DNA of 64,000 nucleotides, taken from assembly GCF_025753795.1 (NCBI RefSeq), contig NZ_JAOWPS010000001.1, forward strand, positions 992,001 to 1,056,000, read 5' to 3'. This document shows, one piece after another, positions 1 through 64,000 of the stretch (positions are counted from its first letter, which is position 1; each line of letters starts with the position of its first letter). This DNA is from Mesorhizobium sp. YC-39 (GTDB lineage: Bacteria; Pseudomonadota; Alphaproteobacteria; Rhizobiales; Rhizobiaceae). The position numbers and the translations under genes were made by a program. A model generated the notes under the pieces. The model saw only the letters and a program-made list of their open reading frames with translations, did not search any database and had not been told where the DNA came from.

Positions 1-1408
1 GCTCGGGCGCGTAGAAACCGGGGCAGCCCGGTGTGATCCGACCTTCCGGGCTGACGCAGGTCATCTCGATATAGAGAAGGCCGGCACCGCCCTTGGCGCG
101 TTCGGCATAATGGGCGAAATGCCAGTCGGTCGGACAGCCGTCGACGGCCTTGTACTGCGCCATCGGCGAGACGACGATGCGGTTCTGCAGCGCCATATCA
201 CGCAGCCGGAACGGCGCGAACATCGGTGCTCGACGCAGGCTGTTGCCGCCGGCGCCGGCCTGGCGCTGGAACCATTCTTCCGCGCCAGCCAGCCACTCGG
301 CGTCGCGCAGCCTGAGATTCTCGTGGCTGATGCGCTGCGAGCGCGTCAGCAGCGAATAGTTGAACTGCACCGGATCGAGGCCGAGATAGCGCTCGACCTC
401 CTCGAACCATTCGAGCGAATTGCGCGCCGCCGACTGCAGCTTCAGCACTTCGGTGCGCCGCGCGTCCTCATATTTGCGGAACGCCGCTTCAAGGTCGGGC
501 TCCGATTTGACATAATCGGCCAGCGCCACGGCGCTTTCCAGCGCCAGCTTGGTGCCGGAGCCGATCGAGAAATGCGCCGATGCTGCCGCATCGCCCATCA
601 GGGCGAGATTCTCATAAGACCAGCGCTCGCACAGCACCCGCGGAAAATTGATCCAGGCCGAGCCCCTGATGTGATTGGCATTGGTCATCAGCGCGTGGCC
701 GCCGAGATGCTTGGCGAAGATCCGTTCGCAGACGGCGATCGATTCCTGCTGTGTCATCGCGCCGAAGCCGAAACGTTCCCAGGTCTGCTCGCTGCATTCG
801 ACAATGAAGGTCGCTGTCTCGCTGTCGAACTGATAGGCATGCGCCCACACCCAGCCATGCTCCGTCTTCTCGAAGATGAAGGTGAAGGCGTCGTCGAATT
901 TCTGGTTGGTACCCAGCCAGACGAACTTGCATTTGCGGGTGTCGATATCCGGCTTGAAGATGTCGACGAAGGTGTTGCGCGCTTTCGAGTTCAGCCCGTC
1001 GGCGGCGACCACCAGATCGTGGCTCTCCATATAGGGCCTGGGATCAGCGATATCGGTCTCGAAGACCAGCCTGACGCCGAGTTCGCGTGCCCGCCGCTGC
1101 AAAAGGATGAGCAGCCGCTTGCGGCCGATGCCGCAGAAGCCATGCCCGGTCGAGACCGTGCGCACGCCGTCATGGATGACGGCGATGTCGTCCCAATAGG
1201 CGAAATATTTCTTGATCCAGACGGCGCTGACCGGATCGTTCCTGGTCAAATTGTCGAGCGTCTCGGCCGATAGCACCACACCCCAGCCGAATGTGTCGTC
1301 GGCGCGGTTGCGCTCGTACACCGTCACCTCATGGGCGGCGTCGCGGAGCTTCATCGAAATGGCAAAGTAGAGCCCAGCCGGTCCGCCGCCGAGAACCGCA
1401 ACCTTCAT
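1..1408 (-). CDS. Bifunctional anthraniloyl-CoA/salicylyl-CoA monooxygenase-reductase, C-terminus cut by window edge
   Basis: Translating the reverse strand from the ATG at 1406-1408 gives an open frame to the window edge (469 codons seen). It opens with an FAD-binding GGGPAG motif (residues 7-12) and has a second flavin motif GDAAA near residue 270, as in aromatic-ring flavin monooxygenases. From about residue 390 a new domain begins (MFAPFRLRDMALQNRIVVSP), which is the start of an old-yellow-enzyme type TIM barrel. This monooxygenase plus OYE fusion is the architecture of 2-aminobenzoyl-CoA monooxygenase/reductase and salicylyl-CoA 5-hydroxylase. These hydroxylate, and in the first case also reduce, a CoA-activated aromatic ring. 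The full family is about 770 residues, so roughly 300 lie outside the window. No CoA ligase is visible here; one may lie further left. The choice between anthraniloyl-CoA and salicylyl-CoA as substrate is not decided by the sequence. Confidence 0.85.
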   Translation of the reverse strand, partial: MKVAVLGGGPAGLYFAISMKLRDAAHEVTVYERNRADDTFGWGVVLSAETLDNLTRNDPVSAVWIKKYFAYWDDIAVIHDGVRTVSTGHGFCGIGRKRLLILLQRRARELGVRLVFETDIADPRPYMESHDLVVAADGLNSKARNTFVDIFKPDIDTRKCKFVWLGTNQKFDDAFTFIFEKTEHGWVWAHAYQFDSETATFIVECSEQTWERFGFGAMTQQESIAVCERIFAKHLGGHALMTNANHIRGSAWINFPRVLCERWSYENLALMGDAAASAHFSIGSGTKLALESAVALADYVKSEPDLEAAFRKYEDARRTEVLKLQSAARNSLEWFEEVERYLGLDPVQFNYSLLTRSQRISHENLRLRDAEWLAGAEEWFQRQAGAGGNSLRRAPMFAPFRLRDMALQNRIVVSPMAQYKAVDGCPTDWHFAHYAERAKGGAGLLYIEMTCVSPEGRITPGCPGFYAPE

Positions 1409-1465
1409 GCCTGCGATCTCCTTTTCGCCTTGGGCCGCCGGCAAGGCCGACGCTCCCGACTTTTC

Positions 1466-1494
1466 AGTATCACGCCACAGATATGTTATTTCAA
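1466..1494 (-). promoter_or_regulatory. Probable sigma70-type promoter for the monooxygenase gene
   Basis: On the reverse strand TTGAAA (1489-1494) and GATACT (1466-1471) are separated by exactly 17 bases, 58 bases upstream of the ATG at 1408. The spacing and hexamers fit a housekeeping promoter. It would give the monooxygenase gene its own start separate from the VOC gene upstream. Confidence 0.5.
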
Positions 1495-1501
1495 GCTTAA
1501 A

Positions 1502-1516
1502 GTTTCATATTGAAAC
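1502..1516. promoter_or_regulatory. Palindromic operator candidate next to the promoter
   Basis: GTTTCATATTGAAAC is a perfect 6-3-6 inverted repeat. It lies 7 bases upstream of the -35 hexamer of the reverse-strand promoter at 1466-1494. Its size and symmetry suit a dimeric regulator such as the MarR protein encoded at 11735-12217. That link is inference. Confidence 0.45.
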
Positions 1517-1574
1517 GAATCGGACGCATGGCAGTGGCGTGCTTGCGGCTGATCCCGCAAGCACGCTCCCGAAA

Positions 1575-2183
1575 TTACTTTTCCGGGTTCTTGGGGCTCC
1601 ACAGCACCGTCTCGGCGCCCTTCTCGTAGGCCATGCCGCCGGGATAGCTGATCGCTTCCAACTGCAGTCCCCAGGGCGCCTGGAAATAGAGGATGGTCTG
1701 GCCGGCGGCCGGCCCCTCCTTGACCGGCAACGGCCCCATCCGTGTCTTGACGCCCTTGGCGTCGAGATATGCCTTAGCGGCGGCGATATCGTCGACATAG
1801 AAGGCGATGTGGAAGCCGCCAATGTCGCTGTTCTTCGGCGTCAAATCCTTCTGATCCGGCGCGGTGTATTTGAACAGTTCGATGTTCGATCCGTAGCCGC
1901 AGCGGACCAGGGTGATCTCCTCGATCACCGCCTTGGGGTCGACGCCCAGCAAATCCTGCATGAATGTGCCCTTATCGTCGGCGAACGGGCCGAAGGACAT
2001 CGCCTTCTTGCAGCCGACAACCTCGGTGAAGAAATCGACGGCCTGCTTCATGTCGGGCACCGTGATGCCCGTGTGGTCGTGGCCGCGCATGCCGGGTATC
2101 GAATCAGCCGAGGCCGCACTGATTGAACCCAGCAAGACGGCTGCCAGCATCGTGCCTTGTATTGCGTACTTCATGTCAGTCAC
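1575..2183 (-). CDS. Secreted VOC (glyoxalase/dioxygenase-fold) family protein
   Basis: The 202-residue product starts with a hydrophobic signal sequence ending around ASADS (residue 27). A VOC domain follows: GHDHTGITVPDMKQAVDFF opens the first beta-alpha-beta module and GGFHIAFYVDDIAAAKAYL the second. Candidate metal ligands are the His residues in these strands and a Glu in the last strand (LQLEAIS). VOC proteins include lyases, extradiol dioxygenases and isomerases, so the reaction cannot be named. A predicted periplasmic location is unusual for this fold. It lies 76 bases downstream of the ABC ATPase gene on the same strand and is probably co-transcribed with the importer, with a possible separate promoter for the next gene. 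Confidence 0.75.
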   Translation of the reverse strand: MTDMKYAIQGTMLAAVLLGSISAASADSIPGMRGHDHTGITVPDMKQAVDFFTEVVGCKKAMSFGPFADDKGTFMQDLLGVDPKAVIEEITLVRCGYGSNIELFKYTAPDQKDLTPKNSDIGGFHIAFYVDDIAAAKAYLDAKGVKTRMGPLPVKEGPAAGQTILYFQAPWGLQLEAISYPGGMAYEKGAETVLWSPKNPEK

Positions 2184-2259
2184 CCTCCGTTTCGCGGGCT
2201 GACCTGTCGATGCACTCCGAGGCCCGCTTTTCGGCGTGCGGATGAGATTTGAGCGACCC

Positions 2260-3090
2260 TCATGCCGGTGCCTTCGTGGCCGGCCGCAGCCAGTCCGCGT
2301 CGATCTCCGGCAGCGGAATGGCCGCGATCAGGTCGCGCGTGTAGGCATCCTTGGGGTTGTCGAACAGCGCGTCGGTGGCGCTCGATTCGACGATCCTGCC
2401 TTCGCGCATGACGATGACTTGCTGGCACAGCCGCCGGATCACCGACAGATCGTGGCTGATGAAGGCGACGGTCAGGCCCATTTCTGCCGCCAGCTTTTCC
2501 AACAAGGTCAGGATTTGCGCCTGCGTCGACACATCGAGGCCGGAGACGATCTCGTCGGCCAGCACGAATTTTGGCGACAGCGCGAGCGCCCGCGCGATGC
2601 CGACACGCTGGCGCTGGCCGCCCGACAGTTCGTGGCGGTAACGGCTGGCGAAGCTCTGCGGCAGGCCGACCCGCTGCAGGGCCTCGGCGACACGCGCCTT
2701 GAGATTGTCGCCAAACCCGTTCTGCTTGAGTGGTGCTGCAATGATGCTGGCGATGGTGCGGCGCGGGTTGAGCGACGACATCGGGTCCTGGAAGATCATC
2801 TGCAGATTGCGGCGCAGCGGCCGCAACTCGGCTTCCGAAAGATGGCTGATGTCACGGCCCTCGAAGCTGATGCTGCCGGCGCTGGGTTCGATCAGCCGCA
2901 CCAGAGCGCGGCCGAGCGTCGATTTGCCCGATCCGGATTCGCCGACGATGCCGGTCACCGATCCTCTGGGCAGATCGAAATCCAGCCCCTTCAGGATTTC
3001 CGCGAGTGGTGCCCGGCCGATTAGCGGCTTGCGCGTCATGTCGGGCAGCGCGACCTTCAGCCCGCGCACGGAAATGAGCGGCTCAGCCAT
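2260..3090 (-). CDS. Peptide/nickel-type ABC transporter ATP-binding protein (DppF-like)
   Basis: A 276-residue ABC ATPase with Walker A GESGSGKST at 50-58, Q-loop IFQDPMSSLNP near 99-109, signature LSGGQRQR at 155-162, Walker B VLADE at 176-180 and switch His in FISHD. The LNPR motif and the C-terminal stretch after the switch are typical of oligopeptide/dipeptide ATPases (OppF/DppF). It would form a heterodimer with the product of the overlapping gene at 3083-3964. The overlap is 8 bases, pointing to translational coupling. It belongs to the five-gene importer 7544-2260; the substrate is unknown but the neighbours suggest a small aromatic or its conjugate. Confidence 0.9.
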   Translation of the reverse strand: MAEPLISVRGLKVALPDMTRKPLIGRAPLAEILKGLDFDLPRGSVTGIVGESGSGKSTLGRALVRLIEPSAGSISFEGRDISHLSEAELRPLRRNLQMIFQDPMSSLNPRRTIASIIAAPLKQNGFGDNLKARVAEALQRVGLPQSFASRYRHELSGGQRQRVGIARALALSPKFVLADEIVSGLDVSTQAQILTLLEKLAAEMGLTVAFISHDLSVIRRLCQQVIVMREGRIVESSATDALFDNPKDAYTRDLIAAIPLPEIDADWLRPATKAPA

Positions 3091-3964
3091 GGCGCGGCCT
3101 CCAGGCCTGGTCGGCGTCGGCGATCTCCGCTGCCAGTCCTGCCAGCACCGCTTCGTCCACCGGCTTCAGCGAGGCGAACGGATCAGTATAGCGCGGTGTC
3201 GCCGCCATCAGCGCCCGCGTATAGAGGTGCTGCGGCGCGGCAAACAGCGCTGCCGTGTCGGCTTCCTCCACCACCTTGCCGGCATAGAGCACCGACACTT
3301 TCTGGCTGATCTTGGCGACGACGCCGAGATCATGGGTGACGAACAGGATCGCCGTGCCGTGCTCCCGCTGAAGTTGCGTAATGAGGCGCAGGATCTGCTT
3401 CTGCACGGTCACGTCCAGCGCCGTGGTCGGTTCGTCGGCAACGATCAGCCGAGGCTCAGCGGCAAAAGCGGCGGCGATCAGCACGCGCTGACGCATGCCG
3501 CCGGAGAGCTCGTGCGGATAGCTTTTCAGCACCCGGTCCGGGTCGCGGATCTGCACCTCGTCCAGCAATTGGCGAATGCGAGCGTCGGCTCTCTGTCCGC
3601 TCCAACCGAGAATGCGCACCAGCCGGTCGGTCATCTGCGGGCCGATGCGGCGCGACGGGTTGAGCGCGGTCAGCGGGTCCTGCGGGATCAGTGCCGTGCG
3701 CGCGCCGATCAGCGTGCGTCTTGCCTTCGGTTGAAGTCGGCCGAGATCCTCGCCCTCCAGCAGCATGTCGCCTTCGACGATACGCACGCTGGACGGCAGC
3801 ACGCCGAGCACCGCCTTGCCGATCATCGTCTTGCCGGCGCCGCTCTCGCCGACCAGCGCGCGCACCTCGCCGGGCTGGACCGAGAGCGACACCGAGCGCA
3901 GCACGCGCTGCCCGTTCGCCAGCACGGCGCTGAGGTTTCGAATATCGAGGCAGTCGGCGCTCAT
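3083..3964 (-). CDS. Peptide/nickel-type ABC transporter ATP-binding protein (DppD-like)
   Basis: The 293-residue product starts MSADCLDIRNLS at the ATG 3962-3964, which overlaps the stop of the upstream permease gene (ATGA). A longer open frame exists upstream, but it runs through the permease coding sequence in another frame and lacks family similarity. Walker A is GESGAGKT at 39-46, the signature is LSGGMRQR and Walker B runs into VADEPTTALDV. The C-terminal YAGKVVEEADT and LYTRALMAATP segments match DppD/OppD proteins. It pairs with the DppF-like ATPase to energise the importer. Confidence 0.9.
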   Translation of the reverse strand: MSADCLDIRNLSAVLANGQRVLRSVSLSVQPGEVRALVGESGAGKTMIGKAVLGVLPSSVRIVEGDMLLEGEDLGRLQPKARRTLIGARTALIPQDPLTALNPSRRIGPQMTDRLVRILGWSGQRADARIRQLLDEVQIRDPDRVLKSYPHELSGGMRQRVLIAAAFAAEPRLIVADEPTTALDVTVQKQILRLITQLQREHGTAILFVTHDLGVVAKISQKVSVLYAGKVVEEADTAALFAAPQHLYTRALMAATPRYTDPFASLKPVDEAVLAGLAAEIADADQAWRPRHG

Positions 3965-4809
3965 CGCAGCACCGGATCGAAACGGGCCTTCAGCGCCTCG
4001 CCGAACTGGCTGAACGACAGCACGGTCAGGATCAGCGTGATCAGCGGGAACACCAGCACCCACCAGGCCTGATGGATCGACAGCCGGCCCTCGGCGATGA
4101 TGCCGCCCCAGGTCGGATCGTCGGTCGAGATCGACAGATTGACGAAGGACAGGATCGCCTCGACGATGACGGCGATGCCCATTTCCAGCGACAGCAGCGC
4201 AACGATCGACGGCACCACATTGGGCAACACTTCGCGCAGCATGATGCCGATGCGGTCATAGCCGGCAATACGGGCATTCTCGACATAGTCCATGCGCGAC
4301 TGGCCCATCGCCTCGGCACGGATCACCCGGCAAAAGCGCGTCCAGTCGATGACCGCGATGGCAATAATGACCGAACTCAGGCCGGTGCCGAGCACGGCGA
4401 CCAGAAGGATGGCGAACAGCACCGGCGGGAAGGCCATCCAGATATCGACGATGCGCGAGATGATGCGGTCGGCCCAGCCGCCAAAATAGCCAGCGATCAG
4501 GCCCAGTGTCGAGCCGACCAGGCACGCGGCAAAAGCTGCGGCGAAGGCGACGATGAAGGCGATGCGGCCGCCGAAGATCAGTCGTGACAGGAGATCGCGG
4601 CCGAGGCTGTCGGTGCCAAGCCAATAGCCGGGCTCGGCGCCGCTCATCCAGAACGGCGGCAGCCGCTCCAGCATCAGGTCCTGCGCCAGCGGATCTTGCG
4701 GCGCGACCAGCGGCGCGAAGATCGCCGCCAGCAATGCGAGCAACAGCCAGCCGCCGGCAAGCCACAGCCTTGGTCCCACGCCACGCCGGGCGATGCGGGC
4801 CTCATCCAT
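3961..4809 (-). CDS. Peptide-type ABC transporter permease (DppC-like)
   Basis: This 282-residue inner-membrane permease has an N-terminal transmembrane helix (LAGGWLLLALLAAIFAPLV), then the conserved GTDSLGRDLLSRLIFGGR segment of DppC/OppC proteins. Further helices follow, with the EAA-loop region YVENARIAGYDRIGIMLREV that contacts the ATPase. The C-terminus FGEALKARFDPVLR is also typical. It overlaps both neighbours by a few bases, which is usual for a tightly coupled transporter operon. Confidence 0.9.
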   Translation of the reverse strand: MDEARIARRGVGPRLWLAGGWLLLALLAAIFAPLVAPQDPLAQDLMLERLPPFWMSGAEPGYWLGTDSLGRDLLSRLIFGGRIAFIVAFAAAFAACLVGSTLGLIAGYFGGWADRIISRIVDIWMAFPPVLFAILLVAVLGTGLSSVIIAIAVIDWTRFCRVIRAEAMGQSRMDYVENARIAGYDRIGIMLREVLPNVVPSIVALLSLEMGIAVIVEAILSFVNLSISTDDPTWGGIIAEGRLSIHQAWWVLVFPLITLILTVLSFSQFGEALKARFDPVLR

Positions 4810-5809
4810 GGCGCAGCCTCGGATTGAGCAGCGCGTACATCATGTCCACAGTGAGGTTGATCAGCACGAACAGCAGCGCGAAGACCAGCACGATGCCCTG
4901 GATCAGCGGCAGGTCGCGATTGATCACGGCGTCGATCGCCATGTTGCCGAGACCTTCATAGGAGAACAACCGCTCGACGATGACCGTGCCGCCGATGAGG
5001 AAAGTAAATTGAACGCCGACCAGCGTTAGCGTCGGCAGGGCCGCGTTCTTCAGCGCCTCGCGCAGGATCACCTGCGTCTCCGAGAAACCTTTGACCCGCG
5101 CCAGCACGACATAGTCGAGGTCGAGCACTTCCTTCAGCGACTGTTTCAGCAGTTGCGAGATGATCGCCGCCAGCGGCAGGGCCAGCGCCACGGCCGGCAT
5201 CAGCATATGTTTCAAGAGGTCCCAGGTCAGGTCGAAGCGTAGCCTCAGGATGCTCTCGAACAGGTAGAACTGGGTGACGAAGGGCAAGTTGAGCTGCGGC
5301 GACACGCGGCCGGAAATGTCGAACACCGGGATCAGCACGCCAAACAGCAGGATCAGCACAAGGCCCCAGAGGAAATCGGGAATGGAGAGCGCGGTCCCGC
5401 TGGCGATGTCGATGCCGGCTTCGACCGCCGTGCCGCGTTCTCGCGCGCCGAGGATCGCCGCCGTGCCGCCGATCGCCACTGCCATCACAAGCGCGACGGT
5501 GGCAAGTTCCAGCGTTGCGGGCAGCCGGTTGAAGACCAGTCCCAGCACGTCCTGCCGCAGCGAGATCGATGTGCCGAAATCACCCCTGACAACGCCGGAC
5601 AGCCAGATGAAGAACTGCTGCACGATGGTCCTATCGAGCCCGTAGAGCGCGCGCAGCCTCGCGATGTCGGCATCGGTCGCACCTGGCGGCAGCATCATCG
5701 CGATCGGGTCGCCGGGTGCGACGCGAATGACGACGAAGACGACGACGGCTACGCCGAACAGCGTGATCGCCATCGTCAGCAGGCGGATCAGAAATCTTTG
5801 CAGAAGCAT
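4802..5809 (-). CDS. Peptide-type ABC transporter permease (DppB-like)
   Basis: The 335-residue permease begins MLLQRFLIRLLTMAITLFGV, the usual first helix of DppB/OppB proteins, followed by the conserved RVAPGDPIAMML loop. The EAA loop (YVVLARVKGFSETQVILREAL) and the FSYEGLGNMAIDAV motif near the C-terminus are intact. It ends MMYALLNPRLRHG, the expected DppB tail. It sits between the binding-protein gene (about 210 bases upstream, separated by a repeat) and dppC. Confidence 0.9.
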   Translation of the reverse strand: MLLQRFLIRLLTMAITLFGVAVVVFVVIRVAPGDPIAMMLPPGATDADIARLRALYGLDRTIVQQFFIWLSGVVRGDFGTSISLRQDVLGLVFNRLPATLELATVALVMAVAIGGTAAILGARERGTAVEAGIDIASGTALSIPDFLWGLVLILLFGVLIPVFDISGRVSPQLNLPFVTQFYLFESILRLRFDLTWDLLKHMLMPAVALALPLAAIISQLLKQSLKEVLDLDYVVLARVKGFSETQVILREALKNAALPTLTLVGVQFTFLIGGTVIVERLFSYEGLGNMAIDAVINRDLPLIQGIVLVFALLFVLINLTVDMMYALLNPRLRHG

Positions 5810-5854
5810 TCTGGCGTAAGCCTAGTGCGTTTCAGTGGCCGTTGGAACGAACTG

Positions 5855-5974
5855 CCCCCTCATCCGGCCGCTTCGCGGCCACCTTCTCCCCGAGGGGAGA
5901 AGAGATCGCAAACGGCTGAGCCAGTCTCTTCTCCCCAGCGAGGAGAAGGTGGCCCGAAGGGCCGGATGAGGGGG
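5855..5974. repeat. Rhizobial intergenic inverted repeat (about 120 bp)
   Basis: The left arm (CCCCCTCATCCGGCC..) is complementary, with few mismatches, to the right arm ending GGCCGGATGAGGGGG. An inner pair, ACCTTCTCCCC and GGAGAAGGT, nests inside. The pattern is that of dispersed palindromic elements common in Mesorhizobium and relatives. It separates the binding-protein gene from the permease genes and could attenuate or process the operon mRNA. Confidence 0.8.
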
Positions 5975-6017
5975 TCTGCGTCGTTGGAGGAGACACGCCA
6001 CCGTGCCTCCTCATATA

Positions 6018-7544
6018 TCAAGCAGGGGTCATCAGCGCCGGCAGCAGCGCACCGGACACATGCTGCACCACATTGACGCCCTTGGCATGCACGATCGGCT
6101 GCGCATACTGGATGAGCGGCAGCACATAGGCCTGCTCGGCGATGTATTTGTCGACGGCCTTCCAGCCGGCGATGCGCTTGGCCTCGTCCTTCTCGCCCCA
6201 CAGCGGGTTGATCATGTCGATCAGATCCTGGCTGTCCCACACCGAATGCGGGCTCGGGCCGTACATGGCAAAGCCGGTCGACGTCGTCGGATCGCCGATG
6301 GCGTTGCCCCAATTGTAGAAGGCGGCCGGCGCCAGCTTGTCGGCGGCGCGCAGCTCGTAGTGCTTGGCGATCTCGTAGACCTCGATCGTCGCCTCGATGC
6401 CGACCTTGCGCCACATGCCGACGATCGCCTGGATCATCTCGTAGTCCTTGGGCTTGAAACCCTTGGTCGTCTGGATCGTGAACTTGACCGGCTTTTCCGG
6501 CGAATAGCCGGAGGCCGCCAGCAATTCCTTGGCCTTTTCCGGATTGTGCTCGACCTTGATGGAGGGATCGTAGGCGGCGTATTCCGGCGTCTCCAGCGTA
6601 TCGATCGGCTGGCCGTAGCCGCGCAGCAGGCGGTCGACCAAGAGCTTCTTGTCTACAGCCATCACCGCCGCCTGGCGGACGTTCTTGTCCAGCATCGCCT
6701 CGATGTCGTTGAAGAAGATCATGCCGATGTCGGAGACATTCTTGCACGAACCGGCAAGCCCGTCCTTGGCGATCAGTCGGTCATACTCCTCATAGGGGAT
6801 TTCGAGCGTCACCTGCGAGGAACCGGACTCGATTTCGGCGACGCGGCTCGCCGCGTCGGTGACGAACTTGATCGTCACATTCTCGAAGGCCGGCTTGCCG
6901 CCCCAGTAGTTCTGGTTGGCCTTCAGCCGCAGGAAGGCGTTGCGCTCGAACTTGTCGACCATATAGGGGCCGGTGCCGATCGGCGCCTTCTCGAAACCTT
7001 CGGCACCGACCTTCTCGTAGTAGGCTTTCGGCATGATGTAGCCGGTCAGGAACGACATCCACTTGAAATAGACCGGGTCGAACTGCACCACATCTCCAGT
7101 GATCTTGTTTCCGTCGATCTTGAAGTTGTTGACGTTCTTCCAGACGAACTGGATCGGATTGCCGGTCTTTTCGTCGCCCGCCCGCTGCAGCGACCAGACC
7201 ACGTCCTCGGCCGTGAACGGCGAACCGTCATGCCAGGTCACGCCCTCGCGCACCGTCATCATGATCTTGGTGCGGTCGTCGTTCCAGCCCCACTCGGTGA
7301 GCAGGCCGGGCGCGAAGGAAAGGTCCGGCTTCTGCGGGATGAACTGGTCGAACACCGACTGGTAGAGACCCTGAATGGTCGGGTTGACCGCCGAGGGTCC
7401 CGTGGTCGGGTCCCAGGATGGCAGGTTGACATTGTAGGCGATGGTCAGTTCGCCGGCCGCCTTGGCGATCTGCGGCAGGCCGATGGCCGCCGCACCAAGT
7501 GCCGCGGCACTGTATCCGAGCAATTCGCGTCTGTTGATTGTCAT
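6018..7544 (-). CDS. ABC transporter substrate-binding protein, family 5 (peptide/nickel type)
   Basis: The 508-residue periplasmic protein has an N-terminal NRRELLGYSAAALG segment with paired arginines and a hydrophobic stretch ending AKA, which looks like a Tat signal. The mature part carries family-5 landmarks: DLSFAPGLLTEWGWNDDRTK, the REGVTWHDGSPFTAEDVVWS block and the GTGPYMVDKFERN block. It is the ligand receptor of the importer encoded just downstream. Its ligand is not evident. The importer lies among aromatic catabolic genes, so a non-peptide ligand is plausible. Confidence 0.9.
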   Translation of the reverse strand: MTINRRELLGYSAAALGAAAIGLPQIAKAAGELTIAYNVNLPSWDPTTGPSAVNPTIQGLYQSVFDQFIPQKPDLSFAPGLLTEWGWNDDRTKIMMTVREGVTWHDGSPFTAEDVVWSLQRAGDEKTGNPIQFVWKNVNNFKIDGNKITGDVVQFDPVYFKWMSFLTGYIMPKAYYEKVGAEGFEKAPIGTGPYMVDKFERNAFLRLKANQNYWGGKPAFENVTIKFVTDAASRVAEIESGSSQVTLEIPYEEYDRLIAKDGLAGSCKNVSDIGMIFFNDIEAMLDKNVRQAAVMAVDKKLLVDRLLRGYGQPIDTLETPEYAAYDPSIKVEHNPEKAKELLAASGYSPEKPVKFTIQTTKGFKPKDYEMIQAIVGMWRKVGIEATIEVYEIAKHYELRAADKLAPAAFYNWGNAIGDPTTSTGFAMYGPSPHSVWDSQDLIDMINPLWGEKDEAKRIAGWKAVDKYIAEQAYVLPLIQYAQPIVHAKGVNVVQHVSGALLPALMTPA

Positions 7545-7659
7545 GGTCGTTCCCCTGTTGGTTGTATTTTCTTTGCGCGGCGTCTCAGACTGATCAGTGG
7601 GTTCAGGCTCCTTGGGCGACCGCGCCTCGCCCGTCCTTCACCCCTAAAGAAACTCTGTT

Positions 7660-9249
7660 CTACCTCCCGCCAAGCTGTTGCGCGAGCATGTAGCCCGAGG
7701 CCGCACCGGTGCCGGCGCCCGGCCACGTCGCGGCACCCGTCAGATGCAGATTGCCGACGGGCGTGTTCCAGCCGGCGTATCCGCGTGCCGGGCGAAACAA
7801 AAAATTCTGTGCCAGATGGTGGCTGCCGCAGACCTGGTCGCCGCCGACAAGGTTCGGATTCTCGCGCTCGAGGTCGAGCGGCGAGAATATCGCGCAGCCG
7901 AGGATCTTCTGCCGAAGACCGGGCGCGTAGCGCTCGATGATGTCGAGCACGCGCTCGGCATATTGCTCCTTGACCAGATCCCACCGTCCCGGCGCGATCT
8001 TGCCTGCCGCATCGCCAGATATCTCGGCGGGCAGCATGCGCACCTGCACCCACAGCACATGCTTGCCTGCCGGCGCGCGATAAGGGTCGACCGCGGTCGG
8101 CTGGCCGACGACCAGCACCGGCTCGTCCGGCAGCAGGCCCGCCATCGCCTGCTGATAGGTGCGCGACATCGCGTCGAGCGATGGCGACAGGTGGACATAG
8201 GCGAATTGCCGAAGCTCAGGCCCGGCGCACCAGTCCGGCAAATCGTCCAGCGCCAGGTGGATCATCATCGTGCCCGGCGCGTGGCGGAATCCTCTCATCG
8301 CCGTGTCGAAGCCGGCATCGCCGGAGCCATCGGGTAGAAGTTTGCCAGGCAGCGCCCTCGGCGCAACGCCGGCGATGACCGCCTTGCTGGCGATGTGGAA
8401 GTCGCCGGATGCAAGCCGCACGCCGGTCGCCTTGCCGGCGGCGATGGTGATCTCGGCCACCTCTGCGCCAGTGACGATCTTGCCGCCGGCTGATGTGACC
8501 ATGCCCGACAGGGCGCGGATGATGGTATCGGCGCCGCCCTTGCCGAGCACCATGCCGAAGCACTGGTTGGCCATCGATTCCAGATAGGGGAACACAGCGC
8601 CGCCGGCGATGTCGGGCGCGAAGTCGAGATGCATACCCCAGGCGGCGAGCGTCGCCCTGACATGCGGCGTCTCGAAAGTCTCCTCCAGCCAGGCGCGTGG
8701 CGAGGACAGCAGTAGCCGGCCGGTATCGAGCGCGCCAGAAAACCCCTTCTTGCGCCACAGGTTCCATGCCGTGCCGGCCAGCGCGCGCCCGCTCATCGGC
8801 GAGCCCAGGAGCCTGAACAGGTGTTCGGCCTCGGGCATGAACCCGGCTACCAACCGGCGCCATGTGGCGGCGTCGGCCGCGGAAAACGCTGCCAACCGCG
8901 AAGCGGTCTTTTCCAGGTCATTGCTGACGCCGAACCATTTCCCGTCCGGAAAGGCGCTGGCGAAACAGTCCGCCACCGGAGCAAACTCCAGCCCGTGAGT
9001 TTTCAATTCATTTGCATATTTCCGGTGGAAGGCCGAGCCGGCAAACAGGCTCAGATTCATCGCGCCGAAATCGTGCCGGAAGCCGGGCAGCGTGAATTCA
9101 CGGGTCTGGACGGCGCCGCCGATCGTTTCGTTGCGCTCGAAAATCCCGATTTTCCAACCCTTGAGCGCCAGATGCGCGGCGCATGCCAGACTGTTGTGGC
9201 CCGCCCCGACGAATATGGCGTCAAACTCGCTCACGCCCACCCAACCCAT
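7660..9249 (-). CDS. Phytoene-desaturase-like FAD oxidoreductase (first of two paralogues)
   Basis: A 529-residue flavoprotein with an N-terminal dinucleotide motif (GAGHNSLACAAHLALKG, starting at residue 15) and the ERNETIGGAVQTREF segment of the CrtI/PYROXD2-like amine-oxidase superfamily. The C-terminal FAD-contact region reads LTGAATWPGAGTGAASGYMLA. The start at 9249 is preceded by AAGGA at close spacing; a GTG at 9240 is an alternative. It is the first gene of the leftward operon. A paralogue (10164-11735) starts the opposite arm after the cyclase gene. Carotenoid synthesis is unlikely because no other crt genes are near, so an oxidation of an indolic or amine substrate is more plausible. 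Confidence 0.75.
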   Translation of the reverse strand: MGWVGVSEFDAIFVGAGHNSLACAAHLALKGWKIGIFERNETIGGAVQTREFTLPGFRHDFGAMNLSLFAGSAFHRKYANELKTHGLEFAPVADCFASAFPDGKWFGVSNDLEKTASRLAAFSAADAATWRRLVAGFMPEAEHLFRLLGSPMSGRALAGTAWNLWRKKGFSGALDTGRLLLSSPRAWLEETFETPHVRATLAAWGMHLDFAPDIAGGAVFPYLESMANQCFGMVLGKGGADTIIRALSGMVTSAGGKIVTGAEVAEITIAAGKATGVRLASGDFHIASKAVIAGVAPRALPGKLLPDGSGDAGFDTAMRGFRHAPGTMMIHLALDDLPDWCAGPELRQFAYVHLSPSLDAMSRTYQQAMAGLLPDEPVLVVGQPTAVDPYRAPAGKHVLWVQVRMLPAEISGDAAGKIAPGRWDLVKEQYAERVLDIIERYAPGLRQKILGCAIFSPLDLERENPNLVGGDQVCGSHHLAQNFLFRPARGYAGWNTPVGNLHLTGAATWPGAGTGAASGYMLAQQLGGR

Positions 9250-9355
9250 TTCCTTTATGCTTAAAGATAATTGCAGATGCATATGTTTTCGTCTAGTAGG
9301 ATATTAAGGGCCGCAACGAGCCTTCAGAGCTATCCACCAAGAGGGAACAGAGACC
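9250..9355. promoter_or_regulatory. Divergent promoter region of the catabolic locus
   Basis: These 106 AT-richer bases separate the leftward flavoprotein gene from the rightward cyclase gene and must hold both promoters. A weak forward candidate is TTGCAG (9271-9276), 17 bases, TAGTAG (9294-9299). The word GCTTAAAG at 9259-9266 also occurs at 1495-1502 beside the other operator candidate. I see no long perfect palindrome here. Confidence 0.45.
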
Positions 9356-10147
9356 ATGGACACGCAAAAACTTCTCGGCGAGGTCGCCGGCCAGCTTCTT
9401 TCCGGCGCTATCCAGGTGGTCGACCTGTCGGCGCCGCTCGGGCCGGACACGCCGCTGATCAAGCTGCCGCCGGAGCTTGCCGTCGACACGCCGAAGGTCG
9501 AGATCCACTCGATCTCCCGCTATGACAAGAATGGCCCGTGGTGGGCGTGGAACTGGCTGAAGCTCGGCGAGCATTCGGGCACGCATTTCGACGCGCCGCA
9601 GCACTGGATCACCGGCAAGGACTATCCGGACGGCGCCACCGACACCATTCCGGCGCAGAACTTCGTCGGCCCGGTCAACGTCATAGACTGCTCGAAGGAA
9701 GCCGCCGCCGATCACGATTTCCTGCTCACCGTCGACCATATCAAGGCATGGGAGGCCAAGCATGGCGCGATCAATCCCGGCGAATGGGTGGTGATGCGCA
9801 CCGATTGGTATAAGCGCAACGGCTCGGAAGCCGAGTTCCTCAATGCCAACGAGACCGGCCCGCATACGCCTGGGCCGACGGCGGAAGCTATCCAGTTCCT
9901 GATCAGCAAGGACATCAAGGGCTGGGGCAGCGAGACGATCGGCACCGATGCCGGCAAGGCCGGCGGCATGGAGCCGCCATTCCCGGCACACACCTTGATG
10001 CACAAGGCCAACCGCTATGGTCTGGCCAGCCTCTGCAATCTCGACCGGCTGCCGCCCAAGGGCGCGATCCTGATCGCGGCGCCGCTCAAGATCGAGCACG
10101 GCACCGGCAGCCCGATCCGCGCGCTGGCACTGGTGCCGCGCGCTTAA
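9356..10147 (+). CDS. Cyclase-family metal hydrolase, isatin-hydrolase/kynurenine-formamidase-like
   Basis: This 263-residue protein carries the cyclase-family metal motif HSGTHFDAPQHW near residues 74-85. The remainder (VVDLSAPLGPDTPLIKLPP, IGTDAG, FPAHTLMHKAN) resembles isatin hydrolases and bacterial kynurenine formamidases. These are Mn/Zn enzymes that open a cyclic amide or release formate from an N-formyl aniline. Either reaction would yield an anthranilate-type product, which fits the aminobenzoyl-CoA-type monooxygenase at the left edge. It is the first gene of the rightward arm. The choice between isatin and other cyclic amides is inference from the neighbourhood. Confidence 0.75.
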   Translation: MDTQKLLGEVAGQLLSGAIQVVDLSAPLGPDTPLIKLPPELAVDTPKVEIHSISRYDKNGPWWAWNWLKLGEHSGTHFDAPQHWITGKDYPDGATDTIPAQNFVGPVNVIDCSKEAAADHDFLLTVDHIKAWEAKHGAINPGEWVVMRTDWYKRNGSEAEFLNANETGPHTPGPTAEAIQFLISKDIKGWGSETIGTDAGKAGGMEPPFPAHTLMHKANRYGLASLCNLDRLPPKGAILIAAPLKIEHGTGSPIRALALVPRA

Positions 10148-10163
10148 GCCATAGGCCTCGACG

Positions 10164-11735
10164 ATGAGCGACATCGATCACATCATCGTCGGCAGCGGCA
10201 TCAACGCGCTGGTCTGCGCGGCGATGCTCGGCGGCAAGGGAGCGAAGGTGCTGGTGCTCGAGCGCAACGACCGCATCGGCGGCTGCATGCGCACCGAGGA
10301 GATCACCGCGCCCGGCTTTATCCATGACGTGATGGCGACGACCTTCGTGCTGTTCATCATCTCGCCGGCCTATGCCGCACTGGGCAAGGATCTGGCGCGG
10401 CACGGTCTGGAGTTCTGCCACAGCGGCACGCCTACAGGCGTGCTGCGCCCCGACGGCAGCCACGCCGTGCTCAGCACCGACCGTGCAGCCAATGTCGCGG
10501 CGCTCAACGCGATTGCCTTGGGCGACGGCGACCGTCACGGCAAAGATGTCGGCGGCATTGAGCGCAATGCCGGCCTGCTGTTCGGCCTGCTCGGCGGCGC
10601 CTTGTGGTCCTATCCGACGACGAAGCTTATGGCAGGCGAAGCCTGGCGGCGTGGTCCGCGCAATCTCGCCGCCTTCCTCGGCGACGCGTTGGTGCCGGCG
10701 CGGGCCTGGCTTGAAAGCAGCTACCAATCCGAAACCGCCCGTGCGCTTTGGGCGCCCTGGGTGCTGCACGCCGGTCTCGGGCCAGAGGATGCGTTTTCCG
10801 GCCAGATCGCCAAGGTCATTGCCTTTGCGCTGGAGGCGGCCGGTGCGCCGATCGTCAAGGGCGGGGCGCGTAATCTTCTGTCCGCCTTCGAGGCGCTGAT
10901 CAAGGAGCGTGGTGGCGTGATCCGGACTGAAGGCGACGTTGCCTCCATTGTCCAGAGCGAAGGCCGGGCCACGGGCGTGCGACTTGCGTCAGGCGAAACC
11001 GTCACGGCAAAGAAAAGCATCATCTGCTCGGTCACGCCGACACAGCTCTACGGCCGGCTGTTAGGCAAGGACGCGCCAGAGGCCGCCGTCGAAGCGACGC
11101 AAAAATATCGCTACGGCAAGGGCAATTTCCAGATCCATTACGCACTGGACAGGCCGCCCGCCTGGCGCGGCGAAGGGCTGGACAAGGTCGCGTTGCTGCA
11201 TCTGACGCCAGGACTCGATGGCGTCTCAAAGGCCTGCAACGAGGCGGTGCGCGGCCTGCTGCCGGAGGTGCCGACCATCTGCGTCGGCCAGCCGCATGCG
11301 CTCGACCCGTCGCGCTGTCCGGAGGGCAAGGCCATCCTGTGGCTGCAACTGCCCGAGGCGCCGCGCCACATCAAAGGCGATGCCGCCGGTAGGCTCAAGG
11401 CGCCGGCCGACGGGCAATGGACCGAAAAGCTGCGCGAGGCCTATGCCGACCGCGTCGAAGCGATCCTCGGCAACCATATCGATGGGTTCAAGGACAGCAT
11501 CATCGCACGCCGCGCCTATTCGCCAGCCGATCTGGAAACGATGAACATCAATCTGGTCGGAGGCGACCCCTATGGTGGTTCCTCGACCATCGACCAGTCG
11601 TTCCTGTGGCGGCCGTTCAAGGCCAGCCGCAACCACGAGACGGGTATCAAGGACCTCTACCATATCGGCGCCTCCACCCATCCTGGCGCCGGCCTGGGCG
11701 GCGGCTCTGGCTTCCTGCTGGCGGGGAGGCTGTGA
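10164..11735 (+). CDS. Phytoene-desaturase-like FAD oxidoreductase (second paralogue)
   Basis: The 523-residue product opens MSDIDHIIVGSGINALVCAA with an FAD motif, followed by LERNDRIGGCMRTEEITAPGF. The end (YHIGASTHPGAGLGGGSGF) is the flavin-contact tail of CrtI/PYROXD2-like enzymes. Its layout matches the protein encoded at 7660-9249, including the GMNL/ATTF and PLDLERENPNLVGGD versus PADLETMNINLVGGD blocks, so the two are paralogues that may act in sequence or as a heteromer. Its stop overlaps the MarR start (TGATG), showing that the regulator is translationally coupled to it. Confidence 0.75.
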   Translation: MSDIDHIIVGSGINALVCAAMLGGKGAKVLVLERNDRIGGCMRTEEITAPGFIHDVMATTFVLFIISPAYAALGKDLARHGLEFCHSGTPTGVLRPDGSHAVLSTDRAANVAALNAIALGDGDRHGKDVGGIERNAGLLFGLLGGALWSYPTTKLMAGEAWRRGPRNLAAFLGDALVPARAWLESSYQSETARALWAPWVLHAGLGPEDAFSGQIAKVIAFALEAAGAPIVKGGARNLLSAFEALIKERGGVIRTEGDVASIVQSEGRATGVRLASGETVTAKKSIICSVTPTQLYGRLLGKDAPEAAVEATQKYRYGKGNFQIHYALDRPPAWRGEGLDKVALLHLTPGLDGVSKACNEAVRGLLPEVPTICVGQPHALDPSRCPEGKAILWLQLPEAPRHIKGDAAGRLKAPADGQWTEKLREAYADRVEAILGNHIDGFKDSIIARRAYSPADLETMNINLVGGDPYGGSSTIDQSFLWRPFKASRNHETGIKDLYHIGASTHPGAGLGGGSGFLLAGRL

Positions 11736-12217
11736 TGGAACAGAAGGTTGCCGAGAAACGCCAGCGCATCTCCACCCTGGGCCAGATCGGCCTGCAGCAA
11801 TTCGCGCCCTATCTGATGAACCGCATCATGGGCCGCTACAACGCCACCTTGCGCGAGGATTTCCGCAAGCAGGGCCTGACCATCCCGCAGGTACGTGCGC
11901 TCGCCGTGCTGTCGGTCACCGACGGCGTCACCGTCAACGACCTCTCCGTCTACACCGTGATCGAGCAGTCGACCTTGAGCCGGACGCTCGACACTCTGGA
12001 AGGGCAGGGGTTGGTGCGGCGCGAGCAGGGGGTCACCGACAGCCGCATCCGCCATGTATTCCTGACCGACGATGGCCGGGCATTGTTCACACGCGCCTGG
12101 CCGGCCATGCATGACGCCTTCGAGGCCATGTTCGATGGTGTCGATGACGCCGAATATGCCGCGCTGATCGCCACGCTGCAGAAGATGCTGAACAACATTC
12201 GCAAGCACGACATCTAG
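11735..12217 (+). CDS. MarR-family transcriptional regulator
   Basis: A 160-residue protein starting MEQKVAEKRQRIS at an ATG that overlaps the preceding stop codon. A much longer in-frame extension exists upstream, but it overlaps the flavoprotein gene and is not credible. The winged-helix core is clear: LTIPQVRALAVLSV, then VNDLSVYTVIEQSTLSRTLDTLEGQGLVRRE as recognition helix, and the wing DSRIRHVFLTDDGRALF. MarR repressors often control aromatic catabolic genes and are released by the substrate or a CoA thioester. Being in the rightward operon it probably controls the divergent locus and itself. Confidence 0.88.
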   Translation: MEQKVAEKRQRISTLGQIGLQQFAPYLMNRIMGRYNATLREDFRKQGLTIPQVRALAVLSVTDGVTVNDLSVYTVIEQSTLSRTLDTLEGQGLVRREQGVTDSRIRHVFLTDDGRALFTRAWPAMHDAFEAMFDGVDDAEYAALIATLQKMLNNIRKHDI

Positions 12218-12259
12218 ACGTACGCGCCGCCTGCCGGGCGGCAACGGAAGGAGGCCACC

Positions 12260-14413
12260 ATGGCCGAACGGTCTTTTGCCAAGGAAGTCGAAAAACTGAG
12301 ACTCGGCGCCGGCGAGGAGTTTGCCGGCGAAGGCATCCTCGCCATCACCAAGGCGCTGCTGCAATGCGGTGTCGGCTATGTCGGCGGCTACCAGGGCGCG
12401 CCGATAAGCCATCTGATGGATGTGCTGGCCGACGCGCAGGACATTCTGGGCGAACTCGGCGTGCACTTCGAGGCCAGCGCTTCCGAAGCCACCGCCACCG
12501 CCATGCTGGCGGCCTCGGTGCACTACCCGATCCGCGGTGCCGCGACCTTCAAGTCGACGGTCGGCACCAACGTCGCCTCCGACGCGCTCGCCAACCTGGC
12601 ATCCGGCGGCGTCACCGGCGGCGCGCTGATCATCGTCGGTGAGGACTATGGCGAGGGCTCCTCGATCATGCAGGAGCGCAGCCACGCCTTCGCCATGAAG
12701 AGCCAGGTGTGGCTGCTCGACCCGCGCCCCAATTTGCCGTCGATCGTCAAGGCGGTCGAGGACGGTTTTGAGCTCTCCGAGGCCTCCAACACACCAGTCA
12801 TGCTGCAGGTCCGCATCCGCTGCTGCCATGTCCACGGCCATTTCATCGCCAAGGACAACAAGCGCCCGCCAATGTCGGTGGCCGATGCGCTGGATGCGCC
12901 GCGCCGCGACACCGGCCGCATCGTGCTGCCGCCCGCCTCCTTCCTGCACGAGAAGGAGAAGGTGCAGAAGCGCTGGCCGGCGGCGGTGGATTTCATCAAG
13001 AGCCGCAAGATCAACGAATTCTTCGGCTCGGATCACGGCTCGGTCGGCATTGTCATGCAAGGCGGCATGTACAATGCGGTCATCCGCGCGCTGCAGCGGC
13101 TAGGCCTTGCCGACACCTATGGTGTGACAGACGTGCCGCTCTATGTGCTCAATGCCGTCTATCCCCTGGTCGATGACGAATTCCTGTCCTTCTGTGAAGG
13201 CAAGGACGCCGTGCTTGTCGTCGAGGAGGGCCAGCCCAATTACATCGAGCAGGCCTTTGCCGCCATGCTGCACAAGGCCGGGCGCGGCACGAGGTTGGTC
13301 GGCAAGGAGCATCTGCCGATGGCCGGCGAATACACAGGCCAGGTCATGCTTGACGGCATCGGATCTTTCCTGCGCGCTGAGGCGCCGCATCTTCTGCCGG
13401 GCGAGGTGCGGGCGCCGAACAAATCAGGCGAGGGCGTTGACACCGCCGACCTGATCAATGTCGTTCCCGGCCGCCCGCCCGGCTTCTGCATCGGCTGCCC
13501 GGAGCGGCCGATCTTCGCCGCGACAAAACTGGTCGAGCAGGAGCTTGGCAAGCACCACATCGCCTCCGACATCGGCTGCCATCTGTTCTCGATCATGCCG
13601 CCCTTCGAGCTCGGCGCCACCACCATGGGCTACGGGCTGGGGCCGGCCTCGGCCTCGGCGTTCAATTCGCCGGACGCCAAGCGCCGCTCGATCTCCTTCG
13701 TCGGCGATGGCGGCTTCTGGCACAACGGCCTGACCTCGTCGATCGGCAATGCCGTATTCAACAAGAACGACGGCGTCATCGTCATCGTCGATAATTTTTA
13801 CTCGGCCGCCACCGGTGGCCAGGACATTCTCTCGTCCCGCGCGGGCAACAAGACCAAGTCGACGAAGCACCCGATCACCGAGGCGGTGAAAGGCATGGGC
13901 GTCAAATGGCTGCGCCACATCGACCGCACCTATGACGTGACCAAGATGCAGGACACGCTGCGCGAGGCACTGACGACGGACGAGAAAGGGCCGAAGGTCA
14001 TCGTCGCCTCGTCCGAATGCATGCTCAACCGCCAGCGCCGCGAAAAGCCGCTGGTCGACAAGGCGATCAAGGGCGGTGAGCGGATCGTCAAGCCGAAATT
14101 CGGCGTCGATGAGGACATCTGCACCGGCGACCACGCCTGCATGCGGCTTTCCGGCTGCCCGTCGCTGTCGGTCAAGTCGCTCGACGATCCGCTGCGCGAC
14201 GACCCGGTGGCGCATATCGACCAGAGCTGCGTCGGCTGCGGCAATTGCGGCGAGGTGGCGGATGCCGCGGTGCTGTGCCCGTCCTTCTACCGCGCCGACG
14301 TTGTCCACAACCCAAGCCGCTGGGATCGCTTTCTCGAGAGCGCGCGTCGTTCAACGATCGGCATGCTGCAACGGCGCCGCGAAAGCCGGCGGCTGACCTT
14401 CGCCGATGCTTGA
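12260..14413 (+). CDS. iorA: Indolepyruvate:ferredoxin oxidoreductase, alpha subunit
   Basis: The 717-residue protein is preceded by a strong AAGGAGG. It has the N-terminal pyruvate-oxidoreductase domain (GVGYVGGYQGAPISHLMDVL), a CIGCPERP motif near residue 410, a thiamine-diphosphate block GDGGFWHNGLTSSIGNA near 481, and a C-terminal ferredoxin-like Cys cluster (about 615-675; CTGDHACMRLSGCP and CVGCGNCG). This is the IorA layout. The enzyme decarboxylates aryl pyruvates to aryl-acetyl-CoA, passing electrons to ferredoxin. Here it may generate or consume indole-3-acetyl-CoA or a related CoA ester. It overlaps iorB by 8 bases. Confidence 0.88.
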   Translation: MAERSFAKEVEKLRLGAGEEFAGEGILAITKALLQCGVGYVGGYQGAPISHLMDVLADAQDILGELGVHFEASASEATATAMLAASVHYPIRGAATFKSTVGTNVASDALANLASGGVTGGALIIVGEDYGEGSSIMQERSHAFAMKSQVWLLDPRPNLPSIVKAVEDGFELSEASNTPVMLQVRIRCCHVHGHFIAKDNKRPPMSVADALDAPRRDTGRIVLPPASFLHEKEKVQKRWPAAVDFIKSRKINEFFGSDHGSVGIVMQGGMYNAVIRALQRLGLADTYGVTDVPLYVLNAVYPLVDDEFLSFCEGKDAVLVVEEGQPNYIEQAFAAMLHKAGRGTRLVGKEHLPMAGEYTGQVMLDGIGSFLRAEAPHLLPGEVRAPNKSGEGVDTADLINVVPGRPPGFCIGCPERPIFAATKLVEQELGKHHIASDIGCHLFSIMPPFELGATTMGYGLGPASASAFNSPDAKRRSISFVGDGGFWHNGLTSSIGNAVFNKNDGVIVIVDNFYSAATGGQDILSSRAGNKTKSTKHPITEAVKGMGVKWLRHIDRTYDVTKMQDTLREALTTDEKGPKVIVASSECMLNRQRREKPLVDKAIKGGERIVKPKFGVDEDICTGDHACMRLSGCPSLSVKSLDDPLRDDPVAHIDQSCVGCGNCGEVADAAVLCPSFYRADVVHNPSRWDRFLESARRSTIGMLQRRRESRRLTFADA

Positions 14414-15977
14414 CGCTGTCCCGTCATCTCGCCCTGCCGCCGGCGCTTCGGACGAGTCTGTCATCAAGCTCGCCGTGCTGGCGGTCGGCGGGCAGGGCGG
14501 CGGCGTGCTGGCCGACTGGATCACCGACGTCGCCGAGCGCAACGGTTATGTCGCGCAATCGACCTCGGTCGCCGGCGTCGCCCAGCGCACCGGAGCCACC
14601 ATCTACTATGTCGAGATGGCCAGAGACACCGGCCGGCTGCCGGTCTTTGCGCTGTCGCCGTCGCAGGGCGACGTCGACATATTGATCGCCGCCGAACTGA
14701 TGGAGGCCGGCCGCGCCATCATCAGGGGCTTCGTCACGCCTGAGCGCACCACGCTGATCGCTTCCTCGCACCGCATCGCCGCCGTGTCGGAAAAGATCGA
14801 GCCCGGCGACGGCCGCGCTTCGTCCTCGAAAGTGCACGCGACGGCGGAAGCCGCGGCCAGGCGCTTCATCGCTTTCGATATGGAGAAGATCGCCGCCGAC
14901 AACGGCTCGATGATCTCGGCCAGCCTGCTCGGCGCGCTCGCCGGCTCCGACGCGCTGCCGTTCACCCGCGAGAGCTACGAGCAGGCGATCGGAGCCGGCG
15001 GTCGAGGTGTGAAGGCCAGTCTCGCCGCTTTCGGCGCCGCCTATGACCGCGCGCGCGGCATTGCCGGGGCTGACCCGTCTGGCGACAAGCCTAGGAAGCC
15101 AACCGTTTCTGAGATCAGTTCGGGTGTCATTGGACAAGTGAGCGGTCCGCAAAGTCTCTTGCAGGGCTGGCAGCAATTGGCTGCCCGCATCGATGCTTTG
15201 CCGGCTCCTGTCAGCGACATGGCGCTGCGCGGTCTGAAAAAAGTCGTCGACTATCAGGATATCGCCTATGGCGGCGAATATCTCGACCGGCTGGACCGGG
15301 CCGTGGCGCTGGACAGTGCCAGGCATGGTTATGCGCTGTCGATATCAGCGGCAAAGCATCTGGCCAACGCCATGTGCTACGACGACATGATCCGCGTCGC
15401 CGATCTCAAGACCCGTTCGACCCGCGACCAACGCGTGCGCCGCGAGGTCGGCGTCAAGGACGGGACGGTCCTGCAGGTGACCGAATATTTCCATCCGCGC
15501 ATCGAGGAATTCTGCGCCACGTTGCCGGCGGGGCTTGGCAGCTATATCGAGAACCGGCCGAAGCTCGCCGCCTTTCTCGACCGCCGCATCAATCGCGGCC
15601 GCCACATCCGCACCGATAGCTTTGCCGGCTTTGCCGCGCTCTGGTTCATCGGCGGCCTGCGCCGCTGGCGTCGCCGCCTGCTGCGCCACAAGGTCGAGAT
15701 CGTCCATCTGGAGCGCTGGTATGATCTGGCGCTTGCCCATGTCCGGGAAGATTACGCGCTGGCCGTCGAGATCCTCAACTGCCGCCGGCTGATCAAGGGC
15801 TACAGCGACACCCACGCCCGCGCGCAATCCAAGTTCGACCGTGTGCTGTCGGCGCTGGATATGCTCAAGGGCCGCACTGATGCCGCCGACTGGATCCGCC
15901 GCCTGCGCGAGGCGGCGCTGAAGGACGAGAAGGGCGAAATGCTCGACGGTGCGCTGAAAACCGTGGCGACGCTATAG
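14406..15977 (+). CDS. iorB: Indolepyruvate oxidoreductase, beta subunit with C-terminal DUF6537-type extension
   Basis: A 523-residue protein whose N-terminal 200 residues are the gamma-type pyruvate oxidoreductase domain (LAVGGQGGGVLADWI near 25-39, SVAGVAQRTGATIYYVEMA). The remainder is a long helical extension found in proteobacterial IorB proteins, which are much larger than archaeal IorB. The start overlaps the end of iorA, so expression is coupled. It should form the catalytic complex with IorA. The last 41 bases are duplicated in diverged form at 16569-16609. Confidence 0.85.
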   Translation: MLDAVPSSRPAAGASDESVIKLAVLAVGGQGGGVLADWITDVAERNGYVAQSTSVAGVAQRTGATIYYVEMARDTGRLPVFALSPSQGDVDILIAAELMEAGRAIIRGFVTPERTTLIASSHRIAAVSEKIEPGDGRASSSKVHATAEAAARRFIAFDMEKIAADNGSMISASLLGALAGSDALPFTRESYEQAIGAGGRGVKASLAAFGAAYDRARGIAGADPSGDKPRKPTVSEISSGVIGQVSGPQSLLQGWQQLAARIDALPAPVSDMALRGLKKVVDYQDIAYGGEYLDRLDRAVALDSARHGYALSISAAKHLANAMCYDDMIRVADLKTRSTRDQRVRREVGVKDGTVLQVTEYFHPRIEEFCATLPAGLGSYIENRPKLAAFLDRRINRGRHIRTDSFAGFAALWFIGGLRRWRRRLLRHKVEIVHLERWYDLALAHVREDYALAVEILNCRRLIKGYSDTHARAQSKFDRVLSALDMLKGRTDAADWIRRLREAALKDEKGEMLDGALKTVATL

Positions 15978-16139
15978 CGAACTGATCCCGCATCCTCCAG
16001 CTGATCGATGAATAGCGTCGCAGCTGCGCGTGTCTTCCTTGCCGCTTGTGGTTCGCCCGCCCGGCTCGTGCTATCGTATTTCTGGGAGACGGCGGACGCG
16101 CCGTGAGCGCCCGTACGCTCCCCATTGTGGGAGGAACCA

Positions 16140-16433
16140 ATGGCTTACTATGTATTGCTGTCGAATTTCACAGATCAAGGTATCAAGAGCATCAAGGACA
16201 CGCAGAAGCGTGCCGAGGCTTTCAAGGCGATGGCCAGCAAGAGCGGCGTCAAGGTTCACACGCTGTTGTGGACGCTTGGTCAGTATGACGTCGTGGCGAT
16301 TGCAGAAGCCGACGACGAGATTGCTGCGACCGCACTAGCCTTATCAATCGCATCGCTGGGCAACATCAGAACCCAGACATTGAGGGCTTTCGACACCGCA
16401 GATATGGCCAAGATCCTGGCAAAGATGGCCTGA
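16140..16433 (+). CDS. GYD-domain protein
   Basis: A 97-residue protein starting MAYYVLLSNFTDQGIKSIKD, with GAGGAA just upstream of the ATG. The motif TLLWTLGQYDVVAIAEADDE matches the GYD family (here GQYDVV). These are small ferredoxin-fold alpha+beta proteins of unknown function that often sit near transport or stress genes. It lies between iorB and a strong terminator and may be the last gene of the rightward operon or have its own promoter. No function is assigned. Confidence 0.8.
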   Translation: MAYYVLLSNFTDQGIKSIKDTQKRAEAFKAMASKSGVKVHTLLWTLGQYDVVAIAEADDEIAATALALSIASLGNIRTQTLRAFDTADMAKILAKMA

Positions 16434-16515
16434 TCGCCACTGTGCTGCCCTGCGCAGGCGACTGAAGCCGGCCGCTGAGCCGAACGGCGGCAGGCTTGTC
16501 TGTTTTCCCTCAAGC

Positions 16516-16546
16516 AAAAACCCCGGCGCGCGCGAGGCCGGGGTTT
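16516..16546. terminator. Rho-independent terminator after the GYD gene
   Basis: AAAAACCCCGGC and GCCGGGGTTTTT form a GC-rich stem flanked by an A-tract and a T-tract, so it can work in both directions. It ends the rightward catabolic transcript. Confidence 0.85.
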
Positions 16547-16568
16547 TTGGTGACCTCGCGAAGGTGCA

Positions 16569-16631
16569 GGCGGAATGCTCGACGGCGCGCTGAAGACGGT
16601 GGCGTCACTGGGCTCGGATCCGGAAAATTGA
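16569..16631 (+). pseudogene. Duplicated 3' tail of an iorB-like gene
   Basis: Positions 16569-16609 match 15933-15973 at 35 of 41 bases without gaps. Read in the iorB frame they encode GMLDGALKTVASL, versus GEMLDGALKTVATL at the end of IorB, and the frame then runs on to a stop at 16629-16631. No upstream part of the gene is present. It looks like the tail of a lost paralogue or a duplication boundary. Confidence 0.7.
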
Positions 16632-16722
16632 ACGCCCCGGTTCGGCAGCGAGCCGCTCAGGGCTCCGGGTAAGCCAGTCATATCGAGATAACTGGCTTGC
16701 CCGTCCTTCTGATTCATGGACG

Positions 16723-17517
16723 CTATATCCATTCGCGGAAGCGCGTGCCCGCCTTGAGGAATGCATCCCTGATTTGGAATTCTGCGACGCGTTTCTTTTG
16801 TCTCTCGGAAGTCCGCATTTTGAGAGAGTGGAATTCCACATATGCGGCATAGAGATCGCGATGGCTTCCGGACCGGATCATGTCATCAAGGATCTCGTAC
16901 TCTGCCCCTTCGACATCGAGTTTGAGAACGACCACATCGTACAGTTCGCGCTTCGCTCGGATCATCTGTGACAACGAAAACGTTTCGACAAGGTCCGGAG
17001 TAAATCGTAGCGATTGATACAAGCTTTCGTTGTGGCCATAGACGATCGAGCAACCTTGATGGGTAGGCCCCGACCGCTCCGGAGGGGGACCAAATAGTTC
17101 GGCATAACCATCTTTGACGCTTGCTGCCTTGACGATGATCTCCATAGTCGCATTTTCTGAACGCAAGGCATCAAGGTGCGGCAGGCAATTCTTGTTGGGT
17201 TCGACCAGAACGTAGTCGTAGTGGTCGGGTGTGTAGTACCGAGAAAAGTATTTGTATCCCTGGCCGATATTTGAACCACAATCGATAAACAATCCCCGAT
17301 TTCGCTCTGCTGCCTTGAGCTTGGACAATGCCTGCCTTGCATCGGTCCCAACACGGCGGCGGAGCCATAGCGACCTAACCGGTTCGCTCAATGACCAGGC
17401 TGACAATTGGAGAACCCGACCAAATCCCTCGGCTCTCAAGATGTGTGCTGCTTGCTGGGTCTTTCTATTAAGCTTTGTTGCCAATTGAACAATCGGCGTC
17501 GTTGCTGTAATGAGCAT
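16723..17517 (-). CDS. FkbM-family SAM methyltransferase
   Basis: The 264-residue product starts at the ATG 17515-17517, which has GGAGG six bases upstream; a longer frame exists but lacks such a site. The SAM motif FIDCGSNIGQG lies near 76-86, followed by LVEPNKNCLPHLDALR and the VVLKLDVEGAEYEILDD block diagnostic of FkbM methyltransferases. These usually O-methylate sugars or glycan residues, so a surface polysaccharide or glycolipid substrate is plausible. Codon use is AT-richer than the flanking genes, and no glycan genes are adjacent, which suggests horizontal acquisition. Confidence 0.82.
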   Translation of the reverse strand: MLITATTPIVQLATKLNRKTQQAAHILRAEGFGRVLQLSAWSLSEPVRSLWLRRRVGTDARQALSKLKAAERNRGLFIDCGSNIGQGYKYFSRYYTPDHYDYVLVEPNKNCLPHLDALRSENATMEIIVKAASVKDGYAELFGPPPERSGPTHQGCSIVYGHNESLYQSLRFTPDLVETFSLSQMIRAKRELYDVVVLKLDVEGAEYEILDDMIRSGSHRDLYAAYVEFHSLKMRTSERQKKRVAEFQIRDAFLKAGTRFREWI

Positions 17518-17820
17518 TCTCTGCCTCCGGATTGCCCCCCGCCCAAGGTTGACCATTCCGTTGCATATAAATGCTTGAACTTCGTACAGAGCTTCCGATG
17601 CGCAATGCTACTTGGGAAGCGAGCGTGGGAAATTACGCTTAAATCAGGGCCTGTCTTCGTCCGTTCGAGGGATGCCCTTCTGGATAGTCACAATGGTGTG
17701 CGTTGACCGCGCATCAGCGTTGTGGCGAGGTCAAGAAAGGAGATGGCCGCCAGCGCTGCCACACTGGTTTGGCGACTGGCCCGCCACTTGCCGGAGACTC
17801 ATTGTGAGTTGTCCTCAACA
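17518..17820. other. Gene-poor AT-richer stretch
   Basis: No open frame here has convincing coding character on either strand. Short forward frames exist but start without ribosome sites and translate to low-quality sequence. It lies between the FkbM gene and the LacI relic and looks like decayed accessory DNA. Confidence 0.6.
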
Positions 17821-18035
17821 GTTGAGCCGACTCCCTGATCGCCCGACCCATCACGTGCGCGGCAGCTTTCACGCACGATCAGCCTCGGCGCGAAGAATTC
17901 CATGCCAAATTTGACTTCGATGTTGCTTTCGACCAGGTCGATCAGATGTCTGGTCAACCCTCTTTCAGCGTGCTGTGTTCGATATCAAAGAGCGCTTTGC
18001 CTCGTTGAAGACAATTCGAAAGAGTGCGCTATCGC
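17812..18035 (-). pseudogene. Remnant of a LacI-family regulator (C-terminal end)
   Basis: The reverse strand from about 17967 reads AERGLTRHLIDLVESNIEVK, then FGMEFFAPRLIVRESCRARD, to a stop just past 17820. The PRLIVRES tail is the classic C-terminus of LacI/GalR regulators. Upstream the frame breaks: a stop and a shift precede a better match (KALFDIEHSTLKEG) in another frame, and no DNA-binding domain is found. It is a decayed gene fragment. Confidence 0.6.
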
Positions 18036-18048
18036 GGGATGAAACAAC

Positions 18049-18124
18049 TGGTGCCGCTTGCGTGACTCGAACACGCGACCCCATCATTACGAATGATGTG
18101 CTCTACCAACTGAGCTAAAGCGGC
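18049..18124 (-). tRNA. tRNA-Thr, anticodon CGU
   Basis: The reverse strand folds as a 76-nt cloverleaf with encoded CCA. The acceptor stem is GCCGCTT/AAGCGGC, the D-arm AGCTCAGTTGGTAGAGC, the anticodon stem CATCA/TGATG around loop TTCGTAA, and the T-arm GTGTTCGAGTCAC. The anticodon CGT reads ACG threonine codons. The DNA on its 3' side carries the LacI relic and FkbM gene, as expected near an island integration site, although no integrase or att repeat was seen. Confidence 0.95.
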
Positions 18125-18451
18125 CCGGGAAGCCCGAGGCCTCCAAGATGCGCTGGGTGATAGACTCAACCCGCCGCGAATTCAAGATGGGCAGCCGCGA
18201 ATTCAGGCCAGGACTTGGCAATTCGTACCGATCCCATGCATTGCCCAAAACGCGGCAGTGCCGCCGAACCGTCATTGTTCGCGTGATGCCACACCAGCAG
18301 GTTGTTTGCCGGTGCTGCAGAAAGATCGGCGAAAAATGTTGATTTCTTTACCGAAAAACCGCCGAAATGGGCTTTGCAGGCGTCGGCAAGGCAGAATGCG
18401 GCCGCTCGCCCGTTGATTGATTGGTCGCCTGCGGCTAACGATCATGACAAT
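18125..18451. other. Intergenic stretch upstream of the membrane-anchored unknown
   Basis: It contains a short direct repeat (CCGCGAATTCA at about 18173 and again about 20 bases on) but no gene I can support. A frame in phase with the downstream gene is open back to a TTG at 18302, without a good ribosome site. Confidence 0.5.
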
Positions 18452-19669
18452 GTGAGCGAACGTGCAGAGGGATCCGGCTTGGACGCCATCGAAAAAGCGA
18501 TCCGGAATGCTTTCGAAAAAGGCAATGCCGAGGACCGGGCGTTTCGCGAGAGGGTCTATCGGTCGGCCTTTGCGGCACTTGACCGTGCCCTCCAGGCCAA
18601 TCCGAACGTGACGGTGGAGGTCGCCATCAAGCGCCGCAAGGCGGTGCAGACCAAGATCGCAGAAATCGAATCCGAATTCCTGCCGGCTGTTCCCGACATT
18701 AGCGCGCCGGCGGACAACGCTGCGGCGGTGACGGAAGACAACGCTGCGGCAGCAGCACCGGAGGCAGCGCCGGCGGTGGAGCTTCCGGCAGAGGCTGAAG
18801 CTGCCGAGCCAGCGCCGTCGCCCGACATCGTTGTCGACGGGCCGGTAGAACCTCCTCCATCCGACGAGCCCAAGTCGCGCGTGCTGCCGGTCGTCCCCGA
18901 TATCATGCCGGAAGCGGTTTTTCCCGGCGTGCCGGAGATCGACATGTCGGCCCCTGCATCGACCGGAACCGACGAGGCCGAGGTGACGCCCGACCGCGAT
19001 GAGCGGCGGGTGGTGGGGCGCCGCTTGCCGCTGACGGCGATCTTCCTTGGCGTGACGCTGCTCGCGGCGGCTGGCATCGGTCTGTATTTCGCCGCGCAGA
19101 CCGGCGTCTTCAAGACACCGGCCGAGCTTGACACGTCTCCGCCGCAAGAGCCGCCGACGGTGGGCGACGACGATTTCGCGCCGCCGGCAGACACGGCCTC
19201 GCCGCAGAAGCCCGGCGAGCCGGATCAGGCGCGCGACTGGATCAATGTGTTTTCGCCGAGCGACCCCACGCTCGTCAGCGCGCCCTCGGATGCCAAGGCC
19301 GAAGTCATGCAGGACGACAGCGGTTCCTTCCTGCGCATCCGTTCGGGCGCCTCCGGCTCGGCCATCAGCTTCGACGTCGGGCAAGGCGTGCTGGATAAGC
19401 TCGCCGGCAAGCATGCCACATTCGACATCCTCGCGCGCTCCGAGGAAGGCAAGGAGACGCAGATCTCCATCGACTGCAATTTCGGCGAACTCGGCGACTG
19501 CGGCCGCAAGCGCTATGCAGTCGGCCGCGAGCGCAACGAATATCTGTTTGATGTGCGGTTCCCCGACAAGCGTCCGGGTGCCGCCGGCACCATCGCTATC
19601 AATTCCGACTTCGACAAGCAGGGCAAATCGGTCGACATCTACGAGATCCGCGTCTCGATAGTGCCATGA
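18452..19669 (+). CDS. Single-pass membrane protein of unknown function
   Basis: About 405 residues from a GTG at 18452; the start is uncertain, and the frame is open to a TTG at 18302. The first 80 residues are helical and charged (AIEKAIRNAFEKGNAEDRAF). A long Ala/Pro/Glu-rich linker follows, then one transmembrane helix (LPLTAIFLGVTLLAAAGIGL) and a C-terminal domain with many beta-type segments (SFLRIRSGASGSAISFDVG, DCNFGELGDCG). The layout, cytoplasmic coil, anchor and periplasmic beta domain, suggests an envelope or sensory role. I recognise no named family. Confidence 0.7.
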   Translation: MSERAEGSGLDAIEKAIRNAFEKGNAEDRAFRERVYRSAFAALDRALQANPNVTVEVAIKRRKAVQTKIAEIESEFLPAVPDISAPADNAAAVTEDNAAAAAPEAAPAVELPAEAEAAEPAPSPDIVVDGPVEPPPSDEPKSRVLPVVPDIMPEAVFPGVPEIDMSAPASTGTDEAEVTPDRDERRVVGRRLPLTAIFLGVTLLAAAGIGLYFAAQTGVFKTPAELDTSPPQEPPTVGDDDFAPPADTASPQKPGEPDQARDWINVFSPSDPTLVSAPSDAKAEVMQDDSGSFLRIRSGASGSAISFDVGQGVLDKLAGKHATFDILARSEEGKETQISIDCNFGELGDCGRKRYAVGRERNEYLFDVRFPDKRPGAAGTIAINSDFDKQGKSVDIYEIRVSIVP

Positions 19670-19714
19670 GCATCGGACCCAAAAGTGGGAACCGGTTTTG
19701 GCAAAATTCGATGC
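19670..19714. repeat. Short rhizobial palindromic element
   Basis: GCATCG and CGATGC close an imperfect palindrome with inner CAAAA and TTTTG segments. The type is dispersed in rhizobial intergenic DNA. It lies directly after the stop codon of the membrane protein gene and ahead of the convergent ligase gene, so it may also act as a processing or termination hairpin. Confidence 0.65.
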
Positions 19715-19727
19715 TTAAAATAGACAT

Positions 19728-21347
19728 CTAGCTATCGAGCAGCGCCTGCAGCGTCTCGATGCGGTCGGCCTCGGCCGCCGGCTTGTCCCAACGCAGCCGC
19801 GAAATGCGCGGAAAGCGCATGGCGACGCCCGATTTGTGCCGTGTCGAGCGGTTGAGTCCTTCGAACGCCACCTCCAGCACCAGGCCTTGTCTGCGATCGG
19901 CCCGCACCGAACGAACCGGGCCAAAACGCTCGACCGTGTTGTCGCGGACATATTTGTCGATCTGCTTCAGCTCCTCGTCGGTGAAGCCGAAATAGGCCTT
20001 GCCGACCGGTACCAGCTCTTCCGCGCCTTCCGGACCGGACCAGACGCCGAATGTGTAATCGGAATAGAAGCTCGAACGCTTGCCATGGCCGCGCTGGGCA
20101 TACATCAGCACCGCGTCGACCGTGTGCGGATCGCGCTTCCACTTGAACCAGGGTCCTTTTGGCCGACCGGCAAGATAGGGCGAATCCCAGCGCTTCAGCA
20201 TGACACCCTCGATGATCGGGTGGGGCGGTGCGCTGCGCAATTCCTCGAGTGTCGTCCAGTCGGCGAATTCGACCAGCGGCGACAGATCGAAACGGCTGGG
20301 GTCGAGCGTCTTGACAAAGCTTTCTAGGCGGCCGCGCCTTTCGCGAAACGGCAGGACGCGCAAATCCTCGTCGCCGATTTGCAGCACGTCGTAGCAGCGC
20401 ATGAACGCCGGATATTGCTGCTGTATCTTCGGCGTCACGCTCTTGCGGTTCAGCCGCTGCTGCAGGTCCGAAAAAGTGCCGGTCGCCTGGGGATCGCCGA
20501 CCAGCAACTCGCCGTCCAGCGCGGCTGAAAAATCCATGGCTTCGGCAAGGTCAGGGAAAGCGCCGGAGACATCGTCGCCGGTGCGTGAATAGAGCCGCCG
20601 AACGCCGCCATCGCAAACCGCCTGGACGCGGATGCCGTCCCATTTCCACTCGGCTGCATAGTCTGCCGGATCGAGTTTTTCGAGGTCGCCGTCGCCAACC
20701 GCATTGGACAGCATGACCGGTCTGAACAGCGCCAGCGCCGTCCTCTCGGGTCTTTCGGCCTTGCCTTCCAGCCAAGCGAAGAGGCCGGCATAGGGCGGCG
20801 TCAGCCCATGCCAGAGCTCCTCGATCTCGGCGACGTCGACCTGGCCAAGGTCGGCCAGCGCCTGCTTGGCCAGCCGCGCCGAGACGCCGATGCGCAGGCC
20901 GCCGGTCACCAGCTTGATGATAGCGAAGCGCGCCGAGATGCTGGCGCTGTCCAACAGCCCCGCCAGCACCTTCGGTCCGTCGGAGCGGCTCGCCGCCTGC
21001 AGTTTTGCCACGACTTCGGCGAGCGTCGGCGAACGATTCGGGATGTCCCCAGGCGGTTGCGGCCAGACCAGCGACACGGTTTCGGCCAGATCGCCGACAT
21101 AATCGTAGGAATAGCCGAACAGCACCGGGTCCATGCGTTCGATGACCAGCGTGCGCAGCATGGCCGGCTTGACCGCGGCGATGGAAAGGTCGCCGGTGAT
21201 CGCGGCCAGCGCCAGCCCGCGATCCGGATCCTCGACGCTTCGGAAATAGTCGGTCAAAAGCGTCAGCTTGCCATTGCGCGACGGCGTCAGCACCAGCCGG
21301 TCGAGGAGCTCGGCGAAGCGGTTCAACTCAATCGCCCTCGTCCTCAT
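19728..21347 (-). CDS. ATP-dependent DNA ligase (damage-response type)
   Basis: The 539-residue protein has the nucleotidyltransferase motif EWKWDGIR with the adenylated lysine at 235. Later ligase motifs are RLYSRTGDDVSGAFPDLA, DGELLV, EGVMLKRWDSPY and WFKWKRDP, and an OB-fold tail follows. The N-terminal 200 residues form the extra domain of bacterial repair ligases of the LigB/LigC kind. It overlaps the upstream exonuclease gene by 20 bases, the usual pairing of ligase with ligase-associated exonuclease in damage-tolerance cassettes. The helicase and PdeM phosphoesterase often found alongside are absent here. Confidence 0.9.
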   Translation of the reverse strand: MRTRAIELNRFAELLDRLVLTPSRNGKLTLLTDYFRSVEDPDRGLALAAITGDLSIAAVKPAMLRTLVIERMDPVLFGYSYDYVGDLAETVSLVWPQPPGDIPNRSPTLAEVVAKLQAASRSDGPKVLAGLLDSASISARFAIIKLVTGGLRIGVSARLAKQALADLGQVDVAEIEELWHGLTPPYAGLFAWLEGKAERPERTALALFRPVMLSNAVGDGDLEKLDPADYAAEWKWDGIRVQAVCDGGVRRLYSRTGDDVSGAFPDLAEAMDFSAALDGELLVGDPQATGTFSDLQQRLNRKSVTPKIQQQYPAFMRCYDVLQIGDEDLRVLPFRERRGRLESFVKTLDPSRFDLSPLVEFADWTTLEELRSAPPHPIIEGVMLKRWDSPYLAGRPKGPWFKWKRDPHTVDAVLMYAQRGHGKRSSFYSDYTFGVWSGPEGAEELVPVGKAYFGFTDEELKQIDKYVRDNTVERFGPVRSVRADRRQGLVLEVAFEGLNRSTRHKSGVAMRFPRISRLRWDKPAAEADRIETLQALLDS

Positions 21348-22338
21348 AGCCGACGAGATGCAGCGGCCGTGCTGCTATGCCCTCGAGCTCGCACCAGCGC
21401 ACCAGCGCTTCCTCGCGGCCATGCGTCACCCAGATCTCCTCGGCGCCCGTCTCCTTGATCGTGGCGGTCAGCTCGTCCCAGTCGGCATGGTCGGAGATGA
21501 TCAGCGGCAGCTCGACGCCGCCCTGCTTGGCACGTTGGCGAATGCGCATCCAGCCGGAGGCGAAGCATGAGATCGGATCGGGAAAGCGCCGCGCCCAGCG
21601 GTCGGCGAAGGCCGAAGGCGGTCCGATGACGATGGCCCCGGCGAAATCTTGCCTGGCGCCGCTTTCGACGGTTGCGGGCTCCAGCGTGCCGAGGTCGATG
21701 CCCTGGCTCTGGTAATAATCGCTGAGCTTGGCCAGCGCGCCATGGATGTAGATCGGCCTGTCGTAGCCGGCATCGCGCAGCAGCCGCATCAGCCGCTGCG
21801 CCTTGCCGAGCGCATAGGCGCCGACCAGATGCGATCGTTCGGGAAACTGCGCCGCCGACTTGAGCAACCGGGCGATCTCTTCACTGTCGGGCGGATGGCG
21901 GAACACCGGCAGGCCGAAGGTCGCCTCGGTGATGAAGACATCGCATTTGATCGGTTCGAACGGCTCGCAGGTGGCGTCCTTCTGGCGTTTGTAGTCGCCG
22001 GAGGCGACGATGCGCCTGCCCTGGTGTTCGACGGCGATCTGCGCCGAGCCGAGCACATGGCCGGCCGGATGAAAGGTGGCCGTGACCCCGTTCAGCGCGA
22101 TTGTCTCGCCAAGTGCCGCCGCTTGCGTCGTCCCGGCGAATCCCTCGCCGTAGCGCAATCCCATAATGTCGAGCGTCTGCCTCGTGGCCAGCACGGAACG
22201 GTGGCCGGAACGGGCATGATCGGAATGGCCGTGCGTGATCAGCGCCCGGTTGACCGGGCGCACCGGGTCTATGAAGAAATCGCCGGGTGGGCAATAGAGG
22301 CCTTCGGGCCGGGGGTGAAGCAGGTCGCTGGCGCGCAT
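21328..22338 (-). CDS. Ligase-associated DNA exonuclease (metallo-beta-lactamase fold)
   Basis: 336 residues from the ATG at 22338; an open frame continues upstream, but the family length and similarity begin here (MRASDLLHPRPEGLYCPPGD). The catalytic metal motif ALITHGHSDHARSGH covers HGHSDH at 36-41, and further ligands lie in HPAGHVLGS, SGDYKRQKD and the late SDHADWDEL and WVTHG segments. This is the SNM1/artemis-like nuclease partnered with ATP-dependent ligases in bacteria, thought to trim ends before sealing. It is translated just ahead of the ligase, with overlapping ends. Confidence 0.88.
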   Translation of the reverse strand: MRASDLLHPRPEGLYCPPGDFFIDPVRPVNRALITHGHSDHARSGHRSVLATRQTLDIMGLRYGEGFAGTTQAAALGETIALNGVTATFHPAGHVLGSAQIAVEHQGRRIVASGDYKRQKDATCEPFEPIKCDVFITEATFGLPVFRHPPDSEEIARLLKSAAQFPERSHLVGAYALGKAQRLMRLLRDAGYDRPIYIHGALAKLSDYYQSQGIDLGTLEPATVESGARQDFAGAIVIGPPSAFADRWARRFPDPISCFASGWMRIRQRAKQGGVELPLIISDHADWDELTATIKETGAEEIWVTHGREEALVRWCELEGIAARPLHLVGYEDEGD

Positions 22339-22442
22339 CCCGCCAAGATAGTTGCTAATTCCGCCGCGGGAAGCCTGTTGCAAGAGACTGCTGACTCCAG
22401 CATACACGCCTGCCGGTTTCATTTGCTGGCGGAACATTGTCC

Positions 22443-23369
22443 ATGAAACCGCTCCAGACCTCTTCCGGCGACCTGAACACCGATCGTCGTGCCGACTATG
22501 CCGAAATGCTTCACGCATCCGGCGATCATGCGGCAGCAGCCGAGCTGCTGCTCGGCGCGCTGGAATTGGCGCCGCATTGGGCGATGGGCTGGTTCCGCCT
22601 CGGCGAGATGCAGGAAGCCGCAGGCGCCGTCGATCAGGCAGCGCAAGCCTGGACGATGGCGCTGAAGCTGGAGCCGGTGGATCGGCTTGGCGCGGCGCTG
22701 AAGCTGCAACTGATCGGCAAGGCGCCCGCCGCGGCCTTGCCACCCAGCGCTTTCGTCGAAGCGCTGTTCGACCACTACGCCGAAACCTTCGACGAGGCGC
22801 TGGTCGACAAGCTCGGTTACCTCCTGCCCGCGTCTCTCGACCAGGCCATCCGGGTGGCAAGGCCAGGCCGCTTCCGGCTGGCGATCGATCTCGGCTGCGG
22901 TACCGGCCTGATGGGGCAGAAATTGCGGCCGATCGCCGATCGCCTGGAGGGTTATGACATCTCGGCCAGGATGCTGGGCAGGGCGCGGGTCAAAGGCGTC
23001 TATGATCATCTCGCCAAGGCGGACCTGCAGGATTTTGTCTATGCCGGGCCGAAAGCCGATCTGGTAGTGGCGGCCGACGTGTTCATCTATGTCGGCGCGC
23101 TCGAAGGCATGATGAAAACGATCGCCCGAATGCTTGCAGGCGACGGGCTGCTCGCGTTCTCGGTCGAGACGCTCGCCGGCACCACCGACTTCGCGTTGCA
23201 ACCGTCGCGGCGCTACGCGCATTCGGAAATCTATGTGCGCAGGGTGCTCGCCGCCAACGGCTTTTTGACCCTGTCGGCGGAAACAACCATCATCCGGCAG
23301 GATCGCCGCCAACCGGTTGAGGGGCTGGCCGTGGTCGCGGTTCTGCTCGCTTCACCGGGTGATGCGTGA
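22443..23369 (+). CDS. TPR-domain class I SAM methyltransferase
   Basis: 308 residues from the ATG at 22443. The first 90 residues form tetratricopeptide-like helices (ADYAEMLHASGDHAAAAELL, WAMGWFRLGEMQEAAGAVDQ). A Rossmann methyltransferase follows with motif I AIDLGCGTGLMG at 147-158 and motif IV region ADLVVAADVFIYVG. Rhizobial proteins of this kind are annotated as methyltransferases with no defined substrate. It diverges from the exonuclease gene across 104 bases, which must hold both promoters. Confidence 0.82.
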   Translation: MKPLQTSSGDLNTDRRADYAEMLHASGDHAAAAELLLGALELAPHWAMGWFRLGEMQEAAGAVDQAAQAWTMALKLEPVDRLGAALKLQLIGKAPAAALPPSAFVEALFDHYAETFDEALVDKLGYLLPASLDQAIRVARPGRFRLAIDLGCGTGLMGQKLRPIADRLEGYDISARMLGRARVKGVYDHLAKADLQDFVYAGPKADLVVAADVFIYVGALEGMMKTIARMLAGDGLLAFSVETLAGTTDFALQPSRRYAHSEIYVRRVLAANGFLTLSAETTIIRQDRRQPVEGLAVVAVLLASPGDA

Positions 23370-23467
23370 ACAGGATTTTCGTATACAGGCCACACCATCG
23401 TTGCATTGGCTGCGAAAAAGTCCGATTCCCATGCCCGAAAGATGGAACATTGATACGGAGCACGCCC

Positions 23468-23827
23468 ATGCGCTGGAACTTGGTGATCTTGGCATCTTGC
23501 CTGGCAATGGCGGGCTGCGCCGGCTCTTCGCTGGCCGAACGGCAGGATGAGAACGTCGAGTCTTCCCTGCAATTCGATAGCGTGCCTTGCGACCAATTGC
23601 TGGTGCAACGAAACGCCTTGGCGCAGCAATATCGCCTGCCGCAGGACGCCAAGCCCTCCTTCTCCAATTCGGGGGTAGGCTTCGGCCCGTTCACGCCCGA
23701 TGTCCGTTCCAAGACCCAGCGCGATGCCGAACAGGCCAGCGGCCGCATCGACGCCATGAACCGGTCGATCACCCGCCGCGAATGCGGCAAGCCGGCCAAG
23801 CAGAACAAGTTCGCCCTGCCGAGCTAA
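23468..23827 (+). CDS. Small lipoprotein of unknown function
   Basis: 119 residues starting MRWNLVILASCLAMAGCAGS, with CGGAG ahead of the ATG. LAMAGC is a standard lipobox, so cleavage before Cys17 and lipid attachment are expected. The mature part is hydrophilic with one further Cys pair (Cys in PCDQLL and RRECGK). A longer upstream frame has no signal peptide at its start and is rejected. The stop overlaps the stop of the convergent dehydrogenase gene by three bases. Confidence 0.78.
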   Translation: MRWNLVILASCLAMAGCAGSSLAERQDENVESSLQFDSVPCDQLLVQRNALAQQYRLPQDAKPSFSNSGVGFGPFTPDVRSKTQRDAEQASGRIDAMNRSITRRECGKPAKQNKFALPS

Positions 23828-24765
23828 TATCCCGCGTCGCGATCGACCAGATTGTCCAGCTTCTCGCCGCGCTCGAACGCCGCCATCTGTCGCAGCATGA
23901 TCGGCACCAGGTGCACGGGATCGGAGGTCGCCGCCGCGTGCGGCGTGACGAACACCTTCGGGTGACTCCACAGCGGACTGGTCTTGGGCAGTGGCTCGAC
24001 CTCGAACACGTCGAGGCTCGCTTCCTTCAGCGTGCCGTCCTCCAGCGCGCGCAGGATGTCGGCGTCCTTCTGCAGCCGGCCGCGCCCGGCATTGATCAAC
24101 ACCGAGCCGCCGAGACCGTTGCGCTTGCGCAGCTCCTTCAGCACACCATGGTTGATCATGCCTTGCGTCTGCGGGGTGAGCGGCAACAGCACCACCAGAA
24201 TGTCGGTGGCATTGAGGAACGGGATCAATCCGGCCTCGCCAGAATAGGTCGAGACGCCTTGCATCGGCCGGTCGCTGCGCGACCAGCCATTGACCGCAAA
24301 GCCGAGCGACAGCAGCGCCGACGCCGCCGCGCGGCCGAGATTGCCGAGCCCCATGATGCCGACGGAGATGTCGCCGGCCGGCCGCTGCGGCGGCTCGTGC
24401 CAGATCTTCTTCGGCTGCTGCGAGCGATAGAGCATGCCCTGGCGATGGTGGTCGAGCACCCGCCAGACGACATATTCGGTCATGTGCTGGGTCAAATTGT
24501 CGGCGACGATTTTCACGATCGGCACGTCAGGCAAGGTGGGGTCGGCGAAGATGTGGTCGACGCCGGCGCCGATGGAAAAGATGGCGCGCAGATTGGGCAG
24601 CGACGACAGCAGGTTCGGCCGCTGCTTCCACACCACCGCATAGGTGATCGAGGGGTCGCTTGCGCCCTCCGGCTCAAGCACGACTTCGCGCTCCGCCGAC
24701 AAGAGCTCGCGCCAGCGCCGCGGATGAATACCGGTGAGGGCAAGCAGGATACGGCCTTTTTCCAT
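23824..24765 (-). CDS. D-2-hydroxyacid dehydrogenase, glyoxylate/hydroxypyruvate reductase A-like
   Basis: A 313-residue NAD(P)H-dependent dehydrogenase with the dinucleotide motif GIMGLGNLGRAA (GLGNLG at 139-144), the catalytic Arg in NAGRGRLQKD, the Glu in DVFEVEPLP and the His in TPHAAATSDP. Together with the short N-terminal domain this fits the GhrA branch, which reduces glyoxylate and hydroxypyruvate. It begins only 38 bases after the yejF-like gene on the same strand, so it may be the last gene of that operon. Confidence 0.85.
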   Translation of the reverse strand: MEKGRILLALTGIHPRRWRELLSAEREVVLEPEGASDPSITYAVVWKQRPNLLSSLPNLRAIFSIGAGVDHIFADPTLPDVPIVKIVADNLTQHMTEYVVWRVLDHHRQGMLYRSQQPKKIWHEPPQRPAGDISVGIMGLGNLGRAAASALLSLGFAVNGWSRSDRPMQGVSTYSGEAGLIPFLNATDILVVLLPLTPQTQGMINHGVLKELRKRNGLGGSVLINAGRGRLQKDADILRALEDGTLKEASLDVFEVEPLPKTSPLWSHPKVFVTPHAAATSDPVHLVPIMLRQMAAFERGEKLDNLVDRDAGY

Positions 24766-24803
24766 TTGCGGAGTATTCTTCCCTGTTGTCCGAGCCTCGC
24801 GGC

Positions 24804-26435
24804 CTACTCGCTGACGATGCCGACCGGCGCCGTCTCGATCTTGAAGGCGGCCGAGAGCAGCGCCCGAGTATAGTCGGTTTGCGGGTTTCCAAAAATCTGC
24901 TCGGAAGGACCAGCCTCGACGATCGTGCCATTGCGCATGACGATGACGTCGTTGGCAAGAGCGCGGATGACCTTCAGATCGTGGCTGATAAACAGATAGG
25001 CGAGATCGTGCTTCGCCTGCAGGCTGCGTAAGAGGTCGACGACCTGCGCCTGCACGCTCATGTCGAGCGCCGAGGTCGGCTCGTCGAGCATGACGAAGCG
25101 CGGGTTGAGCACCATGGCGCGCGCAATGGCGACGCGCTGCCGCTGGCCGCCGGAGAACTCGTGCGGATAGCGGTTGCGCGTGGCGGGGTCGAGCCCGACT
25201 TCCTTGAGTACATCAACGATGCGCTTGTCGCGCTGATCGGGCGACAGTTTCGGTTCGTGGATCTTCAGCCCTTCCTCGATGATCTCGGAGACCGACATGC
25301 GCGGGCTGAGCGAGCCGAACGGATCCTGGAAGACGATCTGCAATTCGCGCCTGAGCGGCCGCATGTCGTTGAAGGTCAGTTTGTTGATGTCGCGTCCGTT
25401 GAACTGAATGCTCCCGGTCGACGAGATCATCCTGGCCAGTGCCAGGCCGAGCGTCGTCTTGCCCGAACCGGATTCGCCGACGACGCCGAGCGTCTGCCCG
25501 GCGCGCACGGTGACATCGATGCCGTCCACCGCCTTCACATTGTCGACGGTGCGCCGGAAAAAGCCGCGTTTGATCGGAAACCAGACCTTTATGTCCTTGC
25601 CGGTCATCACCGGCTTGGCGGCATCGTTGGCGGCTGGCGGCTTGCCCTTCGGTTCGGCGGCAAGCAAATGCCTGGTGTAGGCGTGCTGCGGGTTGGCGAA
25701 AATGTCCTTGGTCGGACCGGTCTCGACAATCTTGCCCTTGGTCATCACGCAGACCCGGTCGGCGATCTTCCTGACGATGCCGAGATCGTGGGTGATGAAC
25801 AGCATCGACATGTTCTTGCGGCTCTTCAGGCCTGCAAGCAGCTCAAGGATCTGCGCCTGCACGGTGACGTCGAGCGCCGTTGTCGGCTCGTCGGCGATCA
25901 GAAGCTCAGGCTCGTTGGCCAGCGCCATGGCGATCATGACGCGCTGGCGCTGACCGCCGGAAAGCTGGTGCGGATAGGCGTCGAGACGTTTTTCCGGCTC
26001 GCGGATGCCGACCTCGTTCAACAGTTCCAGCGTGCGCGCCTTGGCCGGGCGGTCGCCCATTCCCTGATGCAGCTTCAGCACCTCGATGATCTGCTGCTCG
26101 ATCGTGTGCAGCGGATTGAGCGAGGTCATCGGCTCCTGGAAGATCATGGTGATGTTGTTGCCGCGTACGCGGCGCAGTTCCCTCTCGTTGGTGGCGAGCA
26201 GGTCGGCGCCCTGGAACAGGATCTGCCCCGACGGGTGGCTGGCTGTCGGATAGGGCAAGAGCTTCAGCACCGAAAGCGCCGAGACCGACTTGCCGGACCC
26301 GGACTCGCCGACCAGCGCCATGGTCTCGCCCCTGGCGATGTCGAAGGAGATGTGGTCGACGGCCATCGACTGGCGCCCTTCTTGCGTGAAGGCGACGCTG
26401 AGATCCCTGACGGAGAGGAGAGGGGCTTCGCTCAT
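24804..26435 (-). CDS. yejF: Tandem ABC ATPase of a Yej-type peptide importer
   Basis: 543 residues from the ATG at 26435, overlapping the end of the permease gene. Two complete ABC modules are fused. The first has Walker A GESGSGKS at 43-50, LSGGQRQR and IADEPTTALDV. The second has GVVGESGSGKTTLG near 320-333, FSGGQRQR and MLDEPTSALDM. This fused layout is that of YejF, in place of separate D and F ATPases. YejABEF imports peptides and peptide antibiotics such as microcin C in enterobacteria. The upstream open frame of another 240 codons overlaps the permease gene and is not part of the protein. Confidence 0.9.
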   Translation of the reverse strand: MSEAPLLSVRDLSVAFTQEGRQSMAVDHISFDIARGETMALVGESGSGKSVSALSVLKLLPYPTASHPSGQILFQGADLLATNERELRRVRGNNITMIFQEPMTSLNPLHTIEQQIIEVLKLHQGMGDRPAKARTLELLNEVGIREPEKRLDAYPHQLSGGQRQRVMIAMALANEPELLIADEPTTALDVTVQAQILELLAGLKSRKNMSMLFITHDLGIVRKIADRVCVMTKGKIVETGPTKDIFANPQHAYTRHLLAAEPKGKPPAANDAAKPVMTGKDIKVWFPIKRGFFRRTVDNVKAVDGIDVTVRAGQTLGVVGESGSGKTTLGLALARMISSTGSIQFNGRDINKLTFNDMRPLRRELQIVFQDPFGSLSPRMSVSEIIEEGLKIHEPKLSPDQRDKRIVDVLKEVGLDPATRNRYPHEFSGGQRQRVAIARAMVLNPRFVMLDEPTSALDMSVQAQVVDLLRSLQAKHDLAYLFISHDLKVIRALANDVIVMRNGTIVEAGPSEQIFGNPQTDYTRALLSAAFKIETAPVGIVSE

Positions 26436-27571
26436 CGGAACGTCTTGCGCGGATCGAACGCGTCGCGGGTCGCCTCGCCGACGAACACCAGCAGCGACAG
26501 CATCAGCGAGATGACGACGAAGCCGGAAATGCCAAGCCATGGCGCGTTGAGGTTGCGCTGGGCCTGCTTGAGCAGTTCGCCGAGCGAAGCCGAACCGGGC
26601 GGCAGGCCGAAGCCAAGGTAATCGAGCGAGGTCAGCATCGAGATCGAGCCACTGAGCAGGAAGGGCAGGAAGGTCAGCGTCGCCACCATGGCGTTGGGCA
26701 AGAGATGCCGGAACATGATGGTGCGGTTGGGCACGCCGAGCGCGCGCGCCGCGTTGACATATTCGAAATTGCGGGCGCGCAGGAATTCGGCCCGCACCAC
26801 GCCGACCAGAGCCACCCAGGAAAACAACAGCATCAGCCCGAGCAGAATGAAGAAACCGGGCGGCAGGATGGCCGCGATGATCAGCAGGAGATAGAGCACC
26901 GGGATCGCCGACCATATCTCGATAAAGCGCTGGAACAGCAGGTCGGTCCAGCCGCCGAAATAGCCTTGCAATGCTCCGGCCGACACGCCGATCAGCGCCG
27001 AGCCGGCGGTGAGGATCAGGCCGAACAGCACCGAGATCCTGAAGCCGTAGATGACGCGCGCCAGCACGTCGCGCGCCTGGTCGTCGGTGCCCAGCCAGTT
27101 CCAGTTGCCGACATTGCAATTGGGATCGGCCGCACCTTGCGGATACTGGTTGCACAGGGTCTTCTTGTCATAGAGCCAGGACGGCTTGGTGGGCGCTGCC
27201 TCGGGAATGGCATTGTTGACGGTCTGGTAGGAGTAGCGGACCGGTGGCCAGATCATCCAGCCATGGGCCTTGATCTCGTCCTGGATGACCGGGTCGCGAT
27301 AATCGGTAACCGCATAGAAGCCGCCAAACTTCTCCTCGGGATAGGCCACCAGAACCGGAAACAGGATTTCCCCCTTGTAGGAGGCGACGATCGGTTTGTC
27401 GTTGGCGATCAATTCGGAAAACAGCGACAGCACGAACAGCACGAGGAATATCCACAACGACCAGAAGCCGCGCTGGTTCGCCTTGAAGTTCTGCCAGCGG
27501 CGCTGGTTGAGCGGCGACATCCGGGGCCGGGCGATCCGGTCCGGCGTCGTTTCGGCGGCAGCTTCCGCCAT
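26432..27571 (-). CDS. yejE: Yej-type ABC transporter permease
   Basis: A 379-residue permease with one N-terminal helix (FWSLWIFLVLFVLSLFSEL) and then a long periplasmic loop with the YDKKTLCNQYPQGA region and NWNWLGTDDQARDVLARVIY. The enlarged loop before GTDDQARD separates YejE from DppC proteins. The EAA loop is YVNAARALGVPNRTIMFRHL. It ends RDAFDPRKTFR and overlaps yejF by 4 bases. Confidence 0.9.
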   Translation of the reverse strand: MAEAAAETTPDRIARPRMSPLNQRRWQNFKANQRGFWSLWIFLVLFVLSLFSELIANDKPIVASYKGEILFPVLVAYPEEKFGGFYAVTDYRDPVIQDEIKAHGWMIWPPVRYSYQTVNNAIPEAAPTKPSWLYDKKTLCNQYPQGAADPNCNVGNWNWLGTDDQARDVLARVIYGFRISVLFGLILTAGSALIGVSAGALQGYFGGWTDLLFQRFIEIWSAIPVLYLLLIIAAILPPGFFILLGLMLLFSWVALVGVVRAEFLRARNFEYVNAARALGVPNRTIMFRHLLPNAMVATLTFLPFLLSGSISMLTSLDYLGFGLPPGSASLGELLKQAQRNLNAPWLGISGFVVISLMLSLLVFVGEATRDAFDPRKTFR

Positions 27572-28668
27572 CAGATGTCTCTCCGCTCGAAGTCAATGCG
27601 CGGGTCGACCCAGGTGTACATCAGGTCCGACAGCAGCCCGATGAACAGCCCGATGAGCGAGGTGATGTAGAGATTGGCGAAGACCACTGGATAGTCCCGC
27701 TGCAGCACCGAGTTGAAGCCGAGCAGGCCGAGACCGTCGAGCGAGAAGATGTTCTCGATCAGCAGCGAACCGGTGAAGAAGGCCGAGATGAAGGCGCCGG
27801 GAAAGCCGGCGATGACGATCAGCATGGCGTTGCGGAAGACATGGCCATAGAGAACCTGCCGTTCCGACAGGCCCTTGGCGCGGGCGGTCACCACATATTG
27901 CTTGCGGATCTCCTCGAGGAACGAGTTCTTGGTAAGCAGCGTGGTGGTGGCGAAGGCCGACAGCACCAGCGCCGTCAGCGGCAGGGCCATGTGCCAGAAA
28001 TAGTCGACGATCCGAGCCGGCCACGACAGCTGGTCCCAATTGTCGGACGTTATGCCGCGCAGCGGAAACCAGTCGTAGAATGATCCGCCGGCGAAAAGCA
28101 CCATCAACAGGATGGCAAACAGGAAGCCGGGAATCGCATAACCGACGATGACGACGCCGCTTGTCCACACATCGAACGCCGAGCCGTCCTTGATCGCCTT
28201 GCGAATGCCGAGCGGGATCGAGATCAGGTAAGACAGAAGCGTGATCCACAGCCCGATCGAGATCGACACCGGCATCTTTTCGAGGATCAGGTCGAGCACC
28301 GAAATGTCGCGGAAATAGCTGTCGCCGAAATCGAACCTGATATAGTTCCACAGCATCATGCCGAAGCGCTCGAGCGGTGGCTTGTCGAAGCCGAACTGCT
28401 TTTCCAGCTTGGCGATGAATTCCGGATCAAGCCCTTGCGCGCCGCGATATTTCGAGCCGACGTCGCCGGCGACGTCGAAATTGCTGCCGCCTGTATCCCC
28501 GCCACCGCCGCCGCCCAGACGATCGTTGCCGCCCTGGTTGGTCAGCCTGGCAATGACCTGCTCCACCGGTCCGCCCGGCGCAAACTGGATGACGGCGAAG
28601 GATATCGCCATGATGCCGAACAGGGTCGGGATCATCAACAGGATGCGGCGCAGTATATAGGCGCCCAT
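27571..28668 (-). CDS. yejB: Yej-type ABC transporter permease
   Basis: 365 residues beginning [20 protein letters not shown], followed by [15 protein letters not shown] and a glycine-rich loop ([11 protein letters not shown] region) that is expanded in YejB compared with DppB. The EAA loop [20 protein letters not shown] and the [20 protein letters not shown] segment are intact. Stop and start overlap by one base with yejE. Confidence 0.9.
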
Positions 28669-28698
28669 CAGGCTCTCTGTCCTGTTCGAGCCAAAATC

Positions 28699-30591
28699 TC
28701 AGGCTTTGCCAATTTTTGCCGCCTTGCCCTTGTCGAACCACCACAGCGTTTCGACCGGAAAGCCGAAATCGGGTTTCTGCTCGGGAAAGTCGAACATGTC
28801 CCAATAGGCGACGCGGTGATTCGCGAGATAGTATGTTGGAATCCAGTCTAGCCGCGCGCGCAAGACCCGATCGAGCGCCCTGAGCGCCGTGATGAGTTCA
28901 GTCCGGCTGTTCGCCTTGCCGGCTGCCTGTATCAGCGCATCGATGGCAGGGCTTTCCGTGCCGGGATAGTTGCGCTGGCCCGGCGTGTTCGCCATCCGGG
29001 AGTCATAGAGTATCTCCAGGCCGTCGGCGGTAGGCGTCGCTCCGATCGACCAGTGGAGCAGGTTGAAATCGAAGTCGAAATCGCTCTGCCGCTTTTCATA
29101 TTGCGTCGAATCGACCTGCCGGATCGAAGCGTCGATCCCGATCGCCTTCATATTCTCGGCCCATGGGGAAAAAATGCGAACAAGCCCATCGTCCTCGGCC
29201 AGCATTTCCACCCGCAGCCGTTCGCCTTTTTCATTGACGACAAAATTGCCCGCCCGCTTCCAGCCGGCCTCGGCAAGCAGTTTCGAAGCGGCGCCCAGCA
29301 GCTTGCGGTCGTGGCCCGAACCATCGGAGACAGGTTGCATAACCGGTTCGCCGAAGGCTTCTGGTGGCAACTCGGCTCGAAACGGCTCGAGCAGGGCCAA
29401 TTCCCCGGGTGAGGGTAGGCCCTCGGCCTTGTAGTCCGACCGCTCGAAGTTCGATTGCGAGCGCTCGTAGGAGCCGAAAAACAGAACCCGCTGGATCCAT
29501 TCGAAATCGAAGCAATTGGCGATCGCTCGCCGCACGCGCGCATCGCGAAATTGCGGACGGCGCTGGTTGAGCGCGACGGCCTGCATGTCCGGCGACTTCT
29601 CGCCGGGAAACTCCCGCTTGACGACCTTGCCATCCTTCAGCGCTGGAAAGTCGTAGCCTGTCGCCCAAACCCGCGAGGTAAATTCCTCGCGAAAATGCGT
29701 GTCGCCCTTCTTGAAGGCTTCGAACGCTGCCTGGCGATCGAGATAAAAGTCGATACGGATGCCGTCGAAATTATTAAGGCCACGGTTCACTGCCAGGTCG
29801 CGGCCCCAATAGTTGGCAACGCGATCGTATTCGACGGTTTGTCCGGCGACCACCCGCCCAATTTTGTATGGTCCCGAACCGAGCGGCGGTTTCATCGTCG
29901 AGGCATCGAACTCATTGGCCGTATAATAGGCCTTGGATACGATCGGCATTGCAGCGACCGAGAGGATATTCTGCGCTGACTGTTCGCCATTGAAGGTCAG
30001 GTTGACGGTTGCGGGATCGACCGCGACCGCTTCCGTCATATGCCGCAACGCCTTGGAAAGGTTCGGATGGCCCTTCTCCTTGTAGAGCTTCAACGCAAAG
30101 ACAACATCTTCTGCGGTCAGCGGCGAGCCGTCGTTGAAGCGCGCTTGCGGCCGCAGGCTGAAGCGGAAGCCGTTGCGGTCCGGCGATAGGGTAACGGACT
30201 CGGCAAGCAGGCCGTAGACCGAATCCGGTTCGTCAAGTGCGCTTGTCATCAGCGAATCGAAGCAGAGTTCGGTACGGGGCGGCGAATCCCCCTTCAACAC
30301 CAGAGAATTCAACGTGTTGAAGGTCAGGAAGCTCTGATTCAAGGTGGAGTTGGGCGGCGCGAAATTCATCTGGCCGCCCTTGGGGGCGTCCGGATTCACA
30401 TAGTCGAAATGCCTGAAGTCAGCCTTGTATTTGAGATCACCGAAAGCCGACAGGCCGTGCAGTTTTACCCCGGTCGGGATGGTGGCGAAGGCCCGGCCGG
30501 GCAGCAGCGTTGCCGCCGCGGCCGCGGCGCCGAGCGCCAGGAAGTCACGGCGGGGCAGCGCCGATTGGCGCCCCATCAATTGGCGCCCCAT
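28699..30591 (-). CDS. yejA: Yej-type substrate-binding protein, first downstream of the paralogue
   Basis: 630 residues if translated from the ATG at 30591, which overlaps the stop of the upstream paralogue as TGATG. A second in-frame ATG lies at 30576, because a 15-base unit is tandemly duplicated there and encodes MGRQL then MGRQS. The signal PRRDFLALGAAAAAATLLPG is a Tat motif. The mature protein has family-5 blocks: FDYVNPDAPKGGQMNFAPPN, FNDGSPLTAEDVVFALK and LGSGPYKIGRVVAGQ. It should deliver peptides to YejBEF. Confidence 0.88.
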   Translation of the reverse strand: MGRQLMGRQSALPRRDFLALGAAAAAATLLPGRAFATIPTGVKLHGLSAFGDLKYKADFRHFDYVNPDAPKGGQMNFAPPNSTLNQSFLTFNTLNSLVLKGDSPPRTELCFDSLMTSALDEPDSVYGLLAESVTLSPDRNGFRFSLRPQARFNDGSPLTAEDVVFALKLYKEKGHPNLSKALRHMTEAVAVDPATVNLTFNGEQSAQNILSVAAMPIVSKAYYTANEFDASTMKPPLGSGPYKIGRVVAGQTVEYDRVANYWGRDLAVNRGLNNFDGIRIDFYLDRQAAFEAFKKGDTHFREEFTSRVWATGYDFPALKDGKVVKREFPGEKSPDMQAVALNQRRPQFRDARVRRAIANCFDFEWIQRVLFFGSYERSQSNFERSDYKAEGLPSPGELALLEPFRAELPPEAFGEPVMQPVSDGSGHDRKLLGAASKLLAEAGWKRAGNFVVNEKGERLRVEMLAEDDGLVRIFSPWAENMKAIGIDASIRQVDSTQYEKRQSDFDFDFNLLHWSIGATPTADGLEILYDSRMANTPGQRNYPGTESPAIDALIQAAGKANSRTELITALRALDRVLRARLDWIPTYYLANHRVAYWDMFDFPEQKPDFGFPVETLWWFDKGKAAKIGKA

Positions 30592-30604
30592 CAATTCGTG
30601 CCCT
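30574..30604. repeat. 15-bp tandem duplication at a start codon
   Basis: The unit GGCGCCCCATCAATT (forward strand) occurs twice in direct succession. It provides two consecutive in-frame ATG starts for the reverse-strand binding-protein gene and creates the TGATG coupling to the upstream gene. Confidence 0.8.
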
Positions 30605-32468
30605 TGTATTTCGCGGCCAGCGCCTTTTCCTTGTCGGGATCGATCCACCAGGAGTTCTGATCGACGCCGCTATAGGCGGGTTGTTTTTCGGGGATACCGA
30701 ACTTGTTCCAGTAGGCCATCCAGACCACGGCCCGGTAATATTGCGGCACGACATAGTAGTTCCACAGCAGCACCCGGTCGAGCGCATGGGTGGCGGCGAC
30801 GAGGTCCTCGCGGTCGGTGGCAAAGATGATGCGGTCGACCAGCGCGTCGACCACCGGGTTCTTGATGCCGGAATAGTTGCGTGAACCGGGCGTGTCGGCG
30901 GCCTTCGAGCTCCAGAAGTCGCGCTGCTCGTTGCCCGGCGAGTCCGATTGTCCAAGCTGCCCGATGATGACGTCGTAATCGAAGTTGTTGACGCGATTGA
31001 TATACTGGGTCTGGTCGATCATGCGCAGCGTGGCGTCGACACCGATCTTGCGCAGATTTGCGATATAGGGGCTGGAGATGACCTGGTCGGTGTCGTTCCA
31101 GCCGAGGATCTCGAATTTGAATGGCTCGCCGGTCTTGGCATTGACCATCTTGCCGCCCTTGATCACCCAGCCCGCCTGAGCAAAGAGGTCGACCGCCTGC
31201 TTCAGGTATTTTCGCTCCGCCTGCGGCGAATCATAGACCGGAAGCTTGAATTCCTGGGTGAAGAGTTCGGGCGGCAGCTTGTCGCGATACTCTTCGAGGA
31301 TTTCCAACTCCTTGCCTTGTGGCAGTCCGCTTGAGGCCAGTTCCGTGCCTTGGAAATAGCTGCTGGTTCGGGTGTTGAAACCGTAGAACAGCGTGCGGTT
31401 CATCGTCTCGAAGTCGAAGGGGTACGTTAGGGCAGCCCGCACGAGGCGATCCTGGAAAAGCGGCCGCCTTTGGTTGAGCATGAAAGCCTGCATCGGTTCA
31501 GGTGAAGTCGTCTTGAATTCCTTTTTGATGACGTCGCCCGCCTTGATCGCCGGGAAATCGTAGAATGTCTTCCAGCGCCTTGAACTGTTTTCCGGCTTGA
31601 TGTCGTCCAGCCCCCCCTTGGTGAAGGCCTGCCAGGCAGCATTGTCGTCGAGGATATAGGTGAAACGCTGCGTATCGAAATTCTCGCGGCCGATCTTCAC
31701 GGGCAGCTTGGCACCCCAATAGTCGGGCACACGTTGCCAGACGATTTCCGAACCCGGCCTGAAGCTGGCGATCTTGTAGGCAGCCGAACCCAATGGCGGC
31801 TCCAGGGTCGGCCGGGTGATATCGCGCTTCTTGCCCTTGGCGTCGGTGCCTTCCCACCAGTGCTTCGGCAGTACGACGAGATCGCCAATGATCTTCGGCA
31901 GTTCCCGGTTACCCTTCTGATTGAAATGGAACTCGACCTCGCGATCGGACATCGCGACCGCGTCGGTGACGTTCTCGAAATAGCGGCTGTACATCGGGCT
32001 GTTCGCCTTCAGTACCTGGAATGACCAGACCACGTCGTCAGTCGTGATCGGCTGGCCGTCATGCCATTTTGCCCTGGGGTCTAGCCTGTAAGTCGCCGAG
32101 GAATAATCATCTGGATATTTGTAGGCGTCGGCGACCAGCGGATGGGAGGTGCTGCCCTCGTCGGTCGCCTGCTCCATCAGCGTGTCGTAGAGCAGGCCAC
32201 CGCCGAATGGGAGGAGGCCGGCGGCTGGCGATCCCTGAACGATATACGGGTTGAAGCTGTCGAAAGTGCCAAGCACCACAGAATTCAGCGTGCCGCCCTT
32301 CGGCGCGTCGGGATTGACATAGTCGTAGTGTTGGAAATTGTCGCCATATTTGGAGTTGCCGATCAGCGACGAGGTGGTGCGCCATTCATCCGCACGGGTC
32401 GCCTGCAATCCGGCGGTCAGAAGGACCGCTGCCAGCAACGACCTCAGAAGCGTTCGGCCAACCGTCAT
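30591..32468 (-). CDS. yejA: Yej-type substrate-binding protein, promoter-proximal copy
   Basis: A 625-residue family-5 binding protein with a Sec-type signal (MTVGRTLLRSLLAAVLLTAG, cleavage near ATRA/DE). Landmarks are YDYVNPDAPKGGTLNSVVLG, WHDGQPITTDDVVWSFQVLK and PLGSAAYKIASFRPGSEIVW. It is clearly paralogous to the next gene, sharing the NPDAPKGG block and the NYSG/NYPG C-terminal region, but it uses Sec where the other has a Tat motif. Two receptors ahead of one permease-ATPase set suggest a widened ligand range. It is the first gene of the yej operon; its promoter should lie in 32469-32570. Confidence 0.88.
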   Translation of the reverse strand: MTVGRTLLRSLLAAVLLTAGLQATRADEWRTTSSLIGNSKYGDNFQHYDYVNPDAPKGGTLNSVVLGTFDSFNPYIVQGSPAAGLLPFGGGLLYDTLMEQATDEGSTSHPLVADAYKYPDDYSSATYRLDPRAKWHDGQPITTDDVVWSFQVLKANSPMYSRYFENVTDAVAMSDREVEFHFNQKGNRELPKIIGDLVVLPKHWWEGTDAKGKKRDITRPTLEPPLGSAAYKIASFRPGSEIVWQRVPDYWGAKLPVKIGRENFDTQRFTYILDDNAAWQAFTKGGLDDIKPENSSRRWKTFYDFPAIKAGDVIKKEFKTTSPEPMQAFMLNQRRPLFQDRLVRAALTYPFDFETMNRTLFYGFNTRTSSYFQGTELASSGLPQGKELEILEEYRDKLPPELFTQEFKLPVYDSPQAERKYLKQAVDLFAQAGWVIKGGKMVNAKTGEPFKFEILGWNDTDQVISSPYIANLRKIGVDATLRMIDQTQYINRVNNFDYDVIIGQLGQSDSPGNEQRDFWSSKAADTPGSRNYSGIKNPVVDALVDRIIFATDREDLVAATHALDRVLLWNYYVVPQYYRAVVWMAYWNKFGIPEKQPAYSGVDQNSWWIDPDKEKALAAKYKGTN

Positions 32469-32573
32469 GCGTTCTCCTCTTCGCGATGCACGTCCTCGGG
32501 CAATCTAGATCATTTGACGCCCATGAAAACCGCCGCAGGTCGGCTTTGTCGCCGCATATGCGGTTTTCCTAAC

Positions 32574-32600
32574 AAAAAAGCCGGGCAGAACCCGGCTTTT
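32574..32600. terminator. Rho-independent terminator, diverged copy of the one at 34167
   Basis: AAAAAAGCCGGG, loop CAGAA, CCCGGCTTTT gives a strong bidirectional terminator hairpin. It and the following 40 bases (to 32640) match 34167-34233 at about 55 of 67 positions without gaps. The matched part includes an aligned stop codon at 32627-32629. Confidence 0.8.
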
Positions 32601-32681
32601 CTATGGATGCTTCCATGACAATTGCGTTATTTGGCCGGCGGGGGAGCTGGACTGGGGAGGCCGTCGGACGGCCGCCAGTGA

Positions 32682-32879
32682 AAATGGCGAAAAATCGAAG
32701 ACCTCGACACCGCCGAAGAGCACCTGACCTTCGCCTATCAACAGTTCGCGAAATCGATCCAAGACATGCGCGACCTGCAAGCCGAGCACGATGGCGAACA
32801 GGGCAACAAGGCCACGAAGGAAGCGGAGGCCAAGCTGGGCCCCGCGCTACAAGCGGCCGCTGTGCCGGCGCAAACATAG
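32682..32879 (+). pseudogene. Truncated coding fragment, unknown protein
   Basis: The forward frame reads KWRKIEDLDTAEEHLTFAYQ, continuing QQFAKSIQDMRDLQAEHDGE, to a TAG at 32877-32879. Composition and codon use are those of a real helical protein, but there is no start codon before a stop at 32679 other than internal Met codons. It appears to be the C-terminal part of a lost gene. Family not recognised. Confidence 0.5.
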
Positions 32880-32931
32880 CGCCCACTCGTCCACGGGGGG
32901 TCGCGGGCGCGCGAGGGAGAGGCCGGCCAGA

Positions 32932-33570
32932 TTAAAACAAGCGCAATCTTTTATGCATCTGGTTCAACCATTCGGACGGTTTGGTGGCGCGGACGATTGG
33001 AACACAAATCGCTTCCATCGCAGTAATCGCCTCCCTCATCTTGTCGGCAATCACGTCAGGATCGCTCGTACCGGCCCATATTTGGTTCTCGAACGATCGC
33101 CTTGTTTCCGGATTCAAGCCGCGTTCATCCATGAACTGCGCTTGGTAGTTCGTCGTTGCTGCTGCGCGAAAACTTCGGATAGCTTCATCCGCAGGACGAA
33201 ATGCGTCTGACGCAGGATCACCGAACAAGGCTCTCATCCGAAATCGATAAGAAAAGAATTCCGACCAAAATTCGGATTGGGTATTAAATCTTGCAATTGG
33301 AACAAACAGATGATTTCGGCGGCGCGTCTCCTCTTCAGTTTCTCCTTCTTCTTTCGCTCGACCCTCACCCTCTTGGGTGTAGGACATTGGTGACCTCAGC
33401 ACATTCATCTTGTGCTCCGCCTCATAAAACATTTCGATGACTTTTTGGCAGAGTTCGATGTCGCGCTTGCCAGTCATCTCACGCTTCCACGCGTGGAGAC
33501 CATCGAAGGCGAAGTAAATGCCCGCCCCGGTGGCGACCGCAGTCAATATCGATTGAATTGTGTCCAGCAT
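32932..33570 (-). CDS. Hypothetical membrane-anchored protein
   Basis: 212 residues starting MLDTIQSILTAVATGAGIYF, one N-terminal hydrophobic helix followed by a hydrophilic, mostly helical domain (IELCQKVIEMFYEAEHKMNV, ITAMEAICVPIVRATKPSEW). No motif of a known enzyme is visible. Base composition is AT-richer than the flanking operons, in keeping with an acquired islet. It has a small helical-bundle feel but no assigned function. Confidence 0.6.
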   Translation of the reverse strand: MLDTIQSILTAVATGAGIYFAFDGLHAWKREMTGKRDIELCQKVIEMFYEAEHKMNVLRSPMSYTQEGEGRAKEEGETEEETRRRNHLFVPIARFNTQSEFWSEFFSYRFRMRALFGDPASDAFRPADEAIRSFRAAATTNYQAQFMDERGLNPETRRSFENQIWAGTSDPDVIADKMREAITAMEAICVPIVRATKPSEWLNQMHKRLRLF

Positions 33571-33782
33571 AGCTCTCTCCCGCGAAGCGCTATCCTACAT
33601 GAGTCTCGAATTCGTAGCCTAGCCCGCCTAGGCCTGTGCAGGGCGGGCGCGGACGATCCGGCGCACACCTCGCACACGCCTACGGGCCTAGTTTCAAGTC
33701 CTTCTGCCATACTTAACTCAGGTGCAACCAACGCGTGCTAGTCGTGGATGGATTGGATACGTGCTGCAGCGGGCGCCTTGAT

Positions 33783-34055
33783 ATGAACTACCATCGGATC
33801 CCCATTGTTGCTGTCACCTACGCAATTGGCATAGCAAGCCTTCTGTTGCGTCCGATATATCCGAAGAGCATTTTTGTAGGGCTCTTTGGCATGTGTATAT
33901 TGCTTGCGGCTTTCACGTGTTTGGTAGCGTTTGAGACCTCGAAGGGCCTATTCAGATCGAGGTCTGAATGGGCCGGCCTTGTCGCGGCTTTTCTAACTAT
34001 CATGAGCCTAAGCGCATATGGGATGTATCTGACTCTGAGATCCATGATGAGGTGA
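33783..34055 (+). CDS. Small three-helix membrane protein, unknown
   Basis: 90 residues from the ATG at 33783 (MNYHRIPIVAVTYAIGIASL). Three hydrophobic segments lie near residues 5-25, 30-50 and 62-82, and the protein ends in a basic tail. There is no clear ribosome site, and codon use is unlike the neighbours. It belongs to the AT-richer islet between the two terminator copies. I do not recognise it. Confidence 0.5.
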   Translation: MNYHRIPIVAVTYAIGIASLLLRPIYPKSIFVGLFGMCILLAAFTCLVAFETSKGLFRSRSEWAGLVAAFLTIMSLSAYGMYLTLRSMMR

Positions 34056-34166
34056 AGGAGCACGGTGTACAGATCGGTCCCTAAATGGCCGATTTTGGAT
34101 GAGGTCGAAAACTCCGTCCCATGTAAAATCAATGGCTTAGGGCGCTCTCGGAGCCGATCGACCATG

Positions 34167-34194
34167 AAAAAAGCCGGGCTGAACCCGGCTTTTC
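34167..34194. terminator. Terminator of the cytochrome c gene
   Basis: AAAAAAGCCGGG, loop CTGAA, CCCGGCTT forms a stem with an A/T tract on each side, 26 bases beyond the stop codon of the reverse-strand cytochrome gene. Confidence 0.85.
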
Positions 34195-34219
34195 TAGGGA
34201 TGCTTCGATTACAATTTTG

Positions 34220-34894
34220 TCACTGGGCCGGGGCAGGCGTCGGAGCGGCGGGGGTCGGTGCCGCAGGAGCCGCCGGCGCCGCACCTTCTGCGGGCTTGGC
34301 GGGTGCTGCGCCCTCAGCGGGCTTCGCCGCGTCGGCCGAAGCGCCAGGCGTTGGCAATGGCTTCGGATTGTCGGACAGCGTGCGCAGGTAGGCGATGACG
34401 TTGGCGCGATCCTCATCCTTGGGCAGGCCGGCGAAGCCCATCGCCGTGCCCTTAATGAACTTCTTCGGCGAGGTGAGGAAGTGATTGATGTTGTCGTAGG
34501 TCCACTTCTCGGCGCCGCCCTTGGAAAAATCCTTCATGCCGGCCGAATAGGCAAAGCCCTGATGCTCGGCCACCGGACGGTCGATCAGGTCCCACAGATC
34601 GGGGCCGACCTTGTTCGGGCCGCCCTTTTCACCGGAGTGGCAGGCCTGGCACTTCTTGAACACGGCGGCACCCGCTTCGACATTGGCGGTGGCGAGCAGG
34701 TCGGCGATCGGCTTAGCCTCAGCGGCGGGAGCGGCCGGACCGCCTTCGGCGGGCTCGGTCGCCTCAATGGCAAAGCCGGGCTTTTCCGGCGCGGGCGAGG
34801 CGAACAGCGAGTCGGACACGATGCCGACCGAGAAGACCACGAAGATGGTTCCGAGCAGCCCGCCGATCAGCTTGTTGATTTCGAAAGAGTCCAT
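34220..34894 (-). CDS. cycM: Membrane-anchored cytochrome c, CycM-like
   Basis: A 224-residue protein with an uncleaved-looking N-terminal helix (LIGGLLGTIFVVFSVGIVSD), an Ala/Pro linker, then a class I cytochrome c domain. The haem site is CQACH at 82-86 and the likely axial Met is 152 (GTAMGFAG). The last 40 residues are an Ala/Pro repeat (EGAAPAKPAEGAAPAAPAAP). CycM-type proteins carry electrons to terminal oxidases at the membrane. It diverges from kdsB; the gene name rests on layout and is tentative. Confidence 0.82.
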   Translation of the reverse strand: MDSFEINKLIGGLLGTIFVVFSVGIVSDSLFASPAPEKPGFAIEATEPAEGGPAAPAAEAKPIADLLATANVEAGAAVFKKCQACHSGEKGGPNKVGPDLWDLIDRPVAEHQGFAYSAGMKDFSKGGAEKWTYDNINHFLTSPKKFIKGTAMGFAGLPKDEDRANVIAYLRTLSDNPKPLPTPGASADAAKPAEGAAPAKPAEGAAPAAPAAPTPAAPTPAPAQ

Positions 34895-35086
34895 ACGCCC
34901 CAGGCTCCCTTTTCCGGCGGACCGATCCGTCCACTCCGTCCGTCGGTATCTCGACCCAGCCCTCGGAGCCGGTCAAATCGCGCGGAAACTAGGTCTTTTG
35001 CTCCGGCGTTGCAACACCTATAAGGGCGCTTCCAGTGAGACCTTTTGCCACTTTTCCCATCCTCTTTTCGAACGCTTGCCGTAGTC

Positions 35087-35815
35087 ATGTCCACGCTGAT
35101 CCTCATCCCGGCCCGCATGGCCTCGACCCGCCTGCCGGGCAAGCCGCTGGCCGACATCGCCGGCGCGCCGATGATCGTCCATGTCGCCCGCCGCGCCGCC
35201 GATGCCGGGCTTGGCCGGGTGGTGGTCGCCACCGATACGCAAAGCGTGGCGGAAGCGGTGCGCCTGCACGGTTTCGAGGCTGTGATGACACGGACGGACC
35301 ACGAATCGGGCTCCGACCGCATCTTCGAGGCGCTGGCCACGCTCGACCCCGGGCGCAAGGTTGAAACCATCGTCAATGTACAAGGCGACCTGCCGACCAT
35401 CGATCCCGATACGATCAATGCCGCGCTGAAGCCCTTCGACGATGCGGCGGTAGACATCGCCACGCTCGGCGTCGAGATCGTCCGCGACGAGGAAAAGACC
35501 AATCCCAACGTCGTCAAGATTGTCGGTTCGCCGCTGTCCGGGACGCGGCTGCGGGCGCTCTATTTCACCCGTGCCACGGCGCCCTGGGGTGAGGGGCCGC
35601 TCTATCATCACATCGGCCTCTATGCCTACCGCCGATCAGCGCTTGAGCGCTTCGTTGCACTGAAGCCATCGCCACTGGAACGGCGCGAGAGACTGGAGCA
35701 ATTGCGGGCGCTGGAGGCCGGCATGCGCATCGACGCCGAGATCGTTCAGTCGCTGCCGCTCGGCGTCGACACGCCGGAAGACCTTGAACGTGCCAGAACC
35801 ATCCTTTCAACCTGA
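35087..35815 (+). CDS. kdsB: 3-deoxy-manno-octulosonate cytidylyltransferase
   Basis: 242 residues starting [20 protein letters not shown], the nucleotide-binding signature of Kds[28 protein letters not shown] and [17 protein letters not shown] are the expected substrate and metal blocks. It activates Kdo as CMP-Kdo for lipopolysaccharide core synthesis. The frame is open upstream to a TTG, but similarity starts at this ATG. pheA follows after 24 bases, so the two are probably co-transcribed. Confidence 0.93.
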
Positions 35816-35839
35816 GACATTTCAACCGAGACATTTGGC

Positions 35840-36703
35840 ATGCCTGAAAAGACCAACAGAATATCCTTCCAGGGCGAGCCCGGCGCCAATTCCGACACCG
35901 CCAGCCGCAACATGTTCCCTGATATGGAGCCGTTGCCGTGCCCGACCTTCGAGGATGCCTTCAATGCGGTCGAGACCGGCAAGGCCGACCTCGCCATGAT
36001 TCCGATCGAAAACACCATTGCCGGCCGCGTCGCCGATATCCATCACCTTTTGCCGGAATCGAAGCTGCACATTGTCGGCGAATATTTCCTGCCGATCCAT
36101 TTCCAGCTCATGGTTCTGCCGGGCGTCAGGCGCGACGAGATCAAGACCGTGCACAGCCATATCCATGCGCTCGGCCAATGCCGCAAATACATCCGCAAGA
36201 ACGGCTGGAAGGCGATCGTCGCCGGTGACACCGCGGGCGCCGCCAAGCATCTCGCCGAGGTGAAGGACCGCACCATGGCGGCGCTTGCACCGGCTTTGGC
36301 CGCAACGCTCTACGGGCTCGACATCATCGAGGAGAATGTCGAGGACACCGACAGCAACGTCACCCGCTTCGTCGTGCTGACCAGGAACAGGCAATGGGCC
36401 GAACGCCCCTCAGCCGACACCAAGATGATGACGACCTTCATTTTCCGCGTTCGCAACGTGCCGGCCGCGCTCTACAAGGCGATGGGTGGTTTCGCCACCA
36501 ACGGCATCAACATGACCAAGCTGGAGAGCTATCAGCTCGGCGCCTTCACGGCGACATTGTTCTATGCCGATATCGAGGGCCATCCCGACGATCCGCTGGT
36601 CAAGCTCGCGCTTGACGAACTGCGCTTCTTCTCGCGCGAGATGCGGATCCTGGGTGTCTATCCCGCCAGCGAATCGCGCGAGCAATGGAAGGTGGCGGAT
36701 TGA
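35840..36703 (+). CDS. pheA: Prephenate dehydratase with ACT domain
   Basis: A 287-residue enzyme converting prephenate to phenylpyruvate in phenylalanine synthesis. The catalytic Thr-Arg-Phe motif is at 175-177 (SNVTRFVVL), and the N-terminal FQGEPGANSDTAS and IPIENTIAGRVADIHHLL blocks are typical. A regulatory ACT domain occupies roughly 200-280, with the ESYQ motif of the phenylalanine site. There is no chorismate mutase domain, as is normal in Alphaproteobacteria. Confidence 0.93.
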   Translation: MPEKTNRISFQGEPGANSDTASRNMFPDMEPLPCPTFEDAFNAVETGKADLAMIPIENTIAGRVADIHHLLPESKLHIVGEYFLPIHFQLMVLPGVRRDEIKTVHSHIHALGQCRKYIRKNGWKAIVAGDTAGAAKHLAEVKDRTMAALAPALAATLYGLDIIEENVEDTDSNVTRFVVLTRNRQWAERPSADTKMMTTFIFRVRNVPAALYKAMGGFATNGINMTKLESYQLGAFTATLFYADIEGHPDDPLVKLALDELRFFSREMRILGVYPASESREQWKVAD

Positions 36704-36718
36704 CGGTGCCTGATGCAG

Positions 36719-36737
36719 GTCGCGCAAAATGCGCGAC
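36719..36737. terminator. Hairpin between convergent pheA and Dabb genes
   Basis: GTCGCGC and GCGCGAC form a 7-bp stem around AAAAT in the 43-base gap between two convergent stop codons. It lacks a T-tract, so termination is probable but unproven. Confidence 0.5.
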
Positions 36738-36746
36738 AAGGCAAAA

Positions 36747-37049
36747 TCAGAGCAGGCCCAGCGGCACGTAGTCGATCTCCATGAAGGCCTCGACCTCCGG
36801 AACCCAGCGGTCGCGAACGAAGGCGACATGGTCGGGATGGTCGTTGTAGCCGGTATAGGCCCGCTGGTCGGCGAACTCCATTGAGAAGCCGAAACGGAAA
36901 TCGTTCTTGGGGCTGACCTGCCGCAATTGCTCGAAATGCGTGACGCCCTTTATCGCGGTGAGGATTCTCTTGGCATCGGCGAGGAACCGTTTCTCCTCGA
37001 TCGAGTGCGGCGGGTGCTTCAGCGTGAACACGACGGTGTGACGGATCAT
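36747..37049 (-). CDS. Dabb (stress-responsive A/B barrel) domain protein
   Basis: 100 residues from the ATG at 37049, preceded by AGGAGGAAGAA, an excellent ribosome site; an upstream open frame is therefore rejected. MIRHTVVFTLKHPPHSIEEK and FGFSMEFADQRAYTGYNDHP DHVAFV match the Dabb fold, a small dimeric barrel. Members include cyclases and stress proteins, and the role here is unknown. It follows nudC by 25 bases and may be co-expressed with it. Confidence 0.82.
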   Translation of the reverse strand: MIRHTVVFTLKHPPHSIEEKRFLADAKRILTAIKGVTHFEQLRQVSPKNDFRFGFSMEFADQRAYTGYNDHPDHVAFVRDRWVPEVEAFMEIDYVPLGLL

Positions 37050-37074
37050 TTCTTCCTCCTGCGATGTCTTTGCG

Positions 37075-38016
37075 TTACGCGCTGTCTGCCCAGGCACGGA
37101 TGAGGTTATAGGCAATCGCTCCCTTCGGCGGTGTGAACAGATTGCCGGGATGCTCCTTGGCGAGCATCGAACGCACCTCGTCGCGATAAAACCAGCGGCA
37201 GTCTTCCAGCTCATTGAGGTCGGCCTGGATGTCGTCATTGAGCGGCTCGCCGAAGCAGCCGATCATCAGCGAATAGGGGAACGGCCAGGGCTGGCTGGCA
37301 TGGTAGATGACGCGGCCAAGCCGGATGCCGGCTTCCTCCAGCGTTTCGCGGCGCACTGCCGCCTCGATCGTCTCGCCCGGCTCGATGAAGCCGGCAAGTG
37401 CGGAATACATGCCCGGCGCGAAATGCCGACCGCGGCCGAGCAGGCATTTTTCGGGCGTCGCCGTAAGCATGATCGCCACCGGGTCGGTGCGCGGAAAGTG
37501 CTCAGTGCCGCAGGCCGGGCAAAGCCGTTTGTAGCCGCCGGCCCGCATCTCGGACTCCGTGCCACATTTGCTGCAGAAGCGATGGCTTGCATGCCAGGCG
37601 AGCAGCGCTGCCCCTTGCGCCAGCGCCCCGGCAGCAGCTTCGTCGATCAGCCCCTGCATATAGACAGAGCGGTAGTCGATGGCCTTGATCGCCTCCGGCA
37701 ATTGTTCGGGTTCGATACCGGCGGGCACGGCGAGCACCGGGCCGCTTTCGGAAAAGCCGAGCAGCACGCCACGATCGAGCGATGCCTGCAGCGGTTGGCT
37801 TTCCCTGGCGCCGAACCAGGGGTCGAAGCCGCCATTTCCGGGCTTCAGATAGAGCCGCCCGCCATGCATCAGCAAAAGTCTTGTCGATGGATCGGCGAGC
37901 GCCTTTTCGACGGAATCGTCGGCGCGGTTTTCGGATTGCCGGTCAATCGTGTTGCCGGCGAAGCCGACGAACTGGCTCGGCTCGCGCAAGGGCGCGTCAA
38001 ACAGGCGGAAGCTCAT
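37075..38016 (-). CDS. nudC: NAD(H) pyrophosphatase / RNA de-NADding Nudix hydrolase
   Basis: 313 residues from the ATG at 38016. A zinc ribbon uses C148, C151, C166 and C169 (CSKCG and CPACG), directly before the Nudix domain. The Nudix box runs from about 209 (GFIEPGETIEAAVRRETLEE), and the NudC-specific SQPWPFPYSLM motif follows. The enzyme cleaves NADH and removes NAD caps from RNA. All key residues are present. Confidence 0.92.
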   Translation of the reverse strand: MSFRLFDAPLREPSQFVGFAGNTIDRQSENRADDSVEKALADPSTRLLLMHGGRLYLKPGNGGFDPWFGARESQPLQASLDRGVLLGFSESGPVLAVPAGIEPEQLPEAIKAIDYRSVYMQGLIDEAAAGALAQGAALLAWHASHRFCSKCGTESEMRAGGYKRLCPACGTEHFPRTDPVAIMLTATPEKCLLGRGRHFAPGMYSALAGFIEPGETIEAAVRRETLEEAGIRLGRVIYHASQPWPFPYSLMIGCFGEPLNDDIQADLNELEDCRWFYRDEVRSMLAKEHPGNLFTPPKGAIAYNLIRAWADSA

Positions 38017-38057
38017 GGAAGACTCAGGCAAAACTCAAGGGTGGATACCAGACAGGC

Positions 38058-38477
38058 TTATAACGCTGCCTTGATCGTTTGGGCAAATCGGCGCAGGTCC
38101 GAGCGCTGGTAGGGTTCGCGCATGCCGTGCCCCCACACCGGGCCTGGCCAGCCGGGGTCGCCTTCCGAGCGGGCAATGACATGGACATGCAATTGGCGCA
38201 CAATGTTGCCGAGCGCGCCTGTGTTGATCTTGGTGCAGCCGGTCACGCGCTTCAGCGCCTGCGCCACCATATTGGTCTCGAAGGTCAGCATGGCCTGGTC
38301 GAGCGGCGTCATATCGTGGATTTCCTCCACGCCCGGCCGCTGCGGCACCAGCAGCAGCCACGGCCAGCGCCGATCGTTCATCACCCGCAACTCGCACAGC
38401 CCGAGCCACATTAGCTGCTCGCTGTCTGCCTCCAGACGGGCATCCAGCGTGAATCCGGCCTTGAGGCCCGGCAGCAT
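38058..38477 (-). CDS. HIT-family hydrolase
   Basis: 139 residues with the histidine-triad region IVRQLHVHVIARSEGDPGWP. The triad reads Q95-x-H97-x-H99, so the first His of the usual HxHxH is Gln, as in a subset of HIT proteins; the central catalytic His (H97) is kept. The N-terminal WPWLLLVPQRPGVEEIHDM block fits the family. Such proteins hydrolyse nucleoside phosphoramidates or dinucleotides. It lies 41 bases upstream of nudC on the same strand. Confidence 0.83.
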   Translation of the reverse strand: MLPGLKAGFTLDARLEADSEQLMWLGLCELRVMNDRRWPWLLLVPQRPGVEEIHDMTPLDQAMLTFETNMVAQALKRVTGCTKINTGALGNIVRQLHVHVIARSEGDPGWPGPVWGHGMREPYQRSDLRRFAQTIKAAL

Positions 38478-38599
38478 CGGCGTTTTCCTCGCTTTGTAGT
38501 GTTTTTCTCAAACTCATGAACGCTAGAGCGGCTGCCAAGGGGCCGCAAGAGGCATGCAAGCGAATCATTGGCCAGTTGCGCGACGATTCTCGAGCGCCC

Positions 38600-38628
38600 T
38601 TGCATTTCGCCGCCGAATTGCCGATATG
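38600..38628 (+). promoter_or_regulatory. Promoter of the SRP RNA gene
   Basis: TTGCAT (38600-38605), 17 bases, GATATG (38623-38628). The predicted start site falls within a few bases of the RNA 5' end at 38633. Confidence 0.6.
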
Positions 38629-38632
38629 GAAA

Positions 38633-38732
38633 GCGGGAGGTTGGTGGTGGACGATCCACTCGCCAACCGGGTCAGGTCCGGAAGGAAGCAGCCCTAACGA
38701 GCCCGGAACGGGTCATTGTTCCAGCCTCCCGC
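38633..38732 (+). ncRNA. ffs: Signal recognition particle RNA (4.5S type)
   Basis: The conserved apical loop GGTCAGGTCCGGAAGGAAGC followed by AGCCCTAACGAGCCCG is the universal SRP RNA core that binds Ffh. Ends GCGGGAGG (38633-38640) and CCTCCCGC (38725-38732) pair to form the long hairpin, giving about 100 nt, the short bacterial form without an Alu domain. Gene position directly upstream of dnaX is the usual rhizobial arrangement. The dnaX frame is open through part of it but is not translated there. Confidence 0.95.
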
Positions 38733-38838
38733 CTCTTCGCCTTTCTCCCGCGACATTGACGGCGCCAAGCCCTGCGGGCGAAACTATGGGCAGGAATCGG
38801 CCGCCTTGCAGACGTGGCCTCTGGAGCTTTACGGGCGA

Positions 38839-40671
38839 ATGAGCGAAGCCGGAAATTCGGGAACCGAAAAGGCCGTTGCCTATCGCGTTCTGGCGCGCAA
38901 ATACCGTCCTTCGAATTTCTCCGAACTGATCGGCCAGGAGCCGATGGTCCGCACCCTGACCAACGCCTTTGCCACCGGCCGCATCGCCCAGGCCTGGATG
39001 CTGACCGGCGTGCGTGGCGTCGGCAAGACCACCACGGCGCGCATCCTGGCGCGGGCGCTGAACTACAAGACCGCCACTGTCGACCAGCCTTCGGTCGACC
39101 TTTCCGTGCCCGGCGAGCATTGCCAGGCGATCATGGAAGGCCGCCATGTCGACGTCATCGAAATGGACGCCGCCTCCCACACCGGCATCGACGACATCAG
39201 GGACATCATCGAGCGCGTTCGCTATGCGCCGGTCTCGGCCCGCTACAAGGTCTATATCATCGACGAAGTGCACATGCTCTCCACCCAGGCTTTCAATGGC
39301 CTGCTGAAGACGCTGGAAGAGCCGCCGCCGCACGTCAAATTCATCTTCGCTACCACCGAGATCCGCAAAGTACCGATCACCGTGCTGTCGCGCTGCCAGC
39401 GCTTCGATCTCAGGCGCATCGACCCGGCGGTAATCAAGACTGATCTTGGTCGCATTGCCGGCCTCGAGGGCATCGATGCCGAGGATCAGGCGCTGGCGAT
39501 GATTGCGCGAGCCGCCGAGGGGTCGATGCGCGACGCGCAATCGATCCTGGACCAGGCAATCGCCCACGGCGCCAGCAAGGTCACTGCCGAGGCCGTGCGG
39601 GCCATGCTGGGGCTGGCCGACCGCGCCCGCATCGTCGACCTGTTCGAACATGTGATGAAGGGTGACGTAGCCGCCGCCCTTGCCGAATTCCGGGCCCAAT
39701 ATGACATCGGCGCCGATCCGGCCGCGGTGCTGACCGACCTTGCCGAGTTCAATCACCTCGTCACCCGTCTGCGTTTCGTGCCGACGGCCCTCGACGATGC
39801 CTCGCTGTCCGAGGACGAGCGCCGGCGCGGCGCCGACTTCGCCAGGACGCTGTCGGTCAGGGTGCTGTCACGGACATGGCAAATGCTGCTGAAAGGCATT
39901 CCCGAGGTGCAGTCTTCCAATCGGCCGGTCAGCGCCGCCGAAATGGTGCTGATCCGGCTGGCGCATGCCGCCGACCTGCCGACGCTGGACGAGGCGCTGA
40001 AGTCGCTGGAGGGCGCTGCATCTGTCCCGAACGGCGCGCCGCGTTCGAATGGGACACCGGCAAGCGCTGGTCCGGCAAGTTCTGGCCCACCAGGCCCTGG
40101 CAACGGCGGCGGCGCCAGCACCGTGGCGCAGACGCGAATGCCGGCGACCGGCGGCGGTGCGCAGACGATGCGGCTGGTCGAGCCCGAACCGGTGCCTTCT
40201 GCCTTTGTTGCGCCGCCTGAGCCGGTCGTCGAGACCCCGCCGGTGCCAGTGAAATCGCTGGCCGACATCGTCGCCCTTGCCGACGCCAATCGCGACATGG
40301 CCTTCAAGGTGCTGGTGAAGCGCTGCGTGCGCCTGGTGCGCATCGAGCTCGGCCGCATCGATGTCAGCCTGACTGCCGACGCGCCGAAGATGCTGCTCAA
40401 CGATCTGACCGCCAAGCTGCGCGCCTGGACGGGCCGCAACTGGCTGGTGTCGCTGTCGAAGGAAGAAGGCGGCCAGACGCTGGCCGAAATGGAATCGACC
40501 AGGCGCGAAAATGCCTTCCTCGATGCCAAGAGCGACCCGACCGTCGCCGCCATCCTCGCGCGGTTTCCCGGGGCCAAGATCATAGACGTGCGTATTCCCG
40601 ACGCGCCGGAAGCCGATGCGGTCGAGGCCGAAATGCCGGTCGAGCCGACGGCGGACGACGACGAACCCTGA
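38839..40671 (+). CDS. dnaX: DNA polymerase III subunits gamma/tau
   Basis: 610 residues from the ATG at 38839, chosen because earlier in-frame codons lie in the SRP RNA. It has the clamp-loader AAA+ module with Walker A GVRGVGKT at 57-64, [10 protein letters not shown] as Walker B, and [20 protein letters not shown] as sensor 1. The zinc-finger segment seen in E. coli is reduced to one Cys ([10 protein letters not shown]), a known rhizobial feature. A Gly/Pro/Ser linker (about 435-490) precedes the tau C-terminal domain. ybaB follows after 31 bases. Confidence 0.93.
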
Positions 40672-40702
40672 CAAACTGTGTGAACCTGCAAAGGATCGGA
40701 CC

Positions 40703-41026
40703 ATGAAAGATCTTCTCGGCCTGATGGGCAAGGCGAAAGAAATGCAGGCCAAGTTCCAGGCCATGCAGGATGAGATCGCCACGCTGGAAGCCACCGGTCA
40801 GGCCGGCGGCGGACTGGTCAGCGTGACGCTGACCGGCAAGTTCGAGATGAAGTCGCTGAAGATCGACCCGTCGCTGTTCAAGGAGGACGAGGTCGAGATC
40901 CTGGAGGATCTGCTGCTCGCCGCCCACAATGATGCCAAGAACAAGGTCGAGCAAGTCATGCAGGAGAAGACCAAGGCGCTAACGGCGGGATTGCCGATAC
41001 CCCCGGGAATGAAGCTGCCTTTCTAG
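40703..41026 (+). CDS. ybaB: Nucleoid-associated protein YbaB/EbfC
   Basis: 107 residues starting [20 protein letters not shown]. The [20 protein letters not shown] and [14 protein letters not shown] blocks and the GMKLPF end are standard for this small dimeric DNA-binding protein. It sits in the classic dnaX-ybaB-recR order, although two extra genes separate it from recR here. Confidence 0.92.
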
Positions 41027-41041
41027 GATCGGGATCCAGCC

Positions 41042-41461
41042 ATGCCAGCGGCATCCGTGACCACAGACCCTTCGGCCAGGCTGATAGAGCAGCGCGTCCG
41101 AAACAGGATCTATGAGATCCTGGAAATCCTGGCCGATTGCGACAACGGCGTGGATCTGGTCGGGATCAGCGGTTATCTCAATCTTTTCGAGGATTTCGTC
41201 CATCGCCCATCGATCGAATCCGGCACGTCGGCTCTTTCGAGGGACGAACGCGCGATCGTGCTGGAAATTGCCGATTTTCTCGAAGCTGCCTGTGCGGCAA
41301 CCCCTGATTTCACCAAGGCCGAGTTCGTCGAAAGCAGTTGGCCGCGGCAGATTGCGCCGAAAGCAAGGGATGCGCGCCTGCTGTTCCTGCAACGCGGGCT
41401 GTTTTCGGAGGAGTTCGAAGAGGCCGAACCCGGGCTACGGCTCGTGCCGTCAGCCAGTTAA
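41042..41461 (+). CDS. Conserved-looking hypothetical protein
   Basis: 139 residues, starting 15 bases after ybaB, probably in the same transcript. It is acidic and helical (RVRNRIYEILEILADCDNGV, RAIVLEIADFLEAACAATPD), with no transmembrane segment, signal or known motif. Codon use is like its neighbours, which favours a real gene. I do not recognise the family. Confidence 0.65.
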   Translation: MPAASVTTDPSARLIEQRVRNRIYEILEILADCDNGVDLVGISGYLNLFEDFVHRPSIESGTSALSRDERAIVLEIADFLEAACAATPDFTKAEFVESSWPRQIAPKARDARLLFLQRGLFSEEFEEAEPGLRLVPSAS

Positions 41462-41592
41462 ATCTGCCCTTTATCGGGTGTGTCTATTCTGCAACTTTCC
41501 ACTCAATAACGCTTTAGCCATCTTTTTGCCTGAAAGTGTCTCATTCTTGCCGCAACCAGGGGCGGGCTGGCAGCAGAAACGAGGGGACACTT

Positions 41593-42582
41593 TTGATCTC
41601 TACCCCATGGAAGATGCCGTTGTTGCTCGGCGTCGTCACTTCTCCGCTGTTCTTGGCCGCCTGCAGCCAGACCACCTCGCATGGCATGTCCAGCCTGACC
41701 GATGCCATCACGCCGAGTTTCCTCAATACCCGGGCCTACAATTCCACGCCGAAGGACAAGGAGTGCCTGGAGCGCGCGATGTTTTTCGAGTCCAACCGGT
41801 CGAGCCGTGACGGCATGATTGCCGTCGGCACGGTGGTCATGAACCGGCTGCGCTCCGGCAAGCACGGCAACACCATCTGCCAGGTGGTCGGCGAGCGCGG
41901 GCAGTTCGCGCCGGGCGTAATGACGCGGCCGATGAATTCGAAGGCGATGCCCGATGTCGAGGAAGCCGCCGAGGCCGTGCTCAAGGGCGAGCGCAAGGCC
42001 AAGCTGAAGAACACGATGTTCTTCCACACAGCCGGCCTGCGTTTCCCCTACAAGAACATGCACTACACCATGGTTGCCGGCGGCAATGCCTTCTATGAAA
42101 AGCGTGGACGGAACTGGAAGCCGCTGCCCGACGAGCCGATGGTCGCGGTAGCCCAGGCTGCGCCGCGGACGTCGACGCCTGCCGCTCCGGTCACGCTCGT
42201 CGCCTCCGCCGCGCCGGTAAGGGCGGCCAAGGCAACGTCGTCCAGAACAATCCCGGACCAGGCAACCCCTGTCCAGGCGACCCTGACACAGGCAACCTAT
42301 GTGACCGCAGCCGCGTCGCTGCCGGCAAAGCCCGCAAAGGCAACTTTGGTGAAGGCGGTCCGCGAGAACGGGACGCGCGAGAATGGGACCGTTGTGGCTA
42401 TGCAAGAGCCGATGCAGGAACCGGACGCGGCCCGTTTCGGCGGCACTGCCGCAGCACAAACTGTCACCGCATCCCAGGCGGCGCCGGCCGAGCCGACAAT
42501 GGCGTTTGAATCGACGCCCGAGAATACCGACGCCATCGGTGCGATGATCGCCGGCCAGACCCGTCCGCTGGACGAAAACTGA
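41593..42582 (+). CDS. SleB-type cell-wall hydrolase, lipoprotein
   Basis: A TTG at 41593 has GAGGGG six bases upstream and gives a lipoprotein signal (LLLGVVTSPLFLAAC), about 329 residues in all. The catalytic domain near 45-160 has AMFFESNRSSRDGMIAVGTV, VMNRL and the ICQVVGERGQFAPG segment of the Hydrolase_2/SleB family, including the catalytic Glu in MFFES. These cut cortex or peptidoglycan glycan strands. The C-terminal 170 residues are an Ala/Thr/Pro-rich low-complexity tail. Predicted to act on the cell wall from the outer or inner membrane. Confidence 0.82.
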   Translation: MISTPWKMPLLLGVVTSPLFLAACSQTTSHGMSSLTDAITPSFLNTRAYNSTPKDKECLERAMFFESNRSSRDGMIAVGTVVMNRLRSGKHGNTICQVVGERGQFAPGVMTRPMNSKAMPDVEEAAEAVLKGERKAKLKNTMFFHTAGLRFPYKNMHYTMVAGGNAFYEKRGRNWKPLPDEPMVAVAQAAPRTSTPAAPVTLVASAAPVRAAKATSSRTIPDQATPVQATLTQATYVTAAASLPAKPAKATLVKAVRENGTRENGTVVAMQEPMQEPDAARFGGTAAAQTVTASQAAPAEPTMAFESTPENTDAIGAMIAGQTRPLDEN

Positions 42583-42687
42583 CGGCTAAGGGTTCTTGCG
42601 ATCGCCTTGGCGGCAATGTCCTTGCCGTTGATTGGGACACGCGGTTGTAGTGTTCCAAAGCGCGCGGAAAAATCCTAAACCGATGCG

Positions 42688-43293
42688 ATGTCCAAGCGAA
42701 TCGCCGGTCCCGAGATCGAACGCCTGATCCAACTCCTGGCCAAGGTGCCTGGACTCGGTCCCCGTTCGGCCAGGCGCGCGGCACTCCATCTCATCAAGAA
42801 GAAGGAACAGCTGCTGTCGCCGCTCGCCGCCGCCATGAGCGAGGCGGTCGACAAGGTGCGCATCTGCTCGACCTGCGGCAATGTCGATACGTCGGACCCT
42901 TGCATGATCTGCACCGATCCGCGCCGTGATGCCGGCACGCTGATCGTCGTCGAGGACGTCTCTGATCTCTGGGCGCTGGAACGGGCGGCCGCCATGAATG
43001 TGCGCTACCACGTGCTCGGCGGCACGCTGTCGCCGCTCGACGGCATCGGCCCCGAGCAGCTCAACATCCGCTCGCTGGTCGATCGTGTCGCCGGTGGCGA
43101 GGTCAAGGAGGTCATTCTCGCCGTCAACGCCACGGTCGAGGGCCAGACCACCGCGCATTACCTCACCGATCAGCTCTCCGGCTTTCAGGTCAAGGTGACA
43201 CGGCTGGCGCATGGTGTGCCGGTCGGCGGCGAACTCGACTATCTCGACGAGGGCACGCTGGCCGCCGCGCTGCGCTCGCGGACGGCGTTTTGA
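42688..43293 (+). CDS. recR: Recombination mediator protein RecR
   Basis: 201 residues with the helix-hairpin-helix [20 protein letters not shown], the Cys4 zinc site (C60, C63, C72, C75) and a Toprim domain ([15 protein letters not shown] to about 180). The end [20 protein letters not shown] is the canonical Walker-B-like tail. With RecO and RecF it loads RecA at gaps. Position downstream of dnaX-ybaB is conserved. Confidence 0.94.
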
Positions 43294-43322
43294 CGCAATT
43301 GGCGGGGAAGGGTGCTCCTGAG

Positions 43323-44570
43323 ATGACTGCATTCCTTCGCATATTCACATTCGCATTCTTCCTGGCGGCGCTTCTCGCCCTCCTCGCCACCCCAGCTTCC
43401 GCCGCAAAAATCGACGACCAGTTCCGGGCCTGGCTGCAGAACGACCTCTGGCCCGAAGCCAAGGCGAAAGGCATCTCCGAAAAGGCCTTCGATGCCGCCT
43501 TCGACGGCGTCAAACCGAACCTCAAACTGCCCGACCTGGTGACGCCGGGAAAAAAGGCGACGACGCCGCAGAAGCAGCATCAGGCCGAGTTCGGTTCGCC
43601 TGGCGCCTATTTCGCCGAAAAGACGGTTCGCGCCGTCACATCAGGCGGCCGGACGCGGGAGGCGGCCAATGCCAGGACGCTTGCCGCGATCGAGAAGCAC
43701 TACGGTGTGCCGGGCGAGGTGCTGCTGGCGATCTGGGGCCGCGAGACCGGCTTCGGCGCGGCGAAGATGCCCTACGACGCCTTCGAAGTGCTGGGCACCA
43801 AGGCGTTCATGTCGACAAAGAAAGAGTTCTTTCGCACCGAGCTTTTGGCCGCACTCGAAATCGTCGAGCGCGGGCTGGCGCCGGTCGGCGCGATGAAATC
43901 GTCCTGGGCGGGCGCGCTCGGCCAGCCGCAATTCATGCCGACATCTTTCCTCAAACACGCCGTCGATTTTGATGGCGACGGCCGCGCCGACATCTGGAAT
44001 TCTGTACCGGACACGCTGGCCTCGATCGCAAACTATCTCGTGCACTATGGCTGGGTGAAGGGCCGTGGCTGGGGTTTCGAAGTGACGGCGCCCGAGAGCG
44101 TCTCCTGCTCGCTCGAAGGACCCGACCAGGGCAAGAGGATTTCCGAATGGGCCGCTATGGGCATCCAGCGCGTCGGCGGCAAGGCGTTTCCGGCGAGCGA
44201 GTTGAAGAAGGAAGGATTTCTTTTGATGCCGGCCGGCCGCAGCGGTCCGGCCTTCATCGTCACGCCGAATTTCTACGTGCTGAAGGAATACAACACCAGC
44301 GACCTCTATGCCCTGTTCATCGGCCATGGCGCCGATCGTATCGCCCATGGCGACAGCAATTTCTCCGGCAGCTGGGGCGCGGTCGGCGGTCTACACAGGT
44401 CTGATATCGCCGCCCTGCAACGGGCATTGGAAGCCAAGGGCTACGACGTCGGCAGCGCCGACGGCCTGCCCGGGTTCAAGACGCGCCGCTCGATCGGCAA
44501 ATGGCAGGTGAAGAACGGCCATGCCGCTACCTGTTTTCCCGACGCCGATCTGGTTGTGACGATTAAATAA
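43323..44570 (+). CDS. Lytic murein transglycosylase, MltB family
   Basis: 415 residues from the ATG at 43323, with a signal peptide ending TPASAA. The catalytic region VLLAIWGRETGFGAAKMPYD carries the Glu in GRETGFG (MltB-like SltB domain). SSWAGALGQPQFMPTSFLKH and DIWNSVPDTLASIANYL are further family blocks. A C-terminal peptidoglycan-binding domain (DIAALQRALEAKGYDVGSAD) follows. It cleaves glycan strands with 1,6-anhydro product formation in the periplasm. Confidence 0.9.
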   Translation: MTAFLRIFTFAFFLAALLALLATPASAAKIDDQFRAWLQNDLWPEAKAKGISEKAFDAAFDGVKPNLKLPDLVTPGKKATTPQKQHQAEFGSPGAYFAEKTVRAVTSGGRTREAANARTLAAIEKHYGVPGEVLLAIWGRETGFGAAKMPYDAFEVLGTKAFMSTKKEFFRTELLAALEIVERGLAPVGAMKSSWAGALGQPQFMPTSFLKHAVDFDGDGRADIWNSVPDTLASIANYLVHYGWVKGRGWGFEVTAPESVSCSLEGPDQGKRISEWAAMGIQRVGGKAFPASELKKEGFLLMPAGRSGPAFIVTPNFYVLKEYNTSDLYALFIGHGADRIAHGDSNFSGSWGAVGGLHRSDIAALQRALEAKGYDVGSADGLPGFKTRRSIGKWQVKNGHAATCFPDADLVVTIK

Positions 44571-44577
44571 CTGGAAA

Positions 44578-44594
44578 AACAGGAATTTCCTGTT
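44578..44594. promoter_or_regulatory. Inverted repeat, possible operator
   Basis: AACAGGAA-T-TTCCTGTT is a perfect 8-bp palindrome with a one-base centre, 8 bases after the transglycosylase stop and about 230 bases before the next gene. The centre is too short for a terminator hairpin, so a protein site is more likely. No regulator is adjacent. Confidence 0.4.
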
Positions 44595-44822
44595 CTGTGA
44601 CTGCCGTTGATGAGCATTCCCGGTCGCTCGCTGCCGCCGTTTTGGCCGCAGTAACCGGCTGGAAAAAATGCTCGTTGCCGGGTTTGCGGTCGCCCGATAT
44701 GGTGTGGACCAACTGGACAAAAATTGCCGCGATAACAGGTCCGGGGCCATCGTTCGGCCGGCACAAGAACGCTTCAGCCCTGAGCCGGGAACTCAGGTCA
44801 ACAAAAACAGGGAACAGTCACC

Positions 44823-46466
44823 ATGATGATGGAAAAGTTTGCTCTTCGCTCCCGTATCTTGCTCGCCGGCGCGGCCATGTCGGCGCTGCTTCTGGCCGGC
44901 GCGCCCGCCCTTGCAGTCACGCCCGCCGACACGCTGGTCGAAGGCTTCGCGATCGACGACATCATCTCCATGGACCCGGGCGAGGCGTTCGAACTGTCGA
45001 CCGCCGAGGTCACCGGCAACACCTATGATCTTCTGGTCCGCCTCGACCTCAGCGACACCTCCAGGGTCAAGGGCGATCTCGCCGAAAGCTGGACGGTTTC
45101 CGACGATGGCCTGGTCTACACCTTCAAGCTCAAGCCCGGCCTGAAGTTCGCTTCGGGCAATCCGATCACGGCAGCCGACGTCGCCTATTCCTTCGAGCGC
45201 GCCATCAAGCTGGACAAGAGCCCGGCCTTCATCATCGGACAGTTCGGCATCAGCGGCGACAATGTCGCCGAAAAAGCCAAGGCTGTCGATGACGCCACGT
45301 TCCAGTTCACCGTCGACAAGGCCTATGCGCCGAGCTTCGTCCTGAATTGCCTGTCGGCGACCGTCGCCTCGGTGGTCGACGCCAAGCTGGTCAAGGAACA
45401 TGTCGCGGCGGTGACGCCGAGCGCCGACTACAAATGGGATAATGATTTCGGCAATGCCTGGCTGAAGACCGGCTATGCCGGTTCCGGCGCCTACAAGCTG
45501 CGCGAATGGCGCGCCAACGAGGCTGTCGTCATGGAGCGCAACGACAACTATTTCGGTGAAAAAGCCAAACTTGCCCGCGTCATCTATCGCAATATGAAGG
45601 AAAGCTCGGCGCAGCGCCTGGCGCTCGAGGCCGGTGACATCGACGTTGCCCGCAACCTCGAGCCGAACGACCTCGACGCCATCGCCAAGAACGCCGATCT
45701 CACCTCGATCAGCGCGCCGAAGGGCACGGTGTACTACATCAGCCTCAACCAGAAGAACCCGAACCTCGCCAAGCCCGAGGTTCGCCAGGCGTTCAAATAT
45801 CTGGTCGACTATGACGCGCTGGGCTCCACCATCCTCAAGGGCATCGGTGAGATCCACCAGACTTTCCTGCCCAAGGGCGTGCTCGGCGAATTGGACGAGA
45901 ACCCGTTCAAGCTCGATGTCGCCAAGGCCAAGGAACTGCTGGCCAAGGCCGGCCTCGCCGACGGCTTCAGCGTCACCATGGACGTACGCAACATCCAGCC
46001 GGTGACCGGCATGGCGGAATCGATCCAGCAGACGCTGGGGCAGGCCGGCATCAAGCTGGAGATCATTCCCGGCGACGGCAAGCAGACACTGACCAAATAC
46101 CGCGCGCGCAATCACGACATCTATATCGGCCAGTGGGGCCAGGACTATTTCGATCCGAACTCCAATGCGCAGACCTTCGCCTCGAACCCCGACAATTCGG
46201 ATGAAGGCAAGACCAAGACACTGGCCTGGCGCAATGCCTGGGACATTCCGGACCTGACCAAAGAAACCGAAGCTGCCCTGCTCGAGAAGGATTCGGCCAA
46301 GCGCGCCGCGATGTACCAGGATCTCGAGAAGAAGATCCTCGACACCAGCCCCTTCGTCGTCATCCACCAGCAGCTGGAAGTGGCTGGCCTGCGCAAGAAC
46401 CTCAAGGGCTTCGCCCTCGGCCCGAGCTTCGACACCAACTTCGTCGGCCCGGTCTCCAAGGAGTGA
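44823..46466 (+). CDS. ABC transporter substrate-binding protein, family 5
   Basis: 547 residues with a Sec signal (LLAGAAMSALLLAGAPALA). Mature landmarks are VKGDLAESWTVSDDGLVYTF, FASGNPITAADVAYSFERAI and GYAGSGAYKLREWRANEAVV. It is the receptor of the importer encoded by the next four genes. The ligand is unknown. Because the operon continues into a GabT-like aminotransferase, an amino-group-bearing metabolite or a peptide feeding that enzyme is plausible. Confidence 0.9.
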   Translation: MMMEKFALRSRILLAGAAMSALLLAGAPALAVTPADTLVEGFAIDDIISMDPGEAFELSTAEVTGNTYDLLVRLDLSDTSRVKGDLAESWTVSDDGLVYTFKLKPGLKFASGNPITAADVAYSFERAIKLDKSPAFIIGQFGISGDNVAEKAKAVDDATFQFTVDKAYAPSFVLNCLSATVASVVDAKLVKEHVAAVTPSADYKWDNDFGNAWLKTGYAGSGAYKLREWRANEAVVMERNDNYFGEKAKLARVIYRNMKESSAQRLALEAGDIDVARNLEPNDLDAIAKNADLTSISAPKGTVYYISLNQKNPNLAKPEVRQAFKYLVDYDALGSTILKGIGEIHQTFLPKGVLGELDENPFKLDVAKAKELLAKAGLADGFSVTMDVRNIQPVTGMAESIQQTLGQAGIKLEIIPGDGKQTLTKYRARNHDIYIGQWGQDYFDPNSNAQTFASNPDNSDEGKTKTLAWRNAWDIPDLTKETEAALLEKDSAKRAAMYQDLEKKILDTSPFVVIHQQLEVAGLRKNLKGFALGPSFDTNFVGPVSKE

Positions 46467-46484
46467 TGCCGGCGGACGCGCCGC

Positions 46485-47552
46485 ATGAGCGTGGCTGAGA
46501 ACCAGGCGACGGCAGAACGCGGCGGTACCCGTGCCGTCGCTGTTCTGTCGTCGATCGGCCGCTTCCTGGTCATTGCGGTGACCACATATCTCGGCCTTCT
46601 CGCGGTGACCTTCTTCATCGGCAGGGTTATCCCGATCGATCCGGTGCTGGCAGTGCTCGGTGACAGGGCGCCGGCCAACGTCGTCGAGCGCACACGCCGC
46701 GAGATGGGGCTCGACCTGCCGCTGATCGAGCAGTTCTATATCTATGTGAAGAATGCCCTGAATGGGGATTTCGGCACCTCGGTGCTGACCACCAACCCGG
46801 TCATGACCGACATTCGCCGCGCCTTCCCAGCAACCATCGAACTGGCGACGCTGGGTACGCTGATCGGCTCGGTCATCGGCGTGCCACTCGGCGTTCTGGC
46901 CGCGGTCAGGCGCGGCAGCCTCATCGACCAGATCGTGCGCATCATCGGCCTGATCGGCTATTCCGTACCGATCTTCTGGCTGGGCCTGCTTGGGCTTGTG
47001 CTGTTCTACGCCAAGCTGCAATGGGTCGCCTTCCCGGCGCGGCTTGATGTCGTCTACGAATACACCTTTACGCCGATCACCGGCTTCTATCTTCTCGACG
47101 CGGCGATGCAGGGGCAATGGGATGTCTTCTACGACGCCTTTCGCCACATCATCCTGCCGGCCTCGTTACTCGGCTATTTCTCGCTCGCCTATATCAGCCG
47201 CATGACGCGCTCGTTCATGCTGAACGAGCTTTCCCAGGAATACATTGTCGCGGCGCGCGCCAAGGGCCTGTCGGAAAGACGCATCGTCTGGGCCCATGCG
47301 CTGCGCAACGCCGCGGTGCCGATGGTCACCGTCATCGCACTGTCCTATGCCGGTCTGCTCGAAGGCTCGGTGCTGACCGAGACGGTGTTCTCGTGGCCGG
47401 GCATCGGCCTCTACATCACCAATTCGCTGCAGAACGCCGACATGAACGCCGTACTCGGCGGCACCATCGTCATCGGCTCGGTCTTCATCGCCATAAACCT
47501 GTTCTCCGACCTGCTCTACCGGGTGCTCGACCCAAGGACCAAGGTCGAATGA
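46485..47552 (+). CDS. Peptide-type ABC transporter permease (B subunit)
   Basis: A 355-residue permease with an N-terminal cytoplasmic extension, first helix (FLVIAVTTYLGLLAVTFFIG) and the RVIPIDPVLAVL loop. The EAA loop [20 protein letters not shown] and FSWPGIGLYITNSLQNADMN are typical. It ends LFSDLLYRVLDPRTKVE and overlaps the next gene by 4 bases (ATGA). Confidence 0.9.
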   Translation: MSVAENQATAERGGTRAVAVLSSIGRFLVIAVTTYLGLLAVTFFIGRVIPIDPVLAVLGDRAPANVVERTRREMGLDLPLIEQFYIYVKNALNGDFGTSVLTTNPVMTDIRRAFPATIELATLGTLIGSVIGVPLGVLAAVRRGSLIDQIVRIIGLIGYSVPIFWLGLLGLVLFYAKLQWVAFPARLDVVYEYTFTPITGFYLLDAAMQGQWDVFYDAFRHIILPASLLGYFSLAYISRMTRSFMLNELSQEYIVAARAKGLSERRIVWAHALRNAAVPMVTVIALSYAGLLEGSVLTETVFSWPGIGLYITNSLQNADMNAVLGGTIVIGSVFIAINLFSDLLYRVLDPRTKVE

Positions 47553-48469
47553 GCACGGAGGTCGTCCAGAGCCGCCGCGACTGGCTGCTCAGCGAGCGGC
47601 CGGCCTCGCGCATGCAGGCCAGGCTCGGCCGCGCCTACGTGACCTGGCGGCGCTTTTCCGCCAACCGGCTGGCGTTTGTCGGCCTGCTGATCATCATCGC
47701 GCTGCTGTTGGTCGCGGCTTTCGCCGACGTGCTGGCGCCCTATTCGCCGACATTTGGCGACCTGAAGGGTTCGCGCTTGCTGGCGCCCAGCGCCGCCCAC
47801 TGGTTCGGCACCGACGACCTCGGCCGCGACATCTACTCGCGCATCATCTATGGCTCGCGCTGGACGCTCTACGTCGTCATCCTGGTCGCCGTCATCGCGG
47901 CACCCATTGGCCTGTTGGTCGGAACTGTCGCCGGCTATGCCGGCGGCTGGACCGATGCGATCCTGATGCGCATCACCGACATCTTCCTCGCCTTCCCGAA
48001 GCTGATCCTGGCGCTGGCCTTCGTCGCCGCACTCGGCCCCGGCATCGAAAACGCAGTGCTCGCCATCGCCATCACCTCGTGGCCGCCTTACGCCCGCATT
48101 GCGCGCGCCGAGACGCTGACTGTGCGCAACTCCGATTACATCAAGGCAGTGCAATTGATGGGCGCTTCACCGTTCCGCATCGTGCTTCGCCATATCATGC
48201 CGCTCTGCATTTCCTCGCTCATCATCAGGGTGACGCTGGACATGGCCGGCATCATTCTGACCGCCGCCGGCCTCGGCTTCCTCGGTCTCGGCGCGCAACC
48301 GCCGCTGCCCGAATGGGGTGCGATGATCGCTTCAGGCCGCCGCTTCGTGCTCGACCAATGGTGGGTGGCGGGTGCGCCGGGCTTCGCCATCCTCATCGTC
48401 AGCCTTGGTTTTAATCTGCTCGGCGACGGCCTGCGTGACGCGCTCGATCCTCGGAGCGGCGACCAATGA
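47549..48469 (+). CDS. Peptide-type ABC transporter permease (C subunit)
   Basis: 306 residues from the ATG at 47549 (MSTEVVQSRRDWLLSERPAS). A longer in-frame extension runs through the upstream permease and is discarded. Landmarks are HWFGTDDLGRDIYSRIIYGS, the EAA loop YIKAVQLMGASPFRIVLRHI, and the end LRDALDPRSGDQ. It forms the membrane channel with the B subunit and overlaps the first ATPase gene by 4 bases. Confidence 0.9.
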   Translation: MSTEVVQSRRDWLLSERPASRMQARLGRAYVTWRRFSANRLAFVGLLIIIALLLVAAFADVLAPYSPTFGDLKGSRLLAPSAAHWFGTDDLGRDIYSRIIYGSRWTLYVVILVAVIAAPIGLLVGTVAGYAGGWTDAILMRITDIFLAFPKLILALAFVAALGPGIENAVLAIAITSWPPYARIARAETLTVRNSDYIKAVQLMGASPFRIVLRHIMPLCISSLIIRVTLDMAGIILTAAGLGFLGLGAQPPLPEWGAMIASGRRFVLDQWWVAGAPGFAILIVSLGFNLLGDGLRDALDPRSGDQ

Positions 48470-49305
48470 GCGGCAAGACGTTGCTGGAGGTCGAGGACCT
48501 GCGCATCAACTTCCCGACGCGCATCGGTCAGGTCCAGGCAGTGCGCGGCGTTTCCTTCTCGCTCGGCCGCGAGCGGCTGGGCATTGTCGGCGAGAGCGGC
48601 TCCGGCAAGTCGCAGACCGGTCGTGCCATCATGGGCCTGACGCCACCGCAAGCGGAGGTGACGGCCAAGACGCTTGCTTTCGACGGTATCGACCTGCTTG
48701 CCGCGCCGCCGCGCGAACGCCGGGCGCTGCGGGGAAAGCGCATCGCCATGATCCTGCAGGATCCGAAATATTCGCTCGATCCGGTGATGAGCATTGGCCG
48801 CCAGATCGTCGAGACGCTGCGCACGCATGAGAGGGTCTCCAAGGCGGAAGCCCGCGACCGCGCGCTCGCCATGCTGGAAGCCGTCCAGATTCGCGATCCC
48901 GCGCGGGTTTTCGATCTGCATCCGCACGAGGTTTCCGGCGGCATGGGGCAGCGCGCCATGATCGCCATGATGCTGATCGCCGGGCCGGAGATGATGATCG
49001 CCGACGAGCCGACCTCGGCGCTCGACGTCACCGTGCAGCTCGACGTGCTCGGCATCCTCGACAGGCTGGTCAGCGAGCGCGGCATGGGGCTGATCTTCAT
49101 CTCGCACGACCTGCGCTTGGTCTCCTCCTTCTGTGACCGGGTGATCGTCATGTATGCCGGCAAGGTGGTCGAGCAACTTAAGGCGTCGGAGCTCCGCGAC
49201 GCCCAGCATCCCTACACGCGCGGCCTGCTCAACTGCATGCCCAGGATCGGCTTCGAACGCCACCCGCTGCCAGTGCTCGACCGCAAGCCGGAGTGGGCGG
49301 CATGA
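48466..49305 (+). CDS. Peptide-type ABC transporter ATP-binding protein (D subunit)
   Basis: 279 residues. Walker A is GESGSGKS near 39-46, Q-loop ILQDPKYSLDPVMSIG, signature VSGGMGQR, Walker B MIADEPTSALDV and switch FISHDLRLV. The signature reads VSGGMGQR, a mild change from the usual LSGGMRQR. The C-terminal ARIGFERHPLP region fits OppD/DppD. It overlaps the next ATPase gene by 4 bases. Confidence 0.9.
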   Translation: MSGKTLLEVEDLRINFPTRIGQVQAVRGVSFSLGRERLGIVGESGSGKSQTGRAIMGLTPPQAEVTAKTLAFDGIDLLAAPPRERRALRGKRIAMILQDPKYSLDPVMSIGRQIVETLRTHERVSKAEARDRALAMLEAVQIRDPARVFDLHPHEVSGGMGQRAMIAMMLIAGPEMMIADEPTSALDVTVQLDVLGILDRLVSERGMGLIFISHDLRLVSSFCDRVIVMYAGKVVEQLKASELRDAQHPYTRGLLNCMPRIGFERHPLPVLDRKPEWAA

Positions 49306-50060
49306 ATGCGGCGCTTTCCGTAGACGGCCTGGAGGTGATCTTCGACCGCTTTCGCGCGCTTAAGGGCGTCAGCCTCGAAGTCAGGTCAGGCGAGTCCTAT
49401 GGACTCGTCGGGGAATCCGGTTCCGGCAAGTCGACGCTGCTGAGGGCAATCGCCGGCTTGGCGCCCATCGCCTCCGGCAGCATCACCGTCAACGGCAAGA
49501 CCCTCGGCAAGAATCGCGACAAGGCCTTCTACCGCGAGGTGCAGATGGTCTTCCAGGATCCCTACGGCTCGCTGCATCCGCGCCAGACCGTCGACCGCCT
49601 GCTGCAGGAGCCGCTCGCCATCCACGGTTTTGCCGACGGCGAGAAGCGCATCATACGCGCGCTGGACGAGGTGGGCCTCGGAACCGGCTTCCGCTTTCGC
49701 TATGCGCATCAATTGTCAGGCGGCCAGCGCCAGCGCGTCGCGATCGCCCGTGCACTCATCCTGGAGCCGTCGATCCTGTTGCTCGACGAGCCGACCTCGG
49801 CGCTCGATGCCTCGGTGCAGGCGGAAGTGCTCAACCTTCTGGAAGAGGTGCGGCGGCGGCGCAAGCTGACCTTCCTGATGGTCAGCCACGACCTCGCCAT
49901 CATCACCCATATGTGCGAGCGGCTGATGGTCATGCAGAGCGGCGAGGCGATCGAGAATCTCACGGCGAGCCAGCTTGTCGGGCACCGTGTGGCCAAGGAT
50001 TATACACGCAACCTCCTCAGAGCGAGCGAGGGGTTCGTGCGGACGGCGCGAGCCGACTGA
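49302..50060 (+). CDS. Peptide-type ABC transporter ATP-binding protein (F subunit)
   Basis: 252 residues from the ATG at 49302. Walker A GESGSGKST, MVFQDPYGSLHPRQTVDRLL, signature LSGGQRQR and Walker B LLLDEPTSALDASVQ are all intact. It pairs with the D subunit. The gene is followed by a 172-base gap before the aminotransferase, so that gene may have its own promoter. Confidence 0.9.
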   Translation: MNAALSVDGLEVIFDRFRALKGVSLEVRSGESYGLVGESGSGKSTLLRAIAGLAPIASGSITVNGKTLGKNRDKAFYREVQMVFQDPYGSLHPRQTVDRLLQEPLAIHGFADGEKRIIRALDEVGLGTGFRFRYAHQLSGGQRQRVAIARALILEPSILLLDEPTSALDASVQAEVLNLLEEVRRRRKLTFLMVSHDLAIITHMCERLMVMQSGEAIENLTASQLVGHRVAKDYTRNLLRASEGFVRTARAD

Positions 50061-50232
50061 GGCCGCGTTGCTTTTGGGAAAGAGACCTGTCTTGTGAGCT
50101 GGCACGTCGAGGCCGAACGACAGGCCCAATCGCCTGCCGCCGGTGCCAACTTGAGGAAAACATGAAATAAGGTCAGAACAGTCTCAGCAGTCATCCAAAC
50201 GAGAACGGGCGCCGCCCGGCGAGGGGCAAAAA

Positions 50233-51510
50233 ATGAAGAACGCAGCCATTTCCGAACGCAAGAACCAGTCGATCTCGCGCGGCGTCGGCATGACCACGCA
50301 GATCTATGCCGACCGCGCCGAGAATTCGGAGATCTGGGACGTCGAAGGCCGCCGCTATATTGACTTCTCGTCCGGCATCGCCGTCGTCAACACCGGCCAC
50401 CGCCATCCCAGGGTGATCGGGGCGGTCAAGGCGCAGCTCGACCGTTTCACCCACACCTGCCACCAGGTGGTGCCCTATGAGAGCTATGTCAGGCTGGCCG
50501 AACGGCTGAACGCCATGCTGCCGGGCAAGTTCGACAAGAAGACTATTTTCGTCACCACTGGCGCCGAGGCGGTGGAGAACGCCATCAAGATCGCCCGCAA
50601 CGCCACCGGCCGTCCGGCGGTCATCGCCTTTTCCGGCGGCTTCCATGGCCGCACCTTCATGGGCATGGCGCTGACCGGCAAGGTCGTGCCCTACAAGGTC
50701 GGCTTCGGCGCTATGCCGGCCGACGTTTTCCATGCACCGTTCCCGGTGGCGCTGCACGGCGTTTCCGTAGCCGACTCGCTGGCGGCACTCGACCGGCTGT
50801 TCAAGGCTGATGTCGACCCGGCCCGTGTCGCCGCCATCATCGTCGAGCCGGTGCAGGGCGAGGGCGGCTTCTACGAGGCGCCGCGCGACTTCATGACGGC
50901 GCTGCGCAAGATCTGCGACCAGCATGGCATGCTGTTGATCGCCGACGAGGTGCAGACCGGCTTTGCCCGCACCGGCAAGATGTTCGCCATGGATCATCAC
51001 GAAGTGGCCGCCGACATTACCACCATGGCCAAGAGCCTGGCCGGCGGCTTTCCTCTGGCGGCGGTCACCGGCCGCGCCGAGATCATGGATGCGCCGAACC
51101 CCGGCGGGCTCGGCGGCACCTATGGCGGCAGCCCGATCGGCGTCGCTGCAGCGCATGCCGTGCTCGACGTGATCGACGAGGAAAAGCTCTGCGACCGCGC
51201 CAATGCGCTGGGCGCCCGGCTGAAGCAGCGGCTGCAGTCGTTCCGCGACGACGTGCCCGAGATCGTCGATATCAGAGGTCCGGGCTTCATGAACGCGGTC
51301 GAGTTCAACGACGTCAAGAAGGGCCTGCCCTCGGCGGAGATCGCCAATGCGGTCCGGCTGAAGGCGCTCGACAAGGGGCTGATCCTGCTCACCTGCGGCG
51401 TCTACGGCAATGTCATCCGCTTCCTTGCGCCGATCACCATCCAGGACGGCGTCATGAACGAGGCGCTCGACATTCTGGAAAGCTCGATCCGCGAGGTCCG
51501 CGCCGCGTGA
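50233..51510 (+). CDS. gabT: 4-aminobutyrate-type class III aminotransferase
   Basis: 425 residues of a PLP enzyme. The Schiff-base lysine is K267 in TTMAKSLAGGFPL, the cofactor is bound by TTGAEAVENAIKIAR and IIVEPVQGEGGF, and LIADEVQTGFARTGKM carries the Asp that contacts the pyridine nitrogen. These match GabT, which moves the amino group of 4-aminobutyrate to 2-oxoglutarate. No succinate-semialdehyde dehydrogenase gene is adjacent, so a different omega-amine is possible. GAGGGG lies ahead of the ATG. Its stop is 4 bases from the convergent flavoprotein stop. Confidence 0.87.
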   Translation: MKNAAISERKNQSISRGVGMTTQIYADRAENSEIWDVEGRRYIDFSSGIAVVNTGHRHPRVIGAVKAQLDRFTHTCHQVVPYESYVRLAERLNAMLPGKFDKKTIFVTTGAEAVENAIKIARNATGRPAVIAFSGGFHGRTFMGMALTGKVVPYKVGFGAMPADVFHAPFPVALHGVSVADSLAALDRLFKADVDPARVAAIIVEPVQGEGGFYEAPRDFMTALRKICDQHGMLLIADEVQTGFARTGKMFAMDHHEVAADITTMAKSLAGGFPLAAVTGRAEIMDAPNPGGLGGTYGGSPIGVAAAHAVLDVIDEEKLCDRANALGARLKQRLQSFRDDVPEIVDIRGPGFMNAVEFNDVKKGLPSAEIANAVRLKALDKGLILLTCGVYGNVIRFLAPITIQDGVMNEALDILESSIREVRAA

Positions 51511-51514
51511 TTTT

Positions 51515-52768
51515 CTAGCCCGCAGCTCTTGCCGGCTCATCCTGTTGGAATGCGGCGAGCGCCGCCTTCAGCGCGTCGGGTCCCGCCGCGACCGTCTGCG
51601 GCGGCGGCGAGAAGCCGGCGCCGAGCATCTTGCGGCCCAGCATATGGTCGCCGGGACGGTTGACCGATTCGATGCCGAGCAGCCGGTTTGCGGCATAGTG
51701 ATAGATCGAGAACTTGTTCTCGCCGAGGTCGCCCAGCACGACATGGCTGTCGCCGCCCGAGGTCAGGCCGACCATCTGCAGCTTCATGTCGCCAATGTCG
51801 GACCAGAACCACGGCACTGCCGTAAAGGCGTCCGCATGGCCGAGAATGGTGCGCGCGGCAAGCCGCGCCTGGTCGGTGGCGTTCTGCACCGATTCCAGCC
51901 GCACATCCGCGCCGGTGAACCAGTGCCGGTAGGACGCGGCATCGCCGATGGCGAGGATTTCGGGCACTGAGCTGCGCATCTGCGGGTCGACGCGGATGCC
52001 GTTGGCGATCGCGATGCCGGCGGCTTGCGCCAGTTCGACGTTCGGCACCACGCCGATGCCGATGATCACCATTTGCGCCGGGAGCCTTTCGCCGGACGAC
52101 GTCACCGCCGCCGAGACGTGGCCGTTTTCCCCTTCCAGCCGGGCAATTGTGGTGCCGGTGAGGATGCGCGCGCCTGCCGCTTCCAGCCGCTGCCGCACAT
52201 GGCTGGCGATGACCGGCGCCACCGCCCGGCCGAGCAGCCGGTCGACGGCTTCGACAACGGTCACCTTGCGGCCGGCTGCTTTGAGCGTCGCGGCGATTTC
52301 CAGCCCGATGAAGCCGCCGCCGAGGATGACAACATCCTCACTTTGCGCGCTCAGTTCGCGGATCAGCCGCGCGTCGGCGAGTGAGCGCAGCGACACCACG
52401 CCGGAAAGATCGGCACCCGGCAACGGCAGCATGCGCGGCCGCGAACCGGTCGCCAGGATCAGCCGGTCGAAGGGCAGCGCGCCGCCGCCCGATAGCTCCA
52501 GCCTCTGGGCCGCGGCATCGATGCGGTCGACCTTGATGCCGGGCCGGTAATCGATGGTGCTGCCGGCGTAGAAGGCCTCACCACGCAGCGGCTGTGGTTT
52601 GGCTTCCTGGTCCTTGATGAAAGTCTTCGACAGCGGCGGCTTGTGGTAGGGCAGCTCGTTCTCATCACTGACCAGGATTACGGGTCCGTCGTAACCCTCC
52701 TCGCGCAGGCTGGCGGCCGCTTGCACGCCCGCGTGACCCGCACCGACAATGACCACACCGTTCTTCAT
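51515..52768 (-). CDS. Ferredoxin-reductase-type FAD/NAD(P) oxidoreductase
   Basis: 417 residues starting MKNGVVIVGAGHAGVQAAAS, with the FAD motif GAGHAG at 9-14 and a second, NAD(P) motif in VVILGGGFIGLEIAATLKAA. The EILAIGDAASYRHW segment and the C-terminal LGDLGENKFSIYHYAANRLL domain fit the rhodocoxin/putidaredoxin reductase group, which passes electrons from NADH to a [2Fe-2S] ferredoxin. No P450 or Rieske partner is encoded nearby. A Bfd-type ferredoxin gene lies about 1.8 kb away across the divergent region; a link is speculative. Confidence 0.83.
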   Translation of the reverse strand: MKNGVVIVGAGHAGVQAAASLREEGYDGPVILVSDENELPYHKPPLSKTFIKDQEAKPQPLRGEAFYAGSTIDYRPGIKVDRIDAAAQRLELSGGGALPFDRLILATGSRPRMLPLPGADLSGVVSLRSLADARLIRELSAQSEDVVILGGGFIGLEIAATLKAAGRKVTVVEAVDRLLGRAVAPVIASHVRQRLEAAGARILTGTTIARLEGENGHVSAAVTSSGERLPAQMVIIGIGVVPNVELAQAAGIAIANGIRVDPQMRSSVPEILAIGDAASYRHWFTGADVRLESVQNATDQARLAARTILGHADAFTAVPWFWSDIGDMKLQMVGLTSGGDSHVVLGDLGENKFSIYHYAANRLLGIESVNRPGDHMLGRKMLGAGFSPPPQTVAAGPDALKAALAAFQQDEPARAAG

Positions 52769-53204
52769 CGCAGCCCAATTTTCTCATTCGATTCTAGGAC
52801 GTTCCGCGACATGGCGATTGTCTGGCGCCGCCGCAAGAGCCCTGGTCCGGGTCGCACCCGGAATGGCCGCCTGTCAATCGGGATCTCACGGCAAACCTGG
52901 AGCATGAGGCAATTTAAAGTTGATATTTGCAGTTTAGAATTATTCTAAACTGTTGTTTCAATTGATTTTTCTCTCCGGTGCCAGTTGACTTCGGGCGCCT
53001 TCATCGTGTTATGGAAGCTTGCGCGTCAAGCGCATCCCTTTGATGTCTGGGCCTTGAACCCTTTCGATTGGAGGCATTTCGGTGTCTTTCTTACGCGAAC
53101 CGCGCAATGGCGCGGCGTCTCTTGCCTTTGACGGCATGCGAATGCCTTGGGGCCGGTTGGCGCGTGCGCCTTTTACTGAATTTCCAAGAAACTGGAGAAC
53201 GATG
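52769..53204. other. Divergent regulatory region and long leader of the iron operon
   Basis: The 436 bases hold an Irr box (52930-52952), an overlapping promoter candidate (TTGATA at 52920-52925), and a leader of about 250 bases. The leader includes a small ATG frame at 53011-53043 (MEACASSASL) and a GTG at 53082 with a good GGAGG, in frame with the imelysin gene. I see no other gene. Confidence 0.6.
52930..52952. promoter_or_regulatory. Irr/ICE iron-responsive box
   Basis: The core TTTAGAATTATTCTAAA is an exact match to the rhizobial iron control element TTTAGAA-N3-TTCTAAA, and the palindrome extends to 11-base arms with one central base. Irr, the haem-sensing regulator of Rhizobiales, binds such sites when iron is low. 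It overlaps the likely promoter of the irpA operon, so repression in low iron is the simplest expectation. Confidence 0.85.
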
Positions 53205-54494
53205 ATGACAGTACGCAATGGCAGCAGGCTGGCTGCGATCTGCGCTACCGCTATGTTGACGGCGGCGGTGTTCGTGCTGCCGGCCAAGGCCGAAACCGAT
53301 GCCAAGGCAGTCATCAAGACCTATTCCGACATCGCGCTGGCCAAATATGAGGATTCGCTGACCACCGCCCAGGCACTGGACAAGGCGGTCGACGCGCTGC
53401 TCGCCAAGCCGTCGGTGGAAACGCTGAACGCCGCCCGCGAGGCCTGGAAAGCATCGCGCGTTCCTTACCAGCAGACCGAGGTCTACCGCTTCGGCAACAA
53501 GATCGTCGACGACTGGGAAGGCAAGGTGAATGCCTGGCCGCTGGATGAGGGCCTGATCGACTATGTCGCCAAGAGCTACGGCACCGAGTCCGATGCCAAT
53601 TCGCTCTACACCGCCAATGTGATCGCCAACAAGGAGATTGAGATCGACGGCAAGAAGGTCGATGCCTCGAAGCTGACGCCTGAATTCCTCTCCGGCACGC
53701 TGCAGGAGGCTGGCGGCATCGAAGCCAACGTCGCCACCGGCTATCACGCCATCGAATTCCTGCTCTGGGGCCAGGACCTGCACGGCACAGGCCCGGGCGC
53801 CGGCGAGCGGCCCTATACGGACTACGACCTTGCCAACTGTACTGGCGGCAATTGCGACCGCCGCGCCGAGTACCTGAAGTCGGCGAGCGACCTGCTGGTT
53901 TCCGACCTGCAGGACATGGTCAATGACTGGAAGGAAGGCGGCGCCGCCCGCAAGAACCTCGTCGACGGCGAACCCAATGCCGGCATCTCGACCATCTTCA
54001 CCGGCATGGGCTCGCTGTCCTATGGTGAACTGGCCGGCGAGCGCATGAAGCTCGGCTTGCTGCTGCACGATCCGGAGGAAGAGCACGACTGCTTCTCCGA
54101 CAACACCTACAACTCCCATCTCTATGACGCCGTCGGCATCCGCGCCGCCTATCTCGCCAGCTACACGCGCCTCGACGGCACGGTCGTTTCCGGGCCTTCG
54201 GTGCACGACATGGTCAAGGCGGCGGATCCGGCGATCGACAAGGAACTGTCGGACAAGCTGGATGTCACTGTCGCCAAGATGGAGGCGATCAAGGCGCGGG
54301 CGGTTGCCGGCGAGGCCTATGACCAGCAGATCGCCGAAGGCAACACCGAGGGCAATGCCACCGTGCAGGCGGCGATCGACGCCCTGATCGACCAGACCAA
54401 GTCGATCGAACGCGCCGTAGGCTCCTTGAAACTCAATGCCATCGCCTTCGAGGGCTCCGACAGCCTCGACGCGCCGGACAAGGTGTTCCAGTAA
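53205..54494 (+). CDS. irpA: Imelysin-family iron-regulated periplasmic protein
   Basis: 429 residues from the ATG at 53205, seven bases after GGAG, with a signal peptide ending LPAKAE. The imelysin GxHxxE motif is intact at 179-184 (GYHAIE), and WKASRVPYQQTEVYRFGNKI and SIFTGMGSLSYGELAGERMK are family blocks. Imelysins are periplasmic proteins tied to iron uptake or sensing. The ADP of the neighbours (Bfd, Bfr, di-haem oxidase) and the Irr box support an iron role. An in-frame GTG at 53082 with GGAGG would add 41 residues; see findings. Confidence 0.88.
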   Translation: MTVRNGSRLAAICATAMLTAAVFVLPAKAETDAKAVIKTYSDIALAKYEDSLTTAQALDKAVDALLAKPSVETLNAAREAWKASRVPYQQTEVYRFGNKIVDDWEGKVNAWPLDEGLIDYVAKSYGTESDANSLYTANVIANKEIEIDGKKVDASKLTPEFLSGTLQEAGGIEANVATGYHAIEFLLWGQDLHGTGPGAGERPYTDYDLANCTGGNCDRRAEYLKSASDLLVSDLQDMVNDWKEGGAARKNLVDGEPNAGISTIFTGMGSLSYGELAGERMKLGLLLHDPEEEHDCFSDNTYNSHLYDAVGIRAAYLASYTRLDGTVVSGPSVHDMVKAADPAIDKELSDKLDVTVAKMEAIKARAVAGEAYDQQIAEGNTEGNATVQAAIDALIDQTKSIERAVGSLKLNAIAFEGSDSLDAPDKVFQ

Positions 54495-54553
54495 GACGTC
54501 AAAACAATACCAGCCACACGGCGCCGAGGAACGCCGTCAGCCAGAGCAAATGA

Positions 54554-54865
54554 ATGCTGATCTGCCATTGCAACATCATCACCGAGAAGGAGATTGAGCA
54601 GACGATCGTCGGGCTGCTGGATCAGGATCCCTGGCAATTAATCGTGCCGGCGAAGATCTATCATGCCATGCAGAAGCGCGGTCGCTGTTGCGGCTGCTTC
54701 CCAAATGTGGTCGAAACGATCATTCGGGTAACCGAGAACTACCACGCCCGTTCGGAGGCGAGCGGCGTGGATATCGTTTCACACCTGGATCGCGTCAGAG
54801 GCCTGCGCATCCAATACGGGAGCAGAACCCATGAAGGGCGAAAAGCAGATCATCGAGCGGCTTAA
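54554..54865 (+). CDS. bfd: Bacterioferritin-associated ferredoxin
   Basis: 103 residues with the Bfd [2Fe-2S] ligands CHC near the N-terminus ([15 protein letters not shown]) and CCGC ([10 protein letters not shown]). Bfd passes electrons into bacterioferritin to release stored iron. E. coli Bfd has about 64 residues; here the C-terminal 35 residues extend past the domain and overlap the bfr gene by 35 bases, which suggests coupled translation. It follows irpA by 59 bases. Confidence 0.88.
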
Positions 54866-55316
54866 CGAGGCTCTGTTTCTGGAGCTTGGTGCCGTCAATC
54901 AGTACTGGGTGCATTTCCGGCTGTTGGAAGACTGGGGATACGCCAAGCTGGCAAAGAAGGAACGCGCGGAATCGATCGAGGAGATGCACCATGCCGACCG
55001 GCTCGTGGCCCGCATCATCTTCCTCGAAGGCCATCCGAACCTGCAGTCCGTGGCGCCGCTGCGCATCGGGCAGAACGTCAAGGAAGTGCTCGAATCCGAT
55101 CTTGCCGGCGAATATGACGCACGCACCGCCTACAAGCGGTCGCGCGAAATTTGCGAAGAAGCAGGCGACTACGTGTCGATGAAACTGTTCGAGGATTTGC
55201 TGTCCGACGAGGAAGGTCACATCGACTTCCTCGAGACGCAGCTCGACCTGCTCGCCTCGATCGGCGAGGAAAAATACGGCCAGCTCAATGCCGCATCGGC
55301 GGACGAGTCGGAGTAA
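54831..55316 (+). CDS. bfr: Bacterioferritin
   Basis: 161 residues, the usual length. The haem-binding Met is M52, and the ferroxidase ligands E18, E51, H54, E94, E127 and H130 plus Y25 are all present in the expected positions. It assembles into a 24-subunit cage that stores iron. Rhizobial bfr genes are usual Irr targets, and this one is placed in an operon with its own ferredoxin and two imelysins. Confidence 0.93.
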
Positions 55317-55328
55317 GGACATGCGGGA

Positions 55329-56936
55329 ATGCGGCGCCCCCTAGCATTCTTGCGCCGCTTGCGGCGGGCCCGGAATTGCGGCCTGCCGTCCCCCCAAGAC
55401 CCGCGATCTGGATTGCTTCGCGGGCTTTCGCTTGCCGTTTTGGCGTCGTTTGCCGCCTCGGCACTGGCCGGCCCGCCGGAACCTGCGGGCCTAGCCGCCA
55501 GCCGCACCGATCTGACGCCGAAGGATCTGGCGCGCGTCATCGCCGTCACCAGGCCGACCGCAGATTTTTCCAAGCCCGAGCAATTCGAGTTGATGCAGGG
55601 CGGTGCCGGCACGTCGCGCAAGGACGTCAACCGCGACGCCTTTTCCCAATTCTCCGCCAACATCACCTTCGAGGAAGAAGGCACGTTCAAGCTCGGCAAC
55701 GCCCTTTTCCGCAAGAACTGGGTGTCGTCGCCCTCCTCGACGCAGGCATCGGACGGGCTTGGCCCGCTGTTCAACGAACGGGCTTGTCAGAATTGCCATC
55801 TGAAGGACGGCCGCGGCCATCCGCCCGAAGGCGACACGCGCACCACCTCAATGTTCCTGCGGTTGGCGCGCGATGCGAGCAATGAGGAGGAGAAGGCAGC
55901 ACTTGCCGACCACAAGGCGCTCAATTTCCCCGATCCCGTCTACGGCTCGCAACTGCAGGAACTGGCGGTGCCTGGCCTCAAGGGCGAAGGCAGGATGCAT
56001 GTCGACTATCGGGAACAGAAGGTAACGCTCGGCGACGGCTCCGTAGTGTCGCTGCGCAAGCCGACCTATTCCGTCGACGGCCTTGGCTATGGCCCGCTCG
56101 ATCCGCGCACCACGCTGTCGCCGCGCCTGACGCCGCCGATGATCGGCCTCGGCCTGATCGAGCAGATCGCGCCGGCCGACATCGTTGCCCATACCGATCC
56201 GGATGACCGCGACAGCGACGGCATTTCCGGCAGGCCGAACATCGTGCGTGACAGCCAGAGCGGCGAGCTGACGCTCGGCCGCTTTGGCTGGAAGGCGCAG
56301 ACGCCATCGATCCGCGAGCAGGCGGCGGACGCATTCTCGGGCGACATTGGCATCTCGACGCCCGAAATGCCGAAAAGCGAGGGCGACTGCACCGCTGCCG
56401 AAAAGGCATGTCTTGCCATGCCGAACGGTGTGCAGAAGCGCCTCGGTCCGGTCGAGGCGCCGCCGCCGGTCATGGACCTCGTCACCTTCTACTCGCAAAA
56501 CCTTGCCGTGCCGGCGCGGCGCGATCTCGATACGCGGCAAGTGCTCGCCGGCAAGAAACTGTTCTATGACATGGGCTGCATTTCCTGCCACACGCCGAAA
56601 TTCGTCACCCGTCGCGGCACACCCAACAAGGCGCAGGCCTTCCAGCTGATCTGGCCCTATTCCGACTTCCTGCTGCACGACATGGGGCCGGATCTGGCCG
56701 ATGGGCAGGCTGTGGGCGAGGCGACGGGCAGCGAATGGCGCACCCCGCCACTATGGGCCATCGGCCTGACACAGACGGTCAACGGCAACAATTTTTTCCT
56801 GCATGACGGTCGCGCCCGCACCTTGGCCGAGGCCATCCTTTGGCATGGTGGCGAGGCACGGAAGGCGCGCGACCGCTTTGCCGCCGCCGATGCCGCCGAC
56901 CGCGATGCACTGGTCAAATTCCTGGAGTCGCTCTGA
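55329..56936 (+). CDS. Di-haem thiol-oxidoreductase-like protein (DHOR/DUF1111)
   Basis: 535 residues with a long N-terminal basic region, a hydrophobic signal (GLLRGLSLAVLASFAASALA) and two haem c sites: CQNCH at 153-157 and CISCH at 417-421. DGLGPLFNERACQNCHLKDG and FLLHDMGPDLADG are DHOR family blocks, related to MauG and bacterial cytochrome c peroxidases. Such proteins cluster with imelysins in iron loci. It is 12 bases after bfr, and its stop overlaps the next start as TGATG. Substrate not known. Confidence 0.88.
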   Translation: MRRPLAFLRRLRRARNCGLPSPQDPRSGLLRGLSLAVLASFAASALAGPPEPAGLAASRTDLTPKDLARVIAVTRPTADFSKPEQFELMQGGAGTSRKDVNRDAFSQFSANITFEEEGTFKLGNALFRKNWVSSPSSTQASDGLGPLFNERACQNCHLKDGRGHPPEGDTRTTSMFLRLARDASNEEEKAALADHKALNFPDPVYGSQLQELAVPGLKGEGRMHVDYREQKVTLGDGSVVSLRKPTYSVDGLGYGPLDPRTTLSPRLTPPMIGLGLIEQIAPADIVAHTDPDDRDSDGISGRPNIVRDSQSGELTLGRFGWKAQTPSIREQAADAFSGDIGISTPEMPKSEGDCTAAEKACLAMPNGVQKRLGPVEAPPPVMDLVTFYSQNLAVPARRDLDTRQVLAGKKLFYDMGCISCHTPKFVTRRGTPNKAQAFQLIWPYSDFLLHDMGPDLADGQAVGEATGSEWRTPPLWAIGLTQTVNGNNFFLHDGRARTLAEAILWHGGEARKARDRFAAADAADRDALVKFLESL

Positions 56937-58015
56937 TGCTGAAACGTTCCGCGCTGGTTCTTGTTGTTCCATTGGCTTTGCTGGGCGTCTTCCCGGCGTC
57001 GGCTGCGGTGAAGGCCTCCGACGTCATCCAGCGGGCAATAGACGGCTTCGTCCGTCCAGCCTATGCCAGCCTGCATCAGCACGCTGAAGCCTTGACCAAT
57101 TCGATGCGCAGTCTCTGCACCGCGCCCTCGCAAAAGGAGCTCGATGCGGCGCGCGCCGAGTTCTCGGCCACGGTCGATGCCTGGTCGGCGGTCGAGATCA
57201 TCGGTTTCGGGCCGATCAAGGAGAACAACCGGCTGGAACGCATGCTTTACTGGCCTGACCGCAAAAGCATCGGCCTGAAGCAGGTACAGGCGGCCTTGGC
57301 CGGGAAGGATCCGAGCGCCACCGATCCGGTACAGCTGGCGGGAAAAAGCGTCGCCATGCAAGGGCTCGGTGCCTTGGAATTCGTGCTTTACGGCGATGGC
57401 GCGGAAACGCTCGCCGGCAAGGACGATCCCTATCGTTGCGCCTATGGCGCGGCTGTCGCCGGCAACATCGAAACCATGGCCGGCGATGTCAGCGACGCTT
57501 GGAACAAGCCAGACGGCTTTGCCGCGCTTTGGGCCAATCCGGGGCCGCAAAATGCGCTCTACCGTGACGGCACCGAAGCGGTGACCGAACTGGTCGGCGT
57601 CTTCATCAATGAGCTGGAAATGGTCCGCGACGTGCGCCTGAAAGGGTTCTTCGGCGGCAGTCCGGAGGCCGACAAGCCGAAGCAGGCGATCTACTGGCGG
57701 TCCGGGAACACGACGCGTTCGCTGGCCGGAAATCTGTCGGGGATGGATGCGCTGTTCCAGGCCTCGCGACTTGGCGACGCGCTGCCGCCCGACGCGCGCT
57801 GGATGGCGGAATCGATCCATATCCAGCTCGTCAACGGGGCCGCCGACGCCTCGGCCGTCGAAGGCCCGATCGCCAAGGCGCTCGTCGACCCGGCGCAGCG
57901 GCAGAAGCTCGATCATTTCTCGCTGGTGACATCCAGCCTGACGACGCTGATCGGCACCAGGCTGACCACTGAATTCGGCCTGACCGCCGGCTTTTCGTCG
58001 CTGGATGGGGACTGA
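56936..58015 (+). CDS. Second imelysin-family protein with altered motif
   Basis: 359 residues from the ATG at 56936, signal peptide ending PASAAV. IEIIGFGPIKENNRLERMLY, FVLYGDG and GLTTEFGLTAGFSSLDGD are imelysin-type. The equivalent of GxHxxE is GLGALE at 143-148, so the His is Gly. The overall fold appears kept, but metal coordination must differ from IrpA. It is translationally coupled to the di-haem gene. Confidence 0.82.
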   Translation: MLKRSALVLVVPLALLGVFPASAAVKASDVIQRAIDGFVRPAYASLHQHAEALTNSMRSLCTAPSQKELDAARAEFSATVDAWSAVEIIGFGPIKENNRLERMLYWPDRKSIGLKQVQAALAGKDPSATDPVQLAGKSVAMQGLGALEFVLYGDGAETLAGKDDPYRCAYGAAVAGNIETMAGDVSDAWNKPDGFAALWANPGPQNALYRDGTEAVTELVGVFINELEMVRDVRLKGFFGGSPEADKPKQAIYWRSGNTTRSLAGNLSGMDALFQASRLGDALPPDARWMAESIHIQLVNGAADASAVEGPIAKALVDPAQRQKLDHFSLVTSSLTTLIGTRLTTEFGLTAGFSSLDGD

Positions 58016-58463
58016 TCATGATCCCGAAACGGCGTCGACTTTTTGGGCGAGTTATTTGGCGCGGAAGTTTTGACAGGCCGGACGCGCTTGCGTTGACGGA
58101 TCGCACACTTTGGAGATTGGCCGAAACGCCGCCCATCGCTTCGTCATCCTGGGGCGGAGCAAGGAGCGAAGCGACGCGGCGCAGACCCCAGGATCCATGC
58201 CGTGACTTCAGAGCGTTGCTTCGGTGCAGAATTCTGCTCCGCCGCACTCTTCGGCTGAGATTACGGCATGGATCCCTGGGTCCCCGCGACGGAGCTTCGC
58301 TCCTGCTTCGCCCAAGGATGACGAAGTTAGGTAGGCTTCAGCCAATCCCGAACGTCAGCGATGATCCATTCAAACGATCGCTAGGTACTGGATGCCAAGA
58401 AGCCCTCCGATCTGTCAAAATCACAGTGTCGAGGAACGAGATCATGCCCTTGAGGATCATCTC
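58016..58463. other. Intergenic region with repeat between imelysin 2 and DUF1513
   Basis: The 448 bases contain the 188-bp inverted repeat (58139-58326) and about 120 bases on either side with no supported gene. A forward frame spans the repeat but is an artefact of its sequence. The gap interrupts an otherwise tight operon. Confidence 0.6.
58139..58326. repeat. Rhizobial 188-bp inverted repeat
   Basis: The left arm starts CTTCGTCATCCTGGGGCGGA and the right arm ends CCAAGGATGACGAAG; inner GGATCCATGCCGTGA matches TTACGGCATGGATCC. Such cttcgtcatcct palindromes are dispersed through Mesorhizobium-type genomes. The sequence is non-coding. Confidence 0.85.
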
Positions 58464-59570
58464 TTGAGGACTCCGCTGATCGACCGCCGCGATTTCCTCA
58501 AGGCCGCAGGCGCGGGTTTTGTCGCGGCGATGACGCCGTCGGCCTGGGCAATGACGCTTGGCACGGATGCCGTTTTCGCCACCGCCTTCGTCAAGCGTGA
58601 CGGCAGCTACGGCGCCGCCATCCTGTCCGAGGCCGGCAAGCTTCTGCATGCGATCGACCTGCCCGACCGTGGCCATGACGTCACCTTCGATCCGGTGTCG
58701 AAGCGCTCGGTGGTCTTTGCCAGGCAGCCTGGCACTTTTGCCGTGGTCTTCGATCACATCGGCAGCAACACGCCGCTCACCATTGCCAGCATCCCCGGCC
58801 GGCATTTCTTCGGCCATGGCGCGTTTTCGACCGACGGTGCGCTGCTTTACGCCACCGAGAACGATTTCGACAACGCCGCCGGCGTCGTCGGCGTCTACGA
58901 CGCGCGCGAAAAATTCAAGCGTGTAGGCGAGTTCCCGACCTATGGCATGGGGCCGCACGAGCTTCTGCTGATGGGCGACGGCCGAACGATTGCCGTCGCC
59001 AATGGCGGCATCGAGACCCATCCGGACTACGGCCGCGCCGAACTCAACATCGCTACAATGAAGCCGTCCTATGTGCTGGTCGACCGACTAACCGGCGACC
59101 TCATCGAAAAGCACGAACTGCCGGCCGCACTTCATCAACTGTCGATCCGCCACATGGATGCCGACCAATCCGGCACGATCTGGTTCGGTTGCCAGTACCG
59201 GGGACCGGGCACCGATCGTCCGCTGCTGGTCGGGCGCGCCGCGCGCGGCAAGGAATTGCAATTGCTCGACATGCCGCAGGACGTACTCTCGGGCTTCAGG
59301 AATTATATCGGCTCGGTCGCAGCTAATCCCGCCGCCGGCACTGTCGCCGTGTCCTCGCCCGAAGGAAATTCACTGGCTATCCTCGACACAGCCAGCGGTC
59401 GCATCCTTGCCACCAGCGCACTGGTCGAGGTCTGCGGCGTGGCGCCGGATGGAAAGAGCTTCATGGCAACGACTGGCACGGGCGAAATCGTCGAAGCGGG
59501 CGGCGCGACGCGCTCGGAGCCGGACTATGTCTGGGACAACCACATGTTACGCATCGAGCAGGTCGCGTAG
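58464..59570 (+). CDS. DUF1513 family protein, Tat-exported
   Basis: 368 residues from a TTG at 58464 with GAGGA seven bases upstream; an ATG at 58392 is an alternative. The Tat signal is IDRRDFLKAAGAGFVAAMTP, ending SAWA. The mature part is a beta-propeller-like repeat of WD-type blocks (GHDVTFDPVSKRSVVFARQP, GHGAFSTDGALLYATENDF). DUF1513 genes habitually sit after imelysin and di-haem genes, as here. Tat export hints at a bound cofactor or metal. Function unknown. Confidence 0.8.
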   Translation: MRTPLIDRRDFLKAAGAGFVAAMTPSAWAMTLGTDAVFATAFVKRDGSYGAAILSEAGKLLHAIDLPDRGHDVTFDPVSKRSVVFARQPGTFAVVFDHIGSNTPLTIASIPGRHFFGHGAFSTDGALLYATENDFDNAAGVVGVYDAREKFKRVGEFPTYGMGPHELLLMGDGRTIAVANGGIETHPDYGRAELNIATMKPSYVLVDRLTGDLIEKHELPAALHQLSIRHMDADQSGTIWFGCQYRGPGTDRPLLVGRAARGKELQLLDMPQDVLSGFRNYIGSVAANPAAGTVAVSSPEGNSLAILDTASGRILATSALVEVCGVAPDGKSFMATTGTGEIVEAGGATRSEPDYVWDNHMLRIEQVA

Positions 59571-59728
59571 CTCTTGATCACCTGACAGTCACGCTCGTTG
59601 AACGTTACCTTCAGCGAGGTCGAAGCGAAGCCGTCAAACGATTTATGCATTATCCCCTTGCGGGGACCGGCCATGGCAGGCAGAGGGGAACCACTGTTTT
59701 TCGAACCCATGCCCCAACCGGCCGCCTC

Positions 59729-60406
59729 ATGAAGTTGCTTGCCATCGACTGTGCCGCCAATCTTTGCGCCGCCTGCGTCTACGACACTGCGGCCGGCAAA
59801 GAGCTTGGCCTTTCGGTGCTCGATCTCGGCAAGGGCCATGCCGAGCATCTGATGGCAGTCATCGATGAGGCCCTGAAAGCCGCTGGAACCAGCTATGCCG
59901 GCCTTGGCGCCATCGCCGTCTCAATCGGCCCGGGCTCCTTCACCGGCCTGCGCGTTGGCGTGTCGGCGGCGCGCGGACTGGCGCTGGCGCTGAAAATTCC
60001 AGCCATCGGGGTGACGACGCTGGAAGCCTTGGCGGCGGAGGCGGTGACGACATTTCCCGGCCGCGCGGCGCTCGCCGCCCTTGACGCCGGGCGCGAGGAA
60101 ATCCACGCGGCATTTTACGACGAAGGCTCGGTTCTGCGCTATGGTCCGGCGGTGGTCACGCTTTCGCAAGCCGTCGCCATAGCGGCTGATCGTTCTCCGG
60201 TTCTTGCCGGCACGGCGGCAACGCAGATCGCTGCGTCGGCGGGCCGCACCTTCGACATCGGCCCGACAAGCGCCACTGCCGACATCGCCATCTATGCCCG
60301 GCTGGCGGCCGCCAAAGGTGAGGGCGAAAAGCCAAAGCCGCTTTATTTGCGCGGAGCCGATGCAAAGCCTCAGGCCGGGTTCATTTTACCAAGGCAGACA
60401 AACTGA
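59729..60406 (+). CDS. tsaB: tRNA threonylcarbamoyladenosine biosynthesis protein TsaB
   Basis: 225 residues from the ATG at 59729 (MKLLAIDCAANLCAACVYDT). SIGPGSFTGLRVGVSAARGL is the hallmark ASKHA segment. TsaB is a non-catalytic partner of TsaD in t6A37 synthesis on tRNA. A 28-codon upstream extension lacks family similarity. It overlaps rimI as TGATG. Confidence 0.92.
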   Translation: MKLLAIDCAANLCAACVYDTAAGKELGLSVLDLGKGHAEHLMAVIDEALKAAGTSYAGLGAIAVSIGPGSFTGLRVGVSAARGLALALKIPAIGVTTLEALAAEAVTTFPGRAALAALDAGREEIHAAFYDEGSVLRYGPAVVTLSQAVAIAADRSPVLAGTAATQIAASAGRTFDIGPTSATADIAIYARLAAAKGEGEKPKPLYLRGADAKPQAGFILPRQTN

Positions 60407-60900
60407 TGCGCATTCCTTTTCTCCAGCCGCGCCGCAGGGATTATGTGCTCGAACCGCTGACCATTGCTGACAGCCCGGCCGTTTCCGTGCTGCATAGCGA
60501 GGATTTTGTGCGCCCCTGGACAGATGGCGAGTTCGCCGCGCTGCTCGAGCAGGACACCGTGTTCGGCTACGCTGCGCGCGAGACCGGACAGGGCGGCAAG
60601 CCGCCGGTCGGCTTCGTGCTGGCGCGGTTGGCGGCCGGCGAGGGCGAGATACTCACTGTCGCGGTGGCGCGTTCCCACCGCCGCCAGGGGCTCGGCTGGC
60701 AATTGATGGATGCCGTGCTGCGCGAACTGCATGCGCAGCGCGCCGAAGCGCTGTTCCTCGAGGTCGACGAGACCAATGTCGCCGCAATCGCGCTTTACCG
60801 GCGGCTGGGCTTCCGCCAGGTCGGCAAGCGCGCCAATTACTATAGATCGCCGGAGCACGGCCCCACCGGCGCGCTTGTCATGCGCCGCGATCTTCGCTAG
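60406..60900 (+). CDS. rimI: Ribosomal protein alanine N-acetyltransferase
   Basis: 164 residues of a GNAT acetyltransferase. Acetyl-CoA is bound by VARSHRRQGLGWQLMD (R/Q-x-x-G-x-G/A motif RRQGLG), followed by EVDETNVAAIALYRRLGFRQ and YYRSPEHGPTGALVMRRDL. RimI acetylates the N-terminus of ribosomal protein S18. It is translated in coupling with tsaB, a common pair. Confidence 0.88.
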   Translation: MRIPFLQPRRRDYVLEPLTIADSPAVSVLHSEDFVRPWTDGEFAALLEQDTVFGYAARETGQGGKPPVGFVLARLAAGEGEILTVAVARSHRRQGLGWQLMDAVLRELHAQRAEALFLEVDETNVAAIALYRRLGFRQVGKRANYYRSPEHGPTGALVMRRDLR

Positions 60901-60930
60901 CGCAGGCCCGAAGGTGGACGCGCGTCGTTC

Positions 60931-61057
60931 TAGAGCAATTCCAGGAAAAGTGTGAAGCGGTTTTCCCGGGAAAAACGCGTAGCGCTTTCCCTAGGGAATT
61001 GCGTGAAAACAAAGAGATGGAGCGGTTCAGCGTTTCCGTGAAACGATGAACCGCTAC
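60931..61057. repeat. Rhizobial palindromic repeat with terminal hairpin
   Basis: AGAGCAATTCCAGGAAAAG and GGGAATTGCG are complementary boundaries, and a second hairpin at 61021-61055 (AGCGGTTCA... with TGAACCGCT) follows. This is a widespread Mesorhizobium-type intergenic element. It fills most of the 184 bases between rimI and plsC and may end the tsaB-rimI transcript. Confidence 0.75.
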
Positions 61058-61084
61058 TAGAAGCCGGGGCAGGGCCAGGACCGC

Positions 61085-61885
61085 ATGATCGGAAAAATCA
61101 GGATTTTCCTGGCGATGGGCCTCGTCATCGCCGGCTCACTGATCCTCGTGCCGTTGCAGATGCTGTCGATGAAGACCGGTTGGTGGCCGGAAACATTCAT
61201 CCTCAAGATCTGGCACAGGCTGATCATCAGGGCGCTGGGCATGCGCATCCACGTCAAGGGTGCGCTATCCGACAAACGTCCGTTGCTGGTTGCGTCCAAC
61301 CACATCTCCTGGACCGACATCATGGTGCTCGGTTCCATGGTTGATGTGAAGTTCATTGCCAGGGCCGACATGGAAGGGTGGCCGCTGGTCGGCATGCTGT
61401 CGAAGCTGCAGCGCACCGTCTTCATCGAGCGCGAGCGCAAGCGTTCGTCGGGCGATCAGGCGAGCGAGATCGCCAACCGCATGGCCAAGGGCGACGCCAT
61501 GGTGCTGTTCGCCGAAGGCTCGACCGGTGACGGCAACATGGTGCTGCCGTTCAAGAGCACCCTGTTCGGTGCCGCTTCGATGGCGATCTCCGAAGGCGCG
61601 GCGGAACAGGTCTTCATCCAGCCGGTGGCGATCGTCTATACGCGGCTGCACGGGATGCCGCTTGGCCGCCGGCATCGGCCGATCGCCGCCTGGATCGGCG
61701 ATGAGGATCTGATGCCGCACCTCAAGGTGCTGATGGCGCAAGGCGGGCTCGACGTCGAGGTGCATTTCGGCGAGCCGGTTGCCTTTTCCAAGGGCTCCAA
61801 CCGCAAGGAAACGGCAAGGCTGATGGAAAGCCAGGTGCGTAATATGATGCGGTTGGCGCTCGCCGACCCGCGCCCAAGCCGGTGA
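61085..61885 (+). CDS. plsC: 1-acyl-sn-glycerol-3-phosphate acyltransferase
   Basis: 266 residues with an N-terminal membrane helix (FLAMGLVIAGSLILVPLQML), the acyltransferase box NHISWTD (H73, D78) and the later FAEGSTGDGN glycerol-phosphate-binding block. It makes phosphatidic acid from lysophosphatidic acid at the inner membrane. GGGCAGGG lies just ahead of the ATG. Confidence 0.88.
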   Translation: MIGKIRIFLAMGLVIAGSLILVPLQMLSMKTGWWPETFILKIWHRLIIRALGMRIHVKGALSDKRPLLVASNHISWTDIMVLGSMVDVKFIARADMEGWPLVGMLSKLQRTVFIERERKRSSGDQASEIANRMAKGDAMVLFAEGSTGDGNMVLPFKSTLFGAASMAISEGAAEQVFIQPVAIVYTRLHGMPLGRRHRPIAAWIGDEDLMPHLKVLMAQGGLDVEVHFGEPVAFSKGSNRKETARLMESQVRNMMRLALADPRPSR

Positions 61886-61948
61886 GCGGGAACAGTATCA
61901 GCCAGAATCGTCTGTTTTTTATCACCAAAAGGCGTTAGAAGCCGCCGC

Positions 61949-63358
61949 ATGGACTTGAACACGACAGAGCGGGACGACATCGACATTGCCGCCGAATCTG
62001 CGGTTATGCCGTCTGCCGTGGCCAAAAAGGTCTTCGTCAAGACCTATGGCTGCCAGATGAACGTCTATGATTCGCAGCGCATGGCCGATGCGCTGGCGGC
62101 TGACGGCTATGTGGCGACCGATGCCATCGGCGAGGCCGATCTGGTGCTGCTCAACACCTGTCACATTCGTGAAAAGGCGGCCGAAAAGGTCTATTCCGAG
62201 CTCGGCCGCATCCGCGAGATGAAAGCCGAACGAGCCCAGGCCGGGCGCGAGATGCTGATCGGCGTTGCCGGCTGCGTCGCGCAGGCCGAGGGGGCCGAGA
62301 TCATTCGCCGCTCGCCGGCCGTCGATCTGGTCATCGGTCCGCAGACCTACCACCGTCTGCCCGATGTCCTGGCACGGGTGCGCGGCGGCGAAAAGATCGT
62401 CGAGACCGATTACGCCATCGAGGACAAATTCGATCATTTGCCGCAGCCCAGGCGCGCCGAGATCATCAAGCGTGGCGTCACGGCGTTCCTCACCGTGCAG
62501 GAAGGCTGCGACAAATTCTGCACCTTCTGTGTCGTGCCCTATACGCGCGGTTCCGAGGTTTCAAGGCCGGTCGCGCAGATCGTCGCCGAGGCTGAACGGC
62601 TGGCGGCAGCCGGCGTGCGCGAGGTGACGCTGCTTGGCCAGAACGTCAATGCCTGGCATGGCCAGGGCGAAAGTGGCGAGGAATGGGGCCTTGGCCGGCT
62701 GCTGTTCAGGCTGGCCGAGATCCCCGGCCTGATGCGGCTGCGCTACACCACCAGCCATCCGCGCGACATGGATGACGAGCTGATCGAAGCCCACCGCGAC
62801 CTGCCAGCGCTGATGCCTTATTTGCATCTGCCGGTGCAATCGGGCTCGGATCGCATCCTCAAGGCGATGAACCGCAGGCATACGGCGAAAGACTACCTGA
62901 CGCTGCTCGACCGTATCCGTGCCGCGCGGCCGGATATCGCGCTTTCCGGCGATTTCATCGTCGGCTTCCCCGGCGAGACGGAAGCGGATTTCGAGGCGAC
63001 GATGGAACTGGTGCGCGAGGTGAATTATGCCTCGGCCTTCTCGTTCAAATATTCGCCGCGCCCCGGCACACCGGGTGCCGAGATGGCCGACCACGTGCCG
63101 GAAGCGGTCAAGGATGAGCGTCTGCAGCGGCTTCAGGCGCTGCTTTTGCAACAGCAGCAGGATTTCGGCTTGAGCCTGGTCGGCAGCACCATCGATACAC
63201 TGATCGAGAAGCCGGGCCGCCAGGCCGGCCAGAAGGTCGGCCGCTCGCCCTGGCTGCAGCCGGTTATTGTTGATGAAAAGGCCGGCGAAATCGGTGACAT
63301 TATCCAGGTACGAATCACGAAAACGGGCTACAACAGCCTGTTCGCCGAATTGGCCTGA
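61949..63358 (+). CDS. miaB: tRNA-2-methylthio-N6-dimethylallyladenosine synthase
   Basis: 469 residues. The N-terminal MTTase domain has [20 protein letters not shown], and the radical-SAM cluster is bound by CDKFCTFC (CxxxCxxC) in [40 protein letters not shown] and [19 protein letters not shown] are further MiaB signatures, and a TRAM-like end follows. It methylthiolates A37 of tRNAs. An extra 25 residues precede the domain, with no signal. Confidence 0.93.
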
Positions 63359-63384
63359 GGGTCTCGGCAGATGAGGAGAGACGG

Positions 63385-64000
63385 TTGAGCGCTGCGGAAG
63401 TGAAGAATCTGCCCCAGAATCCACCTTCAGGGGCCTCTGATATGGCGCACATCGTTCTGACTTTCGACAACAACAAGCTTGCCAGCGCCCTATACGGCCA
63501 GTTCGACGAGAACCTCGCCAGGCTCGAGCAGAAGCTCGGCGTCGATATCCGCTCGCGCGGCAACCAGTTGACCATCAAGGGGTCCGCCTCCGCCGCCGAG
63601 CAGGCGCGGCGCGCCCTGGATAATCTCTACGGCATTCTTCAGAAAGGCGTCGACATCGGCCAGTCGGATGTCGATGGCGCCGTGCGCATGGCGATCGCCG
63701 CCGACGATCAACTGACGCTGCCGACGCTGGAGCGCAAGGGCAAGGTGTCCGCGGCCCAGATATCGACGCGCAAGAAGACGATCTATGCCCGTTCGCTCAA
63801 CCAGGACGCCTATATGCGCGCGCTGGAGCGGTCCGAGCTTGTCTTCGGCATCGGCCCGGCCGGCACTGGCAAGACCTTCCTGGCGGTGGCACATGCGGCG
63901 ATGCTGCTGGAACGCGGCATGGTCGAGCGCATCGTATTGTCGCGCCCCGCCGTCGAGGCCGGCGAGCGGCTTGGCTTCCTGCCCGGCGACATGAAGGAGA
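63385..64000 (+). CDS. PhoH-family ATPase, C-terminus cut by window edge
   Basis: A TTG at 63385 with GAGGAG ahead begins a frame open to the window end (205 codons). SDMAHIVLTFDNNKLASALYG and GVDIRSRGNQLTIKGSASAA form the KH-like N-terminal part, and ELVFGIGPAGTGKTFLAVA near 155-167 is Walker A of the PhoH/YbeZ ATPase. PhoH proteins work with YbeY in RNA processing, and ybeY normally follows. Later motifs lie outside the window. Confidence 0.88.
   Translation, partial: MSAAEVKNLPQNPPSGASDMAHIVLTFDNNKLASALYGQFDENLARLEQKLGVDIRSRGNQLTIKGSASAAEQARRALDNLYGILQKGVDIGQSDVDGAVRMAIAADDQLTLPTLERKGKVSAAQISTRKKTIYARSLNQDAYMRALERSELVFGIGPAGTGKTFLAVAHAAMLLERGMVERIVLSRPAVEAGERLGFLPGDMKE

Follow-up and report, generated by a model that had tools for sequence, protein, structure and literature searches.

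A divergent isatin hydrolase–IorAB locus of Mesorhizobium sp. YC-39 and a predicted route from isatin to 2-aminobenzoyl-CoA

The window, the whole stretch of DNA analysed here, comprises 64,000 nt of Mesorhizobium sp. YC-39 and carries at its left end two divergent gene arms that meet in a promoter gap at 9250–9355, with the ATG of Crt1 at 9249. The leftward arm, on the minus strand, starts with Crt1, a CrtI/CrtO-like FAD enzyme (7660–9249). It is followed by an importer consisting of an OppA-type solute-binding protein of family 5 (6018–7544; PF00496, 249.5 bits), an OppB-type permease (4802–5809), an OppC-type permease (3961–4809; named from position and conservation in the cassette), and the OppD- and OppF-type ATPases (3083–3964 and 2260–3090). 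A VOC (glyoxalase-superfamily) protein (1575–2183; PF00903, 44.6 bits) and the N-terminal part of a fused flavin monooxygenase–OYE enzyme (1–1408; PF01494 and PF00724) complete this arm. The rightward arm, on the plus strand, features a LaIHB-like cyclic amidohydrolase of the isatin-hydrolase type (9356–10147; PF04199), a second CrtI/CrtO-like FAD enzyme, Crt2 (10164–11735), a MarR-family regulator (11732–12217; PF12802/PF01047), the TPP/[4Fe-4S] subunit IorA (12260–14413), and IorB with a POR domain and DUF6537 (14406–15977; PF01558 and PF20169). All genes named in the original prediction are thus present, and the left end of the locus lies outside the window as proposed there. In L007, a 20-kb stretch reaching 12 kb left of the window, the fused enzyme runs on leftward to a whole protein of 764 aa (L007:11114–13408) and is accompanied by an SDR, a further MarR, an enoyl-CoA hydratase, an acyl-CoA dehydrogenase, and RidA.

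Isatin is a breakdown product of indole compounds. The cyclase of the locus is of the isatin-hydrolase type, as judged by its sequence: It matches the crystallised LaIHB (4j0n) over its full length with 433.8 bits, and it carries the metal motif HxG[T/A]HxDxPxH as HSGTHFDAPQH from residue 73, the GLAS signature at residue 222, and the aromatic pocket motif WAWNW. The available part of PMC6117287 gives GLQC or GLAS, the aromatic pocket motif, and the metal motif as the isatin hydrolase signature and reports assays of isatin hydrolysis for LaIHA, LaIHB, and RsIHA; it gives no operon partner for these enzymes. Compared with them, the cyclase appears alike in the metal, pocket, and GLAS motifs, with no sequence difference seen. 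The earlier assignment as isatin hydrolase or formamidase therefore stands in its first half, and kynurenine formamidase was rejected as the function, with 30.3 bits at best.

The fused enzyme possesses both domains and scores 1261.6 bits against NF006101, a model named for salicylyl-CoA (cut-off 1078). It belongs to the salicylyl-CoA hydroxylase family, and its neighbors point to 2-aminobenzoyl-CoA as the ester. A grouping with enzymes for unrelated substrates, named beforehand as a refutation, did occur neither for this enzyme nor for the cyclase, which falls among isatin hydrolases. An aerobic 2-aminobenzoyl-CoA pathway with a fused monooxygenase/reductase operates in Azoarcus evansii. The locus shares with it the fused enzyme, the SDR, the enoyl-CoA hydratase, the acyl-CoA dehydrogenase, and RidA but differs in having IorAB in place of a CoA ligase. 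Of the ligase and β-oxidation genes expected left of position 1, only the latter were found (enoyl-CoA hydratase and acyl-CoA dehydrogenase); three ligase queries gave no match in L007 or in the window, which could be because IorAB makes the CoA ester. Contig C7 of the same genome groups a ligase with a second fused enzyme, an ECH–HCDH fusion, and a thiolase, so that the two fused-enzyme clusters contrast, the one on C7 with a ligase and the one at the locus with IorAB instead.

IorAB features a TPP motif, a POR domain, and two [4Fe-4S] motifs and hence belongs to the IorAB-type 2-oxoacid:ferredoxin oxidoreductase superfamily. Among IorA homologues, the TPP motif is conserved in 111/112 and the [4Fe-4S] motifs in 112/112; no sequence match to IorA was found in the PDB at E ≤ 0.01. 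IorB passes NF006179, a family named for indolepyruvate oxidoreductase, with 708.6 bits (cut-off 348). A canonical indolepyruvate oxidoreductase was nevertheless rejected: IorA reaches 274.8 bits against the equivalog TIGR03336, for which 650.9 are needed, so "IorA" is a family name by which the substrate is not proven. Chemically, isatinate (2-aminophenylglyoxylate) is an aryl 2-oxo acid; 2-oxoacid:ferredoxin oxidoreductases convert 2-oxo acids to acyl-CoA and CO2. Gene context and this cofactor chemistry point to isatinate as the substrate of IorAB, a proposal for which no precedent was found in the literature searched. The distant IorAB of Variovorax boronicumulans adjoins an FMN α-hydroxyacid dehydrogenase and a mandelate racemase-like gene, neighbors that suggest arylglyoxylate chemistry for it. 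Phenylglyoxylate oxidoreductases of anaerobic aromatic degraders have a subunit make-up different from IorA/IorB. Their likeness would lie in the proposed reaction type (arylglyoxylate and CoA to aroyl-CoA and CO2), whereas IorA/IorB stands here beside an oxygen-dependent enzyme. In a tree of 77 IorA sequences (FastTree, midpoint root, read without support values), which serves for illustration only, sequences from isatin hydrolase or iad contexts are set apart from distant ones, and Crt-less loci are scattered among Crt loci.

Related genomes had been proposed as a place to look for the same genes, and the set indeed recurs in other genera, more than by chance. The order set comprises 297 genomes and the phylum set 398; co-occurrence counts are raw and ignore phylogeny, and gene order was counted in 80 named loci. 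In the order set, Crt2 occurs in 28, isatin hydrolase in 38, IorA in 55, and the fused enzyme in 99 genomes. These are nested: Crt2 is found only with isatin hydrolase, and isatin hydrolase only in genomes with IorA and the fused enzyme. All 38 isatin hydrolase genomes carry IorA (7.0 expected), and at the level of genera the figures for IorA are 18/18 with isatin hydrolase against 32/122. Isatin hydrolase is absent from the 10 genomes with IorA of the distant clade only; together with 7 of the near clade, these make up the 17/55 IorA genomes without it. The fused enzyme, for which every genomic copy was counted whether linked to a ligase or not, is likewise found in 38/38 (12.7 expected) and in 44/45 near-clade IorA genomes; 47 genomes have it without IorA. 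In the phylum set, IorA is present in 23 of 25 isatin hydrolase genomes and missing from two. In 7/38 genomes, IorA and isatin hydrolase lie on separate contigs or have starts over 35 kb from each other, and loci L102 and L136 have no IorA within 10 kb downstream. The divergent order of the window, Crt1(−)/isatin hydrolase(+)/Crt2(+)/MarR(+), is kept in 52/80 named loci. In 14/80, isatin hydrolase is directly followed by MarR–IorA–IorB, 13 times without Crt2 on the stretch. No unassigned neighbor is common to more than 4 of 16 such minimal loci, and the minimal unit is isatin hydrolase–MarR–IorAB.

Isatin hydrolase, IorAB, and the fused enzyme probably act in series, from isatin via isatinate and 2-aminobenzoyl-CoA into a β-oxidation-like path. 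The isatin-hydrolase-type enzyme would convert isatin to isatinate, and IorAB would turn isatinate and CoA into 2-aminobenzoyl-CoA and CO2 by oxidative decarboxylation, replacing a ligase; the fused enzyme would likely feed this ester into the β-oxidation-like path. The product of IorAB would be the ester on which the fused enzyme is expected to act; a ligase would be unnecessary, and its ATP would be spared. The indolic route via isatin to an anthranilate CoA ester, as originally predicted, is supported, and β-oxidation-type genes do lie left of position 1. More tentatively, Crt2 may act as a dioxindole-to-isatin dehydrogenase, the Opp importer and Crt1 may supply some oxidised indole, and MarR may act in the shared gap as the repressor of the two arms. 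Within this gap lies a putative MarR operator, ATTGCAGATGCATA, at 9270–9283, as suggested by a k-mer count; a palindrome search of the gaps yielded weak matches only, gap by gap. The solved chains nearest to MarR are 3cjn (156.2 bits) and 7kym (89.9 bits), the latter a code deposited with the auxin–MarR paper according to the available part of PMC9613470.

Crt1 and Crt2 score 201.4 and 167.2 bits against the CrtO ketolase model (cut-off 1000) and 126 and 102.6 bits against the CrtI desaturase model (cut-off 238.1), far under both curated cut-offs, and carotenoid metabolism was rejected for them. Among the 61 named loci with Crt1, 54 also have OppA. Possibly, yet rather doubtfully, the two enzymes process a different imported compound, and isatin reaches the hydrolase from elsewhere. 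The fold of Crt2 indicates the broad CrtI/amine oxidase group only, and on the fetched stretches Sulfitobacter indolifex has Crt1/Crt2/Opp and M. loti pML2037 has Opp/VOC/Crt2 without isatin hydrolase. Against this, Crt2 lies within 2 kb of isatin hydrolase in all 28 Crt2 genomes of the order set, and in Azospirillum it is found with a cyclase of the isatin hydrolase group in an indole-monooxygenase operon, with Crt1 absent from the stretch.

It is unlikely that isatinate is instead converted, spontaneously or by a different enzyme, into free anthranilate, with the C7 ligase making 2-aminobenzoyl-CoA and IorAB acting on another keto acid of the pathway. The gene grouping on C7 would fit, as would the iadC-K2 construct in Variovorax, which alone restores anthranilic acid (PMC12633357). 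Going by gene names, this construct is without iadAB, so IadAB is dispensable for that product there. In favor of isatinate as the IorAB substrate, the isatinate formula accumulates strongly with this construct only; iadA and iadB are unmentioned in the main text of this preprint, which resolved iad steps. Left unexplained by the free-anthranilate alternative are the constant company of IorA in the 38 isatin hydrolase genomes and the minimal operon, and the locus itself includes a fused enzyme and β-oxidation genes, with no ligase found.

The iad auxin locus of Variovorax and Bradyrhizobium shares with the present one IorAB homologues, a MarR regulator, and a cyclase that falls in one superfamily with the cyclase here. 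In the available parts of PMC9613470 and PMC12633357, this cyclase, IadI, is annotated as kynurenine formamidase, and the route leads via isatin and isatinic acid; PMC9613470 describes the IorAB homologues IadA/IadB as exclusive markers of such loci. The present locus differs by its Crt pair, Opp importer, and fused CoA-ester enzyme. A whole-genome search with IadD and IadG gave no close match to the Rieske subunit (best 36% over 114 residues) or the thiolase (best 33%); judged on these two, the genome probably lacks the Rieske IadDE and side-chain removal genes IadFGH of an iad locus. In the iif/ind cluster of Acinetobacter and Cupriavidus, IifA converts dioxindole to anthranilate as far as the available part of PMC6221969 describes it, whereas here isatin hydrolase and IorAB would act; the likeness lies in relatives of the locus that adjoin an SDR, a styrene/indole-type monooxygenase, and a flavin reductase. 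The monooxygenase that defines an iif cluster has no match in the YC-39 genome, in a search without control genome whose query finds the gene of other loci. Indole-3-acetate or indolepyruvate, suggested earlier as the imported substrate, found no support, and an auxin-type or indolepyruvate route, with IorAB as the indolepyruvate decarboxylating enzyme and ring opening by the flavoenzymes toward isatin, is very improbable: The IadA/IadB markers and 7kym among the two closest MarR structures speak for it, but the genome has no close IadD, IadG, or indole monooxygenase, the locus has no ligase found, IorA falls short of TIGR03336, and Azospirillum has IorAB beside a complete IadCDE set, where the published iad path would contain no indolepyruvate step. 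Mutants of "iadA/iadB" in Pseudomonas LY1 were set aside as evidence on IorAB, as the paper likens the organisation of that cluster to the iac-type clusters in E. soli LF7 and A. baumannii.

The Crt/Opp genes, the IadCDE-type genes (for indole-3-acetate), and the styrene/indole-monooxygenase-type genes (for indole) look like exchangeable entry modules. Extending this, the chances appear evenly balanced that IorAB/IadAB is an isatinate:ferredoxin oxidoreductase (CoA-acylating) that yields 2-aminobenzoyl-CoA with neither ATP nor ligase and forms the hub of aerobic indole catabolism, on which IadCDE, styrene/indole monooxygenase, and Opp with the CrtO-like pair (for an imported oxindole) converge. 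Isatin would then be a genuine intermediate, and the anthranilate reported in free form for iad bacteria a shunt product. In the available part of a 2018 review, it is an open question whether bacterial indole degradation truly proceeds via isatin and which role isatin hydrolase plays in indole degraders (PMC6221969); the proposed IorAB reaction bears on these points and on the iadA/iadB gap in PMC12633357, and it names a testable gene module. The module is present in Rhizobiales and Rhodobacterales, and in the actinomycete Tsukamurella a variant is plasmid-borne. The VOC protein occurs in 20/80 named loci, and its N-terminus resembles a signal peptide as judged by eye.

The right arm of the divergent locus, encoded on the plus strand, consists of the isatin hydrolase-type protein (the cyclase), Crt2, MarR1, IorA, and IorB. 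The left arm lies on the minus strand and features, from the centre outwards, the second CrtI-like flavoenzyme Crt1, OppA-B-C-D-F, a VOC protein, and the fused enzyme, a flavin monooxygenase–OYE fusion of the salicylyl-CoA hydroxylase family that crosses the window edge. The genes of the window were examined as translations (positions 1–6000 and 15901–16800 also as DNA), and the DNA to its left was fetched as well from the 7.36 Mb genome. The genes named in the original prediction are present, and the MarR-linked divergent locus that it describes holds. L007, a 20 kb stretch reaching 12 kb left of the window, carries beyond the edge an SDR (10344–11117), a second MarR (9880–10350), an enoyl-CoA hydratase (9071–9886), an acyl-CoA dehydrogenase (7713–8861), and a RidA-type protein (about 7242–7640). 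Of the genes anticipated there, those of the β-oxidation type (the hydratase and the dehydrogenase) are present; a CoA ligase was not found, three queries at E ≤ 1e-12 giving no match in L007 or the window. The closest weak ligase match (27%) lies in the fetched stretch L005, about 18 kb past the fused enzyme.

IorB is followed by a 97-aa ORF (16140–16433), which we take to be reminiscent of GYD-domain proteins, and by a 41-nt stretch (16569–16609) that is 85% identical to the iorB 3′ end (15933–15973) and likely a duplication relic. The OppB/OppA intergenic region features an inverted repeat (5877–5954) with 21-nt arms that are 86% complementary, presumably resembling rhizobial intergenic mosaic elements. 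Two further Opp-type importer cassettes (about 24849–28500 and 46560–50000) are 26 to 47% identical to the Opp of the locus.

The cyclase aligns with LaIHB (4j0n) over residues 2–263 at 433.8 bits, with other isatin hydrolases at 298 to 314 bits, and with kynurenine formamidases at 30.3 bits at most. Published signature elements of isatin hydrolases are HxG[T/A]HxDxPxH (the metal motif), a motif of the aromatic pocket, and either GLQC or GLAS (PMC6117287). The cyclase carries HSGTHFDAPQH, WAWNW, and GLAS, so that, judged by sequence, this putative isatin hydrolase shows every feature of the family that could be checked. The metal motif is present in 102/102 relatives taken from loci, of which 94 have GLAS, seven GLQC, and one (Tsukamurella) neither.

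IorAB features a TPP motif, a POR domain, and two [4Fe-4S] motifs. Members of the 2-oxoacid oxidoreductase superfamily convert a 2-oxo acid and CoA to acyl-CoA and CO2. IorA scores below the cut-off of the curated indolepyruvate model (274.8 versus 650.9 bits), while IorB passes that of a broad subfamily named for indolepyruvate oxidoreductase; hence, the name IorAB denotes a chemistry and not a substrate. What is new is the role predicted for IorAB, that of an isatinate (2-aminophenylglyoxylate) oxidoreductase, which would substitute for the CoA ligase. In the open-licence PMC literature, nothing was found pairing isatinate with anthraniloyl-CoA or isatin hydrolase with ferredoxin oxidoreductase, and isatinic acid occurs together with indolepyruvate ferredoxin oxidoreductase only in PMC9613470. 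The proposal was not found in the consulted portions of that literature on 2-aminobenzoyl-CoA with indole and isatin either.

The genes iadA/iadB (IorAB) are reported to mark auxin (iad) loci exclusively, and the route of these loci leads by way of isatin and isatinic acid to anthranilic acid (PMC9613470). A 2018 review did not settle whether isatin is a true intermediate (PMC6221969). In a 2025 preprint, anthranilic acid is restored by the nine-gene set iadC-K2, and strong accumulation of C8H7NO3 (the isatinate formula) is confined to strains that overexpress this set (PMC12633357). By its gene names, this construct would lack iadA/iadB, which are absent from the main text of the preprint (PMC12633357). 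We read these data as a build-up of isatinate where IadAB is missing; the same result shows that anthranilate can arise without IadAB (PMC12633357).

Co-occurrence was assessed in 297 evenly sampled genomes of the order (E ≤ 1e-100 for IorA, Crt2, and the fused enzyme; E ≤ 1e-40 for isatin hydrolase), with hypergeometric p-values that ignore shared ancestry. IorA was found in 55 genomes, isatin hydrolase in 38, Crt2 in 28, and the fused enzyme in 99. All 28 Crt2 genomes carry isatin hydrolase, with the starts within 2 kb in each. IorA is present in 38/38 isatin hydrolase genomes (7.0 expected), in 30/30 when the window's own genus is excluded, and, at genus level, in 18/18 isatin hydrolase genera versus 32/122. 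Isatin hydrolase accompanies near-clade IorA (at least 67% identity) in 38/45 genomes and distant IorA alone (at most 60%) in 0/10. The fused enzyme, counted as any genomic copy of at least 45% identity including ligase-linked ones, occurs in 38/38 isatin hydrolase genomes (12.7 expected), in 44/45 near-clade and 8/10 distant-clade IorA genomes, and in 47 genomes without IorA. The predicted steps are thus nested, each within the one downstream of it, which fits one path with several entries. The gene distances speak against a simple operon reading: the starts of isatin hydrolase and IorA lie within 10 kb in 27/38 genomes and are separated by more than 35 kb or located on different contigs in 7/38. 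Of 398 genomes in a phylum set that includes the same near relatives, 25 contain isatin hydrolase, 29 IorA, and 23 both; in orders other than that of the window, IorA occurs in 8/10 isatin hydrolase genomes. The isatin/anthraniloyl-CoA part of the original prediction is supported and sharpened.

Gene order was compared in the best 80 of 575 isatin hydrolase-type loci from a genome-contig scan, a set skewed to close relatives (Mesorhizobium in 17/80 record titles). The closest named relatives of the window's isatin hydrolase locus are Mesorhizobium strains, records very near the window perhaps being absent. IorA is present on 75/80 stretches; the remaining five are three short contigs plus L102 and L136, in which no IorA was found within 10 kb to the right of isatin hydrolase. 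Isatin hydrolase is directly followed by Crt2 in 63 of these 80 loci, by MarR in 15, and by neither in two. The same-strand order isatin hydrolase–MarR–IorA–IorB occurs in 14/80, and Crt2 is absent from the stretch, in some cases a short contig, in 13 of these 14. Among 16 loci chosen for having no adjacent Crt2 and compared by rough ORF calls, IorA and IorB are common to all 16, isatin hydrolase to 13, and MarR to nine; unassigned neighbours are each shared by at most four. Crt1 and Crt2 occur together in 60/80 loci, and OppA in 54/61 Crt1-bearing ones. The divergent gap of the window (9250–9355) contains ATTGCAGATGCATA at 9270–9283, and the corresponding gaps of other loci contain related words. 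ATGCAT, chosen as the most frequent word among the gaps, is present in 33/44 non-redundant gaps versus 1.9 expected from 20 mononucleotide shuffles. This putative operator fits a single regulator over both arms.

Crt2 would convert dioxindole to isatin, since in the indole operon of an Azospirillum thermophilum plasmid (SDR–styrene/indole monooxygenase–flavin reductase–transporter–Crt2–cyclase, without Crt1 on the stretch) it lies between the expected dioxindole-making genes and the cyclase, here of the GLQC type. The dioxindole-making role predicted for the SDR is based on the work on the indole (iif) cluster (PMC6221969). The predicted structure of Crt2 (pLDDT 89.5) has the fold of CrtI, and nicotine and amine oxidases are among the matches that follow, which makes a flavin dehydrogenase acting on a small N-compound plausible.

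In the host genome, no close match to indole monooxygenase, an IadD-type Rieske subunit, or an IadG-type thiolase was found (the genome-wide iad queries were IadD and IadG), and the proposed auxin or indolepyruvate substrate is unsupported there. Another contig, C7, groups a second fused enzyme (sharing 53% identity with the first) with a ligase resembling benzoate-CoA ligase, an ECH–HCDH fusion, and a thiolase (L006, G000:C7:8001-28000, 7724–16233), likely an ordinary anthranilate route. This cluster has a ligase and no IorAB on the stretch, whereas the window locus has IorAB and no ligase was found.

Other genomes feature what look like different entry modules. The window's divergent layout recurs on a Tritonibacter plasmid and a contig of Labrenzia sp. 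DG1229 (L157). A second A. thermophilum plasmid carries MarR, IorAB, IadCDE-type Rieske genes, a ligase, an SDR, and the fused enzyme, continuing with an SDR, enoyl-CoA hydratase, acyl-CoA dehydrogenase, thioesterase, and RidA. A single region of Alloyangia pacifica combines an indole monooxygenase set, the fused enzyme, isatin hydrolase, Crt2, MarR, IorAB, Crt1, and Opp; an AMP-binding protein follows Opp there. Styrene/indole monooxygenase also occurs in the fetched stretches L053 and L067 and in 6/80 named loci (best 80 of 575). In Rhodobacter sp. SY28-1 (L142, 6192–9792), a three-gene molybdenum hydroxylase, which could be a further entry enzyme, adjoins isatin hydrolase–MarR–IorAB. Mesorhizobium loti pML2037 (L075) carries Opp, VOC, a 70% identical Crt2, and cupin, Ldh-family, RidA, and FAH genes, with isatin hydrolase absent from the stretch; L083 has a similar cupin/Ldh/RidA/FAH set close to a Rieske pair and a Crt2-like gene.

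IorAB is also found in further settings. On a Variovorax boronicumulans plasmid (L074, 15998–26574), a distant IorAB precedes genes for an FMN α-hydroxyacid dehydrogenase, an ABC importer, and a protein resembling mandelate racemase; this may be a sister system of the phenylglyoxylate type. The stretches L084, L073, and L082 carry IorAB with cupin, FAH, carbon–nitrogen hydrolase, and Asp/Glu racemase genes, L084 also the fused enzyme; these sets perhaps represent a gentisate-like branch. According to the 2018 review, no functional gene was known for such a branch (PMC6221969). On plasmid 2 of Variovorax sp. WDL1 (L081, 2524–20301), two IS1071 transposase gene copies flank IorA.
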